Shown: positions 1 through 64,000 of the stretch, in pieces
How the letters are laid out: each line of letters opens with the position of its first letter
Position numbering within the stretch: the stretch's first letter is position 1
Assembly (NCBI GenBank): GCA_029851415.1
Contig: CM056742.1
Span: 98,252,976-98,316,975, forward strand
Direction: 5' to 3'
DNA: 64,000 nt
From: Eretmocerus hayati
Lineage: Eukaryota; Arthropoda; Insecta; Hymenoptera; Aphelinidae
Position numbers and translations under genes: made by a program
Notes under the pieces: model-generated
What the model was told of the DNA's origin: nothing
Seen by the model: the letters and a program-made list of their open reading frames with translations, nothing else
Databases searched by the model: none

Positions 1-417
1 AGAGTCTGACATTGAAGCAAACTCCTCATGCATGCACTCCTTTAGCTCCATCCATTTCTTTGTTGATCCCTCCATCTCTCTCTTTCCAGGTTCAAATATT
101 CGCGCTACTTCCCCACTTTTTGTCCTTTCCTAGTTCCGTCGTTCCCTCTCTTGTGCGCATGCGCAATTCTTCGCTCGTCTTTGCGGGTCCTCTTGCTTCC
201 AATGCTGCTTTCTCACCTTCAAACTACTCCTTATTTTCTTTCGAGAATTCTTCTCTTCGCTTTCTCTAATTCCTGCACTTCATATCCCGCACTATTTTTC
301 ACCGTCTCTTATACTTTATCCCACCTTTTTTAGTCCGTACAACTCTGTTTTCTCTTTGCCATGAAGCACTTGTTTCACACCTCTATTCGTTACGTCTTGC
401 CATACCGGCGCCCATTT

Positions 418-421
<4 letters not shown>

Positions 422-462
<41 letters not shown>
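422..462. repeat. TA microsatellite
   Basis: About 20 uninterrupted TA dinucleotides, followed by two copies of a short ATAATCACATTATAAT-like unit. A shorter TA tract at 683-705 is followed by the same ATAATCACAT word, so the sequence between the two tracts may be a repeat or an insertion flanked by duplicated microsatellite. Confidence 0.95.
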
Positions 463-464
<2 letters not shown>

Positions 465-682
465 CACATTATAATATATATATAATCACATTATAATTGT
501 AAGCTTCGCGAAATATATTTGGGCATGGGTGAGGTCCAGAGTTTTCAGAGAAATAATGATGATGAATGAGAGTGAAGTGTCATAGCATGTGGGATTTTGG
601 GATTTCATTCATTTTTATTCCATTACATTAATTCAAATGGGGGTTGGCGAGCGGAGCGAGCAGGGGGGCTTGCCTCCCCCCA

Positions 683-705
683 GTATATATATATATATAT
701 ATATA
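683..705. repeat. second TA microsatellite
   Basis: About 11 TA dinucleotides, then ATAATCACAT as after the tract at 422-462. It lies directly after a GC-rich hairpin (639-682) with a run of six G answered by a run of six C. Confidence 0.9.
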
Positions 706-1517
706 ATCACATGTCTGCACCAGAGGACGACTCAACTGGATAATAAAGAATAGGTAGGTGCAACTGGGCAGTCCGCCCGTCAGCTGTTTCCAACAAACTC
801 AAATATATTTGTTATCCCAAGCCCTCTGCTCGGGTCGTAACATGCCACTGAATGATGAGCGCTCTGGCGGCTTCAAATTCAATATTTGCGATGCCATTTC
901 AGCTTCTTCATGCTCCATCGTTTCGTGAAATACCTCGTCTTCCCCGTCGGTCGATGAGTTAGCACTCCCGTTCCCGTCTGTGCTGCTGGATGTGCCCCAC
1001 CTGGCACGTGCTCTCATAACCTCTCACACGCACCCACAGCCGCACCTTTTCTTATTCTCACTATATATTGTATTTCGCCTTGAAACATTCTAATTTCCAC
1101 TTGTCGACTGCGCCATGTAATGTTTGGGCGATACACGAATAATTCGAGTCACTCATTACTCCTAAATGAGTTCATTATAATACGAGAAACAGTTACTTGT
1201 TTACATAATTACTTGGGAGCTCGCGCCCACCGCTGTGGTTCGCGAAGGTCTGCCCACTCACCGGTCAATTCCATACATTCAAACATGATGGCAGTACCTA
1301 CTGGTGCGCATCCATTACACAGGACACCCTTTTTGGACACTCAACCACCCACAATTCAGGAAATTAGCCAACAGAAAAAGTTCTACTATACAGAATGTCA
1401 ATCAAACTATCCTGTGATCAATCGGGATATAAAAACAGAGTTGTACTACTCAGTTCTTGCAAATCACAGCCTACATTGTGTACATACTATGAGGGACCGG
1501 AGTGGGGACCTAATATA

Positions 1518-1681
1518 CACTAGGGAGCAAGGTGAACTGCAATGGCTGTGACGGTTAGTGACCTTTCGCGATTTGTCGTCTCTCTCGCACTCATGGGATA
1601 ACCTGTTAGGTGCGAAAAAGACGGGAGATCTCGAATGGTGGCTGACTTTCATCCCATTACAGTTCACCTTGTTTCCGAGTG
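1518..1681. mobile_element. 164-bp MITE, family 1 copy A, TA target duplication
   Basis: Terminal inverted repeats of about 22 bases start CACTAGGGAGCAAGGTGAAC on the left; the right end reads CACTCGGAAACAAGGTGAAC on the opposite strand. TA flanks both ends (1516-1517 and 1682-1683). A second copy of the same length class lies at 12801-12963. There is no coding capacity. A TA duplication fits the Tc1/mariner class, but no transposase is present to prove it. The BEL element starts two bases after this MITE ends. Confidence 0.85.
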
Positions 1682-1684
1682 TAC

Positions 1685-1832
1685 TGTTTAGAAAATAGCC
1701 GATCTTCCAAATCTCGAACTCGGACCGTTTATTTCTTGCAATTCACAACAACAACAAAACATAGGTTAAGAAGAAAACATAGGGTGTAGTCCTCTTGAGA
1801 GAAGTCGGCTGCTAGACGTCAGACTTCAAACA
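1685..1832 (-). repeat. 3' LTR of the BEL/Pao element
   Basis: This 148-bp repeat begins TGTTTAGAAAATAGCC and ends CAGACTTCAAACA on the plus strand. It matches 8216-8363 with a small number of substitutions. It is short for a BEL/Pao LTR. The polypurine-type tract lies just inside it (pyrimidine-rich on the plus strand, 1833-1860). Confidence 0.9.
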
Positions 1833-1997
1833 TTCCGCCCGCCTCGTTCCTCGACAAGATCTCATTGGTAATCTGGCTAGCTCAGTGACAGGTCTGGTGA
1901 CTTCTCTATACTCAGTCTTGACTGTGGCCACCCTGATGAGCCCATCGGAACCGGGTATTGCTCGAAGTACTCGTCCTAACGGCCACTTGCCATCTGG

Positions 1998-2300
1998 TCA
2001 TAACATGCTTGGGTCAAGAACCATGACGAGATCTCCTACTGCAACGTTTTCTCTAGGTCGCGTCCACTTGACTCGCTGTTGGAGCGTGTTCAAATATTCT
2101 CGGCTCCAACGCGTCCAAAAGTGATCTCGCATTCCCTTAACCAGCTCCCAGTGAGTCAGATGATCAAGGTTCCGGTGATCAAGGGACGGTCGAGGTAAAC
2201 CTTGAGATGGTTCACTTCCCAAAGAATGAGCGGGTGTCAACGCTGTTATGTCATCGAGATCGTTGGTTGAAGGGACTAGAGGTCTATTGTTCAGAACCAT
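1998..2300 (-). pseudogene. BEL/Pao C-terminal DUF5641-like tail
   Basis: It contains FWTRWSREYLNTLQQRVKW and a following VGDLVMVLDP motif, the usual end of BEL/Pao integrases. It is cut from the integrase by a short interruption and truncated near its end relative to the family. Confidence 0.8.
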
Positions 2301-2312
2301 CTCTACTCCAGC

Positions 2313-3230
2313 TTAGACCGTGGAGAATTCCTCGAATGTGAGTTTTTTGGGGCCGATTAGTCGTCTCAAGTGTGTTTTTGCCGACTTGATCCCTGCTCCC
2401 CACACGCCGCCAAAGTGTGGTGCGGCTGGTGGAATGAATTTCCAGGTGATGCCAGACTCTGCAAGACTACCGTGCACAAGTCCCCATTCCATTTCGGCTG
2501 CTCGAAGTGATCGTGCAAGCTCTACATTTGCACCTCTCAAACTGTTGAAGTTGTCACTCCATATTTCTAACGGATTGCATCGTCGACTAATGAAGCGATC
2601 CAAAGCTGCTAAAAGGCTTGGAACTGTCATGTCGCCCACCAGCTCCAAGTGTATCGCCTTCGTCGGAAGACACACAAACAGAGTCATATATCCTTTGGTG
2701 GACGTGATTCCACGTCCTTTACCTCTGAGGATCTGGAACGGACCGGCATAGTCCAGGCCACATTCCTGAAAAGCTCGCACAGGAGTCACACGAGCTTCAG
2801 GTAGTTGACCCATCATTCGTCCCATAGGACGAGCACAATCTGTAGCACACTTCATGCAATTTCGAACAAGTTTCTTAACTATCCGTGATCCTCCGGTGAT
2901 CCAGGCAAATTTCAAAGAATAGGCGTACGTTAATCGGCGCCCTCCATGGAGACTTTGATGATGAGCACGCCAAATGACCAGATGAGCAAGATGACTCTGC
3001 CCACTGAGCACTACTGGATGCTTTTCGTTGAATGGTAGATGAGAATGCTCGAGTCGCCCTCCAACCCGCAACAGACCATCGCCGTCTACAAATGGAGACA
3101 GTGACCGTAGCTCGCTGACATCCTCCACACATTCTCCTTTTCTAATTCGAGCGATCTCTTCACCATAGCTCTGGTTCTGACTAAGACGTACGCATGTGAA
3201 GAAGGCTCGTTGTAGTTCATGAGTGGTCAA
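2313..3230 (-). pseudogene. BEL/Pao integrase
   Basis: An N-terminal zinc-binding HHCC module (RAHHQSLHGG ... RNCMKCA) is followed by the DDE core. The first Asp lies in ECGLDYAGPF and the second in IWSDNFNSLRGAN, where a family member would normally read DNGTNF or similar, so the region after the second Asp is altered. The conserved HFGGVWGAGIKSAK segment follows. A stop separates it from the C-terminal tail. Confidence 0.88.
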
Positions 3231-3278
3231 AAATCCACTTAGATCTCCTGCTTGAGGTTTGCACCGTTGATCACTGAT

Positions 3279-4210
3279 CTACTGGAGAAACCTTTGACAT
3301 CGTGCAATGACTCGTATCAGTGCATCAAGGTCTGAATAACGATCTATCAGTTCAACTCTGTGCTGCGATGACTGGGTAACTAAGCATTGAATGTTCTGGT
3401 CAACCGCCGTTGTATTAATCTGAGGTGCATTGGGCCACTGGCTATGCGGCTTTGCAAGCCACGAGGGACCTCTCCACCAAGCTGGGTGATGTTTCAAGTT
3501 ATCAGTGGTGCACCCTCGTGATGCTACGTCAGCTGGATTGTCCGTGGTCGAAACATGTCGCCAGGACACGCGGGGTGCCAATTCATGTATGTGAGTTACA
3601 CAGTTATCCACATAATCGTTCCCGGTAACGACATCCCTGTTGAGCCAGTGTAAAACAATCTTTGAGTCGCTCCAGATGACGCAGTCTTCCATTCTAGTAT
3701 GGAGACAATCCGCGATCGTTTTCGTGAGCTTGGCCGCCAGCAGAGCTGCTCGAAGTTCCAGACGAGGAATGGTGATTCTTTCCCTTTTTGTTTTTGAAGG
3801 TTGCAGATGACTAATAGGTGCCAGTTTTGTCTTGCCTGACAGGACATTAACCTCAATTTTCCCATCCAAGGTTTCCACTCGAGAGTAAACAACTGCCGCC
3901 AAAGCTCTCCTGCTCGCATCTGCGAAGGTGTGCAGTTGAATGGCTTGGGAACTCTTGCTCTTGATCCACCTTGGCATCGTCAATTGAGGAACAGATAGTA
4001 ATGAATTGCGGAACGATTTCCACTGCTCCGACCAGGGTTTTGGTACATCTTCATCCCATTAGAGTTGAGCACGCCATAGATCTTGAATGATGATTTTCCC
4101 CGTAACCGTGAAGGTGCTAGCCAGCCGGCTACATCAAAGATCTTTGCTAGTTCTGAAGATGCAATACGCTTAGTTAGCTTGCAGTCCTCGTCTAAAATCG
4201 GAGCAGTGAA
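3279..4210 (-). pseudogene. BEL/Pao connection and RNase H segment
   Basis: The continuous part (3983-3279) contains LHTFADASRRALAAVVY, IPRLELRAALLA and VIWSDSKIVLHWL, giving the Asp-Glu-Asp series of BEL/Pao RNase H. Between 4210 and 3984 the translation still resembles the family (GWLAP motif) but has stops. It would degrade the RNA of the RNA-DNA hybrid. Confidence 0.85.
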
Positions 4211-5098
4211 TCAGAACTCATCTTGTACTGGATCCCAGGCGACGCCGAGCTGACTGATGGGTCCGTGCGACGACAGCTGAAACCAATCGGGCCGAAGCTT
4301 GTCTTCGTCTGGGATCTCGTCAAGTGTTCCTGGATCGTTGGCGACCCATTTCTTCAGGTGCAAGCAAGCTTGTCCCATGAGTCCTACGAGTTGGTCTCTT
4401 CTTCCCTTTATGTTTACAATGGTATCTGCTCCGCATGAAAAGTCGTCCATGTACAATTCTTCATTCACTGCATCCACGGCTTCAGGAAAATCCGCCCCAT
4501 CATCCACACAAACTTGTAACAAGGAACGAAGAGCTTGCCACGGAGCACTGTTGATTCCGTAAGTGACAGTCTCTAACACGTAGTGCTTGATCGGATGAGA
4601 TGGCGAGGGACTCCATAGAATGCGTTGAAGATGTATATGTTGCTCGAGAACTCTGAATTGACGATACATTTTAGCAATATCTGCGCAGAACACGTATTTA
4701 TGCCTTCTCCAGCGAATAATGACTTCAACCCAATTATTTTGTAGAGCTAGACCGACGTGCAATATGTCGTTGAAACTCTTGTCGCTTGAAGTAGGATGTG
4801 ATGCGTTGAATACAACCCTCAACTTCAATCCATTGTTTCCTCTTTGCCAAATTGCATGATGAGGAATATAGTTAATCAAATCTATTTTGGACAAAATCTC
4901 CTCTGCAGACAACCCACGCATGTGGCCACTATTCTCAAAATCTTCCATGAATTCGCAGTATGCCTTAATCAATTCGGGATCTTTGTGCATTCGACGGTGC
5001 ATCGAGGCCAATCTTGCAAGCGCTTGTTTCAAACTCTCCCCCAATCGAGCATCAGAGTCTCGTTTAATAGGTAAGGGGACAGTGAACCTGCCTTGCAA
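4211..5098 (-). pseudogene. BEL/Pao reverse transcriptase segment
   Basis: DNA polymerase domain that would copy element RNA. The first catalytic Asp is in KYVFCADIAKMYRQ and the catalytic pair is in ELYMDDFSCGAD. The palm pattern YGINSAPW precedes the YMDD motif. The segment follows the protease in another frame and ends at a stop near 4211, after which homologous sequence continues. Confidence 0.9.
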
Positions 5099-5772
5099 AT
5101 CCCCGGTATGTAGCAGAGTGTAAATTTGTTCACATTCTGCATGAACAGCCGGGAGACGCGATGAAACGGGAGTTTCCTCTTGTTCCCAGAACCTTTTATG
5201 AGTTCATGGATTCGTTCTAGGCACAAATCGTCTTCAACGGATCGAGCGGTGGTGCAATTTGTGTTGAGTTGGCGTCGGTTTGACTCCATTTGAACAGTTC
5301 CGACAAATGTCGAGCCGAACACGGTTCTTTGAGCCAATAAAGAGTCGCAATGTTTGATACCTTGAACTACCAGTTGAGAATACCAATCAGCCCCAATGAT
5401 CATATCCACTCTGCCCGGAGTCTTGAAGGTTGGATCAGCCAGTTTGAGTCCTTTGCAGCTATCTACGGTGGTTGATGGTAATAGGCTTGTGGGTGTCTTC
5501 ACATCGATTTGTTTCAGGACTACGGCATGGACCTTCCAAACTCGGTTACTGTGAATGTCATACAAGCTTATCATTGCTTGAAACCTAGCTGAATCCAACG
5601 GCCCGCCCAGTACTCCCAGTACTTGCACTTGAATTTTCTCCAGTTTCACGTCCAACTTGCGGGCGAGACGCAAAAAGATCATCGTAGCTTCAGAACAAGA
5701 GTCAAAAGGAGCCCGAATCTTCTCGAAGTGAAGTCGACTATCGCCAACTATCACTTGGGCTGTAGGCAACAC
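5029..5772 (-). pseudogene. BEL/Pao aspartic protease region (DUF1758 type)
   Basis: Retropepsin-like segment that would process the polyprotein. It opens with a strand ending APFDSCSEATMI, where DSCSE stands in the place of the DSG catalytic motif, as is common in BEL/Pao. A later IGADWYSQLV motif is typical of the DUF1758 family. The segment is separated from gag by a stop and overlaps the RT segment in another frame. Confidence 0.8.
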
Positions 5773-5778
5773 TGCTAG

Positions 5779-7278
5779 TCATGATGATGAGAGTTCTATC
5801 TCTCCCTCAGTCTCTTGTCTTAGGCTTGACTCGACACCATCAAGTTGAGTAGTAAGCATTTGAAGACGCGGTATCTTACTTGGCCTAGGACCTTGATTAT
5901 TCGGAGAATGAGGACGACTCAAATTATTGAATGATTCTTGATGCAGCATTGTATGGTGACAATTGAAGCAAGTTCTGCACGATAGAGTGGATGGACAGAA
6001 TTGAGCCGAATGGCCTCTGCGTAGGCAGTTGAAGCATAGCTTCAGCTCTCTCACCAACCGTTGACGTTCGTTTACGCTTGATTCCTTGAAAATCTTGCAG
6101 TTGTGAGCCGTGTGATTCCCCTGACAGCATGGGCAAGAGAATGTATCGCTCCCAGATGACGAAGTCTGATTCGATTGCTTAAGAATTTGGCTCCGACTGA
6201 AGGTCTTGGGGTTGTTCAAAGACGACGACTGTTTTTCTTCCCCTTTTGTTGCTCTGAGAGTGCGGCATCGACGTTGCAAAAACAGGTTCAACAGCGCAAA
6301 TGTCGGATGGCGAATTGTTGAGTTATCTTCATCGCTATCAGAGCCTCGGTCGCCAGCTTTGTCGAATGCTCGATCAACAGTCTCTTCCCACTTGCCTTTC
6401 GTGACAGGATCCATGAAGCGAGTGGCAATCCTGATGAACCATTCATCTTGACTTTCCACTGGACGCTTGAGGATCTTGAGCTGGTTTCGGTGGCGGTTTA
6501 GCTCATCTACAAGTTTTTGTAACTGACTCGCAGACTCTGTTTTCAACGGCTTGCTAGATAAGTCCAGAAGCTCCTGCAGGTGATCTTGTACGAGAAGTCG
6601 CGGTTGGTCATACCAGCTATTCAAGACCTGCCAGGCAATGGCGTAGTTCTTCTCAGTCGGTGGATAGCCAGCGAGAACGACCTTGGCCGCTTCTTGTACG
6701 CAGTTAGATACGTCATCTTTTCAGCGGGTCTAAGATCGTCCTTGTCGCACCTTGAAAGTGTCTCTGAAGACTTCCCAATCTTCAGATCTTCCGCTGATTA
6801 TTGGTAGATTTATCCTAGGCAACCTGGATTGAGAATGCATCGTCGCAGTGGATGGGTTCGGAGTCGACACAGAACGACTTGCCTCAAGTCGGTTTTGAAC
6901 GTCAATCAAGAGCGCCATTGTCTGTAGGTACCATCTCTCCGCCTTTGCATGCTCTTCACTGAAATTGTAGTCACGTACGTCTTCTTCTGGGAGAGATATC
7001 ATTTCGACGTGGTTCATCTCGAAGTTGCTCCAGTAGTTGTCCAATAAACCCATGCGGACGGTGACCAGACCCGGCGTCCAACTGCTTTCTGGTGCTTGCC
7101 CAACATCCTGCGACGTTCTTTCGAGTATCTGTCGTAGAGCTTCTTGTCTTCTCATCACCTCCATGATTCCTGTTAAAATAGCAACCCTGAGTTTTCGCAA
7201 TATCATTGTTCTTGGTCCTCGCCTGGTCCGTAATCCCATTGATTTTGATGTAGGCGAGGATGCCTGGTCACATTTCAT
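5779..7278 (-). pseudogene. gag of the BEL/Pao element, frameshifted
   Basis: The capsid precursor would package element RNA. The first part (7278-6730) has the DUF1759-type character of BEL gag, including a SRLPRINLPIISG motif followed by DWEVFRDTF. The frame then shifts near 6725 and continues from 6624. Near its end it has a CPCCQGNH-type cluster and a zinc knuckle CFNCLRRGHSAQFC, followed by a second cysteine cluster. The frame closes just before the protease. The frameshift makes it a pseudogene. Confidence 0.85.
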
Positions 7279-8194
7279 TCGAAAACTGGGCTAGCCTTTT
7301 ATGGTCAACATTACATATGCAAAGAAGGGAATAGTCTGAAACGATCGAGCTGATTCATTGTCAGTCGACGAAGTTCGAGCAACTTTCATGAAAATGGGCA
7401 ATCGGTCTGACTCACTGTCAGCCGACGCCACCATAGAGTATACAGCATCAAACTACCAAGTTGACACACTGTCAACAGGCGAGGTTCTGGAAGGGCACAT
7501 GAATAATCGAACACATCGCTCGATACGAGCGGCAGAATCCTAACAAAGGCAGTGACATAGGTGCATATGATTCATCAGCGCAACTTGCGATTGATTCAGA
7601 AAGAAGTGGAAAGAAATAGGAGGATGAGGAAAGAAAGAAAGAGAGAGAATGAGGCGGAAATTGTCATGTTCTTCAACATAAATTCAAAATTGAACCACAG
7701 ATGATCGATTATCGAATTGAAGCACTGCATGTTGATCCGACTATGAAACCTTTTTGGACACACGATACGTTGATTTTATTAACCTTTCAAATTTCAAGTG
7801 GCGCCGCCCGCTTTCAGGGCCTCCACCATCGACTCGTCCCGATTTTGTCTCAATACGAATGAACTCGAATAAATTGAAATGCAAACAATGCAATGGAAAA
7901 TAATCAGGTCAAGTCGCGTGACCTAACCTGCGTGGTGTGGTGTATTAGTTTCTCCATTAAATAATTCGTTCGCCAATTTATTCGCGCAATACATCGACTC
8001 TATGCGTTTACGAGCATGATACGTTAAGCATTAATGATTCAATCGCTCACGATAGGCTCTGAATCGGACGAGGGGTAGCACCGTCCGCCGTACTAAGTCT
8101 GTTAACACGTTCTGGCTACATCAAAAATTCCTCACCTGATTCGTTTATTTTCGTTATTTGCCCAGTATCACGCTTTTTCACTGCGGCTGATCTT
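7279..8194 (-). other. 5' leader of the BEL/Pao element
   Basis: Non-coding sequence between the primer site and the gag start. It contains purine-rich GAAAGAAAG-type runs near 7620-7650 and no supported gene. A leader of about 0.9 kb is long for this group but lies wholly within the element. Confidence 0.6.
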
Positions 8195-8212
8195 ATCCGG
8201 CTCGAAGGACCA
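8195..8212 (-). promoter_or_regulatory. Primer binding site complementary to tRNA-Tyr
   Basis: The plus strand reads ATCCGGCTCGAAGGACCA, which is the 3' end of animal tRNA-Tyr including CCA; the element's sense strand is its complement. It is 18 bases long and three bases from the 5' LTR, exactly where minus-strand priming should start. The tRNA identity is from established knowledge of insect tRNA-Tyr acceptor stems. Confidence 0.85.
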
Positions 8213-8215
8213 AAG

Positions 8216-8363
8216 TGTTTAGAAAACAGCCAATCACTCAAGTCTCGAACTCGGACCGTTTATTTCTTGCAATTCACAACAATAACAAAACATAGGTTAA
8301 AAAGAAAACATAGGGTGTAGTCCTCTTGAAAGAAGTCGGCTGCTAGACGTCAGACTTCGAGCA
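8216..8363 (-). repeat. 5' LTR of the BEL/Pao element
   Basis: Partner of the LTR at 1685-1832, same length, with a few mismatches, so the insertion is not very recent. The primer site lies three bases inside its inner edge. Confidence 0.9.
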
Positions 8364-8368
8364 TGTAC

Positions 8369-8948
8369 AATCACGATGATCCATCAAACACTTCTAATCA
8401 ATGCGCGAAACCGCGACAAGGCGTGAGCAACACATGAAAACTCTACACAGGAACCAACATTAAGCAACACTCGACAAATAACTAGAATAATGATTTGCTC
8501 CGTTGCATCGTCTACAGTCCACATGCAGCGTGGTACACACTACCTGCAGACTAAAGCCATCAGCTACGGGTGGGCAGGGATCCGCAGCAAGATTACAAGA
8601 ACCAGGAAGATAACGAGAATCATTTTGAGTTAAAACCATTGAGACTGCACACACAACATCACGGCACTACGCGCAAACGCAACACATAACCACAATCGCG
8701 GAACAATGATCATTACATGATGAACGCGTGTCCCTTATGTAATGGTTTGAAGGCAAATCATTACGCGTGTAAAGTTGGCACCCGCCTCTAAACATTTCAA
8801 ATGTGATGATTACGAATCCTTTTTCTATCAAAAGTCACAAATTCTGAAAATCGTTACGAATTTTGACAAATGAATTCCTTGAAAGAACAAATTTTCTTCT
8901 ACATCCCGGTTATGGTATGTACACACTTAATGAATCAGACTGTATACA
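8369..8948. other. Intergenic stretch without a supported gene
   Basis: Flank of the BEL element up to the next MITE. Only short open frames occur and none is recognisable. I see no structure here. Confidence 0.5.
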
Positions 8949-8950
8949 TA

Positions 8951-9289
8951 CTCACAAGGGGGGACCACGCGGTCCGGGTCGCGAATCTCCCCCAAGATTT
9001 TTTTACAGTTTTGTACTACCGAAAAGAAAAAGAATCCATAGTAACTCCGTCAAATGAGTCTCCTGTTCGAATATACAGCCACTAAGTTTAACATTGCTCA
9101 TATAGGCTCATGTGAAAAAGTGATATTTATATAGATATACTGGTAATGCTAAGGTTTTTGCTTGTAGCTCTCGACAGGAGGCCCATTTGACGGAGTTATT
9201 CTAGATTCTCCATATTCTAGGTGATAGCAAACTGTGAAAAAATTTTGGGGATTATTGGCGACCCGGCCCCCATGGTCCCCCCTTGTCAG
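8951..9289. mobile_element. 339-bp MITE, family 2 copy A, TA target duplication
   Basis: Terminal repeats are CTCACAAGGGGGGACCA on the left and, reversed, CTGACAAGGGGGGACCA on the right, flanked by TA (8949-8950, 9290-9291). Internally the phrase AACTCCGTCAAATG appears near the left and again inverted near the right, so the inverted repeat is long. The copy at 61175-61513 has the same length, 339 bp. No protein is encoded. Confidence 0.88.
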
Positions 9290-9938
9290 TAAACCTATTG
9301 TCACCTTATGTTGGACTCAGTCGATAAAGTTTTTCGCTTGAATCAAAACAAAATTGACCATTTTACTGAAATTTCGATTGTTTCTTGAACAAATGAAAAT
9401 GTAAGATTTAGCTTTCCGCTCAATCGATTGGCAAGTAGATTGTGTGTTCTTTCAAGACAGCAACAGCCTCCTTTGTATCTTATCGGCCCGTTGACCCTTA
9501 TTGGATACTGTTACAATTTTCAGCCTCCTCAGTCAGAATTATACTTGTACCACGGTCTTATCTACAGGTCCGTCAACTTCCGTGGTCAAGGAAGGTCCAC
9601 TACTGAAACCGTAAATAAGCTTCGTTCCGTCACCACCACGCGTCTCCGCTTGTCCTTCGAGAGGCGGCCGAGCGCGTGCGCGCAGGAGAGGAGATCGCCT
9701 GCTTCTCTGTCTGATGCATGCTTGATGCTTAGCTCGGTGGCTCATGCTTGCACGAGTTTCATAAAACCGTGCTCTCGTCGAATTTCCTGACGACCCTCGA
9801 TTGCATTGATAGCAGTATTATCTGCTTATCAATGCAGGGTCTCATATGTCAATCTTCGCTATCGCTAAACTCAAACTTATCATAAGTCCCAACTGGGGCC
9901 AACAAGCTAAGAGGTAGGTTTTCGTTGCATTAGGAACG

Positions 9939-10027
9939 TCGTGTCTGCGGTCGAGCGGATAGTTTTATCGATCAATTTTTGCATTCGATGGTTGCAGGTT
10001 CAATTCTCGGACGGGGAAATTTTTTTT
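9939..10027 (+). ncRNA. tRNA-like Pol III unit in the left arm of FB-A
   Basis: An A-box-like segment (TGCGGTCGAGCGGATAG) is followed about 40 bases later by a B-box match GGTTCAATTC at 9997-10006, then a run of eight or more T from 10019. Spacing and terminator are those of a tRNA gene or tRNA-derived SINE. Acceptor-stem pairing is poor, so it is tRNA-like rather than a functional tRNA. The B box lies 446 bases from the element tip, against 442 in FB-B. Whether it is transcribed is not known. Confidence 0.55.
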
Positions 10028-10162
10028 CTCTTCATTAAAGACAGCTTATTACTTTTGAAGACCTAAGTATTCATTATCGGTGTATTTCTTCCATTTTTTT
10101 TTAAATTACGGACTTATTCATAAAATGCCAACGTTTTTTGAGATTTTCTTAACGTCAATAAT

Positions 10163-11423
10163 TGGGGCTGCCACAATACAAGACAATACAATAATTTGCC
10201 ATATGTCGATATTGGTTCCATGAGAATGTGTCTATATCGATGTCGTTATTGGTAGCGAGAACTATTGAGGCTCACTTACTGTTATTGTATCGACCTCGAC
10301 CAATAATTATTGCGATATTTATCGATATCGTGTCTAAATTATAGTCTCAGGTGAGGATGGTGCTAACTCACCCCAAGCCGTTGTCTTCTTCAAAATCCTT
10401 GTGAACAAAATCGATGATGTTATTAGAAACCTCGATCACAAATTTGATCGAGATTCAATCGATGAAAAGCTTTTACTGGCATTTCAACAAGGAAGACATG
10501 AGGTATTGAAGCACTACCGTAAATGCAATTGGATATACTCAGTGTCGCTCATCTTGGACCCTCGTTATAAGTTTGCTGATTTTGACACCACTGGATGGGG
10601 TATAAGGTGCTGAAATCTGAAGCAGTAAATAAGTTCGAGGAGATCTGAAAAGAAAAGTAGTTTGATGTTTTCTCTGATCGGTCTTGTGCGATGAACGAAA
10701 CGTCAACAAATTGCCATAATGATAATACCTCCGATTTGCCTTTGATCTATGATGCTCCTGAAACAAGTGGTACAGACATTTGGAAAACAGAAATAAGAAA
10801 TTATTTGGGATATTCTCGTGCTTCAATGAGCATTTCTATTTTGGAATGGTGGAAACAACATGCTTTTTCGTATCCAATACTGTTACGGATGGCCCGAGAC
10901 ATCCTTGCTATAATGCCAAGCGCAGTCCCGGTCGAAAGATTATTTTCACAAGCTAGAGATGTCGTCACGCCGAATAGATCTTTTCCAGAGAATGAGTCTA
11001 TTAGAGCAATGTTATGTATCAATTCTTGGGCCAATAGCTCATTGAGGAAAGAAATCTGTGAATTGGAAATCCCATGATTGCTGTGATATTAGGAATTCAT
11101 TTCTGTCAAAGTTCAAATGTGCGTATAATTATTTTCGTCTACATTTACTATCTGTTTTAAGAAAGATTACTCAATATTATCATTGTAATATCCAACAGAA
11201 CTCATTTGTGTACCGTAGCTTCGCCGAAAAATAGCAGAATTGGCATCAATATCCATATTATCGCGATATATCGCGATAAATTATCGATCAATAATTTATA
11301 TTGATGGAGTGATATCGTTATTGTCTCGTCCGGAAATCTGACATATTGATGTTGATATCGATATTGAAGTTATTGATATCGCGATACAATAACGATAAAT
11401 TATCGACTATTGCGGCAGCCCTA
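10163..11423 (+). mobile_element. hAT-superfamily transposon nested in FB-A
   Basis: Terminal repeats are TGGGGCTGCCACAAT on the left and TAGGGCTGCCGCAAT reversed on the right. The flanks TCAATAAT (10155-10162) and TGAATAAT (11424-11431) form an 8-bp duplication with one mismatch. Subterminal regions are rich in TATCGATA-like words. Transposase remnants lie inside. The right arm of FB-A shows the corresponding site without the hAT near 11745-11760. Confidence 0.85.
10401..11077 (+). pseudogene. hAT transposase C-terminal remnant
   Basis: The first part contains SLILDPRYKFADFD, a motif found upstream of the hAT dimerisation region. The second part carries the hATC dimerisation signature: ILEWWKQHAF, YPILLRMARDILAI, then VPVERLFSQARDVVTPNRS and LCINSWAN. 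Stops and frame changes separate the two parts (around 10612-10690), and the N-terminal zinc finger and catalytic core are missing. It would have cut and joined hAT ends; in this state it cannot. Confidence 0.85.
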
Positions 11424-12110
11424 TGAATAATATACTAAGGAACAAAATTCATGGTCTGGAATAACCAATTCGGGGAAATGGGGAAACATTTTCCCTGCGA
11501 AATAATGGCCTTATCTTTACTGTTTTTTTTTTTTTGCTAATCTTGCAAACTGATGGCTTGACAAGATTAGCAAAAAAACCGTAAAGATAGAGCCGTTGTT
11601 TCGCAAATCAGTGATTTGCAATTGGAGAAAGTAGTGCCGAATCTGGCTACGGATTCGTTTTTAAAGTGGGAAAATACAGATAAGAATTATGTTTCCCCAA
11701 ATGGGTTATCCCAGACCGTGAATTTTGTTCCCCAGTGTATTATGTATCGACGTGAAAGAAATCTCAAAAAACGATAAAATTTTATGAATAAGTCCGTAAT
11801 TTAGGGAAAACGAAAGGAATACACCGATCACTCAATTAAAATACTTATGTCTGTTCGTTATGAAGTGATTCTTCAAAAAGTGAATTTCTTAGAATTCATA
11901 ATTTAAAGATTTATTCCAGTTGATATTAAGTTTCAATCGAAGAATTATGAGTGACTTTATTTTTAAATCAATATGAATTAAATGAATTTAATTTAATTTT
12001 ATGGAAAAGGATTTGGAAGCGAAATTAATTAGCTAATTAGTTCAAATATGATATTAAAGTAAGTGCAAATAGCCCGTGGTCTTCAAGAGTAAGAGCTGTC
12101 TTGAATAAAG

Positions 12111-12200
12111 GAAAAAAAGTTTCCCAGTCCGAGACTTGGACCTGCAACCATCGAATGCAAAAATCGACCGATGACGCTATTCGCTCGACCGCGGACACGT
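12111..12200 (-). ncRNA. tRNA-like Pol III unit in the right arm of FB-A
   Basis: Inverted counterpart of the unit in the left arm, read on the minus strand: GCGGTCGAGCG, then GGTCCAAGTC in place of the B box, then a T-run (AAAAAAA on the plus strand near 12112-12118). The B-box copy is changed relative to the left arm (GGTCCAAGTC against GGTTCAATTC), so the two arms have diverged. Confidence 0.5.
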
Positions 12201-12566
12201 CGTTCCTAATACAACAAAAACCTACCTCTTAGCTTGTTGGCCCCAGTTGAGGCTTATGATAAGCTTGAGTTTAGCGATAGTCGAAGATTGACATATGAGA
12301 TCCTGATTTGATAAGCAGATAATACTGCTATCAATGCAATCGGGGGTCGTCAGGAAATTCGACGAGAGCACGGTTTGATGAAACTCGCGCAAGCGTGAGC
12401 CGCTGAGCAGCAGACAATCCCCTCTCCTGCGCGTACGCACTCGGCCGCCTCTCGAAGGATCAGTGAAGACGCGTGGTAGCTAAAAGAAGCAGCTTACGCC
12501 GCCTCAATAGTGTACCTTCCCCCTCCATGGGAGTTGTAGGACCTGTGCATAAGACCGTGACTTGTA

Positions 12567-12798
12567 CACTTGGCGGTAGTTGATTCTTTCTGACATCCGA
12601 CTGAGTATGCCGATCACAACAATAAGTTATTGTTGTGAGTGAGGTTCTCGGCGCGCGAGCGCAGCAATCCAACTCTGATGATTTTCGACGACGAAGCACG
12701 CCAAAAATCATCAGAGTTGAATTACGCCTCACTCACAACTTATTGTTGTGATCGGCATACTCGGTCGGACGTCGGAAAGAATCAACTACCGCCAAGTG
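12567..12798. mobile_element. 232-bp palindromic MITE with TA duplication
   Basis: The ends pair over about 80 bases, starting CACTTGGCGGTAGTTGATTC, with TA on both sides (12565-12566, 12799-12800). An inner hairpin is built on CAACTCTGATGATTTT and its inverse. It abuts FB-A on the left (the FB-A duplication overlaps its first base) and the next MITE on the right, sharing the TA. Confidence 0.82.
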
Positions 12799-12800
12799 TA

Positions 12801-12963
12801 TACTCGAGAACAAGGTGAACTGCAATGGGATGACGGTCAGCGGCCATTCGAGATCTCCCATCTCACTCGCACCTATTGAGTTAACCCACGAGCACGAAGG
12901 AGACGACAGATCTCGAACGGTCACTGACCGTCTTCCCGTAGCAGTTTACCTTGTTCCCGAGTG
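12801..12963. mobile_element. 163-bp MITE, family 1 copy B
   Basis: Same family as 1518-1681: the outer repeats contain AACAAGGTGAACTGC and the inverted form. TA flanks both sides (12799-12800 shared with the neighbour, 12964-12965). No coding capacity. Confidence 0.83.
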
Positions 12964-13066
12964 TATCAGATGCATGAATGCACTGATACACTGCTCAACA
13001 CATAGATCTGCTGCCTTCTATGTTTGATTGTTTCCAAGCCAATGTACACAGGACTGAGCATTTCTC

Positions 13067-13455
13067 ATTAAGGCAATGCGGTCACCGTGCAAGCTGAAAG
13101 TTATTCGCACTTTTGTCCGATACTCTTGCGATTTGAGCTAAACGACGAGAAGACGAGTGTTTGTTATCATCTAACTTGAGTTCGTCTTCGTCGTTTAGCT
13201 CAAATCGCAGAAGAATCGGATAAAAGTGAGAATTACAATGTGCCTGTATTATAGGTTAGGAGGTTCCCGCGGCCGAGTTATTCCCACTCTTATCCAATTC
13301 TCTTGCGATTTGAGCTAAACGACGAGAAGACGATCTCAAGTTAGATGATAATAAACACTCGTCTTCTCATCGTTTGGTCGAAATCGCAAGAATGTTAGAG
13401 AAAAGTGGGAATAATTCTCAGCGTGCACGGTGCACGGTGACCGCATCGCCTTAAT
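13067..13455. mobile_element. Composite palindromic element bounded by TTAA
   Basis: Outer arms pair as TTAAGGCAATGCGGTCACC and its inverse, with TTAA at 13068-13071 and 13451-13454. Inside are two hairpins (about 13101-13234 and 13278-13414), both built on CTTGCGATTTGAGCTAAACG and its inverse. The two hairpins are themselves inverted relative to each other, so the unit can fold in alternative ways. TTAA suggests a piggyBac-type MITE, but TTAA is self-complementary and the call is tentative. Confidence 0.65.
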
Positions 13456-14234
13456 CACAGACCGACGATTTTCACACTAGCCCGGGTTTCAAATCAATCG
13501 TTCAAATGAATTACTTGTAAGTTGGGCTGGAATTTACAGTCGTAACTCGTAATCCGGTGACTGGATACCGAGGCGCCACAATCGGTGCGGCGAGTCGTTA
13601 ACCTATGTCTGAGGCACTATGATATTGTTCATGGACGTAGCAGACAAAGCTAACGTGCGTGTCATTTGTGATGAGATCAGCTGTTTAGTTCTTCACAGGT
13701 TCACCTAGCCAAGTTATTTTACAGTCAGTAACTATTTTTCTCATTTTTATTCTGACTTGAGACAACTGAAAATTTTATTCAGAAGGAGATGTTTAATTTG
13801 TTTTTGACAAAGGGCATTTCTCAGTCAACCTCGCGTCATCACCATCAAAGATTTGCGAGTAGAGATGTGTGCCATGGTTGTATTTAGCAGCTGAAAAATG
13901 TACGAGAAAACATTATTATCCACACTTGTTTAATGGCTACTTGACTCGGCGATATTGCGGAAATAGACAAAATACTGTACTATAGTCATCATGGGCGATG
14001 ATGTTGATATGGTGAGTAGACGTAACACCGTATCCCCTTATGAATAAACGCAGATTATTGTAGGTACGGACACAGTCAAAATGCAAATGGTGTACACATA
14101 AATTTATAAATCATTTTCTCTCAACAACACCTTTACGCTTGCTAGTAGAACCTCGTAAACTCATGAAACGTCTATTGAACAGTAAATGTTCACTTTAATC
14201 TTTTTCTTCACATTGTTTTCAAAACATTCTTCAA
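13456..14234. other. Upstream region of the HARBI1-like gene
   Basis: No large open frame. A possible first coding exon lies at 13991-14011: an ATG followed by GGCGATGATGTTGATATG and a GTGAGT donor. Its phase does not join cleanly to the next exon at the only obvious acceptor, so it is only a candidate. Confidence 0.4.
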
Positions 14235-15684
14235 TTGGAAAATATAGAATTCTTGTATGAATTGGAAGTTGACGGAGGTACTAAGGAATTTGATGGAGAC
14301 GATTATGATTTATATAGAGGAAGATTTCCTAAACGCTACCTCAGAGATTTCCAAAATACCTTTGAACACTGGGATGCGCATCAATTTACAAGCAGATACA
14401 GAATCTCAAAAGCTGTTGTCATGTATTATATTCTCTCTCTAATCAGAAATGAACTTGACCTTGCCAATAGTAGAAGAGGCTTGCCGGTATCTCCTGAGAT
14501 TCAGTTGACACTAGGACTTCAATATTATGCAACGAACATGTTCCAAGTAAGTTACATTTTTACAAATCTTTCTCATACTTGGTCATAGCTCTCCATGTGC
14601 ATCTGATCAACAGATTATATCAAGTATCTTTTGTGCTCAAATTCTGATTCAAACCATCTCTTAATCCTGGAACGGTTTTGTTATCAAAATAATTTTATAA
14701 TAAACACAACGAAACATAACTAAAGTCTAGAAAGCCAATGGTGATATCCATGGCCTCTCATAGTCAACAGTATGTCTATGTGTTAGAAGAGTCTCACTAG
14801 CTTTGGCTGGACTATTCACTCAGTTTATACAACTTCCAACTGATGACGAGCGAATTTTGAATGCTCAATTGTTCTACACCATTGCTGGTATGCGGAGCAT
14901 ATATGCTTTGATAGATGGTGTTCTGATAAAAATAGCATCTCCTGAGAGTGCAATTGCTGAGCTCTTCAGGTGCCGCAAGGGCTATTTTGCTCTCAATGTC
15001 TTGGTGAGCAGCTCAGATTTCCATGGCGTAGCATAAGATATATGTGCTATCTCTGAAATGAATCAACTAAAATAAATGAACCTTGTACTGATGAACTACA
15101 GGCTATTCTAGATGCAAAGGGATCATTCCGCTACATGGATGTAAGGCACCCTGAGAGCGTTCACGACATGACAGCTTTAGATAGAAGTGCGCTGAAAATG
15201 TTGTTCGAATGAGGTATTTTAAAAGGTGATTTGATGCATGCATCTTGGGAACCATCCCATCATTTCTGCTGCTTTTCAAAGTCGACATAACTTTTCTGTA
15301 TCAATTACAGGAATTTTATGGGGTGACCCAGGATATGGATGCAAGAGGTATTTATTCACACCGTTTGTACAACCGTCTAATGCAGCCGAGCAAGCTTTCA
15401 ATGACAGTCTTATATCTACAAAGAGCTCCATTGAGAGGATCTTCGGACGGTGGGAGAAAAAATTCCCATGTTTGCGCCTAGGTTTGTCCACCAAACTGGA
15501 CACATCAATTGCCACAGTCTGTGCGACAGCTGTGCTCTGGAATATTCATGTCAACTTGAATTATTCTAACCGATGGGACCCAGAAAACTTCGAGATCCAG
15601 GCAGAGGCTTTTGCTGAACCACCAAGAGCGGATTTGAGTGGTCTAGAGTATAGACGTGAATATGTCATGAGATACTTTGCGTGA
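14235..15684 (+). pseudogene. HARBI1-like PIF/Harbinger nuclease gene, four exons, one in-frame stop
   Basis: Exons 14235-14546, 14764-15003, 15102-15225 and 15311-15684 join in frame through introns with GTAAGT, GTGAGC and GTGATT donors and TAG/CAG acceptors. The translation has the HARBI1 order: FEHWDAHQFTSRYRISK; RRVSLALAGLFTQFIQLP; first catalytic Asp in LIDGVLIKI; CRKGYFALNV; second Asp in DVRHPESVHD; GDPGYG and LFTPF; and the Glu in SSIERIFGRWEKKFP. The only lesion I see is TGA at 15210-15212, where family members have a residue before GIL. The 5' start is unclear. It could be a decayed Harbinger transposase or a broken domesticated copy; no terminal repeats were found. Confidence 0.85.
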
Positions 15685-16519
15685 ACCTCCCATTGTAAAA
15701 TTATTCCCTTCGTAAGCAGAAGCATTGTGAAGCTCTTGCGTTCTCACCAGAACATTTCTCACGTTGATTATTAATATTAGTTCTTGTAAAATTGGGATAT
15801 TGTGCTCTAGAATGTTAGAATTCACAGTATCGTGTGAAGGGTCAATGTATGCATTTTTTTATATTGCCAAAGTAATCTTGTTCTACCTGCTTCTATCGTG
15901 TTATTGTTGGATTAAAATCACAAATATCTTCACTGGATGATACTAAAAGTCTATTTTGAATATTTTTCATAATTGAACGATTTTTGCCATAGGAGTAAAT
16001 GAATCTATGCTGCAGCTGAGAGTATAATTGGAACATACCTGATTTGTTGATATTTGAAAAAAGACTCAAATAACAACTAGTCAAAAAATTTGAATTGACC
16101 ATACGAAACTCGTATGAATATTTGCGCGGAAATTGCTTCCAATAGCATACTTTTTAATTTTTGATTGATTATGATAGTATGTAGAATTCATCCTTGTTGC
16201 CACAAAAGGATTTACAATAAACCTTTGAACTGTAAAGTGCAACAAATGGAATAAGCCTGTCCATATGTGGTTGTTACTACTTTTCAAGAACACACTTTGG
16301 GGAGGATCGAATTTTCATGTACGTTTTTGATATATAAGCACTACAACACATGATGAAATGTGAGTATTTCAACAATATAATGCTAGTACTAGGATGTATT
16401 CACGCGCGCAAGCGCCCATGTTGGGATTACTTCTTTCCAAATAAATTTATTAGCAATCTTTTGCAATGAATTCATCAACGATTTAATAGAATTCTGCATA
16501 CACATTTAAATTATTCTCG
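15685..16519. other. AT-rich stretch without a supported gene
   Basis: Sequence after the HARBI1-like stop, up to the next LTR. No recognisable coding region or strong repeat was seen, and I could not identify Harbinger terminal repeats in it. Confidence 0.5.
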
Positions 16520-16523
16520 ATTT

Positions 16524-17294
16524 TGTGACGGCCGAGTCATTCCGTCTTCCTCTCTCCCTGGACCGAATATTGTAATGATGACATTTTGTGTTACAGCTTA
16601 AGCGCGAGAAGAGTTGCTGCATAGTTAAGCCAGGAGAGAGACAGAGAAATGGCACCGTACTAGAGCCCGCGCGCCCCATATTATGAGCCGTCCCTGGCGC
16701 AAGCCAATGCTGCTCCGGCCAGCAACCTTTTTCTGTACATTCCGTCGTGACGTTTTGGAGCGCTCGCACGCGCCTATCGAGCTTATCGTGCGCGTTGTCC
16801 GCGCCACCCGGAGCCCGTCCTTGGCATGATTTAGCCGGGGCTCCGGTGCGTGCATTTTATATACTCTGTGCCGTGGTCGACGATGACCAAAATCACCATC
16901 GTCTGGGACAATTGCGAGCTGCCTGATCGCCGTGAGCTGCGAGGGCCGGTGCCCGATCTGAGGTCGAGTGATCATCCTGCGTCAAGGCCATTTATCCTGT
17001 AAGTGCCTCTCGCAAATCTCTCTCTCCTCTTTCTGGGCTTATAGTGGTATTTTTTCCTAAATGCGCCCTCGATAGTCGTGCTCGGGCTTGATTCATCCGA
17101 ACGGTCAGCGGACCGATTTGTAAATAGTATTTTCTTGAATATATGCCCTTTTTTCATGATTTTAATCGAGTATGTGCTCATTTAGTGCTCCCCTCTCCTG
17201 ATTTCTTGAACAATTACAGACATTGCTCACTCCCTGAGCTTCTCAAATGAAAGCAGGCTTTGCCTGCAAGTGACGAGTCACCAAAACCGTCACA
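16524..17294 (+). repeat. 5' LTR of the gag-only element
   Basis: This 771-bp LTR matches 24376-25150 closely, with scattered substitutions and small indels (for example near 16615-16625 and 17045). The terminal octamer TGTGACGG is inverted at the other end. It contains C/T-rich tracts and GC-rich segments and no coding region. Confidence 0.9.
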
Positions 17295-17442
17295 TGGCGC
17301 CCAACTAATGGTGCTGTCAGTTCAAGTGAAATCAGTTCAAAAATTTGTGCATCAAGTTGGCGCACCGTCACATGGCGCCCGACTGATGGTGCTGTGAGTT
17401 CAAGTAGAATCAGTGTAAAAAATTGTGCATCAAGTTGGCAAA
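17295..17442 (+). promoter_or_regulatory. Tandemly duplicated primer binding site region
   Basis: TGGCGCCCAAC directly after the 5' LTR matches the primer site complementary to the 3' end of insect tRNA-Lys. A second copy, TGGCGCCCGAC, starts at 17373. The surrounding ~78 bp, including the LTR-like CCGTCACA and a GCATCAAGTTGGC stretch, is duplicated in tandem, giving two potential primer sites. Confidence 0.75.
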
Positions 17443-18144
17443 ACGTCATATTACCCAAGTTCAAACTCTGATTTTTGGAGAGAGTAGCACTCGAATGTTG
17501 CTTTGTGTGTATATTGAATTGTAAGTGTATTAGTGAGTGCAGTCTGAATGAGTTAGCCATGTTATGCGTGCTGGACAATACTTTTCCATCGCGCTCCGAC
17601 TTAGGCGTGTGGACGAGTCTATTGCTCGCGCGTCGGTTGACTCGCTGTACAAAATTTTTCACGTCCTGATATTAAACACTTGTCCGTTCGTATTTCTTCC
17701 TCATCATTTGATGCACTTGGCTCACTTTTTATGTGCAATATCTCAGTGCTCAATTAATATTTAAATGCACATAATTTGATCATTTCCTGAAGTTCTTGGT
17801 CTGATTTGTAAAACCTTAAAATCATTCAGTTAGCTTCTCGCGACATTTTGGCGTCCCGTGCTATAGGGCCGCAACACAACAGCTCGCACGACATATATAG
17901 TCATTGTTTACATCGCGCGTTTGCTGCCGCTCGCGATCGGCCAAGCTTATCTTTGGGTTCGATTTTTGAATGCGTGAGTGCAAGAGAGACAGACGCGCTG
18001 GCCTAATATTTCGAAAATTTTCTATGTCGCCTTCTTTGATCGGCCATCGATGACCAAAGGTCATATGTGCAACACGTATGTGTATGTGTGTAGAGTGCGT
18101 GGATAGGTACAAATAATTTGCGAGCGAAACTCAATGATGTATAT
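17443..18144 (+). other. Leader of the gag-only element, left part
   Basis: Non-coding sequence between the duplicated primer site and the inserted palindrome. I see no gene in it. Confidence 0.5.
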
Positions 18145-20238
18145 GAGTGATTCTGGAGCAAGCTGGACAAAACCGTCACCAGGGGGGTCTGGGAAAAATC
18201 CGCAAAAATTTTTTTCCATTAGTACTATGTTGAAATAGTACGAAAAAATTTTTTTCAGATTTTTTCGGCCCCCCCTGTGGGCCCCAGGGCCCATGAAAGG
18301 GCCATTTTAGGCCCTTTTTTAGCCTATTCTAGGAAAATCATAGCTCCGACGCAATTCAATATTTTTCAACGTACTTGGGCGCATTTTTCTCGTCAAGACT
18401 AGTACTTTTGAAAAAAAAATTGTCCAAGGCCACTTAGTGAGCCTGACGACTTCTGCCACCTATTTATTGAGAGCAAATTTTAGCGATTTTTGGGCTTGCT
18501 TCAAAGTGATGTAGCTCCCACTAGACATGTGATAATCGACTTTTACAAGTAGTCATTTTGAAGGTCTTGAAAATACCTACAATTTGCCCACTTGTAAAAG
18601 TCAATTATCGCACTTTTTGTTGGAGCTACAGTCGATACAAGTTGAGCTATTTACGAAAAAGTCGAAAATTCAGGACTCGATTCCAAAAATATATCTTAAT
18701 TTTTTTTCACCAAACTTGTGCGAAAATGTTCTTTCAGACATCTACTTTTAGTAAAAAAAAATTTGGCGGAGGTTATTTTTTTTTATTTTTTTTGCCGAGC
18801 GTTACAAAATGCCGCATTTCGTGGTTTTAGCAAAAACAGCATCTTTGACCACGGTCACATATGCTCCCATCTGGACTGATGTGCACCAATCTGTGCGAAA
18901 GTACTCCCCAAAGTACCCCCAAGTACGTGTAAGAAGTTGCGGGGACGAGCCTCCACCCAGGAGCGAGCTGTAGGTTCTATTTACCGTGTCAAAAATAGGC
19001 ATTATTTTGGCTATTCGAGCGTAAGCGACTGAGAGCATGATTTTACTCGTTCTGGCTCACAAATGAGATAATGGGGTAGAATGAGGATCCAAATATACTT
19101 TTCCGACTCAAAATGACCATCTAAACACAATTCCGAGGTCAGTTTAGCTCTAAAATGTCTTCTAGTGACTCAACGGTGTCAGAACCCGTCGACAGAATCT
19201 AAGTTCTTAAGGGACAAAGGGACGACTATTTAGAGCAAAACTGACCTCGGAATTGTGTTTAGATGGTCATTTTGAGTCGGAAAAGTATGTTTGGATCCTC
19301 ATTCTACCCCATTATCTCATTTGTAAGCCAGAACGAGTAAAATCATGCTCTCAGTCGCTTACGCTCACATAGCCAAAATAATGCCTATTTTTGACACGGT
19401 AAATAGAACCTACAGCTCGCTCCTGGGTGGAGGCTCGTCCCCGCAACTTCTTACACGTACTTGGGGGTACTTTAGGGAGTACTTTCGCACAGATTGGTGC
19501 ACATCAGTCCAGATGGGAGCATATGTGACCGTGGTCAAAGATGCTGTTTTTGCTAAAACCACGAAATGCGGCATTTTGTAACGCTCGGCAAAAAAAATCA
19601 AAAAAAATAACCTCCGCCAAATTTTTTTTACTAAAAGTAGATGTCTGAAAGAACATTTTCGCACAAGTTTGGTGAAAAAAAATTAAGATATATTTTTGGA
19701 ATCGAGTCCTGAATTCTCGACTTTTTCGTAAATAGCTCAACTTGTATCGACTGTAGCTCCAACAAAAAGTGCGATAATTGACTTTTACAAGTGGGCAAAT
19801 TGTAGGTATTTTCAAGACCTTCAAAATGACTACTTGTAAAAGTCGATTATCACATGTCTAGTGGGAGCTACATCACTTTGAAGCAAGCCCAAAAATCGCT
19901 AAAATTTGCTCTCAATAGATAGGTGGCAGAAGTCGTCAGGCTCACTGAGTGGCCTTGGACAATTTTTTTCTCAAAAGTACTAGTCTTGACGAGCAAAATG
20001 CGCCCAAGTACGTTGAAAAATATTGAATTGCGTCGGAGCTATGATTTTCCTAGAATAGGCTGAAAAAGGGCCTAAAATGGCCCTTTCATGGGCCCTGGGG
20101 CCCACAGGGGGGGCCGAAAAAATCTGAAAAGAATTTTTTTCGTACTATTTCAACATAGTACTAATGGAAAAAAATTTTTGCGGATTTTTCCCAGACCCCC
20201 CTGGTGACGGTTTTGTCCAGCTTGCTCCAGAATCACTC
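18145..20238. mobile_element. 2.1-kb palindromic foldback element with ATAT flanks
   Basis: The arms are 18145-19157 and 19229-20238, about 1 kb each and nearly identical, with a loop of about 71 bases. The tips read GAGTGATTCTGGAGCAAGCT and its inverse. ATAT lies on both sides, a likely 4-bp target duplication. Matching open frames in the two arms mirror each other and show no protein family, so it looks non-autonomous. It sits in the leader of the LTR element and is therefore younger than it, or was carried by it. Confidence 0.85.
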
Positions 20239-21377
20239 ATATAGATATACAAAGATGTTGCGATGTGTGTTCAGATACTGATTTCGATTCTTGTGCTTTT
20301 TAAAAATCTGGAAAAATCGGCCGATGGCTAGAAACTTCTGGACGTGGTCCTCGTTTGTTTGTGCACAATTATAATAATTTATTTTGTCTATTTGACTATA
20401 CTTTATGCAATTTGAGCCACTTGGTCATATCTTGACCTTTTTTTTCTGAGAAATGTATATGATTTTGAAATTTCTTTCATAAATACATTGAAATATCGAT
20501 GACTCTAGCACACTCGTGCATCGCAGAATCCAATTGTTAATGACGATTTCGGTAACAAATTTTTTATTCATCATGGAAAATTGGTCGTTTTGACCTAAAA
20601 ATTCTCAAAAATTCTAAATCATTGTATAATTGACCTGCAATAATTTTTTATGGATCAAAATGGTCTTTCTTGGAATATACTCGATGTATATAGATATGAT
20701 AATTATCATGAAGTCTAGCATCGCGCTATTGTGTGTTTGCCTGAATTAGCGTCGTTTATGATAAAATAAGCTGCGCGAAATGCTTTTACGCAATATTTCT
20801 CAAGTGATTGTTTGAAGAATTCGAACAAATTGCGTAGCTCTATAGGAATCCACCCGGCGTAAATTTTTCAGAGAAAAGATTATTGAAAAAATCACAAATA
20901 TTCAGACATTTTCAAAGTTTAGCAAATTTTTGTCCAAACTGACTCTTACGAGGCTCTTACTCATTACGGGCCTAACTTCTTGTATTTTACTGCCTATAAG
21001 AGTTCTCTGATAATGAACTAACGATTTTTCCCGCAGGATAAATCTAAATTTCGGACTTATCCTGTCCATGAGATGAACCAATACTCAGTCCAGTTTGTTC
21101 ATTCCTTCCTCGATTATGAACATCTTAGTTGAATCAATTGACTGCTAGCTCCAAATTTGTACCGTGTCATTATACAGCTCATTTGGACTTCATCCGTGGG
21201 CACAGTTTTTTCCTTAGTCATTAACTATAGACTTCGTCTTTTGTTTGATGATAGGAGCACGGTCAAATCTAAAGCGAACATTTCAACTGATGAAGCATTT
21301 ACAGAAGTAACTTTGAAAATTTCGAAACCTCATTTCTCTTTTTCGTGATTGAAGGAGTATCTTGAAAATATTTCCAT
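20239..21377 (+). other. Leader of the gag-only element, right part
   Basis: AT-rich non-coding sequence between the palindrome and the gag start. No supported gene. Confidence 0.5.
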
Positions 21378-23495
21378 GATGTCTTCTAATAATTTTTCGA
21401 GTAATCGAGTTCTCACGTGGTCCAATTGGATTTGTAACCTCTCTGAGGATGAAATTCGAGTTGCACTCGCAAAGCTTGAGCTGAAATTCGATAGTTTTTT
21501 CAACAATCATCAGTGATTGATGCGGCGTTTGATTGGCCAGTATGTGATGGATGATTTTGTAGAGAATGAGAGTTCCATGTGCGATATTGCGCTGAAAGTA
21601 CACCGTGACGCTATACGTAGTGACTTTATTGTTAATGTCGAAAGTGCGTTACTTCTTAAAGAAATAGGTGAGACATACGCGCGCGCACCCAACACCACCG
21701 TTCCCGTGCAGCAGAAGAGTTCCAGTGGAACATATCCAGCTGACAATGGATGTCAGAATTTACCCACTTCTGCCGATATCGAAAGGTGGAAAAATGACAC
21801 TTTAGCACTAGCGACTTGCGAGCGAGATTTCAAAGCGAGCAATCAGTCCAATATACGTTGTGCTACTGTCAATGATGAAAAGTCTTGCAATATGCTCAAT
21901 TACGGAAATTCAGCGTCATCATCGCCTGTTTCCCCGAGCACGCAGCTTGTCAATTTAAATTCAATTTTATCTTCCGATCACACGATCGATAGCAATATTC
22001 AGACTAATCATCCCCTGTCATCGAATAATTCTGATGATTCGGATGAATTTCCTGAGAGCGCTGATCTTTGCAATTTCTCTGATGAGATATCTGTGTCACC
22101 AAGACCATTTCAGATCGCAAAGTCGGTGCAGGTCTTCTCACCCCAAATTCCTGAGTCTGATGAACAATCAAGCTCATCGTTGGATCGATTTCAAAATATA
22201 TCACCAGATCATGACCTTTTGTCAAATATTGATTTTTACAGGCAAGATTATTACTCGTCTGTATTGACGGATGTTCACGTGGCTCAATCTTGTGCCTATC
22301 CTCCATTGCCAGGCATGACGTCTGTTCAATTTAGCCAATTCGGGCATGAAATTTCGCACGAGCAAGAGTGGCTCTGCCCAGATAATCATTTTGATTTGGT
22401 ATCTTTGCAATTGAACCGAGAAATGAAATCTTCCCATCTCATTAGGGCAGAAAAACGTGGCAGCGCTCCAGGAGAAAGTACATCTTCTGAGTCCTTCACA
22501 AATCCTCTGGATGTCATTGATTTGTATCGCCCTTGTGAGTCATTGAATCTTTCCAACATCAATTCATACTGATCATTTATACCACCATCCGGTTTCCATT
22601 TGATGAGTGCAGTCGGCAATGTAAAATATGTCAAGCACGCGCGCGTTGTAGTGCAAACTTGTCTGCCTAATGAGATTGTCAAGTTTGTTGAATCTGGAAA
22701 TGCATCAAGATTGGGAATGGGCCTGATCAACCCTAATCTTTTCAACTTCGCCCCTCAGTTTCAGAACAAAGTGACATTTCCCAGGCAATTGTATTCGTCT
22801 CGTACCGACTTGCAATATCTCATGTTTAAAGTTTGTTGGAACCCATATGAAACACTTGATGGTCGCAGGATCGATCACAAATACTGGTCTGAGTATGAGG
22901 TCGTGTTTGAGCAATCTCGACCGACCAATGAAGCATTTTACCTCGTTTTGACTGAAATCGAGGCCGAGCCCCATGCTCATGATCAAAGAATACTAGAGAA
23001 TGATTGTTCCAATTCGTTCCACGCACGAGCATTGTGCAAGTACCGCAGTACCATTTTCAGGTACCATTCCCAATTTCGATATTAATGGAGTCTCGGCACG
23101 CACTTTTATCTGATATGGCACATCTCTTGCCTGAATGCGATACTTTGCAGAATTCAGTGTGTGATAGCCTAGCAAAGACTCTTAAATTTTTTGATCTGAA
23201 AGAACTGACCTATTATTTGGGATTTTTTAGCTCACCGCACAGGACGCAACTGTCCACGCGGCTTGAGCAATTCGACCTCAATTTCGACGAACTGTTTCCG
23301 ACATTCTATAGTCGTGATAGTATGCTTATATTTGATGCAACCCATTGTCATCGATCAGCTGATCGATTTCTCTCAATTGACTCGAGGCCAATGTGGTCAA
23401 TACGACCGTGTCAAGTCAATACAACAAATTTAGACCGAGAGACTGGCCCAGGAGGGGGCATAGCAACGCCATCCATAGGCGCAGGAGCAGCCTAG
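21378..23495 (+). pseudogene. Gypsy-like gag remnant
   Basis: The likely start is the ATG at 21378. The first 45 residues include VLTWSNWICNLSEDEIRVAL, a SAP-like N terminus seen in insect Gypsy gag proteins, and end at a TGA (about 21513). The same frame then continues (RRLIGQYVMDDF) to 22572 through a Ser-rich linker. Further frames (22600-23085 and 23060-23495) carry a folded-looking region (DGRRIDHKYWSEYEVVFEQ, FDLKELTYYLG) and a basic tail in a shifted frame. No zinc knuckle is clear. At least two stops and one frameshift make it non-functional. Confidence 0.6.
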
Positions 23496-24375
23496 TGCCC
23501 GTAGCAGACAACCACGTGCTACTGACTGCAGCTGAGGATCGTCATCGTTCCGGAGGAAGATTCGTCGATGGACAGCGAGGGATGTGCGCGCGCCAGTCTC
23601 ACTCAGTGGTTAGGTTGTGTCCGAACTATTTCGCGCGAACTAAGTGTGTTTAAAAAATTAGACATACTTACGTATATGAACGCAAATTATTACATGTATA
23701 TCTAGCTCATAAGTAGATACATTTATATTTTTAATAAATCATTGGCCAATCAAAGTTATGCGGACTCACCCCCTAGAGAACGATGAATGAGGTCAATTGA
23801 CCATGATATTATTGTATGATTTTATTTTCGTATGAATTCATAAGTATGCATTAGGCCTAGTATGTATGGAGTGTAGTATGGTTCAACGTTAAAGTATAGG
23901 CTATGGGACTAATGTCCGAGAGTATGATTTGTATATCGTATGCATGAAGTGCTCGATGAGTGCCCAATGGTCAATTCAAGAGACCAAGTGAATTAGTGAA
24001 AACCATGAGATGGAATCACCTGAAATGTGCCTCAAGTGCAAAAACAGTACAGTGAAATGAACGCTCCCGTGAAGAATTTTTGAGTTCAAAAGAACTTTGA
24101 TTTCTATATGAACTGATTTTGACTAAATTGTATGTCCGTATGAGTGACCGCGTTTCAAATTTTTTTCGGGGAATACAATCTACTTCCTTTTGAAAATCAT
24201 ATTTTCTGGGTCATGTTCGACTTCATTATTGATTTATCTCTTTGATCAGAATAATTCACTTTTCATTCACATATACTGAGCGAATGGCTCTATCCCTTTA
24301 GTTTTCGGCCCAGATTGAGAGAGGTAGGTTTCCGAGCTGGTACGCCAGCCGGCTAACCAGCGTCTGGGGGACGGG
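23496..24375 (+). other. Non-coding 3' part of the gag-only element
   Basis: AT-rich sequence where pol would be expected. No protease, polymerase or integrase motif is present on either strand. Ends with the polypurine tract. Confidence 0.55.
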
Positions 24376-25150
24376 TGTGACGGCCGAGTCATTCCGTCTT
24401 CCTCTCTCCCTGGACCGAATATTGTAATGATAACATTTTGTGTTACAGCTTAAGCGCGAAAAGAGTTGCTGCATAGTTTTGCCAGGTAAGACGGAGAGAG
24501 ACAGAGAAATGGCACCGTAGTAGGGCCCGCGCGCCCCATATTTTGAACCGTCCCTGGCGCAAGCCAATGCTGCTCCGGCCAGCAAACTTTTACTGCACAT
24601 TCCGTCGTGACGGAGCGCTCGCACGCGCCTATCGAGCTTATTGTGCGCGTTGTCCACGCCGCCCGGAGCCCGTCCTTGGCATGATTTAGCCGGGGCTCCG
24701 GTGCGTGCATCTTATATACTCTGTGCCGTGGTCGACGATGACCAAAATCACCATCGTCTGGGACAATTGCGAGCTGCCTGATCGCCGTGAGCTGCCAGGG
24801 CCGGTGCCCGATCTGAGGTCGAGTGATCATCCTGCGTCAAGGCCATTTATCCTGTAAGTGCCTCTCGCAAATCTCTCTCTCCTCTTTCTGGGCTTATAGA
24901 TTGTATTTTTCCCTAAATGAGCCCTCGATAATCGTGCTCGGGCTTGATTCATCCGAACGGTCAGCGGACCGATTTGTAAATAGTATTTTCTTGAATATAT
25001 GCCCTTTTTTCATGATTTCAATCGAGTATGTGCTCATTTAGTGCTCCGCTCTCCTGATTTCTTGAACAATTACAGCAATTCCTCACTCCCTGAGCTTCTC
25101 AAATGAAAGCAGGCTTTGCCTGCTAGTGACGAGTCACCAAAACCGTCACA
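24376..25150 (+). repeat. 3' LTR of the gag-only element
   Basis: Partner of 16524-17294, about 775 bp. The polypurine tract immediately precedes it, and ATTT follows as the target duplication. Confidence 0.9.
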
Positions 25151-25154
25151 ATTT

Positions 25155-26306
25155 CAATAAAAAAGATATGATTTTTGACTGATCAAGTAGTACCTCTGAA
25201 TAAATGTTAATATGAAAATGTCTTGTCTAAATTTTCAATTATTTCCAAGTAAACATAGTCAAATAATCTATCAAGATACTCGATTAATCAGATAAATCAT
25301 TGTGATAATATGTTAAGAACGAAATTTTAACATATAAATATTTCCTTTTCTGTTGTTCGAACAGTTGGTCTTCATATCAATTGGCTCATTCGTTGGTTTT
25401 GTTTAGTATCATACGTGATTGAACGTTGAACGCTTGTAAATGGAGCTGTAATGAGTTCCCGAATTTGTATAAATAATTTTTGATGTACTATCATGTATGA
25501 ATAATATATCACCTTAATTTTTATGGTGAATTCAAAGTTCATTAATCATTTCAGCCGTCGTTATATAATGTTATATTTGAATACATTTGCTCGACATTAT
25601 ATTTTTATATCGAGTAACTCATTTATCGAACAATTCCAGTAAGCGTGCCACAGCGATGAAACCTATTTCCATTCAAATTGCAAAGAATAAATGAAATTGA
25701 TAATTATACTATCCAATAGGATAGTCCGATTCACAAAATGTCAAATACTCACTTCGATTCTTGCTTTGATTATGGAACAATAATTTGATCATCTCATACA
25801 AAGACACCGTTTGAATGAGATTGTCAGAGGTTGATTTTCTCGACAAACATTCATATATATCATAATCATCAATATGAAATGAATATTCATTTTTAATATT
25901 AATGATAATCACGGATTGAAATTCTCAAGAAACTGTCTAGATCCTTGTAATTCAAATCCATTCTATACCTCATGTCAATATTGGTGTTTGTTTGCATAAA
26001 AATTGAAAATCTTTGGTCATCATCGTTCCCTGAAAAGAAAGGAAGTCTTATATTTTTTAATGTTTCTCAAGAAATACATTCAGTCTAATAAATCATGAAT
26101 CAGAAATAATTGAGTTCGTTACCTCGTAATATACTTGTTTGTACATTGAATTCCTCTGTTATATTTTCATATTATTTTCTTGCTAACCATTGATGTGAAC
26201 ACCTTGTCTTTTCCTATATATACCATCAATAAATCTGTATTTGATGGAAACCTTGAATTTTGAAAAAACAAAAATTTCAATTGTCGAACCATCACGATAT
26301 ATTTTC
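25155..26306. other. AT-rich stretch without a supported gene
   Basis: Lies between the LTR element and the Helitron helicase. The left (3') end of the Helitron should be here, but I could not identify a convincing CTRR terminus with hairpin. Confidence 0.45.
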
Positions 26307-28105
26307 TCAAATAATTTCTTTGAATACGATATTTTTCATTTTTGTAGCAATTTCACTGACATATAATTCAAAAGAATCCCATGATCTAACCCGCGATAGA
26401 GCCACGTATAATTGCCCATGGGTAAAAACTTGTTTCACTAAATTTATGCTAACTTTTTGAAATGTTTGTCCTTGAGATTTATCCATGGTCATCGCAAGAG
26501 CAGGTTTTGTAGGAAACTGTAAACGCTTAAATGATAATGGATAATCTCTTTCTGAACGCAACGAAGTTCGACATAAAAAAACTTTTTCACCCGATTTATC
26601 TCCAGATAAAATTTCGCACAATAATGCGTGATTTCTCATGGCAATCACTCGTAATCTTGTTCCGTTACAAAGTCCTTCATGAACTGAAAAATTCCTCATC
26701 AACATGATTATGCAATTATTTCGTAATCTCAATACGGATAGTGGTAAAGAAGTAGGATTGAGAGAATTTAACATTTCGTGGGATAATGATTTGTTTATGA
26801 TTCCATTTTCCGCAATATCTGCAGAATCGATTCCATTATAAATACGTTCAGCTGATTCATCGAATAAATCAATCGCTTGTCCATTGATTTCATCAACTTC
26901 TTGGTGGCGCGTTGATAGGATAGCTACATCTTCCAATACGTGATATTTCTTATTCCTTACAATGTCTAGATACGTTTCGTTAACTATATTTCCATTTCTA
27001 ATAATGCAATCACCCGGGAAAAAATTGAAATCTATCATATCGTCAATATCGTTAATTTCCCCCGTTCCTACGTTCAATAAAAATTTACTGAAGTTAATTT
27101 CGTTCGGTAAAACACGCATCTTTTTGTTCAAGTGTTTTGTGGAAAAATGTTTCCATAACTCGCTACCTTTGATTGATAAATTTATCAATTCTGATTTCGT
27201 TCCCCAGGTAATACAGGCAGAATTTGTTTGAAATCTCCGCCTAGAATTACCATTTTTCCTCCGAGAACCAAATCTTCTTGCATTAATTCTCTCAACAAAC
27301 GATCTAAAATTTCGAATGCATAACGCGGAGCCATGGGTGCCTCATCAACTTTAATCAAATCTACTGATCGTAGGTAATCCGCCTCTTTCGACTGAAATTT
27401 TATGTTAGAAGAAGAATCAGCGAACATTGGGACAGGTAATCCAATTACTTTATGGAGTGTTTTTCCTCCCGGAAGTAAAGTAGCAGCAATACCTGTGAAA
27501 GCCATCATGCACACATTTTTGTTTTTCTGCTCTAGAATTTCACGCAATGTTTTATAGACAAAAGTTTTCCCTGAGCCACCGGGACCATTTATGGATAAAC
27601 AATCATCATTAGGATTTGTATTTGATGTTCCATTACGTGACAATTGCTCCACAACATGATCGGTGATGTGTTTTTGATCCGAATTCAATGAGTTGTACAA
27701 ATCTGAAATATTATACGTTTCATTTGCATGGCTGTCGCTATTGACATTGTCCGACGATAGAATTTGCGGATTATGAATATTAGGAAAGAAATCAATAGGA
27801 TCTTTCTCTTCTAACACCAACATACGACAAATCGATCGGAAACATTTGTCGATCGCTTCATTCTCATTCATATGTTTTGAAAAATCTTCACTCATGTTGA
27901 TTTTGAATTTATCCCATAAAATTTCGGGTCGAGCCGGATGACAAAATATCAAAATTCTAACAAATAAACGTCGTAAGAGTTTTGGCATCGTATAAAAAGC
28001 TGCATCACCCAGAGATATCGTCCACTCCTCATCGTCTTCGATCAAACCAAGTGCTACGCAAGCTACTGCGTACGTATTATATAATACGCCATCAACCTCT
28101 CTCAA
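26307..28105 (-). pseudogene. Helitron Pif1-family helicase
   Basis: ATP-driven DNA helicase domain of RepHel. Walker A is GPGGSGKTFVYK and Walker B is LIKVDEAPM, followed by LGGDFKQILPV. The second part (27188-26307) has ILSTRHQEVDEIN, the TMDKSQGQTF motif and VALSRVRSW near the end. The frame changes at about 27185 between the two halves; otherwise the domain is complete. Confidence 0.92.
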
Positions 28106-29165
28106 ATTTTCGAAACTTGTACTTCCTTTTCTATGTCATAATGAAATGCGTAAATGAAACAATTCAATATTACTCGGAAAAACAGAATAAATTCGGCCGA
28201 TACTTCCAAACTGCAGGATTTGTTTCCGTGCTATCCACATATATTTAGAAACTCCATTCAAATTAACTTTGGCAAATCTATAATGTTCTGGTATTTGTGA
28301 ATAAGTATACTGATGAGTTTCCGGATCTCTCTGATTTAATTTGAGAAATTCAGTCAACATCGTCGATTTATTTTCTAACTCATCGAGGTTCATTCCATCT
28401 AGTTCATCTTTTATAACAATCGAATGTTCATTTTGGAGATGTATTGGTAATCTCACTATGGTATGACTCAGAACGTGTAACCGGAAATGTTGTCTCCAAT
28501 AAGCTTCACAAGGTCCCATATATCGATTTTCTGAATACCACAAAATTTCATTGTGATCTTCGACAGTAACACTTCCATCTTCATTGTCCGTATTGCGATC
28601 ATTGGAAATTGTAATAGCGACAGCATCATGTCTTTTTAAAATGTATTTGAAAATGTATTTGATTGCTTTCAAACTCGAAACAATCTCAACATTGATGTGG
28701 CAATCAAACCATAATAAAAGAATCAAATTGTAAGGTACAACGTGCTGATTAGAAACTTCATATCCGTTCGGTCCACGGTCGTATACACAGGTCTAACAAC
28801 TCCCGTGGTGGGGGTAGGTCCGCTACTGTGACCAGTTGGGGTTCCTAAGTTGGCCACCCGGCGGCGCGTTGATCTGAGCAAACAGCTCGTGGCTGCGCGG
28901 CTCGTCGGTCCGGTCGTCTGCTTTCGCCATGCTAGGTCCCGCGCGCACTCCAACGAGTTGCATCATGCATGCATTACGGACTTCTACTTGCTTTATCTAT
29001 CCTCAATCAGCTCGGGAAGGATAATTAACAATTTCTGTCGCTCAATTGGAGTATTATATGTTACGATGCATTTGATATTGGGTGACAGATTCTCAACCCA
29101 ACTAGAGTGAGCCCATGTGGGAGCAAGTGACTTATATATAAGTATTTGTATCGGTCTAGACAGAT

Positions 29166-29261
29166 GCCACGATAGCCGTGTGGTCAAGGTGCCTGTCTCT
29201 TGTTTAGCTAGCCCCAGTTCAAATCCCCGATATTCCAATTTTTTTTTTTTTTTTTTTTTTT
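29166..29261 (+). ncRNA. tRNA-like Pol III unit in the left arm of FB-B
   Basis: A-box match TAGCCGTGTGGTC followed by B-box match GTTCAAATCCC (29217 on), then a run of about 23 T. The layout is that of a tRNA-derived Pol III unit with a terminator. The sequence differs from the unit in FB-A although its distance from the tip is nearly the same. The T-stem does not pair well, so it is not a functional tRNA. Confidence 0.6.
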
Positions 29262-29626
29262 CAATAGCAATCTTCAAATGTTTTTATTCTAATCGGTCAA
29301 TTATGGAGTGATTTATTCATATGGGAATTTTGTTATATGGATATCCGAGAGAGCAGGAATATCCAAAAGTGGTGCAATTACTTTCAAAACATTTGGAAAA
29401 TTTCGGATTTACTGTGTACATCGTGTTAAGTGATGATGAAAAAGAGAGTTGACGAATGCTCATTGAAATGTCAGAAATAATGACGAAAAGATTGATGCTC
29501 GGCATGTAAGGTATGAGCAAAATTCGAAATACTCTCTCTCGGATATCCATATCACAAAATTCCCATATGAATAAATCGCTCTCTAATTGCCCGATTAGAA
29601 TAAAAACATACGAAGATTGCTGTTGA

Positions 29627-29718
29627 AAAAAAAAAAAATTGGAATATCGGGGATTTGAACTGGGGCCAGCAAAACAAGAGACAGGCGTCTTGACCACACG
29701 GCTATCGCGGCATCTGTC
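29627..29718 (-). ncRNA. tRNA-like Pol III unit in the right arm of FB-B
   Basis: Inverted copy of the unit in the left arm, read on the minus strand: GATAGCCGTGTGGTC, GTTCAAATCCCC, then a T-run (AAAAAAAAAAAA on the plus strand). It differs from the left copy at a few bases. The two units point toward the centre of the palindrome. Confidence 0.6.
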
Positions 29719-30622
29719 CAGACCGATACAAATACTTATATATAAGTCGCTTGCCCCCACATGGGCTTACTCTAGAAATGCATCGTAACATATAATACTC
29801 CAGTTGAGCGACAGGAATTGTTGATTATCCTTCCCGAGATCATTAAGAATAGATAAAGCAAGTAGAAGTCTGTAATTAGGCCTATCCGTAATGCATGCAT
29901 GCAACTCGTTGGTGTGCGCGCGGGACCTCATGGCGAGAGCAGACGACCGGACCGACGAGCCGCGCAGCCGCGAGCTATGTTTGCTCAGATCGACGCGCCG
30001 TAGGTGGCCAACTCGCGAATCAGCTGGCAACATTAGCGGACCCACCCCCACCACGGGAGTCGTTAGACCTGTGTATACGACCGTGGTTCGGTCGCATATA
30101 AACTTTCCCATCATTTCTTCTCGGATAAGTAGGATAATTGTTCTCATCTATCGTCGTCTCGTCATGAAAATCGAATGGAAATTTATAAGAACATTTGCCA
30201 TCAACTAAACACCAATCTCCACATGGTCCATGTATCATGTGTTTCATAACTTTCGAATCAGCAACCGGATGTGTCTCTGGATTCGGAATTTCAGCACAAA
30301 TATACCTGTCAATTTTTTCTTTTGTATCAATTTTGTCTTTTAAAGATATCAAATGATGTACATGTGGAAGACCTCGTTTTTGAAACTCTACAGAGTATAT
30401 AAAATCAGTCACCAATCCGAAAAATTTCTCATTAATAATCCTTTTTCTGAATTCTGAAATTTTTAAATCGAACACTCTACAAATCAAATCAGGCCGATCG
30501 CTGGGTTGTTGCCAAGGATGTAAATTTTCTCTGATTTCTGGCCAGTTCGGATTGCACGTCATGGTAGCAAAAATATCAGGTAATCCTCTTACCCCAGTTT
30601 GTCTCATCGCATCTTGATACTT

Positions 30623-32039
30623 TTATACCATGTATCTTGGTGATCCAATGAATGTCGAAGGTAAAATGATGATTTTACCAATTTTGCGCGTAGCGTTGCT
30701 CCTATTCCTCAATTCTCTCAAATTTCTCAATTTCTGATAATTTTCCACACGTAATTTGATTTGATTCCTATTGTTCCAATCTAGTCTATCTTGTTCAATA
30801 CTCACTGCTTCTCCAACCAGATATTGTTGGAATAGCCGACCTCCTAGTAAAATAGGGTTGAAATCGTCTCTAATGGCAGTTGAATATTTGAAATGCTGTA
30901 ATCTAGTCATTTGTTTCCCGTTTTTCCGCGTCATATCTTTATTCCATCCGAAACGACCATTAGGAAGAAAGAGGGGATATATCATTGGTCCTATTTGAGG
31001 ATTCAATTTGTGCAACTCGATCAATCTTTTGTCTTTCACGCACTATGATGCAATGAGGAGGAATACTACCGTCAGCATTAGTTTCGAGAATCGCTGCCAC
31101 TCCGTTACATTTTTGAATATTATATCGATGACGATCTAGTTCTGTCCGTTCAGTGAATGCTAAATTTAATATTGGGATAGGTCTATTAGTCGATTCCGCA
31201 AATAATCTTTCAGCTTCTATCTGTTCATGCACCATCATGTATGACGCCGCATATGGATTACATAACCGCATAGTTGAATCGATTTGTAGGAGCAAATCCC
31301 TGTCTAATGTGGGACACCTTTTATGTCGAAAATGTGCGGATTCATGACTATCATAGAAAAATAGTTGTCCAAAAGCAGGATCTTCACCAACAGATGGATT
31401 CAATGAAGTGTTCATTTGATAATGAATATTCCCGTGAATTTTAAAACAATAAGGACCTGGTCTATTATTGTTAAAGTTCACCAATTTCGCATTAAATGAT
31501 GCAAACGAAAAAGATGCGTTGATTCTCCTGATATTCTCGAAGAAATGTTTGGATTTTTCATGTTCATTATTGAACAAATCTTTCAAAATATCAGGAAAGT
31601 CTCCGAATCCAGATAACTCTATTTCACCATGTTTACAACAACTATGAAATGTCGTTTTACCTCGTACTTTTTCAGCAGCAAAATGTTTTGCTTTACAAGC
31701 TGTACAAATCACATTAAGGTGGCCTATGTAATGTTGGGGGTAATCATTTTCATTGAACACTGGAAAATTATCGACAACGTGATGATTTTGTAACGAGTAA
31801 CTGTGTTCATTGCGAATTATAGCATTGATAGAATTGTCTGAATTATAGCGATTTTCACTACTACACCCTGCAACGTTTGAATCCAATAAGATTGACTCAT
31901 TTCTCGCACATAAACTTTTGTTCTCAATTGTTGACGTGGGTCTTGTGACTAATTGTGTATCTACATAGTTTCCAGAGAACCATTCAACAGGATCTCGAAT
32001 ATTTTTTATCTCGTTTCTGATTCTCATTTTACAGGACAA
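30623..32039 (-). pseudogene. Helitron N-terminal region (Helitron_like_N type)
   Basis: The upstream piece (32039-30960) has a cysteine pattern with CTACKAKHFAAEK and CCKHGEI, then GPYCFKIHGNIHY and FAESTNRPI, as in Helitron N-terminal regions. A frameshift leads to 31039-30623 with IYPLFLPNGRFGWN, QYLVGEAVSIEQDRL and FIGSPRYM, leading into Rep. A stop (TAA) follows SPRYMV where the family continues into the nuclease. Confidence 0.85.
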
Positions 32040-32191
32040 TTTTTGCTCTCATCTATAATTCGAATTTTCTCGGGCAATTTCCTCTTTTGATTTTCACCCA
32101 AGCGCCTCAAACCGCCAATAGATGAAACATTTTGAATGGGGCTAAAATCATTCCCACGTTGATCCAATTGTGAACATTTATCATGATTCAA

Positions 32192-32923
32192 TCAAAGAAA
32201 CATGTGTTCATTTAACTCATGTACGGCTTTGGCTTTTAAGTTAAAATTTTTTGAACTGTTCAATTGAGTTGTAGATAAATCTTGGCTTATAACTGAATTA
32301 GCTGAACCCTTTTTGTCCGTGCAATTGTCATTCAACTTATTTTCAGATTTTTCTAAAGCAATGTTCCAATCCGTATGACCAAGATTATTGTCATTATTGT
32401 AACAGTCCTGATTTTCCACTTGATAACTATCAGAATTTGAATTTAACAACAAAGGTTCTGCTAAAACATGTACGTACTTCATTTTCTTTTTGTCGGTGAA
32501 ATCAGGGTTCTCAATCAAACTACATTTCTGGAAACAATCCCCATGTACAGTGTTACTTGCTAAATCATTCTCTATGGCCATTCAGGGAACTATTTCTGAG
32601 GTAAAAGTTGACGTACAGCCAGGTTTAGACAACTGACTACTATAATCAGAGTTACTGCAAGGGAAAAGGCTTTTACTATCAGATGAAAGTACATGTTCAC
32701 TGATTACGTTTGCTGAACATTACAATGAGATATGACTTGAACCAGATAGAACCAAACATCCCTCGAACCCATTTTCAATTATAACACCATCTCCATTTTC
32801 AAGATCCCTATTCACCTCATCTATGAATGATCTACTTTCTTTGAAATAATTAGCAGATTCATCCTCACTATTATGACTGTCATATTCTCTTACTATGCGT
32901 ATGGGTCTATTGCTTATTTTCAC
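32192..32923 (-). other. Asn/Asp-rich open frames upstream of the Helitron Rep
   Basis: Two frames (32923-32720 and 32581-32192) rich in Asn, Asp, Ser and Glu, in the same orientation as the Helitron. They may be the disordered extreme N terminus of the element protein. No domain is recognisable. Confidence 0.35.
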
Positions 32924-33030
32924 ACTTTTAATTGGGATTACACACTTTTAATGGGGAGGAAGAAAAAAGTTCCGGATTAAGCACATTGCCATTCAAACCT
33001 GCGTTAATTTTGATAAAAGCTTGATGGCTC

Positions 33031-34330
33031 TTGCTGGAACCTAAAATCTTATTTCTCAGCGTCCAGCAAAATTTTTTTCACGTCTATATGTTCAAACACA
33101 ACATTTCCACGCTAGGGCGTATCGATTTTCGAAAAAAGTCTTTTTCGGTCCACCCTAATACATACGCTAAAATTGCAGAGGACATTGCATTATTGATGAG
33201 CAATCATAGAACTCGCCAAAGAGAGATGAGATCTTATCTTAATCTAAAGATACCACAATTGAATTTTGAGAGTTCTCCTAATAGGCTGATAGTTCCTGAA
33301 TTTAAGTATGCTAGACAACTACAGCTAATGACTGAAAGACGAAGCCTTCAAAAAGGCGCCTTCTTAGTACAACTAAAATATGGCATCCAGTCGCATGTCT
33401 TATTCATTAACCAGCCGTTACATGAAATCGCATGCATCTGAGATGTTACAATTTCGCTCAATATGAAAAACTTTTCAAGATATTACAACAGTGGATATAG
33501 AACAGTGGTAGAGAAATTATCCTATAAGCAAGAAATGACATCCGAGAGCCCGAATTCGAAATCAGTACAAAAAATACTAGAAGAAAATGTGACGAGTCAT
33601 CTTTCACTCTCAAATTACAGGCAACATGGGTTTAAGTTGTACACAATTGTATATAAACTAAAGACATTGACAACATCTTGTCGTGGTCTCACAGATACAT
33701 GCACATCAGTCAATGAACCATGATTTGATAATCAAATTATCTGCATCACGGCAGATTTTTGAAGTAATACAAATGAATGAAATCAAACGAGATGAAAGAC
33801 CTGTTACAACTATCTCACGTAACACAGAACGAAAAACATTTTTAAAAAGAAACGATCATGAATTTTTGATTGAAAGGTGATCATGAGCCATCCGCATGTT
33901 TGATAGAATCCCTGTTCGGTCAATTAAAATTTCTGATGAATTCAAAACGTATTCAATCGTGACGTTTCTCAAAAACCTCTGACCACATTTATGAAGTTTC
34001 AAGTTGAAATTCTTTGACCAAAACAAGACGTATCCCTTTTTTACTGGAGAACGATAAAACATGAGTTGCTAATTGAACATTAAGCCGTAAGAGAACATTT
34101 TTGTGATTCTTACGATTGTAAAGTTTCCAAATGAAGGAAGTGCCAATAAATCAAATTCTGGCCTCCGATGAAACTCGTGTCAAATTTTCAAAGATGAATG
34201 TGACATAAAAGAGACTTTAGAACGTAATACGCAGTGTGATAATCTAGGAAAAATCTACATGAAAAAATGCTCACGTATCAAACTAAAAAAAGACGATAAG
34301 ATCTTCAGAAGGTATGTTGCTGTTCAATCT
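33031..34330 (+). other. Unrecognised region with plus-strand open frames
   Basis: Plus-strand frames of 136, 86 and 65 residues follow one another. The first has a plausible protein composition (YLNLKIPQLNFESSPNRL, FKYARQLQLMTERRSLQKG) but I recognise no family. They could be a broken gene, exons or chance frames. No terminal repeats were seen. Confidence 0.3.
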
Positions 34331-36444
34331 CTAATTTCCTACTTCTGCTTTTGGTGAATTTGCTGCTTTATCACTTGCATCAACTTCAGCTTCGACAGAA
34401 TTTGGGAATTCTTCGACCACATCAACTCCATCGCTTGCTGGAATGCCACATTTGGTTTTGTAGTACTTCAACTCCAGTTCAGCTGCCTTCTTGCTGAGCA
34501 GTTGAACATCTTTCTCGGCATATGCACTCTCGCACTTCAATGCCCAATATTGTTTTCGTAAATGCACTGCCGAAATCGTCTCTTTCAAAGTCTCTTTCTT
34601 GTATTCGACTTGTTCTTCTTCATCATGGTTTGGCTTGAATTTAGTCTGCGAAGGAGCCTGAATCCTGCTACGCTTGTAGACTGGATTTAGCACGGGCTCA
34701 ATATTTTCTAAAAATAGAATGAGTACAGGGTCATGCACACCAGATCCCCAATGTGATAATGACAGCAATGATAATGTGATGCACAATAATGTAATTGCAC
34801 AAAACTCACCTTGACACTTGGCAAGTCTGTGTTTAAGATGTCCCAATTCTCTAAGTGTACCAGCAGATTGTGTTTCATCCGTTCTTCTTATTGCAGTAAA
34901 ATTCTTCGGCACCCGTGGTTTACTATCAGCTATGAAAAGATAGATCAGATCAATTAAAATTTGAAAATATCTCTCAAGATTCTGAAAATAATTCAACTCA
35001 CTTGATGAATTGTATAACTCTGAGTATGAGCGAACTTTGATCTGAGGTGAATTTTTCAGAAGGGAACGTTCAGTTGTAATCGTACCATCAATAGAATTAT
35101 CTACACAAGAGTGAGAAAGAAAAGTCATATTATTATGTTATGGAAACTTCTTCAAGTGGATGTTTCTCCCATACTTAAAAGGATGACAAAATATTTGGAT
35201 ACGTACCTTGGCTAGTTACTGTTTCAGGGGCTTTCTTTGGTCGCGCAATGGTTGACCCACTTATTCCAAATGAACATGCCTGCTCTATCGTTTGATCTAT
35301 CAAAATTGCAAGACAGTTGCAATGAATATATTGGAAGCACATACAATTTCAAATCCAAGTCCAAATTATAAATAGCCAAAAATCCAAACTTAATAAATGT
35401 GATGGCTGTACCTACACCTTTCAAACATTCTCAGTCCTCTTGCCAGCTTTTGATCCGTTAATCCAGGTTTCTTACTTTTACTTTTAATAGTTTCACTAGT
35501 CGATGGAATGCTGGGTACAGCTTGAGCCTGAGAAACATACTTTGGCTTTCCGTAAGCTCGGTTGACAGTTCTTGGTGGTGTTGGGTAGACAGGCATCTGT
35601 ACTGAAGAGCTGTACACCGTGGGATCGTCATTGGTCAAATTGATGAATGCTTCTGGTGAAGGTACAGGAATTATTCGCCTACGCCGAGGTTCGGACTCAA
35701 GGATCTGGGAATTACCAACCAGATCAATAACTACATCTGTAACACGAGAACAATCATTTCAAAGAATGAGGATTCAGAGCATACAAGATAAGTCTCGATC
35801 GAGGAGAAGTGGAATAATGAACACATACCTTTTGAAGCTTGATCATGACATTCCAAATTGAGGTCACCATTCTCAATGTGACAGTTGTCAACAACATCAT
35901 CATCTGGGATATACTGGTCTTCGCTTTCACCAAGCTCGACATCATCTTCCATTATCTGATCACCAGTCGGATCCATTTCCTCCATCATTTGATCACCAGT
36001 GGGATCCATTTCCTCCATTATCTGATCACCAGTAGGGTCCATGCTCTCTTGCACGTCATCATTCCTGTCATCCAATCGTTCACCTAGAAATAGGAATAAT
36101 CAGTAAAAAAGTTTGAAGACCATTTGATTGGGCATAAAATGAAGAGCAATCCCATTTAATTTTACTCACATTCAAAAGCCGAGGTACTGTCCCACTCATT
36201 TTCAAGGGTGAAGTTAATAGTGGGATTGATACTTTTTACTCTGTCTGCCAAATAAGCTTTCTGCGGATCTAATGGTATGCCACGACCACCTCCTGTCGCA
36301 AGCTGATCTTGCTTATGATCAGAGTCAACTTTGCGGACTCTACAAAAAATTAGAAATAAGAAGTAAAAGTTATAAAATAGACAAAAAGGAGATCACAAGA
36401 ATGAACTAATCAACAGTGGGCTACTTACTTTGCTTTCAAGTTTT

Positions 36445-36822
36445 TGTAGAATTCTAGGCGCCGGGTTCACACGAATGAACAAACTCTTTTGTGAGAAGAG
36501 AGACGCGTGCACTCGCGAAGTTTATTGTCTACAATTAGCAAATAATCTAGTCTTCTAGATCTAAAAACAAGTAGAATAGTGCGTTAATTAAGTAAGTCGA
36601 AAAGTACACACACAAGTAGAAGTATCAAAAAAACACTGGTTGATATACAACGTAGAGCAAGGTGTTCTCTGTGTCGATAGCCACAAGTAACTAACTGCGG
36701 CATTAGAGAGCGTCGAACATATGGAGCGCTGGTACTTCCAGCCGCCGCAAGGGAGCGCGTTAGGACAGCGCGACGGCGAGCAAGGCACAAGCTAGACAGC
36801 CTCCGCAGCAGAGATCTCAACA
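36445..36822 (-). repeat. 3' LTR of the Copia element
   Basis: 378 bp, TGTAGAATTCTAGGCGCC at one end and GAGATCTCAACA at the other on the plus strand. Nearly identical to 43757-44134. Confidence 0.93.
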
Positions 36823-37046
36823 CTCCCTCCCTCTGCAAGGTTGTGATTGCTCGTCAGAATCGGTGTAACTTTCGCTGCTACTCGTTTCTCTAGTTTCTGT
36901 GTCCTCTAGTGTTTGATGTCTTGGGGTAAATCCTGCAACAAAGGAAAATCTCTTCTAATCCGGGCATCTATTGATATCTTCTAGTGTTTGTGTGCGGCTG
37001 TGTTGGTTTGTGTGTTTCTTTTCCACATCGACGCTGACGTTTTACT

Positions 37047-38303
37047 TCACGCTTCTAGATTCAGTATTTTGTTTCTATGTTTCACGTAGGGTCCAATCGG
37101 TAGAGGTTTAGTCATCAGATCAGCCTCGTTATCAGTAGTGTCTACTTTGTTTACTATGACTCTTCCTTCTAACACGCATTGTTTGACGTAATCTCCATGT
37201 GTTTCGGACATGTGTTTCTTATTTCCACTTCGCTCTCGGTACTTTAATTTTTCTTTAATTTCTTCTAGACTATCATCGAAATTTTTCAATTTGTGATTTC
37301 CTTCCATTTCAGTACACTGTTTCGCTGCCTCGTTGTCGCATAAAATTTGTACCGGATACATAGTCTGACCAATCATGTCTCTAATAGTTTTGTCCAGGTA
37401 AACGATTTCTTGGCATGCAGCACTCATCTCTAAGTATTCAGCCTGACAGGTTGAGTTTGTGACTAATTTCTGTTTGGAGCTTTTCCAAGCAATGGGGTCA
37501 TCAAAAAGTCTAATAACGTATCCCCCTGTTGTTTGTGATTTCTCGCAGTCACGGTAACTGGAATCGGTCATGGCTGTCATGACATCCGACTTTCCACGAA
37601 AGGTTATACCTAAGTCTGAGGTTCTTCTAATAAAGCGAAAAACTCGTTCAACCTGCTGCCAATGATAGTCATTCGATTCGACCTGATATCTAGCAAGATA
37701 CCCCACTGCGAACGCCAGATGTGGTCGCGTGCATGTGGTGAGGTAGAGAAGACTCCCGATTGCTTCCCTGTATGGTGCATTCGTCCTTGCTTCTAGGAGT
37801 TCTGGGCGATTTTTCTCTAATTCTTCTAGCGTTTGTTTTTCAGCCTTCCGTATAACCATCGGTGTACTTACCGGTTTACACTCATTCATCTTAAATCGTG
37901 TCAGGCAACTTTCCACGTACTTAGTTTGTTTGAGAGTAATCATTCCTTCACTTCTAAATCGTTCGATTTCCATTCCTAGAAAAACTTTAGGTTCGCCTAA
38001 ATCTTTCATCTCGAAGGCTGTGCTCAAAGCAGATTTTACTTCTAGAATCTTCTTTTTATTGTTTCCAGCAATGAGTATATCATCTACATAAATGATTACA
38101 ATTACCACTTGACCTTCCAACCTCCAGGTGAACAAGCAGGGCTCGTTGATGTCCTTTTCCAAACCGAGTTCAGTTATGACTTCGGAAAACCGCTGGTTCC
38201 AACGTTTTGGACTAGGTCTCAGTCCATAGATGGTTCTTTTCAACTTCAGCAAGCAGTTTCTTCTAGTCTCTTCATCTACTTCTAGTCCGTCAGGTACATC
38301 CAT
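37047..38303 (-). CDS. Copia polyprotein, 3' part: reverse transcriptase and RNase H
   Basis: 418 residues directly continuing the preceding frame after the single TAG. RT has the YGLRPSPKRWNQRF segment and the catalytic YVDDILIAGN. RNase H has MTDSSYRDCEKSQTTGGYV, WKSSKQKLVTNSTCQAEYLEM and ILCDNEAAKQC, all catalytic acids present. The tail has NEADLMTKPL, typical of Copia. If the TAG were read through or absent in other copies, the element would be complete. Confidence 0.93.
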   Translation of the reverse strand: MDVPDGLEVDEETRRNCLLKLKRTIYGLRPSPKRWNQRFSEVITELGLEKDINEPCLFTWRLEGQVVIVIIYVDDILIAGNNKKKILEVKSALSTAFEMKDLGEPKVFLGMEIERFRSEGMITLKQTKYVESCLTRFKMNECKPVSTPMVIRKAEKQTLEELEKNRPELLEARTNAPYREAIGSLLYLTTCTRPHLAFAVGYLARYQVESNDYHWQQVERVFRFIRRTSDLGITFRGKSDVMTAMTDSSYRDCEKSQTTGGYVIRLFDDPIAWKSSKQKLVTNSTCQAEYLEMSAACQEIVYLDKTIRDMIGQTMYPVQILCDNEAAKQCTEMEGNHKLKNFDDSLEEIKEKLKYRERSGNKKHMSETHGDYVKQCVLEGRVIVNKVDTTDNEADLMTKPLPIGPYVKHRNKILNLEA

Positions 38304-41300
38304 CTATATATCTTCTTCTAGAATACCGTTAAGGAACGCTGTTTTGACGTCCATTTGACTTAGTTCCAAGTCGTACTTGTTTGTGATGGCAAGTACCGCT
38401 CGTATAAGAGACAAACGAGATACTGGTGCATACGTTTCTCTGAGCTGGTATTCTTTTGTATCCTTGAAGCCTCGCGCCACCAAACGAACTTTGAAGACCG
38501 TCTTTCCTTCTGTATTTCTTTTCTTCTTGAACACAAGTTTGGAATCAACAATTCGTGGTTTTTCTTGGTCCGAGTTGAGTTTTGATTTTTCCACAAAATC
38601 CCAGACATCATTGTCGGCCATCGATTTCATTTCTTCGTTTATTTCGATGCGCCAGTTTTTCGCGTCTATGGAATTCATGGCTTGCTCTAGTGACGAAGGA
38701 TCGTTGTTTATTTTGGCAATCAGTGCATAGGAGAATTCATCTTTCTCCTTTTGTGCGTCTGCTAACGAGCGTTTCGGTCTCAAGCAGCTAGGTGAGTCAC
38801 ACGGAGCAGTCAGTCCTGGTTCTTCCACCGACTCGTCTGCTTGAGTTCTTCTTAGATGTCCCCAAGTTGGTCGATTTGTCTTTGCCTTTCTTTCGGGGTT
38901 CAGCCTGGGTTGTTTGTTGAGGGTCGTTTGAGGTTTTTCTGCCAGTTTGCGTTTTCTCGAGTTTTGTGTGTTGGCTCCTGTGAGTTCTTCCTGAGCACCT
39001 TTCGGCAAGTTAATTTCGTCGCGGTCTTCGTGATGGATTTCCATTGGGAATGAAGCTTCTAGTTCGGTTGATTTTTCTACGTCTGCTGTACGTTCCTCCT
39101 TCGATTTTGATACCTCTTTGTAGGTCAGTTTTTCATTGAATTTGACGTGTCGAGAGTTTAAGAATTTTCCGGTTGCAGGGTGCCATAAGACATAACCAGA
39201 CTTCGAGTATCCAACGAAAAATGTTTTGAGTGCTCTCTCTGAGAACTTAGTCGCAGCTTTGGGAATTTTCACGTATGCAAGGCATCCAAACCTTCGGAGT
39301 TTATCTACGTGTGACCGATGATCCGGGGCAAACTTCTTCAGTGGTGTTTCAAAACCATTGCTGGCATGTGGAGACCTGTTGTACACATGTACAGCAACTT
39401 CTAGCGCTAGCATCCACATACTCTGTGGTAGGCCAGAATCAATTAATAAGGCTCTCATCTTGCAGCCGAGCGTTTTGTTGATCCTTTCAGCCGTGCCGTT
39501 GTGTTCTGGGGTGTATGGTGGAGCATAGTCTGCTTCAATTTTTTCTTTCTGCATTACTTCTAGAAATTTCCCTGCTGTGAATTCAAGTGCATTGTCTCCT
39601 CCGATGTAGTTTACCTTTTCTTCTTTGCCCAGTGTGTTTCTCATCGATGTAAGGCATTTCTCTAGACACAACCCAGATTCACTTTTGTGCTTCATCGCAT
39701 AAGACTTTGCGTATCTTGAGTAGTCGTCGGTGAACGTGACGATGAATCTGTTTCCACCAGGAAACGATTGGGGTGTTATTGGTCCCATTCCATCAACGTG
39801 TATTCGTTTCATGGGTTTGGTTGCCCTGCTTCTAGTTTCTTTGAATGGTAGCTTTTCCATCTTGGCCAAGGCACACACTTCACAGTCTTTAATTGAATCC
39901 GAAAAGTTTATATCTTTGAGACAGGGTTCAATCTTCTTCAGCTTCTTGAGATAGTCTAATGAGGCATGTCCTAGACGTATGTGCCAGAGCATGACCTGAT
40001 CTAGTTGAGTGGGCATGGGCTCTGCTCCGGTTTGGAGTTGCTTGTTGAATAAAGTATTGATGAAATCATGGTTATGATCTGCTTCTAGATCTACGATACT
40101 TTCATCCAAACTATTTTTGTCTCCGTTTATATCGTCTAAGGAGTGCAGCAAGTCTCCGAACTCATGATTCTTCTCCCTCCCAATCCCTGAGGAATGTCCT
40201 ATCTCTGTGTCCTTGGTTGGCGAAGAATTCGGTTCACCAAGGTCAAGGATATTCTGCTGGGATTGCTGAAGGAGTTCGTCTAGAGTGCCTATCCGCGCGT
40301 TGCATGTATAAACTTCTAGGTCGTCTCTGTGTGACTTTGTCGAATTCTTGTTTCTTGAAACTTCTAGACTGATTATCCAGTTCGGTTTAACGTATTTACC
40401 CGTCAGAAATTCTATACCGGAGATTTTATCGAAAATCGAGAGGACTTTATCATCTAGATAGATTCCCAAGCCTATGTCTGCGAAACGTCTAAGCGAAATG
40501 AGATTTTCTGACAAGTTCGAGGCGGCTACTACGTTTGAAAGTATAATGGTGTCATCGCTACAGTTTGATTTCAAGACTAGGTTACCTTTACCATCTACCT
40601 CAATATCTGCTGTTTGATTTTTGTTCGCGCTTCTAATGAATTTTCCGGAGCTTCTAGTGAAATTTTGTAGGTGTAGTGACTTGTTCATAAAGTGTTCTGT
40701 GGCTCCTGAGTCTGCTATGAAATTGATGTGTGTATTACTCTGTGAAGAGCACGTGTGTTCATTACCTGCAGCTCGAGCAGCTAGCTTCTTAGTACGGCCG
40801 GGTGTTTCGACGTTACTTCGATTTTTGGTCACCTGTCCGGTCCCTCTTTCGCGCCCTCTAGTGTTGCCGCTGCCCCTGCCCTTTCCCTTAGACCAACTAG
40901 CCCTTCTAGATTTATGTGGTTTGCCGCGTGAATGAGGTGTGGATGTAGAAGTTTTTGGATATACTGACTTGTTGTCCACTCGATGCTTCAAGGGGCATTC
41001 CGCGCCTATGTGTGTGGCATTTCTGCGACACACGTAGCAGAACCACTGGCCAAGAGCGATGAGGGGGCATTGGCGAGCATGGTGTCCATCTAGATTGCAC
41101 CTGTTGCAACGGTCCTCGTTGCCTCTTCTAGGCCTATAAGGTGTGGATGCATAAACAGTGGGATCATACGGAGTTGATTCCGCTTCTCTAGTGTCCGGTC
41201 GTCTAGTGTCATCTCTTCTAGGATCCGTTTTTCGTTCCGCTTCTAGCTGTAATAAAAGAATCCGCATTCCATCCATTGTCATAGGTTCATTGCCTTTTGA

Positions 41301-42116
41301 CCCAAGAGTCAAAGCGGCCTGACGCAGCTCTGGAGAGCTCCCGGCCACGGCGTTGTAAAACGCTGATCTTATTTCTTCCGTTGTCAGTCGAATAACCCCT
41401 TCGAAGCTGTGGTACTCTCGTACGATGTTATCGAAACGATCTATGAAGTTGCTTATTCTCTCACGTGGATCAATTTTGATGCGGTACAGATGAGCTCTGA
41501 CGGAGCTTTCTGTTACATTTCTTTCAGCTCTTCTAGTGTCTCTAATGTTTCTAATAATCTTGATAGGGTCGTCAATTTCAAGGATTTTCCTATGATAGTG
41601 TTCATCTAGATGGTTTATTATTATATCTCTAACCCAGAGCTTTCTTCTGCTCATCTCTCTATAGGTGTACCACTTGGACGGTTCTATGTTTGCATCTATG
41701 ACGTCTAACAGATCCCGTGATTTTAACTCGGAGGTTAGATGATCAAACCAAATATTGAATTGAGTAGACTTAGTTAGTTTGTACTCTCGCTTGATGTTAA
41801 ACTTTCCGCTAGAATTCTTCGAGAGATTTTCGTTGAATTCTTTTAGCGTGTTATTCAAATTTGAAAAGAGTTGTAACTGTAAATCTCCACTCACATCGGC
41901 CGAGATCTCTTCTATTTCACCTTCTTCTAGTTCTTGTGATGGTCTTCTAGTTGAGCTCATTAAGCTCGAGCGGGCAGGTGAAGTTCTACGCTCAGGTAGC
42001 TCTCCTGGTCTTCTAACGAGTCGAGCCTCTGCATAGCGTTGACCTTGTTTATTTAGGTCACGTGGGTCATCCGCCTCGTCGACGAAGTTGTCAACGTTCA
42101 CCGTCAGCATGTGCAT
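38304..42116 (-). CDS. Copia gag-protease-integrase-RT polyprotein, 5' part
   Basis: 1270 residues. Gag has an acidic N terminus and two cysteine clusters: CNRCNLDGHHARQC (about 337-350) and CYVCRRNATHIGAEC (about 360-374). Protease has FIADSGATEHF (Asp about 469). Integrase has the zinc module (HIRLGHASLDYL ... CEVCALAK), VDGMGPITP, GGDNALEF and PEHNGTAERINKTL, supplying its DDE residues. The RT begins with VRLVARGFKD and has QMDVKTAFLNGILEEDI. The frame ends at a TAG where Copia proteins normally have Tyr before MDVPDG. The ATG at 42116 is the first in frame after the leader. Confidence 0.93.
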   Translation of the reverse strand: MHMLTVNVDNFVDEADDPRDLNKQGQRYAEARLVRRPGELPERRTSPARSSLMSSTRRPSQELEEGEIEEISADVSGDLQLQLFSNLNNTLKEFNENLSKNSSGKFNIKREYKLTKSTQFNIWFDHLTSELKSRDLLDVIDANIEPSKWYTYREMSRRKLWVRDIIINHLDEHYHRKILEIDDPIKIIRNIRDTRRAERNVTESSVRAHLYRIKIDPRERISNFIDRFDNIVREYHSFEGVIRLTTEEIRSAFYNAVAGSSPELRQAALTLGSKGNEPMTMDGMRILLLQLEAERKTDPRRDDTRRPDTREAESTPYDPTVYASTPYRPRRGNEDRCNRCNLDGHHARQCPLIALGQWFCYVCRRNATHIGAECPLKHRVDNKSVYPKTSTSTPHSRGKPHKSRRASWSKGKGRGSGNTRGRERGTGQVTKNRSNVETPGRTKKLAARAAGNEHTCSSQSNTHINFIADSGATEHFMNKSLHLQNFTRSSGKFIRSANKNQTADIEVDGKGNLVLKSNCSDDTIILSNVVAASNLSENLISLRRFADIGLGIYLDDKVLSIFDKISGIEFLTGKYVKPNWIISLEVSRNKNSTKSHRDDLEVYTCNARIGTLDELLQQSQQNILDLGEPNSSPTKDTEIGHSSGIGREKNHEFGDLLHSLDDINGDKNSLDESIVDLEADHNHDFINTLFNKQLQTGAEPMPTQLDQVMLWHIRLGHASLDYLKKLKKIEPCLKDINFSDSIKDCEVCALAKMEKLPFKETRSRATKPMKRIHVDGMGPITPQSFPGGNRFIVTFTDDYSRYAKSYAMKHKSESGLCLEKCLTSMRNTLGKEEKVNYIGGDNALEFTAGKFLEVMQKEKIEADYAPPYTPEHNGTAERINKTLGCKMRALLIDSGLPQSMWMLALEVAVHVYNRSPHASNGFETPLKKFAPDHRSHVDKLRRFGCLAYVKIPKAATKFSERALKTFFVGYSKSGYVLWHPATGKFLNSRHVKFNEKLTYKEVSKSKEERTADVEKSTELEASFPMEIHHEDRDEINLPKGAQEELTGANTQNSRKRKLAEKPQTTLNKQPRLNPERKAKTNRPTWGHLRRTQADESVEEPGLTAPCDSPSCLRPKRSLADAQKEKDEFSYALIAKINNDPSSLEQAMNSIDAKNWRIEINEEMKSMADNDVWDFVEKSKLNSDQEKPRIVDSKLVFKKKRNTEGKTVFKVRLVARGFKDTKEYQLRETYAPVSRLSLIRAVLAITNKYDLELSQMDVKTAFLNGILEEDI

Positions 42117-43743
42117 TAGGAGGCCTTGTTGCCACTCTCTCCCTGGAATCGCCGGTCCAAAGAAGTTCGCAAGGGGAATGTCCTGCAGGTAGTAACCTCT
42201 CTTGCCTCCGACTGAACATAAGAAAGAAAGAGTTGCGAACGTGTCAGCGAGATGGGAGATTTTGTACTTCTAGTTAGTTACAAAAAAAATTTTGTAATTC
42301 CACTCTATTTCTAGAGTAACTTCTAGATAATATCAATTTCTTGATGAACATTGACTTCTACTTCTAATCTCTAATCCATCCTCCAAGTTCAGCTTCTATT
42401 TATCGACTTCAAAAATTTCGGTACTTGGAGGGTGCCAGATCTGGTTTTACTTCTAAATTCAATGATCAATTGATATCCAAGATCTCAATAATGAGTTACC
42501 TTGGAACGCGCGTCCAGCCATGTAGCCTGTGGCTTGATTTTGTTCGATGCCGAGATCGACCACACTTTCAGGCAAATAGTCCCTCAGATGAACTGGTACA
42601 TTTATCGGAGGAGTATGGCCTCTCACAAGTCGTCCACCTCCTTGACTGTAGCCAATAGACTGCAAATACCAATGACGGCGTTCCAATTATATATATGTAT
42701 AAGGTTAAGATATCCCCCTGCATGTACAACATAAGAGAGGTTATCAAAACTAAGTGTGAAATTTCCGAGAAAAATACTCCCCGTATACGTGCTCCCTCCC
42801 ACTCTGTCTAGCCGTACGACGGACAAGCCATTTTGCGTGGTAGGGGCGATCGCACACGCATACGGTTCGTACAGATCCGAAGATATAACACACGCGGGGA
42901 CATAGCCTAATTGCACGAACATCAATGCAATTTCGGCGAAGCACCCGGGTAACTCATTTTTGTGCATACGGCACTGCTTTCATCGTCCCGATTCTGCGCT
43001 GCACTCATCTAGTACGTCTAGACATAAAGAGAGGGAAAAGAGGTGAAACGAAAAAAATAACCTCAATATATTTATTACTGCCATCAAATTTCGCAACCTC
43101 AGCGCACACTTGTCGTTGGATTTTCCAGCTTCTAAAAATAATAATCGATTTATTTACTCTAGAGGCGTCTAATTTCCGAACACATCAACCCAACCTTTAT
43201 CGAGAATTCAATAGCATGTCTAAACTCGAATTCCGCGAAGAAGAGTGAGAGAGAGAGAGAGGATAGTTTGCCGCCGAGTATGTACGCGCGCGCGCCCTCT
43301 CTCCCTCCGAATTCTTGGAATCACGTGTTCGAGCTTCTGCCGGTTGTATTCCTCGAACACTGACTTTTCACCTTCTAGAGTAAGAAAATTTGTTGCGAGT
43401 CATTCGAGTGACCTCGCTGCTCGACGACTCCCGGTGATCGTCATCATCTAGGTACGCGAGTCCTGGTGAGTGCGATGCCGGTATGTCGGCCGCGTACGAG
43501 CTTCTAAGCTTCTAGATATGCTGGCTTCGGTGCCGATAACTGCACACGTGCGTTTTCGCATCAAAGATTCTCAATCCGACGCGGCTCCGCGACACTTCCC
43601 GCACTTTTATTTTCAGCACCTACCTCTAACTCTGCCGTCCTGGAGAGGCTCCTGACCCTGGGGCGATCATGCCGACCCGCTCTTCGGGCTGAGGACCTGG
43701 AGCGATGTGCAGTTTCCCCGCTACGGTTTTCTGCACGGCGTGA
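42117..43743 (-). other. Long leader of the Copia element
   Basis: About 1.6 kb between the primer region and the gag ATG, with only short open frames and no recognisable domain. The CTAGAAG word that is frequent elsewhere in the element also occurs here (for example near 42268, 42321, 43372, 43507). Confidence 0.55.
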
Positions 43744-43756
43744 GGACTCCATAACC
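43744..43756 (-). promoter_or_regulatory. Putative Copia primer site resembling an internal Met-tRNA fragment
   Basis: The sense strand reads GGTTATGGAGTCC directly inside the 5' LTR. Insect Copia elements are primed by a half-molecule of initiator tRNA-Met cut in the anticodon loop, whose complement begins GGTTATGG. The first eight bases fit; the rest diverges, so this is a probable but not certain match. Confidence 0.55.
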
Positions 43757-44134
43757 TGTAGAATTCTAGGCACCGGGTTCACACGAATAAACAAACTCTT
43801 TTGTGAGAAAAGAGACGCGTGCACTCGCGAAGTTTATTGTCTACAATTAGCAAATAATCTAGTCTTCTAGATATAAAAACAAGTAGAATAGTACGTTAAT
43901 TAAGTAAGTCGAAAAGTACACACACAAGTACAAGTATCAAAAAAACACTGGTTGATATACAACGTAGAGCAAGGTGTTCTCTGTGTCGATAGCCACAAGC
44001 AACTAACTGCGGCATTAGAGAGCGTCGAACATATGGAGCGCTGGTACTTCCAGCCGCCGCAAGGGAGCGCGTTAGGACAGCGCGACGGCGAGCAAGGCAC
44101 AAGCTAGACAGCCTCCGCAGCAGAGATCTCAACA
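43757..44134 (-). repeat. 5' LTR of the Copia element
   Basis: 378 bp partner of the LTR at 36445-36822 with only a handful of differences (for example GGCACC against GGCGCC near the tip). Confidence 0.93.
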
Positions 44135-44478
44135 GTTTTTCCAATACGTCCTAAGTTGTTGAGCAGTCCGAGGCACCTGCTCCATTCGCTTTGCAGCGAC
44201 AGCATATCTTGCGGCGATTTGTTGCCAGGCATTATCTTTCATCACTTTTGTCGCCGCATCGGTTGCAGTAGACTCAATGGTATCTTTATGACCTTTGATA
44301 AGATTCATGAGAATATCTTTCTCAAGCTCGCTCGTAGCAGGTGCCTTTGGGGGAGCACATGGCACTTTCTCGGTTAGAAAAATTTTCAATTGAGCGTATT
44401 TCGGATAAATTGAATCGCCCCAACACGCCGATGATCAAAACCACTTACCTTCTTACTCTCCTGTCGAGGCCGTGCCAT

Positions 44479-45504
44479 TGTCAACTTGTTATTCACAAAT
44501 GGTTAAAATAATTGTCGAGAGTAATTTCGAATTGGGAGTGACCACTCCGTTTCTCCTCGTGTCGCATCAGGAAGAGGAAGGAAATTTGCAAAACGAGGGA
44601 TTCGTCGGCGTCGGCCACCGATCATGCGCACTGCGACAAACCTAGATGAGAAAATCACCCCCCCCCTCCAGATTGGAGCGCCCCGGATAAGCTTATCCGG
44701 CCACTGGATTACAACTATTAATTCCAGCCTTGGTTTGAGACTTTGAAGGTCCTTAATTGCCCATTTGATTTTACCGCGCGGGCCGTACCACTGTTCCGCG
44801 TTCCGCAGGGCACATGCGCATTGCGCGCTGTTGAGTGATAAGAAGGCAATTGTAGTTTTTTTATATCCTCAAAATGATAGAAATCAATTCTGATCAATTT
44901 GAAGGGCTGAGCAATCAAGATCTGATCGTGAGGAATTATGAGCCATCCCTCTTGTCCCGTATTTTCATCTCCATACGGTATTATCGTTACTAATAGGTGG
45001 TACGATTTCATTATTCATTCAAGAGAACCTGAGCAATTGCTGAGAACATTTGCAATAGATTGGAAAAATACCTCTTGTCTGGGGCGAATTTTCTCAGATT
45101 CTTCCTTCGACTATTCCTCCCCCAACTTCCAGGGTGTGGGAAACAATGTGGATCGACCTTCAATCTTCTAGACTAGATTGGAAGGAAGCAGCAGACTGCA
45201 GCAGACTGTTCGAGTACTCACTGTTCATCTCACCACCTAACCTTTCAAACCCTTTGTAAATACAGTACTTGACAGACTAAATTTTCAGGATAATTGGAAC
45301 ACAAGGGTCGGTCGGTTACATGGCTGACGTTGATGATCTGTTTGATGCATTTGATGGAACTGCGATTTATAACACTGACGACAGGTAGCCCGCCACATTG
45401 GTGATGAATGAATCATGTTTTTGTAGATATTACAGGCCCCATTGATTTCGTTTCCACTGTGTTCATCCACACTGTTGATTCGTCATGTCCCCTATGTAAT
45501 CCTG
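44479..45504. other. Stretch upstream of the SANT-like gene without a supported gene
   Basis: Contains the region 5' of the first exon, including a GC-rich C-run (44660-44670) and a short AAGCTTATCCGG palindromic patch. No clear promoter motif or coding region could be identified. Confidence 0.5.
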
Positions 45505-46080
45505 GGGACGGGGCACAGTCGGGTGGAACGTTGATTTTGGGCCACCAATAGTATCCGCGCGAATTCTTGACTAATTGACTTGATTCAAAAGAAATTGTCT
45601 TCGTTTTTTTACCCTCCACCACGTGGCACTGCGACAATTTTGATCAAAACCATCCAGGAGTCTCAGGAGGGCATCGAATGTTGCCCTGTATTCGAGACGG
45701 GATGTCGTTACTTTTCTGTGCACCAGACCTGTGTTTGGCAGAGATTGTGCTTGGAGTGTTCTCCAGATCCCGCAAGTAGTTTTGCACTCCCGAGGTTATC
45801 AATTCTCTTTCAAAGTGGTCTAGAAAGCATATATATCAACATAGTTCCAAGTCTGACTATTCCTGGGCACATGCAACCCATCACAAATGAGTAAATGGTT
45901 CAACATTTGATGCCCACCCGAGACTCCAGGACAGTTTTGATCAGAATTGTTGCCATGCCACGTGGTGGAGGGTAGAGAAACGAAGACAATTTCTTCTGAA
46001 TCAAGTCAATTGGTCAAAAATTTGCGCGGATACGATTTATTGCCCAAAATCCATATCTCACCCCACTGTGCGGAGACGGG
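45505..46080. mobile_element. Inverted-repeat element of about 0.58 kb
   Basis: Arms 45505-45667 and 45915-46080 pair imperfectly, sharing CCCTCCACCACGTGGCA and its inverse, ATTGACTTGATTC and GATTTTGGGC. It looks like an old MITE. The exact ends and target duplication could not be fixed. Confidence 0.6.
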
Positions 46081-46722
46081 ATCACTTCATCCCAATCCAC
46101 CTTGTTTGCTTGATATCAACGCGCAAGTTGTTTTGAGGAAAAAAATCCCAATTCATTGATGATCGTCTTCATTTTGAAATGCTCAGTTCTCCTAACCCCA
46201 TGGAAATGATATTTAAACCTCCAGTTCATCAGTCCCTGCCTTCACAACTCCAACAAATTCTAAAGCTTTCAATCCCTCCGGTTCTCGGATCACTTGATAT
46301 GATCTCCATCCTAATAACCATTCTCTGTGCTGTGCTGCTTTGCCATAGTATTTGAACGAATTCTCCCCAGTAGAACACTCAGCTTCAACTGCTTTCTCCC
46401 ACGCTACACGAGAACAAGCACAATATTTTCCATGGGATAGTAGGCGAATCATATGTTGCTTGTTTTGATGTTTGATGTGAACAATTGTGTGATGCCAAGG
46501 GTACTTCTTTTTCAAATTGCATTCTTCAAAAGAGAAATCTTGGTTGGTGTTCATGGTATTATTTCCATCCATGAATAATTTTGATCGCAAAGCTTTTTAT
46601 TTGTCATCTTAGAAGAGAATCAGCATGGAGCACACCATATAAGTTGAACCCATGGGTGCTTGCCTTTTAGAATTTCTCTTTCTCAATAATGGAACTCATG
46701 ATCCAACACATGAGATAGACAT

Positions 46723-46931
46723 CATAGACATAGAAGTATAGACTGCCGGTCCCGTATCTTCGCCGTTGACGTCGAGGCCTCCAATGAGAGTGAGAGAGAC
46801 GCAACATAGAAATCGCGTAATAAAAGCGTGCGCCTTGGAGCATGCCGTCTCTTTCACTCTCACGCAAAGGTCTATGTCTCAATGACAACGGCGAGTATAC
46901 GGGACCAGCAGTCTATACTTCTATGTCTATG
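46723..46931. mobile_element. 209-bp hAT-type MITE with 8-bp duplication
   Basis: Tips are CATAGACATAGAAGTATAGA and the inverse, continuing as an imperfect long inverted repeat. ATAGACAT lies on both sides (46715-46722, 46932-46939). Because the tip itself contains a similar word, the boundary may shift by a few bases. No protein. Confidence 0.75.
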
Positions 46932-46949
46932 ATAGACATATGGTCGGGC

Positions 46950-47105
46950 CCTTACGAAGACTAGCACATTTTGACTTTCCCACAAAGACTAGCACATCTT
47001 GCCATTGTTAAAGCGTGGGGAAAATGTGTTGGTCTTTGTGATTAAGTCAAAATGTGCTAGTCTCTGTAGGCAGGTTGAAATATGCTAGTCTTTGCAGGGG
47101 CTGAC
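46950..47105. repeat. Short element built from four copies of a 15-base word
   Basis: AGACTAGCACATTTT-like words occur twice in direct and twice in inverted orientation, giving nested hairpins bounded by GGGCCCTTACG and GCAGGGGCTG. Probably a small MITE-like repeat. Confidence 0.6.
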
Positions 47106-47636
47106 GATATAATCATTCAGCAAGATCAAGTGATAACCAAGTGCACATGATTGGCTCAGAAACTATCACTGAGCTTGAGGTTTTTTGGATGTCCTCTTAA
47201 ACTCTTGCTCAAGATTTGATTCTTCTGGGCTGTTTCTACTGTAACTAGAAATTTCAATCATTCTTAGTTTGAATTGATGGTTGGTTTTGAAAATGTGTAA
47301 TTTTTTGTGCTCAGTTTCTCCTTGATGAGGCGTGTTCATCATACGCTCGATACATGGGAGTTTCAATCAAAATATTGATCTGACTGGCAATGCAGTGTCC
47401 AATTATATTGAGCAACTGATGTCAGTCCATTTGCTAATGGACAAGGACAAGAATGGTGATTTTTAATATCTCTACGAAATATAGTCTGAGACTGTGTGCA
47501 CGTGAATACTTTCTTCGCACAAAGCACTCAGTTGATCCGTTCTTCTTGTGCCATAAAAAACAGTCCTTTGTTCTTAACTACTCATTAAGGTGAATCAGTA
47601 TACAGTATGTGTTGAAATTGGTGTACATACCGTTAC

Positions 47637-48464
47637 CGGCGTATTTTATTTTATTTCATTTTAAACATTTTACGGGCTAAGAGGCCCTTACATAATATAT
47701 ATTTATGACGTGGTAACGCTTAGATAGTAGTTTAACAAGAGAAATAAATCATGCGACCAATTAAATAATAATATGTTTGGAATTAAATCAATATACCTGC
47801 ATTTATGATCAACAAAAAAAAATCGGCCATTTGGCTTCATGTACTGGCTGAACAGTCAGTGAATTTTCTATATAATTCTTGAATTGGCCCAGTCTAAGGG
47901 ATCGTATTTCTTGAGGAAGCATATTCCACATTCTCTTGAGTCTGATGGCAGAAGAGTGAAAATGTTTATCCCATGTGGAAGTAATTTCAATAAGAGGTCT
48001 TATCTGACGTAGTGAATAGTTAAGGGCATGTGAAAGCCAACTTTTACCGACGACCCTAACCATTGACAAATCGATTTTTCTCCCGAGTTCTACGGTGAAT
48101 CTCAAAGAAGTGATTCCAAGTATGGAAGCTTTAGAATCAGATCCATCATTCAAAAAAAGAATCGAGTTGATCGGTTGAATATTGCCTTCAAACTTTGGTT
48201 TCGAAGTTGACCATTGCATGAAAAAATACTCACACGCTTGACTTCGAAACCAAAGTTTGAAGGCAATATCCAATCAATTAAATCGATTCTTTTTTTAAAT
48301 GATAGATCGCATCCGAAAGCTTCCATACTTGGGAGTACTTTTTCCGAGATCGTCCTCAAATAGTTCAGAAAATGATCAGAAGTATGACATTTCCGAAGGC
48401 CCATGCGAGCTGTGATTTTGGCTGAGTCGAGGTAAGGTTGGGTTAGGTCCTCTACAGCCCACAC
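47637..48464 (-). pseudogene. LINE 3' end remnant with internal inverted duplication
   Basis: The segment up to 48205 reads in frame on the minus strand as the C-terminal part of a LINE ORF2: TSLRFTVELGRKIDLSM and then MWNMLPQEIRSLRLGQFKNY, the usual end of CR1/jockey-like proteins. A 3' tail of ATAAAATAAAATA type follows (47640-47665). About 95 bases (48108-48205) recur inverted at 48236-48342, so the upstream part is a rearrangement. Older and separate from the LINE at 57-62 kb, though possibly related. Confidence 0.7.
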
Positions 48465-49059
48465 CAGCTGTTGTTATTGTTTGAATGAACGATGATGGAC
48501 TGTCGTGAGTTGTCGCGCAGTACTTATTCTGACTTATTCGACGTGCACATAATAAAAAGCAGGAACGGAAAATTCATTCGTTGGCAAAACTATATGAAAA
48601 ATAGTAATAACTATGTTTATATGAGAAGAACAAATTCAAGTATTGACAATCTGAGTGACGTTTCTTGAGGCTATTATTCGCTCCTCGGTTTGAAAAGCAG
48701 TGAATATATAACGGTGACAGAGATGATAATTCTGAGCCTTGAAGTGAGTCAATAATTAACAAGAACAGTAATCAGCGAGATTGATATCGACATCCAAATC
48801 TGAGCCTTTCGGGGTATGGAACTGTCTTTCGTGGACATCAAATATTTATATACAGAATGTGGAGTGAGCATTATCCAAGATATTGATGAAGTTATGTACT
48901 TGAAAACAGATTAGAGAAGGAACCAGATGATTGATAAATTGAGAGGAAAGGCATGCATCCACCAAACTTGCAAAAAATGCTATACATGAGATAGCTCATC
49001 AGAAAGGTTTACAACTTTCGGTCTCACCAAACTCTAGCTATTTGTGCTAAAAATGTATT
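48465..49059. other. Intergenic stretch without a supported gene
   Basis: No coding region or repeat structure recognised. Confidence 0.45.
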
Positions 49060-50225
49060 GATGCAGCTCAGAATGTTCCTGTAATGTGGAGGCCTTCAGA
49101 TGATTTCAGAGCGGACTAATGATTCTGTTTTGATGTTTCAACTACAATATGTCAAAATACTTGGTGAAAATAGCAAGCACGGGTAAGTCTTGGAGCAGAA
49201 GTAAATATTTGGAAATTGCACTAAGCTTCAATTTGTGTTTACTAAAATCCCTATACTATAGAGGGGTGAATCCACATTCATTCATTTAGATCTATTGAGA
49301 ATTAGAGCTTAGTTGTGGAAATTTTGTGACTCACAGTTGAAAAGTCACAAGGTGGATTTCACTCTACAAAGAATGAAAGTGATGAAATTGAGAATCTTAT
49401 CGTCATGAGTTGACCTCTGGAACATATTTGATTGATCTCACCATGTTACTAAAGGTTTCAACTAGAATATCTTGAAATTACCTAGATCAAATGGCGCACC
49501 CGGGTGACTCTTAGAGCAAAAGTAAATGAATGGCCATTGCTATGAGCTTCAACTTTTGTCTGCTGAGATCCCTGTATTTCAGAGGGGTGATTTCATATCC
49601 ACTTTTTTTAATCTATTGAGAATTGGCTTAGTTGTGGAGTTTTTGTGACTTGAAATTGAAAAGTTACATGGTCATTCGTCAAAGAGTGTACTGATGAAAA
49701 GAATCTTATTGTCATGAGTTGATCTCTAAATCATGTTTGATTGATTTTACCATACTACTTCAGGTTCCAACCAGAATATCTTGGAATCACCAGGTGCAAA
49801 TGGAGCGCCTGGGTGAATTCTAAAGCGAAAGTGAATTGGTGGACATTGCAGTGAGCTCCAATTTGTGTCTGCTGAGATCCCTAGATTCTACAGGGGTGAA
49901 TTCATACTCATTTGTTTCAATCTGTTGAAAATTGGCCCAGTTATGGGGCTTTTGTGACTTGAAATTGGGAACTTACATGGTGAATTCCATGATACCATGA
50001 ATTTATTGGTGGAATTCAGAATCTCATTGTCATTTGTGTGCCCTCTGATCAATCTCATCATTCTTTTCAAGATTTCAACAAGAATACCTCGAAATATTTG
50101 TTTAGAATAGCTCGCTTGAGTGACTTCGAGAGCGAAAGCTGATCTTGGGTATGCCACGAACTCCTAATTATGTTTGTTGAGATATTTGTATTCCAGCGGT
50201 GTGATTTCATCTTCATTTCAAGGAA
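49060..50225. repeat. Diverged tandem array, unit about 310 bp
   Basis: Units beginning near 49180, 49502, 49813 and 50119 share the phrases TGCTGAGATCCCT, AGGGGTGA, TTTTGTGACTTGAAATTG and ATTGTCATGAGTTGA in the same order. The piece before 49180 fits the end of an earlier unit and the last is partial. Copies differ by substitutions and small indels, so the array is old. It resembles satellite DNA; no coding region. Confidence 0.8.
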
Positions 50226-50732
50226 TGTCATGAATGTATGTACTCCAATAATATCTTCATAGCTTCTACCTATATTTACTGATTTCTGGTTGTGTATTAT
50301 TAATCTTGAACTTTGTATACCAAAATTTTTGGAACAAATTGTCTTTGTCGAGTTGCTCCGCATGAAATTCTGGAATTGTTTTGAGTCTCAAATAGATTCA
50401 AATTTGAGTCTACAATCTGAATGTATTCTAAAACATGAGTAGTAATACTAACATCATGAATTCTTTTAGGTACAGCGGTAATATGAATACATGACTTTAG
50501 CCAACGAGAGGCAGCTAGGTGTCAGAATCAAAACAGATTTGAACAGGTTTTCTCTTCTTCGAACTGACAAAATAGCTCAAGAATGAGTAGAATAGTGCAT
50601 ACGAGGGATTGCTTGGAGAAAAAGTTACCGAGGAAAATATTCCTGCAAAAATCACTTCACTCAAAATGAATACACATAGTACAAAAATGTGTTTTCAAGA
50701 GTGAAAGTGATGGTTCAACAAAAATGCCACAT

Positions 50733-50912
50733 AGAAATATACTTGAATGCAAGTATATACAAAATGTGAGCCCCAGCAGAATTATCACTAGATGTCACAT
50801 AAAAAATATACTTGAATGCAAGTATATACAAAATGTGAGCCCCAGCAGAATTATCACTAGATGTCACATAGAAAATATACTTGAAAGTATATACAAAATG
50901 TGAATGAATGAA
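50733..50912. repeat. 69-bp minisatellite, about 2.6 copies
   Basis: The word CTTGAATGCAAGTATATAC recurs at 69-base spacing (50742, 50811, 50880 with a small deletion in the last). The unit is a multiple of three, so it encodes a 23-residue repeat on the minus strand, but there is no sign of a gene. Nearly identical copies suggest recent slippage. Confidence 0.88.
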
Positions 50913-51179
50913 ACCTTTATTTTTCGCATCAGTAATCTCCATCATCAGTATACCTTGCAGATAGCTAGCTATTCAGTCATGAGTCTATGTATGCATCGAG
51001 AAGCATGGATTCGAGCGTAGAGATACAGCTATTATATATATCAGGCCGTATTGCGACTGATGAGTTGATTGAATGTCGAATGTCCCCTTCACCCCCTTCC
51101 TTATGATATATATAGGATATCTAACCCAACCTCCCTTACTCCTCTTGGCATGGTCCGCTCGGTCGATAAAAGTCGGCTT

Positions 51180-51760
51180 TCACATGCCCTTAATGTCTCT
51201 CAATTCAAAATTAATTTCATGTTTAAGATCACTTAGATAATTATGCATAATTTTAAAGGAAAGCAAATAATCATGGTAAGAGAAATACGAATCAAGAATC
51301 ATAATTCCAGACAAATTAAGGATAGAGGAGTAATCATGATCAGTATAATGCATAGGATTTCCCTTTTTGAAAGACAAGTACCTCAGCATTTTATGCTGAT
51401 CAGATTCCAACATTGCTAATTTGTAGGCTACATGGAGTCTCCAAATCTGGCAACCATGAAGAAACGATGGTAGAACCAGAGATTTATAGAGATTCACAAT
51501 GCAGTTAAAATTATTGATATTCTTTGTATGATACTTAAACAAACCAATGACCTTACTACATTTACCAACTGAAAAATCAATGTGGTGTCGAAATTCCATT
51601 TTAGAATCAAAGTAGGTACCTAAATCTCTTACAACTGAAACTCTAACAAGCATAGTATTTCCTAGTTTGTAGTCAAATATATATGGTCGATTTCCTCTAC
51701 TAAATGAAATTGAACTACATTTTTTAGCATTAAGATTGAGTCCATTGCAAATGACGAAGT
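51180..51760 (-). pseudogene. LINE reverse transcriptase C-terminal fragment
   Basis: Minus-strand translation has ICNGLNLNAKKCSSISF and then VRDLGTYFDSKMEFRHHID and LYKSLVLPSFLHGCQIW, the conserved region after the RT catalytic core in CR1/jockey-like LINEs. The catalytic core is absent. It joins BEL-type integrase sequence at about 51760. It may be the continuation of the LINE at 57.9-62.6 kb, from which the intervening part was lost. Confidence 0.8.
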
Positions 51761-52855
51761 TTGATCAAATAATTGTCGAAGCTCTCTTTCTGCACCTACG
51801 GAGTTTTTGGCGTTATCGCAATAAACATCTGTACATCTACCTCGTTTCGCGACGAATCTATGAACTGCGGCTAAAAATGCTGGAGTGGTGAGATCCGAAA
51901 CGGTTCCAATGTGCGTCGCTCGCGTGAACATACAAACGAACATACAAAAGTATCCTTTGGTGGTTGTAGCACCTCTTCCGCGAGAAAATAGGACAGATAT
52001 TGGGCCTGCATAATCAATCCCACAAGCTTGAAAGGCATACTGTGGTGTGACTCTATCTGCTGGCAATGGAGACATTTGCTGAATGAGTGGTCTACCCCCG
52101 TGCCTAATGCATTTTCCACAATTGCGATACACCTTTTGAACCACGTGTTGTACTCGAGGTATCCAAGCCCATCTATACAAATCGCTCAACATGAGCTGAA
52201 TTCCACCATGTAACAAGTCTCGATGTAATTCTTTGATCAAGCGTTGTACAAAAATGCTTCTACTTGACAATATAATAGAATGTATTTCTCCATACGAAAG
52301 ATTTGCATTCTGAAGTCGTCCGCCCACTCTTAATACATCACGAGAATCTAAAAATGGCAGCAATCGTCTTATGTCACTCTTATTCGACAAATTTAGACCT
52401 TTTTCTAAAGCTTTGATTTCTTCAGCAAAATGCTGCCTTCGAATGGCTTTGAACAGTGCGATTTTTGCGGAGTTCAATTCTATCGGACTCGAGAACGATT
52501 TTCGACGATCCTCAGATTTGCGAGACGCATTGAATTTCCACTGAAAGATGTAAGCCACTATTCGGACTATTTTTGAAAAAGAACTGACATGTGATTGAAG
52601 GTGTTCTAAAATCTGCGATGATTCCACAACTAAATGAGCCAACGCTTCCGCGCATAGCAGTTCTGAAGTTACTTCAGGCCATTCCTTCTTCGGCTGAGTC
52701 ACCCAGTTCGGTCCATTCCACCAGATATCCAAATTTAAAAGTTCTTTCGCGGTCATCCCCCGGGTTGCGCAGTCCGCGCAATTATCTTCCGAGCAAACAT
52801 GCCTCCATACAGCTTCTGGTAAAGTAGTGCTTTTTGTACTCTCTCGATTGGCCAC
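51761..52855 (-). pseudogene. BEL/Pao integrase of the second element, C-terminally lost
   Basis: Zinc module (LHRDLLHGGIQLML ... RNCGKCIRHGG) and the DDE core with ACGIDYAGPISV and VYCDNAKNSVGAERELRQLF. The last catalytic Glu region and the DUF5641 tail are missing because the sequence changes to LINE DNA near 51760. The open frame runs on to 51662 by chance in a non-LINE frame. Confidence 0.87.
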
Positions 52856-52864
52856 AAAAGTCGC

Positions 52865-54426
52865 CTATCTAGACAGATGACAATTGAGCCAATCCAGGAC
52901 CACCTTTGAATCAGACCAGCAATAAACAGCTGATGATCGAATTTCCAAATTACTCATGACATGTTTGGCTAATTTAACTAACGAAACTGCACCGCACATC
53001 TCGAGTTTGGGGATGGAAAGTGTTTTAACTAGAGCCACTTTGGTCTTAGCCATTATCAATTGTGAAGTCTTTCCTGGAATCACCAAGTAAACCGCGGCAG
53101 CATATGCTCTCTTCGACGCGTCTGCGAACCCATGCAGTTCCCAACTTGAACTCGGCAGTGTCCCTAACCAACGAGATAATCGAACTTGGGACAATAGTTG
53201 GACTTGAGACCGTATTTTTTGCCATTCAACGAGTACTTCACCGACTACCGGAGTGTCCCAATCGATCTTCAAATGCCACATATTTTGCAATAAGATTTTA
53301 GCTTGTATTAAAAACGGAGCTAACCAACCGAGTGGATCGAACAACCGAGCTACTTCTGATAGAATTGATCTTTTTGTAACAATGTCAGGAGCTGAAGGCA
53401 TCGATATCCGAAAGAAAAATTGATCATCATGCGGAGACCATTTTAATCCAAGGATGGAAACGACATCGTCGAGTTCTATCGCAATGTCACCTGAGTATTC
53501 TGAAGAGAGTCCTCTCAACAAATCCGAGTGATTTGCCGACCACTTTCCAAGTTCTATACAGGCCCATGACATGATCGAAATCAGCTGGTCCCGAGCTTCC
53601 AAAGCGGCTGGTAGAGTATCCCCTCCCCCAAACAAATCATCCATGTATCGACAGAATAGGATAATTAAAACTGCGATAGGAAACTCATCTTTGTAAATCT
53701 CTGCCAAATGAAGGAGAATTCTAATCGCCAGATACGGCGCACAAACTGTACCATAAGTGACCGTTAGCAAAACGAAGTCAAGGATTTCTTCTTGTCCCAA
53801 TGACCGCCAGACAATCCTTTGCCAATTTACATCCTCAGGATGTACCAAAATTTGTCTGAAAATTTTTACTATGTCTGTACAAAATCCATAGTTGAAAAAT
53901 CTCCAGCGAATCAATACCAATGTTAGATCATTTTGAAGTTTGGGGCGAACCAATAAAAAATCATTTCAACTTTTACCATTACCTGTTTGATGCAAAGCAT
54001 TCAGAACGACTCGAATTTTGTCGCTGTTCTTACGAAAAACTGGATGACGTGGCAGATAAGATGGCGCTGGAGTCGTCCCATCTGGTCGCTGCGTGCGTTT
54101 CATATGTCCCAATGACTCGTACTGTTCCATGAATTCGGTGTACGCTCCATCCAATTTCGAATCTCGTTGTCGTTTTTTCTCAGATCTTAGTAGGCATGCC
54201 ACCGCAAGGTCCCTAGATTCAGAAAACGAAGCTTCATGAGTATTTTGAGTGAAAGGGAGGCGCACGACGAAGACGTGAATAATTTTTCACAATACTCCTC
54301 CTCAGCTGTGAGATGACGAGTAGCTGGGAGTTCTTCAATTTCTCGAAATCTAGTTAGCTGATCTGACAGAGAACTATCAACGCCAGCATGCAAAGACAAA
54401 ACGACACGAGGATTTACAGTTTCCAC
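52865..54426 (-). pseudogene. BEL/Pao reverse transcriptase and RNase H of the second element
   Basis: Pieces at 54426-54187, 54265-53966 and 53953-52865 continue one another with frame changes. The last has TDIVKIFRQILVHPEDV, YGTVCAPYLA and the catalytic CRYMDDLFGGGDT, then DPLGWLAPFL, and RNase H motifs LHGFADASKRAYAAAVY, IPKLEMCGAV and VYCWSDSKVVLDWL. Confidence 0.88.
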
Positions 54427-54453
54427 ACTCGACTTCGTGCCTCCAGTAAGAAT

Positions 54454-56358
54454 CTAACCCAATGCTGTGTTCTGCGCAGTTGGAGTCTTTGGTGGGCCTC
54501 TTACCAAACCCTCCCGAAGAATTTCGCTATGAACTTCGGTACCCAATAAGCAATCGACTTTTGCAGGAATGAAATATTCTGGATCAGCAAGCGTCAATCC
54601 ATGCGAATGCGACCAATCGTCACATTTCACGGTTGACCTAGGCAAAAATGAGGTAAGTTCCGTAAGAACCAGTGCCTTGATCTCGAGAGAGAATTTCGAA
54701 TCGATTTTCGACAGCAGTGTGAGCGAGACTTCACTCGTCGAAACGACTGTGCGTCTATCCCCAATAGTATTGATCCCCAGCTTAAGTTTGCGAGACGGCA
54801 GATTCAACGTTTGAACTACTCTATCCGCGACAAACGAACAATCTGAACCTGGATCGATTAGAGCACGAGCTTCTACCTTTTGTCCATAAGGGCCTTGCAA
54901 CCAAATACGCGCCGTCGCTACTAAACGCGCTTGCTTCGACACAGCAGAAAAACTATGAATCAGATGACAATCAGTCTGCTGCGATCTGCTTTGAGCGTCC
55001 TCTGGTTTGGGAGCACTCGTTGATTCCATATATAATTTCGTGTGATGTGGCCTTTGACATTTAGAACACTTGTAAATTGATTCACATTTTTCTGCGAAGT
55101 GACCAGACTTTAAACAATTCAAAAATAAACAATTCGATTCGCAAAATTCAAATCTTTGATGGACAGACAATGCTAAAAATTTATCACAGTTATGCAATGC
55201 ATGATCACCTTTACAATTACAACATGAAAGTTGACTGCCAGATTGACCCTTATTACCCTGGGAATTTCCAAAATTTGAATTCACATTTCTTCGACTTGGA
55301 TTATCTTGAGATCTACCAAATGACGACGAATTAGGTTTTGAATCATTGAAAGGGACAGAACCCGCATGAGCTGCATTCAGCGATTGAATTCGAGTCTCCA
55401 AAAAGGAAGATAATGATGCATATGTCGAAAAACCCTCAACGTGTTCTTGAGCAATTGTCCAGCTTTCTCTGGTACCAGGGTCTAATTTTCTAACTATCGA
55501 GTGTATACGCCAACAATCCCATTCATTCACCGGGCATTCCAAATCCCGCAACCCCTGAATTGCTTCCTCCGCTTGGTTCATTATTGTTACGTAAGCTTGC
55601 GCTGATTTTATCGCAATTGGAGCTAAATCGATTAGTGCATTCAAATGTGTGTTCAATCTCAACCGAAAATTATCGTAACGCCGACATAATTTATTCCATG
55701 CAACCACAACACTCGTAGAACTCGATTTTACACTTTTCATCATTTTCTCTGCATCGCCTTCGACTGAGTTAAGCAGATGGTTCAATTTAGCAGACGGCGA
55801 CAAATCAGGATTATCACCAATTACGGACATGAAGCGTTCTTTGAAAAATTCCCAATCAGCTTGTTTACCCGAGAACTTAGGCGGTTGCAGCCTAGGCATT
55901 GACTGCGATTCGGATGATGCACGTATCAGCTGTTGCGCATCGAACGGTTGAAACGGATGATAATTCTGATTTGGTGGGAAATTAGCAGCAGCATCTTGTT
56001 CTTGTACCGAATTGTGGACGGAATCATGCACTGAACCATTTTCTGACGTTGTTTCCGGTGGAACTGATAGTATGGCAATGTTGTCTAATAAATCAGACTT
56101 TAACTCTGAATATGTACCTCCTATATCAAGATACCCTAATTTTGTAAAATATTCTCCATCTTCTAGTTCATTGGCATACTGCTGTAAATTCAAATCATTT
56201 TGACAAAATTCAGTCCAATATTTTTCTAACAACTCTAAGCGAGTTTTGAGGAAGTTCACCGTGATGTTTTCTTTGCCCTTTTTGGCAGTATTTGTATTGT
56301 AATTATGAATGTGAGCTACTAATCTTAGTTGTCTATCGAGAAGTAATCTAGCTGCCAT
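54454..56358 (-). CDS. BEL/Pao gag and protease of the second element
   Basis: 634 residues with an intact frame. The N-terminal coiled region is followed by a DUF1759-type domain (PRLQPPKFSGKQADWEFFKE), zinc clusters (CCNCKGDHALHNC, CLKSGHFAEKC, CSKCQRPHHTK) and a protease region with ALIDPGSDCSFVADRV as the aspartic active site and LLGTEVHSEIL. The ATG is the first in frame. This gag is longer and much better preserved than that of the element at 1.7-8.4 kb. Confidence 0.9.
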   Translation of the reverse strand: MAARLLLDRQLRLVAHIHNYNTNTAKKGKENITVNFLKTRLELLEKYWTEFCQNDLNLQQYANELEDGEYFTKLGYLDIGGTYSELKSDLLDNIAILSVPPETTSENGSVHDSVHNSVQEQDAAANFPPNQNYHPFQPFDAQQLIRASSESQSMPRLQPPKFSGKQADWEFFKERFMSVIGDNPDLSPSAKLNHLLNSVEGDAEKMMKSVKSSSTSVVVAWNKLCRRYDNFRLRLNTHLNALIDLAPIAIKSAQAYVTIMNQAEEAIQGLRDLECPVNEWDCWRIHSIVRKLDPGTRESWTIAQEHVEGFSTYASLSSFLETRIQSLNAAHAGSVPFNDSKPNSSSFGRSQDNPSRRNVNSNFGNSQGNKGQSGSQLSCCNCKGDHALHNCDKFLALSVHQRFEFCESNCLFLNCLKSGHFAEKCESIYKCSKCQRPHHTKLYMESTSAPKPEDAQSRSQQTDCHLIHSFSAVSKQARLVATARIWLQGPYGQKVEARALIDPGSDCSFVADRVVQTLNLPSRKLKLGINTIGDRRTVVSTSEVSLTLLSKIDSKFSLEIKALVLTELTSFLPRSTVKCDDWSHSHGLTLADPEYFIPAKVDCLLGTEVHSEILREGLVRGPPKTPTAQNTALG

Positions 56359-57450
56359 AATTGCAATTAAATATCACAGGTAGAACGAAAATTAAAAACC
56401 ATTAAAATTCCAAACTAAGTTCGAGATATAAAACCACACGAAATACACAAAACCACTAAAATTACACGCACACTAACGCGCGAGACTAAAATCGATCAAG
56501 TAATAAAATTCTCTCAACTGAAGAAAGGTTGAGATGGATCAGCTGCTTGACCAACACAGAGACGCTAGAGCGTTGGGTCGACCGATCTGCCCCGTCCAAT
56601 ATCTATGAATAAATTGATCGATTGCGTCTAGCTTTTGCTGCAGCGTGACCCTAATGCGCCACACAAAAATCAACAACCACAACCATTCTTAGCTGACCAC
56701 GGACAACATTTATATGTGGGGTAGACATATAATTCATGCAATGCTGCGAGCCTCGCGAACGCCCAATATGTGCGTCGCGTGTGATTCAATCAGCTGTCGT
56801 GGCTCGCAGCTGAGCGTATAAGAATACTAAGTGCGAGAGAGTCCACACGACACATATTGTAGACTAGTAAAGGAACGATACGCTCACCAAATTACTCCGC
56901 GATGACTGTGTCACTGAACAGCCACCTCATCCCCACTCTTTTACTGTGCGCCGCTCTCCAAGTAGTGTGCGCGGCCCGCGCAGCAGCGAAGATGACGGGT
57001 TGAGGCGAGCGGGCAGGAGAGAGCAGCGGTGGTGGGAAGCAACGTCGATGTGACGTAGCTCCGGCTGGCAGCAGGTGATGGCGCGATGCGCGGGATAGTA
57101 CCCGGAAGCGCGCGTGAAAAATCCCTCGCGGCTTGCCCTGCTGCAGCTCATGACGATGTGCTCACCAGCTGATGCTCCTTTATTAGCCGTGCTGCTGCTT
57201 GCTGCGGGGCCGGGGATGTCTGCAACTCGTAGACTCCGGTGTCGTTGCCAAGTAGATGAGGCTTCTATTGCCACGTGATGTGCTCGCGTGACAATAGTCC
57301 GTTGGACATTTGGATGAAATCCAAATGTCCAACGGCGGCGAGCTCCTTTCTCTTCGCGCACTCACGTCACTTGCACTCGCGCGACGAGATTCACTCGAAA
57401 ACCAACGATGCCACTATTAAAACGCAGAACCGAACTTAGAGCCCCAACCA
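56359..57450 (-). other. Leader of the second BEL/Pao element
   Basis: Non-coding, about 1.1 kb. A 144-residue open frame (57361-56927) lacks recognisable features and is GC-rich by composition. A perfect hairpin lies at 57299-57335 (17-base arms CCGTTGGACATTTGGAT, 3-base loop). Confidence 0.5.
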
Positions 57451-57463
57451 CGCTCTGCTACCA
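57451..57463 (-). promoter_or_regulatory. Primer binding site matching initiator tRNA-Met
   Basis: The plus strand reads CGCTCTGCTACCA; the 3' end of animal initiator tRNA-Met is CTCTGCTACCA. The sense strand therefore has TGGTAGCAGAG. It lies a few bases from the presumed LTR edge at 57467. Confidence 0.7.
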
Positions 57464-57466
57464 AAA

Positions 57467-57890
57467 TGAACGCGAGATGCCCAAAAATATTTAGAAAAAC
57501 CTATCAGAGGCGGGATGGGGCGCTCGAAAATAAACGGGGGCGTGGAAGCGTGCAAAATCACAAGTCACTCGGTTCTGCTGAATGAAAAGGTGAAACATTT
57601 ATTCCTTGTTTCGTTTCGCTACATGTGTTTGAAGACAAGGCGCGTGAGAAGTGAGGGGTGAAAATTAGGCGCGAAGAGAAAAGTCGCGATGAAAATGCGA
57701 TGGAACTCGCGGCGCAAAATTGAGCGAGAGTCAGGCTCACAATTTTGCCTGCTCGGCGGTCCGTGGTCAACTGACTATTCGCCGTAGCGAGATCACAGTC
57801 GAGCCCGAGAGAATCCTGAGAAGAGCAATGTTGCCAAATTTCTAGGAAATTTGAATACACCAATCATGAGGCGTCAGCAAATCATACGAT
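57467..57890 (-). repeat. Presumed 5' LTR of the second BEL/Pao element
   Basis: Inferred from the adjacent primer site and a TG start on the plus strand. No partner LTR is present, so the outer edge (about 57890, before LINE sequence resumes by 57980) is an estimate. Confidence 0.4.
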
Positions 57891-58345
57891 TTCAAGGAGA
57901 GGTAATTCCATCGCACGTACCCCGATTCTCTCGCTCTCGAATATTTGGAAATCAACCTATTCTTCCAAACAAATGCAGCTTATGTTGATACTAGTATACT
58001 TGCACAAGTAGAACTGAGCGACGTAGTTTTCTGATTGATAACAATTTGAAATGGATCCCATTGCCATGTCACATGGAGTAGATTGAAGTCACCCACTACT
58101 ATATATTGATGTTCACTGTTACAGGCTGACACACCATCAATATCCTCAAAGAATTTCTGGAAATGTTCAACTGGTGATAGAGGCTTAAAGTATGCTAAAA
58201 TCAATATAAATTTAGTGGGTCCAGTAATTTCAACAGCCATACACTCTCCAGCTTCATTTTCAGGAAGAACTAATCTCGATTTCAAGTAATTTTTCATTGC
58301 TAAGAAGACTCCACCTGCTCTAGTTTGCCTGTCTAATTTATATAT

Positions 58346-61125
58346 CTGTGGCGGTCAGACTAAAGAGCGTAAGTCCAATTTTCATGAAAGGGACTAAGCG
58401 GTTAAGCATGGTGAAGTGGACCTTGTCAGGTATGGCCCCGAAAGTATTTTTCCCCACTGTCTAACCCCAAATTATGACGAAAGCAAAGGTTTGTAGGTCC
58501 CAAAGTGACCCCTGTTTTCAACGGCACCCTACACTGAGAGCGGAATTCGGTAGAAAGAACTTTGGCGAGCACGGCACTATCTACTCAAGTGCTGCTCGGT
58601 AGGTCGAACCGAAACTTCGGTAGAATCTACCAAACGCCCGGCTCTAGCTACTCGAAACGCGGTAAACAAATACCCGAAAGCCACCCGTTGATATGAAATG
58701 TAGGGCAGTATATCTATATAACTCTGCGAGTCGGCGCGGCGTTGATCAGCTTGGCGTCTTGCAATCAAACGTGTTCTAACTCGTGTACGATTATAGCAAC
58801 CGGGCTCTTATTACATTCAAAGAATCTTGTAAGCTTCGGGCTTCCTTTATGAGATTTGTGGACGTTTTCAGTGCACTATTGCACTGTATGGAGGCTTTGA
58901 AAGAGCAGAGCAGAAGACAACGCGGCATATTGCCTTGCTCACTCGGCAGAGCACGGTAGATTCTACCTGGTTCCCCGGTTCTGCCTACCGAATCCCGCTC
59001 TCAGTGTAGGAATCCTCTAAAAAACCCTCGAAATCGATGTTCCTTCTATCAAATCGGATTCTGATGCATTTCAACGAATCGATCTGAAATTTTTTTGACA
59101 TATTCTTGAAACTCCACCAAATAGAGGAAAGATATTTGCATACTGACAACTTTGGATTTAGGCCCCCAAAAAAATTCTTGAATATTGAAAAACGATTTTT
59201 CTCATAGAAGTTGGGGATAAGCACGGAATTTGAACATTCCACCGTGTTTGTCAGGTGATTTTACATCGAAAACTGCTTTGAAACATATAACTTTAGGTGG
59301 TGGAAAGTAGTAAAAAAAGTCAATAAACGTTTTTAAAGCAAATTTTGATTCAGTAATTTGCATCTTCTGCGCATGCGCGTCCTTCTACGTCTCGGAAAGT
59401 ATTTTCAATCGATACCTGATGCAATTTCCTTCAAAATGACCTCTTGAGGAGGTTGATTTGATGCAGTAAAACCTGAGATCTGGCTGGTCCAAAAAATGAA
59501 GAAATCCAAGGTATCAAATCCGTGAAGCCATGGCTCCTTCCATGGGCTCAAAAAGTGCGAATTTTGAGTCGGACTGTTCCAAAGATGTGAACATGTGTTT
59601 TTGATGTAATTTTTGACGTAGAAACCGAATCCGTGGTCAGTTTTGTTCTAAACCTTCAAGATCTTTGATGATTCTCAAAAAACCGACCGGAGGGTGTACG
59701 GCCTTTTCCAGCCTTTTTCTGCACATTTGACATGTATGTTGGGAGTAGGCAAAGGTTTGGACTTGTCGCGTAGAAGATGCAAGTATATTTTCCTTTGTAT
59801 TTTAGACCATCTGAAGACGATGGCGATGGTTTTGAGGCACAGGAAAGATTCGAGAGAGAGATATAAGGTGCATGATGCAACTCTCTGATAAGATCATAAA
59901 ACAGAATATAGCTCCATCAGTCCACATCCGAATCCTAACTCGTTCCCAAGCCTCGAAATCATCGGCATCATCTTCAGCTGCTCAGAATAAAGAGAATAAC
60001 ATTTTTGCATCTTCTACGCGCTAAGTCCAAACCTTTGCCTATTCCAAACATACATGTCAAATGTGTAGAAAAAGGCTGGAGAAGGCCGTACACCCTCCGG
60101 TCGGTTTTTTGAGAATCATCAAAAATCTTGAAGGTTTTGAACAAAACTGACCACGGATTCGGTTTCTACGTCAAAAATTACATCATAAACACATGTTCAC
60201 ATCTTTGGAACAGTCCGACTCAAAATTCGCACTTTTCGGGCCCATGGAAGGAGCCATGGCTTCACGGATTTGATACCTTGGATTTCTTCATTTCTTGGGC
60301 CAGCTAGATCTCAGGTTTTTCTGCATTAAATCAAGCTCTTCAAGAGGTTATTCTAAAGGAAATTGCATCAGCTATCGATTGAAAATACTTTCAGAGACGT
60401 AGAAGGACGCGCATGCGCAGAAGATGCAAATTGCTGAATCAGAATTTGCTTTAAAAACGTTTATTGGCTTTTTTGACCACTTTTCACCACCTAAAGTTAT
60501 ATGTTTCACAGCAGTTTTCGATGTAAAATTACCTGACAAACACGGTGAAATATTCAAATTCTGTGCTAATCCCCAACCTCTATGAGAAAAATCGTTTTTC
60601 AATATTCGAGAATTTTTTTCGAGGCCTAAATTCAAAGTTGTCAGTATGCAAATATCTTTCTCTCATTTGGTGAAGTTTCAAGAATATGTCAAAAAAACTT
60701 CGGATCGATTCGTTGAAATGCATCAGAATCCGATTTGATAGAAGGAACATCGATTTCGAGGGTTTTTTAGAGGATTCCTAGGGTGCCTTAGAAAACAAGG
60801 GTCACTTTGGGACCTACAAACCTTTGTTTTCGTCATAATTTGGGGTTAGAAAGTGGGGAAAAATACTTTCGGGGCCATACCTGACAAGGTCCACTTCACC
60901 ATGCTTAACCGGTTAGTCCCTTTGAGTGAAGGCATCAACGATGTTCTACTGGATCATCTTCAATACTTGAAACTCCTTCCAGACCAAAATGTTGCATTGC
61001 TGGCAAAAAATTCCATTTGTAACAGGGCGTAAGTCCACACTCCTGTATTATAATGATAGCATTCAAACTCATTTTTCTCGATTTCTATTCAAATAGACTC
61101 ACGCCCTTTAGTCCGACCGCCACAC
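58346..61125. mobile_element. 2.8-kb palindromic foldback element with ATAT duplication
   Basis: Tips are CTGTGGCGGTC and, inverted, GTGTGGCGGTC. Arms run 58346-59793 and 60007-61125 with a loop of about 213 bases. ATAT at 58342-58345 and 61126-61129; removal of the element plus one ATAT restores the LINE endonuclease frame, which proves the 4-bp duplication. The left arm carries a 475-bp MITE; the right arm has about 160 extra bases near 60930-61090. No protein is encoded. Confidence 0.88.
58532..59006. mobile_element. 475-bp MITE in one arm of the palindrome, TA duplication
   Basis: Terminal repeats CACTGAGAGCGGAATTCGGT and, inverted, CACTGAGAGCGGGATTCGGT; TA on both sides. The opposite arm at 60771-60790 shows the uninterrupted site (GGATTCCTAGGGTGCC), so the boundaries and the TA duplication are exact. 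The internal region has no recognisable gene. Confidence 0.92.
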
Positions 61126-61174
61126 ATATGTTATATCCATCAAGTGAAGTGGTAGTTTCATTATCAAGCCATGA

Positions 61175-61513
61175 CTCACGAGGGGGGGACCTGACCTTTG
61201 GATCACCAATCCTTTCCAAAATTTTTCTACCGTCTTGTGTCACCTAGAATATGAAGAATCCAGAGTAACTCCGTCAAATGGGCCTTCTGTCCAGAGCTAC
61301 AAGCAAGAATGTTAGCGTTGCTAGTATATCTATATATATATCACTTTTTAACATGGGCCTATATGGGCAATGTTAATGTCATGGGATGTAACTTCGAACA
61401 GGAGGCCCATTTGACGGAGTTACTCTGGATTCTTCATATTCTAGGTAATACAAAACTGTGAAAAAATTTTGGACAAGATTGATGATTCAAAGGTCTGGTC
61501 CTCCCCTTGTCAG
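61175..61513. mobile_element. 339-bp MITE, family 2 copy B
   Basis: Same family and length as 8951-9289: GAGGGGGGGACCTGACC on the left, CCTCCCCTTGTCAG on the right, and an internal AACTCCGTCAAATGGGCC pair in inverted orientation. The right flank is TA; the left flank is GA, probably a mutated TA. It interrupts the LINE endonuclease. Confidence 0.85.
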
Positions 61514-61660
61514 TAATGCAGACTATATCTGGAATGATAGAAAGCTGATGGAGGTTGCTTTCCAGCTCAGTGAATTTATTTTTAATGGAGTGGGCATTTT
61601 GATAGTATAAAGTGAAGCTGGATTGTTTAGGTATATGCAAGTGATGAACTGGCTTCTCAA

Positions 61661-62643
61661 TCAATTTACAAAAGATAGAGTGTTGATAGGGTTTCTGCGT
61701 CTCCTGGATTTACCCACAAGATGTGGCACATCATGGATATGTTTGAAACTTAATTCATCCATTGGATATGCACTATTATGAGCATCCCTTGCAGTGCGTA
61801 GCTGTTTGTAGAGAGATTGTTGAAGCTTAGTTTTGTCGGTGCTGAAATCGATACCATTTGGCATATCAGAAGAATGAGACATCCCTTTAAATACATCATC
61901 TCTTGATCCTAGAGTTGAACCTATTGGTCTTATCTTATTAGGGTTTGAGTTGCCTAATCTTTTCACTTTTGCACAGGATTAGTTCAAACCATCAAGATTA
62001 GAAAGGAGTTGTGCACATGCTTGAGCTTCATAAGCATAATTTTCATTAGATCCTGTAGTCTCCTCAACACCATGGATTAGTACATTGCATTTCCTTGATT
62101 CCATATTCCTTAGTTCAAACATCATATTCGAGGACATTTCAAGATGTTGGTGTTAGACGAGCAATTTATCTGCTCTATACGAGAGTAGATATCCTTAATC
62201 TGGTTTTCACAATTTCCAACTCGATTTCCCATAGCTATGATATCTGATGATAGAGCATTGATGCCTTGGTCTGTATTTGCATTTATAAGTGCTGCTTGGA
62301 CAGCTAACTCTCTCTTTATAAAGGTTTTAACATCTTCTTCGCCAGATGGTGAAGGAGGATGACCTAGGTCGATTCCTTGATGCTGTTCAGTGTTGATTAG
62401 AGTGGATGATAACATAGATGAGTTGCTCCGCATTGAATGATTAAGCTCCATCATCCTTTTACCACAGTCATTACAAGTTATATATATGATGGTATTACTG
62501 TTATCTTCACTATGCACAACAGCACATTTTGATGGTTTGGTACACTTGGGATGATACATATTCGCACAAAGAATACATGCTAATTTGAATTCAATTTTCT
62601 CTTTACATCCAGTCCAAGCACAGCGATGATTCAAATTTGCCAT
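61661..62643 (-). pseudogene. LINE ORF1 with PHD/zinc-like cysteine region
   Basis: The likely start is the ATG at 62643 (MANLNHRCAWTGC); upstream residues only read a TA microsatellite. A cysteine/histidine pattern (CAWTGC, CILCANMYHPKC, CNDCGKRM) resembles a PHD-type finger found in some CR1/jockey ORF1 proteins. A coiled-coil-like stretch follows (GNCENQIKDIYSRIEQ). A stop at 62122 separates it from a C-terminal part (61966-61661) with basic residues KSRRRRNP. ORF1 proteins bind element RNA. Confidence 0.7.
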
Positions 62644-62648
62644 GATTG

Positions 62649-62650
<2 letters not shown>

Positions 62651-62692
<42 letters not shown>
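62651..62692. repeat. TA microsatellite upstream of LINE ORF1
   Basis: About 21 TA repeats immediately upstream of the ORF1 start on the minus strand. They lengthen an open frame artificially as alternating Tyr/Ile. Confidence 0.95.
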
Positions 62693-62694
<2 letters not shown>

Positions 62695-63111
62695 GCACGT
62701 GCGAAAAGTGAGGTTAAGCAGACAAATCAGAATCATAGTAACTGATTGCACTTTCCAATAAGCCAAGATTCTTATTTGTCGAGTGGATACAGATCTAAAT
62801 GTATCGAAGACAATTGTTGATAATATAGAGCAGTCACTAATTCACAGCTACAGAAGATGAATTACAGAGCAATAAAACAACGCGACTATCTAAAGCGCCA
62901 CCACGCGCTACGATGGCGTATGGGTTACATTTTGTAATTTGGCTGGGTGTTTCCAGAGTTTTTCTAATCTTTTAATTGAAAATGCCTTCTGAATCATGAC
63001 AATCATACTGCTTTCAGGGGGGGGGGTGCAAACTTCGCACTCGTATATTGATTGGACACTGAACATTGCAGAACAAATGCTTATTTGTTATGTAATGTTT
63101 AGTGAAGGCCA
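62693..63111. other. Intergenic stretch without a supported gene
   Basis: Includes a run of nine G (63019-63027). No coding region recognised. The 5' end of the LINE may lie here but was not delimited. Confidence 0.4.
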
Positions 63112-63447
63112 TCCAGGTTAAGCTATGATGTTCATTGTATTGGATTTAGGTGTAATTGACTATGGCAATGATACGTAGATAAACTATGATGATACTTTAT
63201 TAGTCGCGAGACTCGTCATACATAGGAAAGTAATACATGAGTGGATTAGCGAATGGGAAGCGGCGATTCTATCTAGACTACGTCAGCGAGAGCTTATAGC
63301 GTGACGACTGCTCGCCGGGAACTGAAGGTCCCGCGACGGCGAATTCGGCAATGAGACGCGGGCACACAAATATACACACATATACACACTTGGGCATACT
63401 TACACACACTCTACATGTATGTATAATATAATGGAACAACTTCAACA
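63112..63447 (-). repeat. 3' LTR of a second Copia element, outer edge approximate
   Basis: The inner edge is clear: on the minus strand a purine tract (ACAGGGGGAA) is followed by TGTTGAAGTTGTTCC, a typical Copia LTR start. An AATAAA signal is present (plus-strand TTTATT near 63197). The outer edge is uncertain because the other LTR is outside the window. Confidence 0.6.
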
Positions 63448-63470
63448 TTCCCCCTGTTTCATTATTTTTA

Positions 63471-64000
63471 CTACGCCAATTTTTCTTTCATGCCAATACT
63501 AGATCTTAAAAATTTAAGTCTGTCTTTTGGGAAGCATTTTGTGAACAGATCAGCTAATTGGTCAGAACTTTGTATAGGAACAGCAATTAATCTCTTCAAA
63601 TCTACTCGCTCTCGAATATAGTGAAAATGCACTTCAATGTGCTTAGTTCTTCTACTAAAAACTGGATTCTTTGTCAAAGATATTGCGCCTAAATTGTCTA
63701 TATATAAAGGAGTTGCATCAACACATTCAAAACCAAGTTCACTCAATATTCGGCGAGCAACACATGACTGTCGCTGTGCCATCCAAAGTATAGGCCCAGA
63801 GGCAAGAAGCTCAACACATCCACTCGTCGATTTTCTAGTAGAAGTATCCGCGGCGTAATCTGAGTCAGAATATGCAACAAGATTGAGTTTTTCGGATCGT
63901 TTGAATTCAATACCAAATTTACAAGTCTTTTTTAAGTATCTTAGAACGCCTTTCACCGCCTCCCAATGTTTATGATCATAAGAATTGTTGAAACGACTAA
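63471..64000 (-). pseudogene. Copia RNase H C-terminus, running off the window
   Basis: Minus-strand frame with KGVLRYLKKTCKFGIEF, AYSDSDYAADTSTRKSTSG, ILWMAQRQSCVA, LYIDNLGAISL, RRTKHIEVHFHYIRE and DQLADLFTK. These are the standard Copia RNase H and tail motifs. Between QSCVA and RRILSELG about 25-30 residues usually present (including the STAEAEYIA-type catalytic Glu segment) are missing without a frame change, so this copy is probably inactive. RT lies beyond base 64000. Confidence 0.88.

Follow-up and report, generated by a model that had tools for sequence, protein, structure and literature searches.

Non-autonomous Galileo-like P elements of foldback shape with a putative Pol III-like passenger in their arms

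Two palindromic elements and their insertion sites

The stretch of 64,000 nucleotides analysed here (the window) contains two palindromic, non-autonomous elements, FB-A (9551..12559) and FB-B (28774..30085; 1312 bp), each bounded by a perfect 8-bp target site duplication (TSD): ACTTGTAC at 9543..9550 and 12560..12567 for the former, and GTTCGGTC at 28766..28773 and 30086..30093 for the latter. The coordinates, common tips and perfect TSDs given in a preliminary description are all borne out by the window sequence, in which the tip pattern, searched with up to 3 mismatches, has exactly four matches (0.11 expected), namely the four element ends. FB-A measures about 1.74 kb once a nested hAT element and its duplication are left aside. 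This nested element, missed in the preliminary description, occupies 10163..11423 of the left arm on the forward strand, is flanked by the 8-bp sequences TCAATAAT and TGAATAAT, and carries a Dimer_Tnp_hAT domain in ORF 10661-11077; the transposase piece was considered as FB-A's own and rejected, because it belongs to the nested element.

FB-B lies inside a Helitron-type ORF. Its excision in silico together with one TSD gives an open frame across the junction, joining ORF 30020-30622, a Pfam match to Helitron_like_N (8.9e-33), to ORF 28136-28792, which has no match in Pfam; a PIF1 helicase ORF (2e-38) comes next after the restored frame. When folded as DNA, one strand of the whole FB-B palindrome forms a single hairpin. 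Plasmid and phage records gave no match to FB-B, and a spurious FB-B ORF compared with a protein collection yielded eight candidates, none of them at E≤0.01.

tRNA-like units of the arms

All four arms in the window carry a tRNA-like unit followed by a T-run, as had been described before. The scans used the A-box consensus and the longer D-arm and T-arm patterns of tRNAs. The left-arm unit of FB-A spans 9941..10016 (arm position 391-466), with an A-box-like CGGTCGAGCGG at 9948..9958, one mismatch away from the consensus, and a B box GGTTCAATTCT at 9997..10007, all on the forward strand, after which comes a T-run ending at about 10027. Its right-arm counterpart (12123..12198, reverse strand) has a mutated B box, GGTCCAAGTCT at 12132-12142, and this degeneration (GGTCCAAGTC) had likewise been missed. 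The units of FB-B lie at 29166..29237 on the forward strand (A box 29173-29183, B box 29216-29226, T-run 29239-29261) and at 29640..29711 on the reverse strand. From the tip to the start of the B box there are 447 and 443 bases in the left arms of FB-A and FB-B and 418 and 425 bases in their right arms, practically the 446, 442, about 417 and 425 claimed previously; since the left and right offsets differ within one element (447 vs 418, 443 vs 425), the 4-base agreement of the left arms is partly fortuitous. The T-run lies 22-23 bases past the B-box start in all four arms.

The A/B-box consensus with T-run does not by itself exceed chance, having four distinct window matches against two to four in each of ten shuffles, whereas the longer tRNA arm patterns do. 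The D-arm pattern matches the FB-B arms at 1 and 2 mismatches (0.28 expected in the window), the third and last window match lying outside these arms at 3 mismatches, and the T-arm pattern matches the FB-A arms at 0 and 1 mismatch (0.05 expected in the window). Neither ARAGORN nor an Rfam search up to E=10 detects a tRNA in the window; the units are thus tRNA-like, not tRNA genes. The folding energy of the four units is not below that of shuffled sequences, 26 to 182 of 200 shuffles folding equally well, and the unit patterns have no exact match in IMG/VR. Elsewhere in the genome, two tRNA genes were seen in sequence flanking a single FB-B copy, outside any unit.

Families in the host genome and a P-type coding relative

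In the host assembly (692 Mb), the 20-base tip has 458 sites at no more than 1 mismatch, against none for the reversed control. FB-A and FB-B each represent a family of multiple copies, and a third family, FB-C, is clearly related to FB-A. Among 30 FB-A loci, 14 of the 16 elements with both full arms have a perfect 8-bp TSD; for FB-B the duplication is perfect in 21 of 25 rows and agrees at 7 or more of the 8 positions in 24, figures in which three elements are doubled, the distinct elements (window copy included) giving 18/22 and 21/22, respectively. In both families the TSDs are varied in sequence. For 33 of 34 paired arms of FB-A and 50 of 50 of FB-B (12 of these 50 from doubled elements), some arm at a different locus is more similar than the partner in the same element, which argues that the palindromes amplify whole; ongoing gene conversion between arms was not seen in the same comparison. 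Two long FB-B copies (C1:107506713-107510559 and C1:116914908-116918532), in both of which other palindromic sequence is nested near arm position 360-380, were rejected as autonomous partners. Tip matches in IMG/VR (one) and in GTDB contigs (three) were likewise rejected as relatives: by BLAST at E≤0.01, two align with FB-A/FB-B over 38 and 23 bases and the other two not at all.

The search for a partner with the same tips, recommended in the preliminary description, led to a P-type coding relative in one interrupted copy. This 17-kb copy (C1:90855432-90872355) ends on both sides in exact tips, contains the domains TNP-like_RNaseH_N (1.5e-25) and TNP-like_GBD (1.6e-07 and 1.5e-10), and matches the solved P transposase (8.2e-13). 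Two THAP pieces are weak (0.027 and 0.05, below the Pfam cut-off), and Pfam gave no match for the piece in which stops were translated as X. The P-transposase domains, together with the weak THAP pieces, place the copy between these tips in the P superfamily and, judged by their 8-bp TSDs and the tips common to this transposase-coding copy, FB-A and FB-B are probably non-autonomous members of that superfamily. The P copy is the only one found; at its left end there is an inverted duplication, and its outer flanks mismatch, without a matching TSD. With such flanks and such a left end, transposition of the copy itself is only putative, and its exact end type is rare, with four sites in the genome at no more than 1 mismatch.

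Distribution of the unit

In a sample of 40 sites drawn by the tip only, every foldback arm long enough to include the place of the unit carries it (14 of 14), nine arms stopping short of it. FB-D, a 0.8-kb MITE that shares the tips, makes up 15 of the 40 and never has the unit; both P-element ends in the sample are without it too, and no unit was found in FB-D or the P copy at E≤0.01. The earlier expectation that most full copies carry a unit therefore holds for the foldback arms, not for the tip group. The unit has been retained in FB-A, FB-B and FB-C, and FB-A and FB-C share one unit, which has diverged. Of the proposal that the position was kept while the unit was exchanged, the first half stands, in that the place is fixed in the foldback families; an exchange is unneeded between FB-A and FB-C.

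The unit moves along with the arm, not as dispersed SINE-like copies outside its host element. Among 65 B-type sites, 61 have an FB-B arm no farther than 4.2 kb away, and three more are inside FB-B arm sequence. A-type sites number 85, and 67 of them have a listed arm or tip at a distance of 3 kb or less; four of the remaining 18 were read and all four lie in FB-A sequence, bringing those in or near FB-A to 71 of 85, with 14 unread. When an arm consensus with the unit cut out was used to survey 348,425 bases, in stretches mostly picked for foldbacks, unit-free arm sequence adjoined 137 of 138 unit places, the exception (L081) being an interrupted FB-B arm. One B-type site, at C2:75577871, is solitary; a solitary A-type unit considered as a retro-copy was rejected, as it is a truncated FB-A.

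Origin and possible role of the unit

It appears probable that FB-A and FB-B are foldback-shaped P-MITEs of Galileo-like form, moved in trans, and that the unit is a passenger inherited from an ancestral arm. According to this model, a THAP-type P transposase would recognise the conserved outer ends (the first 20-70 bp) of both elements, move them in trans and make the 8-bp duplications; the tRNA-like unit would have been acquired by an ancestral arm while the inverted arms were not yet fixed, and copied ever since with the whole palindrome. The families, the tips, the TSDs, the P-type coding copy with these tips and the constant position of the unit within the foldback families are directly established, as is the location of nearly all B-type sites and of every A-type site looked at in or near such arms; mobilisation in trans, the passenger state of the unit, and the descent of A/C and B from one unit-bearing ancestor are inferred. 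The model is weakened by the box hint between FB-C and FB-B and the mostly intact B boxes of FB-A, both discussed below, the weak THAP pieces, the mismatched flanks and duplicated left end of the P copy, the rare end type of the P copy and the weak homology of the A and B arms.

Alternatively, SINEs or other tRNA-derived sequences may have been inserted independently in the ancestors of FB-A/C and FB-B, at a similar place by chance, which we regard as unlikely. The A and B units of the window do resemble each other at shuffle level (z 0.1-1.2), and arm homology past about 70 bp is weak (A/B z 2.8-3.1; C/B z 1.8-2.3). Independent SINE insertions with target duplications of their own had been named in the preliminary description as evidence that would refute its reading. 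The FB-B unit has in both arms a candidate 10-bp repeat with 1 mismatch, equalled by 0.065-0.07 of shuffles; for the FB-A unit no repeat was found within 60 bases, a point against independent insertion. Consensus units exceed block shuffles (A/B z 3.1, C/B z 4.05), and both the 137 of 138 unit places that adjoin arm sequence and the B-type sites (61/65 near FB-B arms, three of the other four within them) argue against independent insertion. The data weakly favour a single ancestral unit for A/C and B over the exchange proposed earlier.

That the unit works as a Pol III promoter or binds TFIIIC, and might so aid the elements through open chromatin or small RNA as a counterpart of that in the TRIMp3 retro-elements, is decidedly improbable. 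Such a function would account for the fixed place and sense of the unit, the constant distance to the T-run, the retention in three families, and the boxes intact in most aligned copies (the B box in 41 of 46 FB-A arms, although these copies are young). In the C/B consensus, the boxes agree at 18/22 positions against 231/380 for the arm (p=0.036), a hint of retained boxes. Elsewhere, conservation of the promoter boxes is not clearly higher than that of the arm: 68/88 vs 1077/1524 in A/C (p=0.11), 51/66 vs 1003/1284 in B (p=0.63), and 13/22 vs 224/381 in the A/B consensus (p=0.58). A sliding control agrees, other arm positions equalling the boxes in 40/275 (A/C), 218/276 (B) and 172/275 (A/B). 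Within FB-A the unit is conserved at 0.925 and the arm at 0.935, and in A/C the rest of the unit falls below the arm (145/228, p=0.04). The mutated B box in the right arm of FB-A and the spread of FB-D without a unit also speak against a working promoter. The stronger claim, in which selection has preserved an internal promoter of Pol III type at the same place of either arm throughout a P-superfamily lineage of three or more families, as a component of its life cycle, is more doubtful still. For the role in replication or end recognition suggested earlier no evidence was found, and FB-D and the P element have the tips without the unit. Convergent transcription of the arms into dsRNA that regulates or protects the element, another earlier suggestion, is very improbable: the arms are long and near-perfect, and the FB-B palindrome folds into one hairpin, but both units point inward and yield the same sense, not complementary strands, with T-runs before the loop. 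The unit in the foldback arms is probably an inherited, putatively Pol III-like passenger.

Comparison with known systems

A foldback shape without coding capacity is known from Drosophila FB elements. It is also found in Tetris, for which no autonomous copy is known and a Mutator-type origin is suggested by the authors, with TSDs of 8-10 bp; Tetris has arms with internal tandem repeats (PMC4079207). The tips of FB-A and FB-B, in contrast, are common to a P-type coding relative. As regards the unit, there is a likeness with Helenus/TRIMp3: these non-autonomous elements have a tRNA-like, Pol III-promoter-like sequence in both terminal repeats, proposed to stem from a SINE insertion into one repeat. 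They are, however, LTR retrotransposons whose repeats are direct and whose TSDs measure 4-5 bp, in contrast with inverted arms and 8-bp TSDs, and the role ascribed to their promoter is to produce template RNA, something a cut-and-paste DNA element can do without (PMC10886601). The titles and abstract openings of the open literature searched name no DNA transposon whose arms contain a tRNA-like unit.

Should the unit prove a mere passenger, what has been described is a foldback lineage of the P superfamily together with a coding relative, in which a tRNA-like sequence multiplies as part of a DNA transposon and not as a SINE; the annotation of tRNAs and SINEs can be misled by this. Should it work, one would have to ask which advantage RNA polymerase III offers to a cut-and-paste transposon. 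That question is directly testable, given the many copies and the relatives with and without the unit that share tips.

Within the P superfamily, the P-MITEs of Anopheles gambiae have outer sequence common to P elements (P-like ends of about 100 bp), an unrelated centre and perfect 8-bp TSDs (PMC1562414). FB-D fits this pattern well; FB-A and FB-B share the outer sequence and TSDs, and differ in that their arms, about 500 bp long, are palindromic and carry a Pol III-like unit. Galileo, compared here by published description, is a foldback-like member of the same superfamily and resembles FB-A and FB-B in its long inverted arms, its non-autonomous copies, and a variable arm structure with other transposable elements inserted (PMC4168063, PMC3688188). 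Its P-type transposase bears a THAP domain, of which only weak pieces occur here in one coding relative; its TSDs are mostly 7 bp with the consensus GTANTAC, whereas those of FB-A and FB-B are 8 bp and lack it. The word "tRNA" is absent from the main text of one Galileo report (PMC4168063). In our reading, FB-A and FB-B are a new form of non-autonomous Galileo-like P elements, with a putative Pol III-like passenger.

The two foldback elements of the window

Both foldbacks of the preliminary description, FB-A (9551-12559) and FB-B (28774-30085), are real elements: their claimed ends, their common tips (a conserved outer end of 20 bases) and their perfect 8-bp target duplications are all borne out. 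FB-B is placed within a Helitron-type gene, and when it is removed together with one duplication, an open frame crosses the junction from the Helitron_like_N ORF into the ORF at 28136-28792, with a PIF1 ORF next, after a stop. FB-A carries a nested hAT element (10163-11423, flanks TCAATAAT/TGAATAAT) inside its left arm; without it, FB-A is mostly palindromic, save for some additional sequence in its right arm. Each arm holds, at a fixed place, a tRNA-like unit (A box, B box and T-run). Arm-to-arm identity is 66/76 in the unit versus 444/508 in the rest for FB-A, and 67/72 versus 429/465 for FB-B; the unit thus shows no special preservation between the two arms.

Long palindromes are common in the window, in which 32 inverted-repeat pairs of at least 40 bp have arms at most 4 kb apart, several being parts of FB-A or FB-B. 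The 25 pairs listed include arms of 795 and 550 nt (93-97%), and sites lie, among others, at 18137-20246, 58387-60923, 45513-46071, 61170-61518 and 12565-12800. ORFs resembling BEL/Pao- and Copia-type retrotransposons, judged by eye except for one searched piece, occupy 2313-7290, 37047-42269 and 51662-56373; the frame at 38304-42269 is open for 1321 aa. For a Copia-type protein, the named matches come from Trichogramma, ants and Phymastichus, which all belong to the Hymenoptera.

Copies in the host genome and the place of the unit

The host genome searched comprises 692 Mb in 17 contigs (here C1, C2 and so on), the window being C2:98252976-98316975. Arm searches scored 40 of 169 candidate places for FB-A and 40 of 230 (42 rows) for FB-B. 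Two full arms were present in 16 of 30 FB-A loci, 14 of these 16 with perfect 8-bp duplications. The 30 FB-B loci gave 25 rows with both ends, the duplication being perfect in 21 and at least 7/8 in 24; since three elements were counted twice, the distinct numbers are 18 and 21, respectively, of 22 including the window copy. The palindromes amplify whole: for 33/34 paired arms (A) and 50/50 (B, 12 of the 50 from elements counted twice), an arm at a different locus is closer than the partner in the same element. Three FB-B copies (L065, C1:107506400-107510900; L066, C1:116914600-116918900; L067, C1:116305500-116307600) have other sequence nested in their arms at about 360-380, around TATATATAAG, palindromic in L065 and L066; this place is possibly an insertion hotspot.

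Because the arm queries contained the unit, a further sample was drawn by the tip alone, which occurs genome-wide at 458 sites with at most one mismatch (reversed pattern, 0). The 40 new loci, taken from 100 listed places, are all exact and lie on C1 or in the early part of C2. By best consensus, 23 of the 40 are of A, B or C type (C being FB-C, a third foldback family related to FB-A), L092 and L094 having been typed on 28 and 118 bases only. Fourteen of these arms reach the place of the unit and all 14 contain it, L110 with only a partial match (E 0.0035) and four reaching it by construction, since the C consensus was partly built from them; nine stop before or just inside the unit. FB-D, a 0.8-kb MITE with the same tips and short inverted ends (L113 18-820; L114 4189-4983), accounts for 15/40, namely 13 that cluster together plus L097 and L102, which were assigned by eye on the likeness of their ends to FB-D's other end. 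GCTGCCAT stands at both ends of the L113 copy, and two FB-D copies contained no unit at E<=0.01. P-element ends make up 2/40 (L085, L086). The claim of a unit at a fixed place thus holds for sampled foldback arms that extend so far, and fails for FB-D.

A P-type coding relative

A coding relative with the same tips, of the sort that the preliminary description proposed to look for, lies at C1:90855432-90872355, between two exact tips. This P copy shows TNP-like_RNaseH_N (1.5e-25), TNP-like_GBD in two pieces (1.6e-07 and 1.5e-10) and a weak RNaseH_C (0.01, under cut-off), and matches a solved P transposase (8.2e-13); on the strength of these sequence matches, the tips are placed in the P superfamily. 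Two THAP pieces lie a little inward of the left end and are under the Pfam cut-off (E 0.027 and 0.05); the piece read with X at stops gave no Pfam match. A third tip lies within the copy, its left end (L112 1-427 and 1485-1911, C1:90855400) is a 99.8% inverted duplication including 32 bases of flank, and comparison of its outer flanks gave no match; for these reasons, the copy by itself is no proof of transposition. The inverted duplication is perhaps a snapshot of the origin of a foldback arm, or else an assembly fault. The end type of the P copy is present at four genome sites only, three of them in the copy itself, though P transposase relatives are common in the genome (at least 108 matches, 150 of 160 candidates scored). 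The stretches of the P copy examined contain no unit at E<=0.01.

Origin and spread of the unit

Homology between the A and C arms extends throughout (71-390, z 25.6); the arms of A and B are strongly alike in the first 70 bases and weakly in the remainder. Beyond those 70 bases, consensus arms give z 3.1 (1/500 block shuffles as good) and 2.8 for A/B, and 2.3 (9/500) and 1.8 (24/500) for C/B, while the consensus units give 3.1 for A/B and 4.05 (2/500) for C/B. The simplest reading is that the A, C and B units descend from one ancestral unit, though for B this falls short of proof.

By pattern count, B-type unit sites number 65 genome-wide (control 0), of which 61 have the start of an FB-B arm no more than 4.2 kb away and three more are inside FB-B arm sequence. 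The remaining site, C2:75577871 (L117/L127), is a solitary unit with about 36 bases of upstream arm that stops at the T-run; a copy derived from a transcript of Pol III might likewise start before the A box and end there, and a search for a target duplication of this unit found none. A-type sites number 85 (control 0), 67 of them no more than 3 kb from a listed arm or tip; four of the other 18 were examined and proved to be FB-A sequence, three of them long arms and the fourth a truncated element. Across 348,425 bases, mostly picked for foldbacks, the unit (E<=0.01) has non-unit arm sequence beside it at 137 of 138 places, the exception lying in an interrupted FB-B arm. On these counts, the unit does not appear to be a common free SINE at present.

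tRNA-likeness and function

The units are tRNA-like, not tRNAs: none scores as a tRNA with Rfam (window and nine other loci) or is called one by ARAGORN (window and 59 loci), whose only two tRNA genes in the 59 loci (L049 2207-2280, Ile gat; 2552-2625, Thr agt) both lie in sequence flanking a single FB-B copy. Combinations of A box, B box and T-run are no commoner in the window than expected by chance, as shuffled sequence gives as many (4 versus 2-4 in 10 shuffles); longer tRNA arm patterns do stand out, unlike the box combinations alone. The most tRNA-like unit is the FB-C consensus, TGGCCGAGGGG ... GGTTCAAATCCCGG. A stretch at 9890-9925, CAACTGGGGCCAACAAGCTAAGAGG, which recurs at the corresponding position of other FB-A arms, is similar to the FB-B unit in opposite orientation (4/40 sampled arms, E 0.022-0.4); this may be chance.

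Sequence comparison gives the promoter boxes no clear edge in conservation over the arm: 68/88 against 1077/1524 for A versus four C arms (p=0.11), 51/66 against 1003/1284 in three diverged B arms (p=0.63) and 13/22 against 224/381 for the A/B consensus (p=0.58), with other arm positions as good as the boxes in 40/275 (A/C), 218/276 (B) and 172/275 (A/B) sliding controls. The C/B consensus leans the opposite way, towards box conservation (18/22 against 231/380, p=0.036). The B-box consensus of FB-A is kept in 41/46 aligned arms, and AGTTCAAATCC is found in 39/55 FB-B rows; FB-D, which has no unit, is well represented. The idea that the arms yield convergent dsRNA is not predicted by the anatomy, because both units of an element read in the same sense and stop at T-runs.

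Nearest known systems

The closest known kinds to these foldbacks are Galileo (PMC4168063, PMC3688188) and the Anopheles P-MITEs (PMC1562414), with Helenus/TRIMp3 (PMC10886601) being closest for the promoter only.
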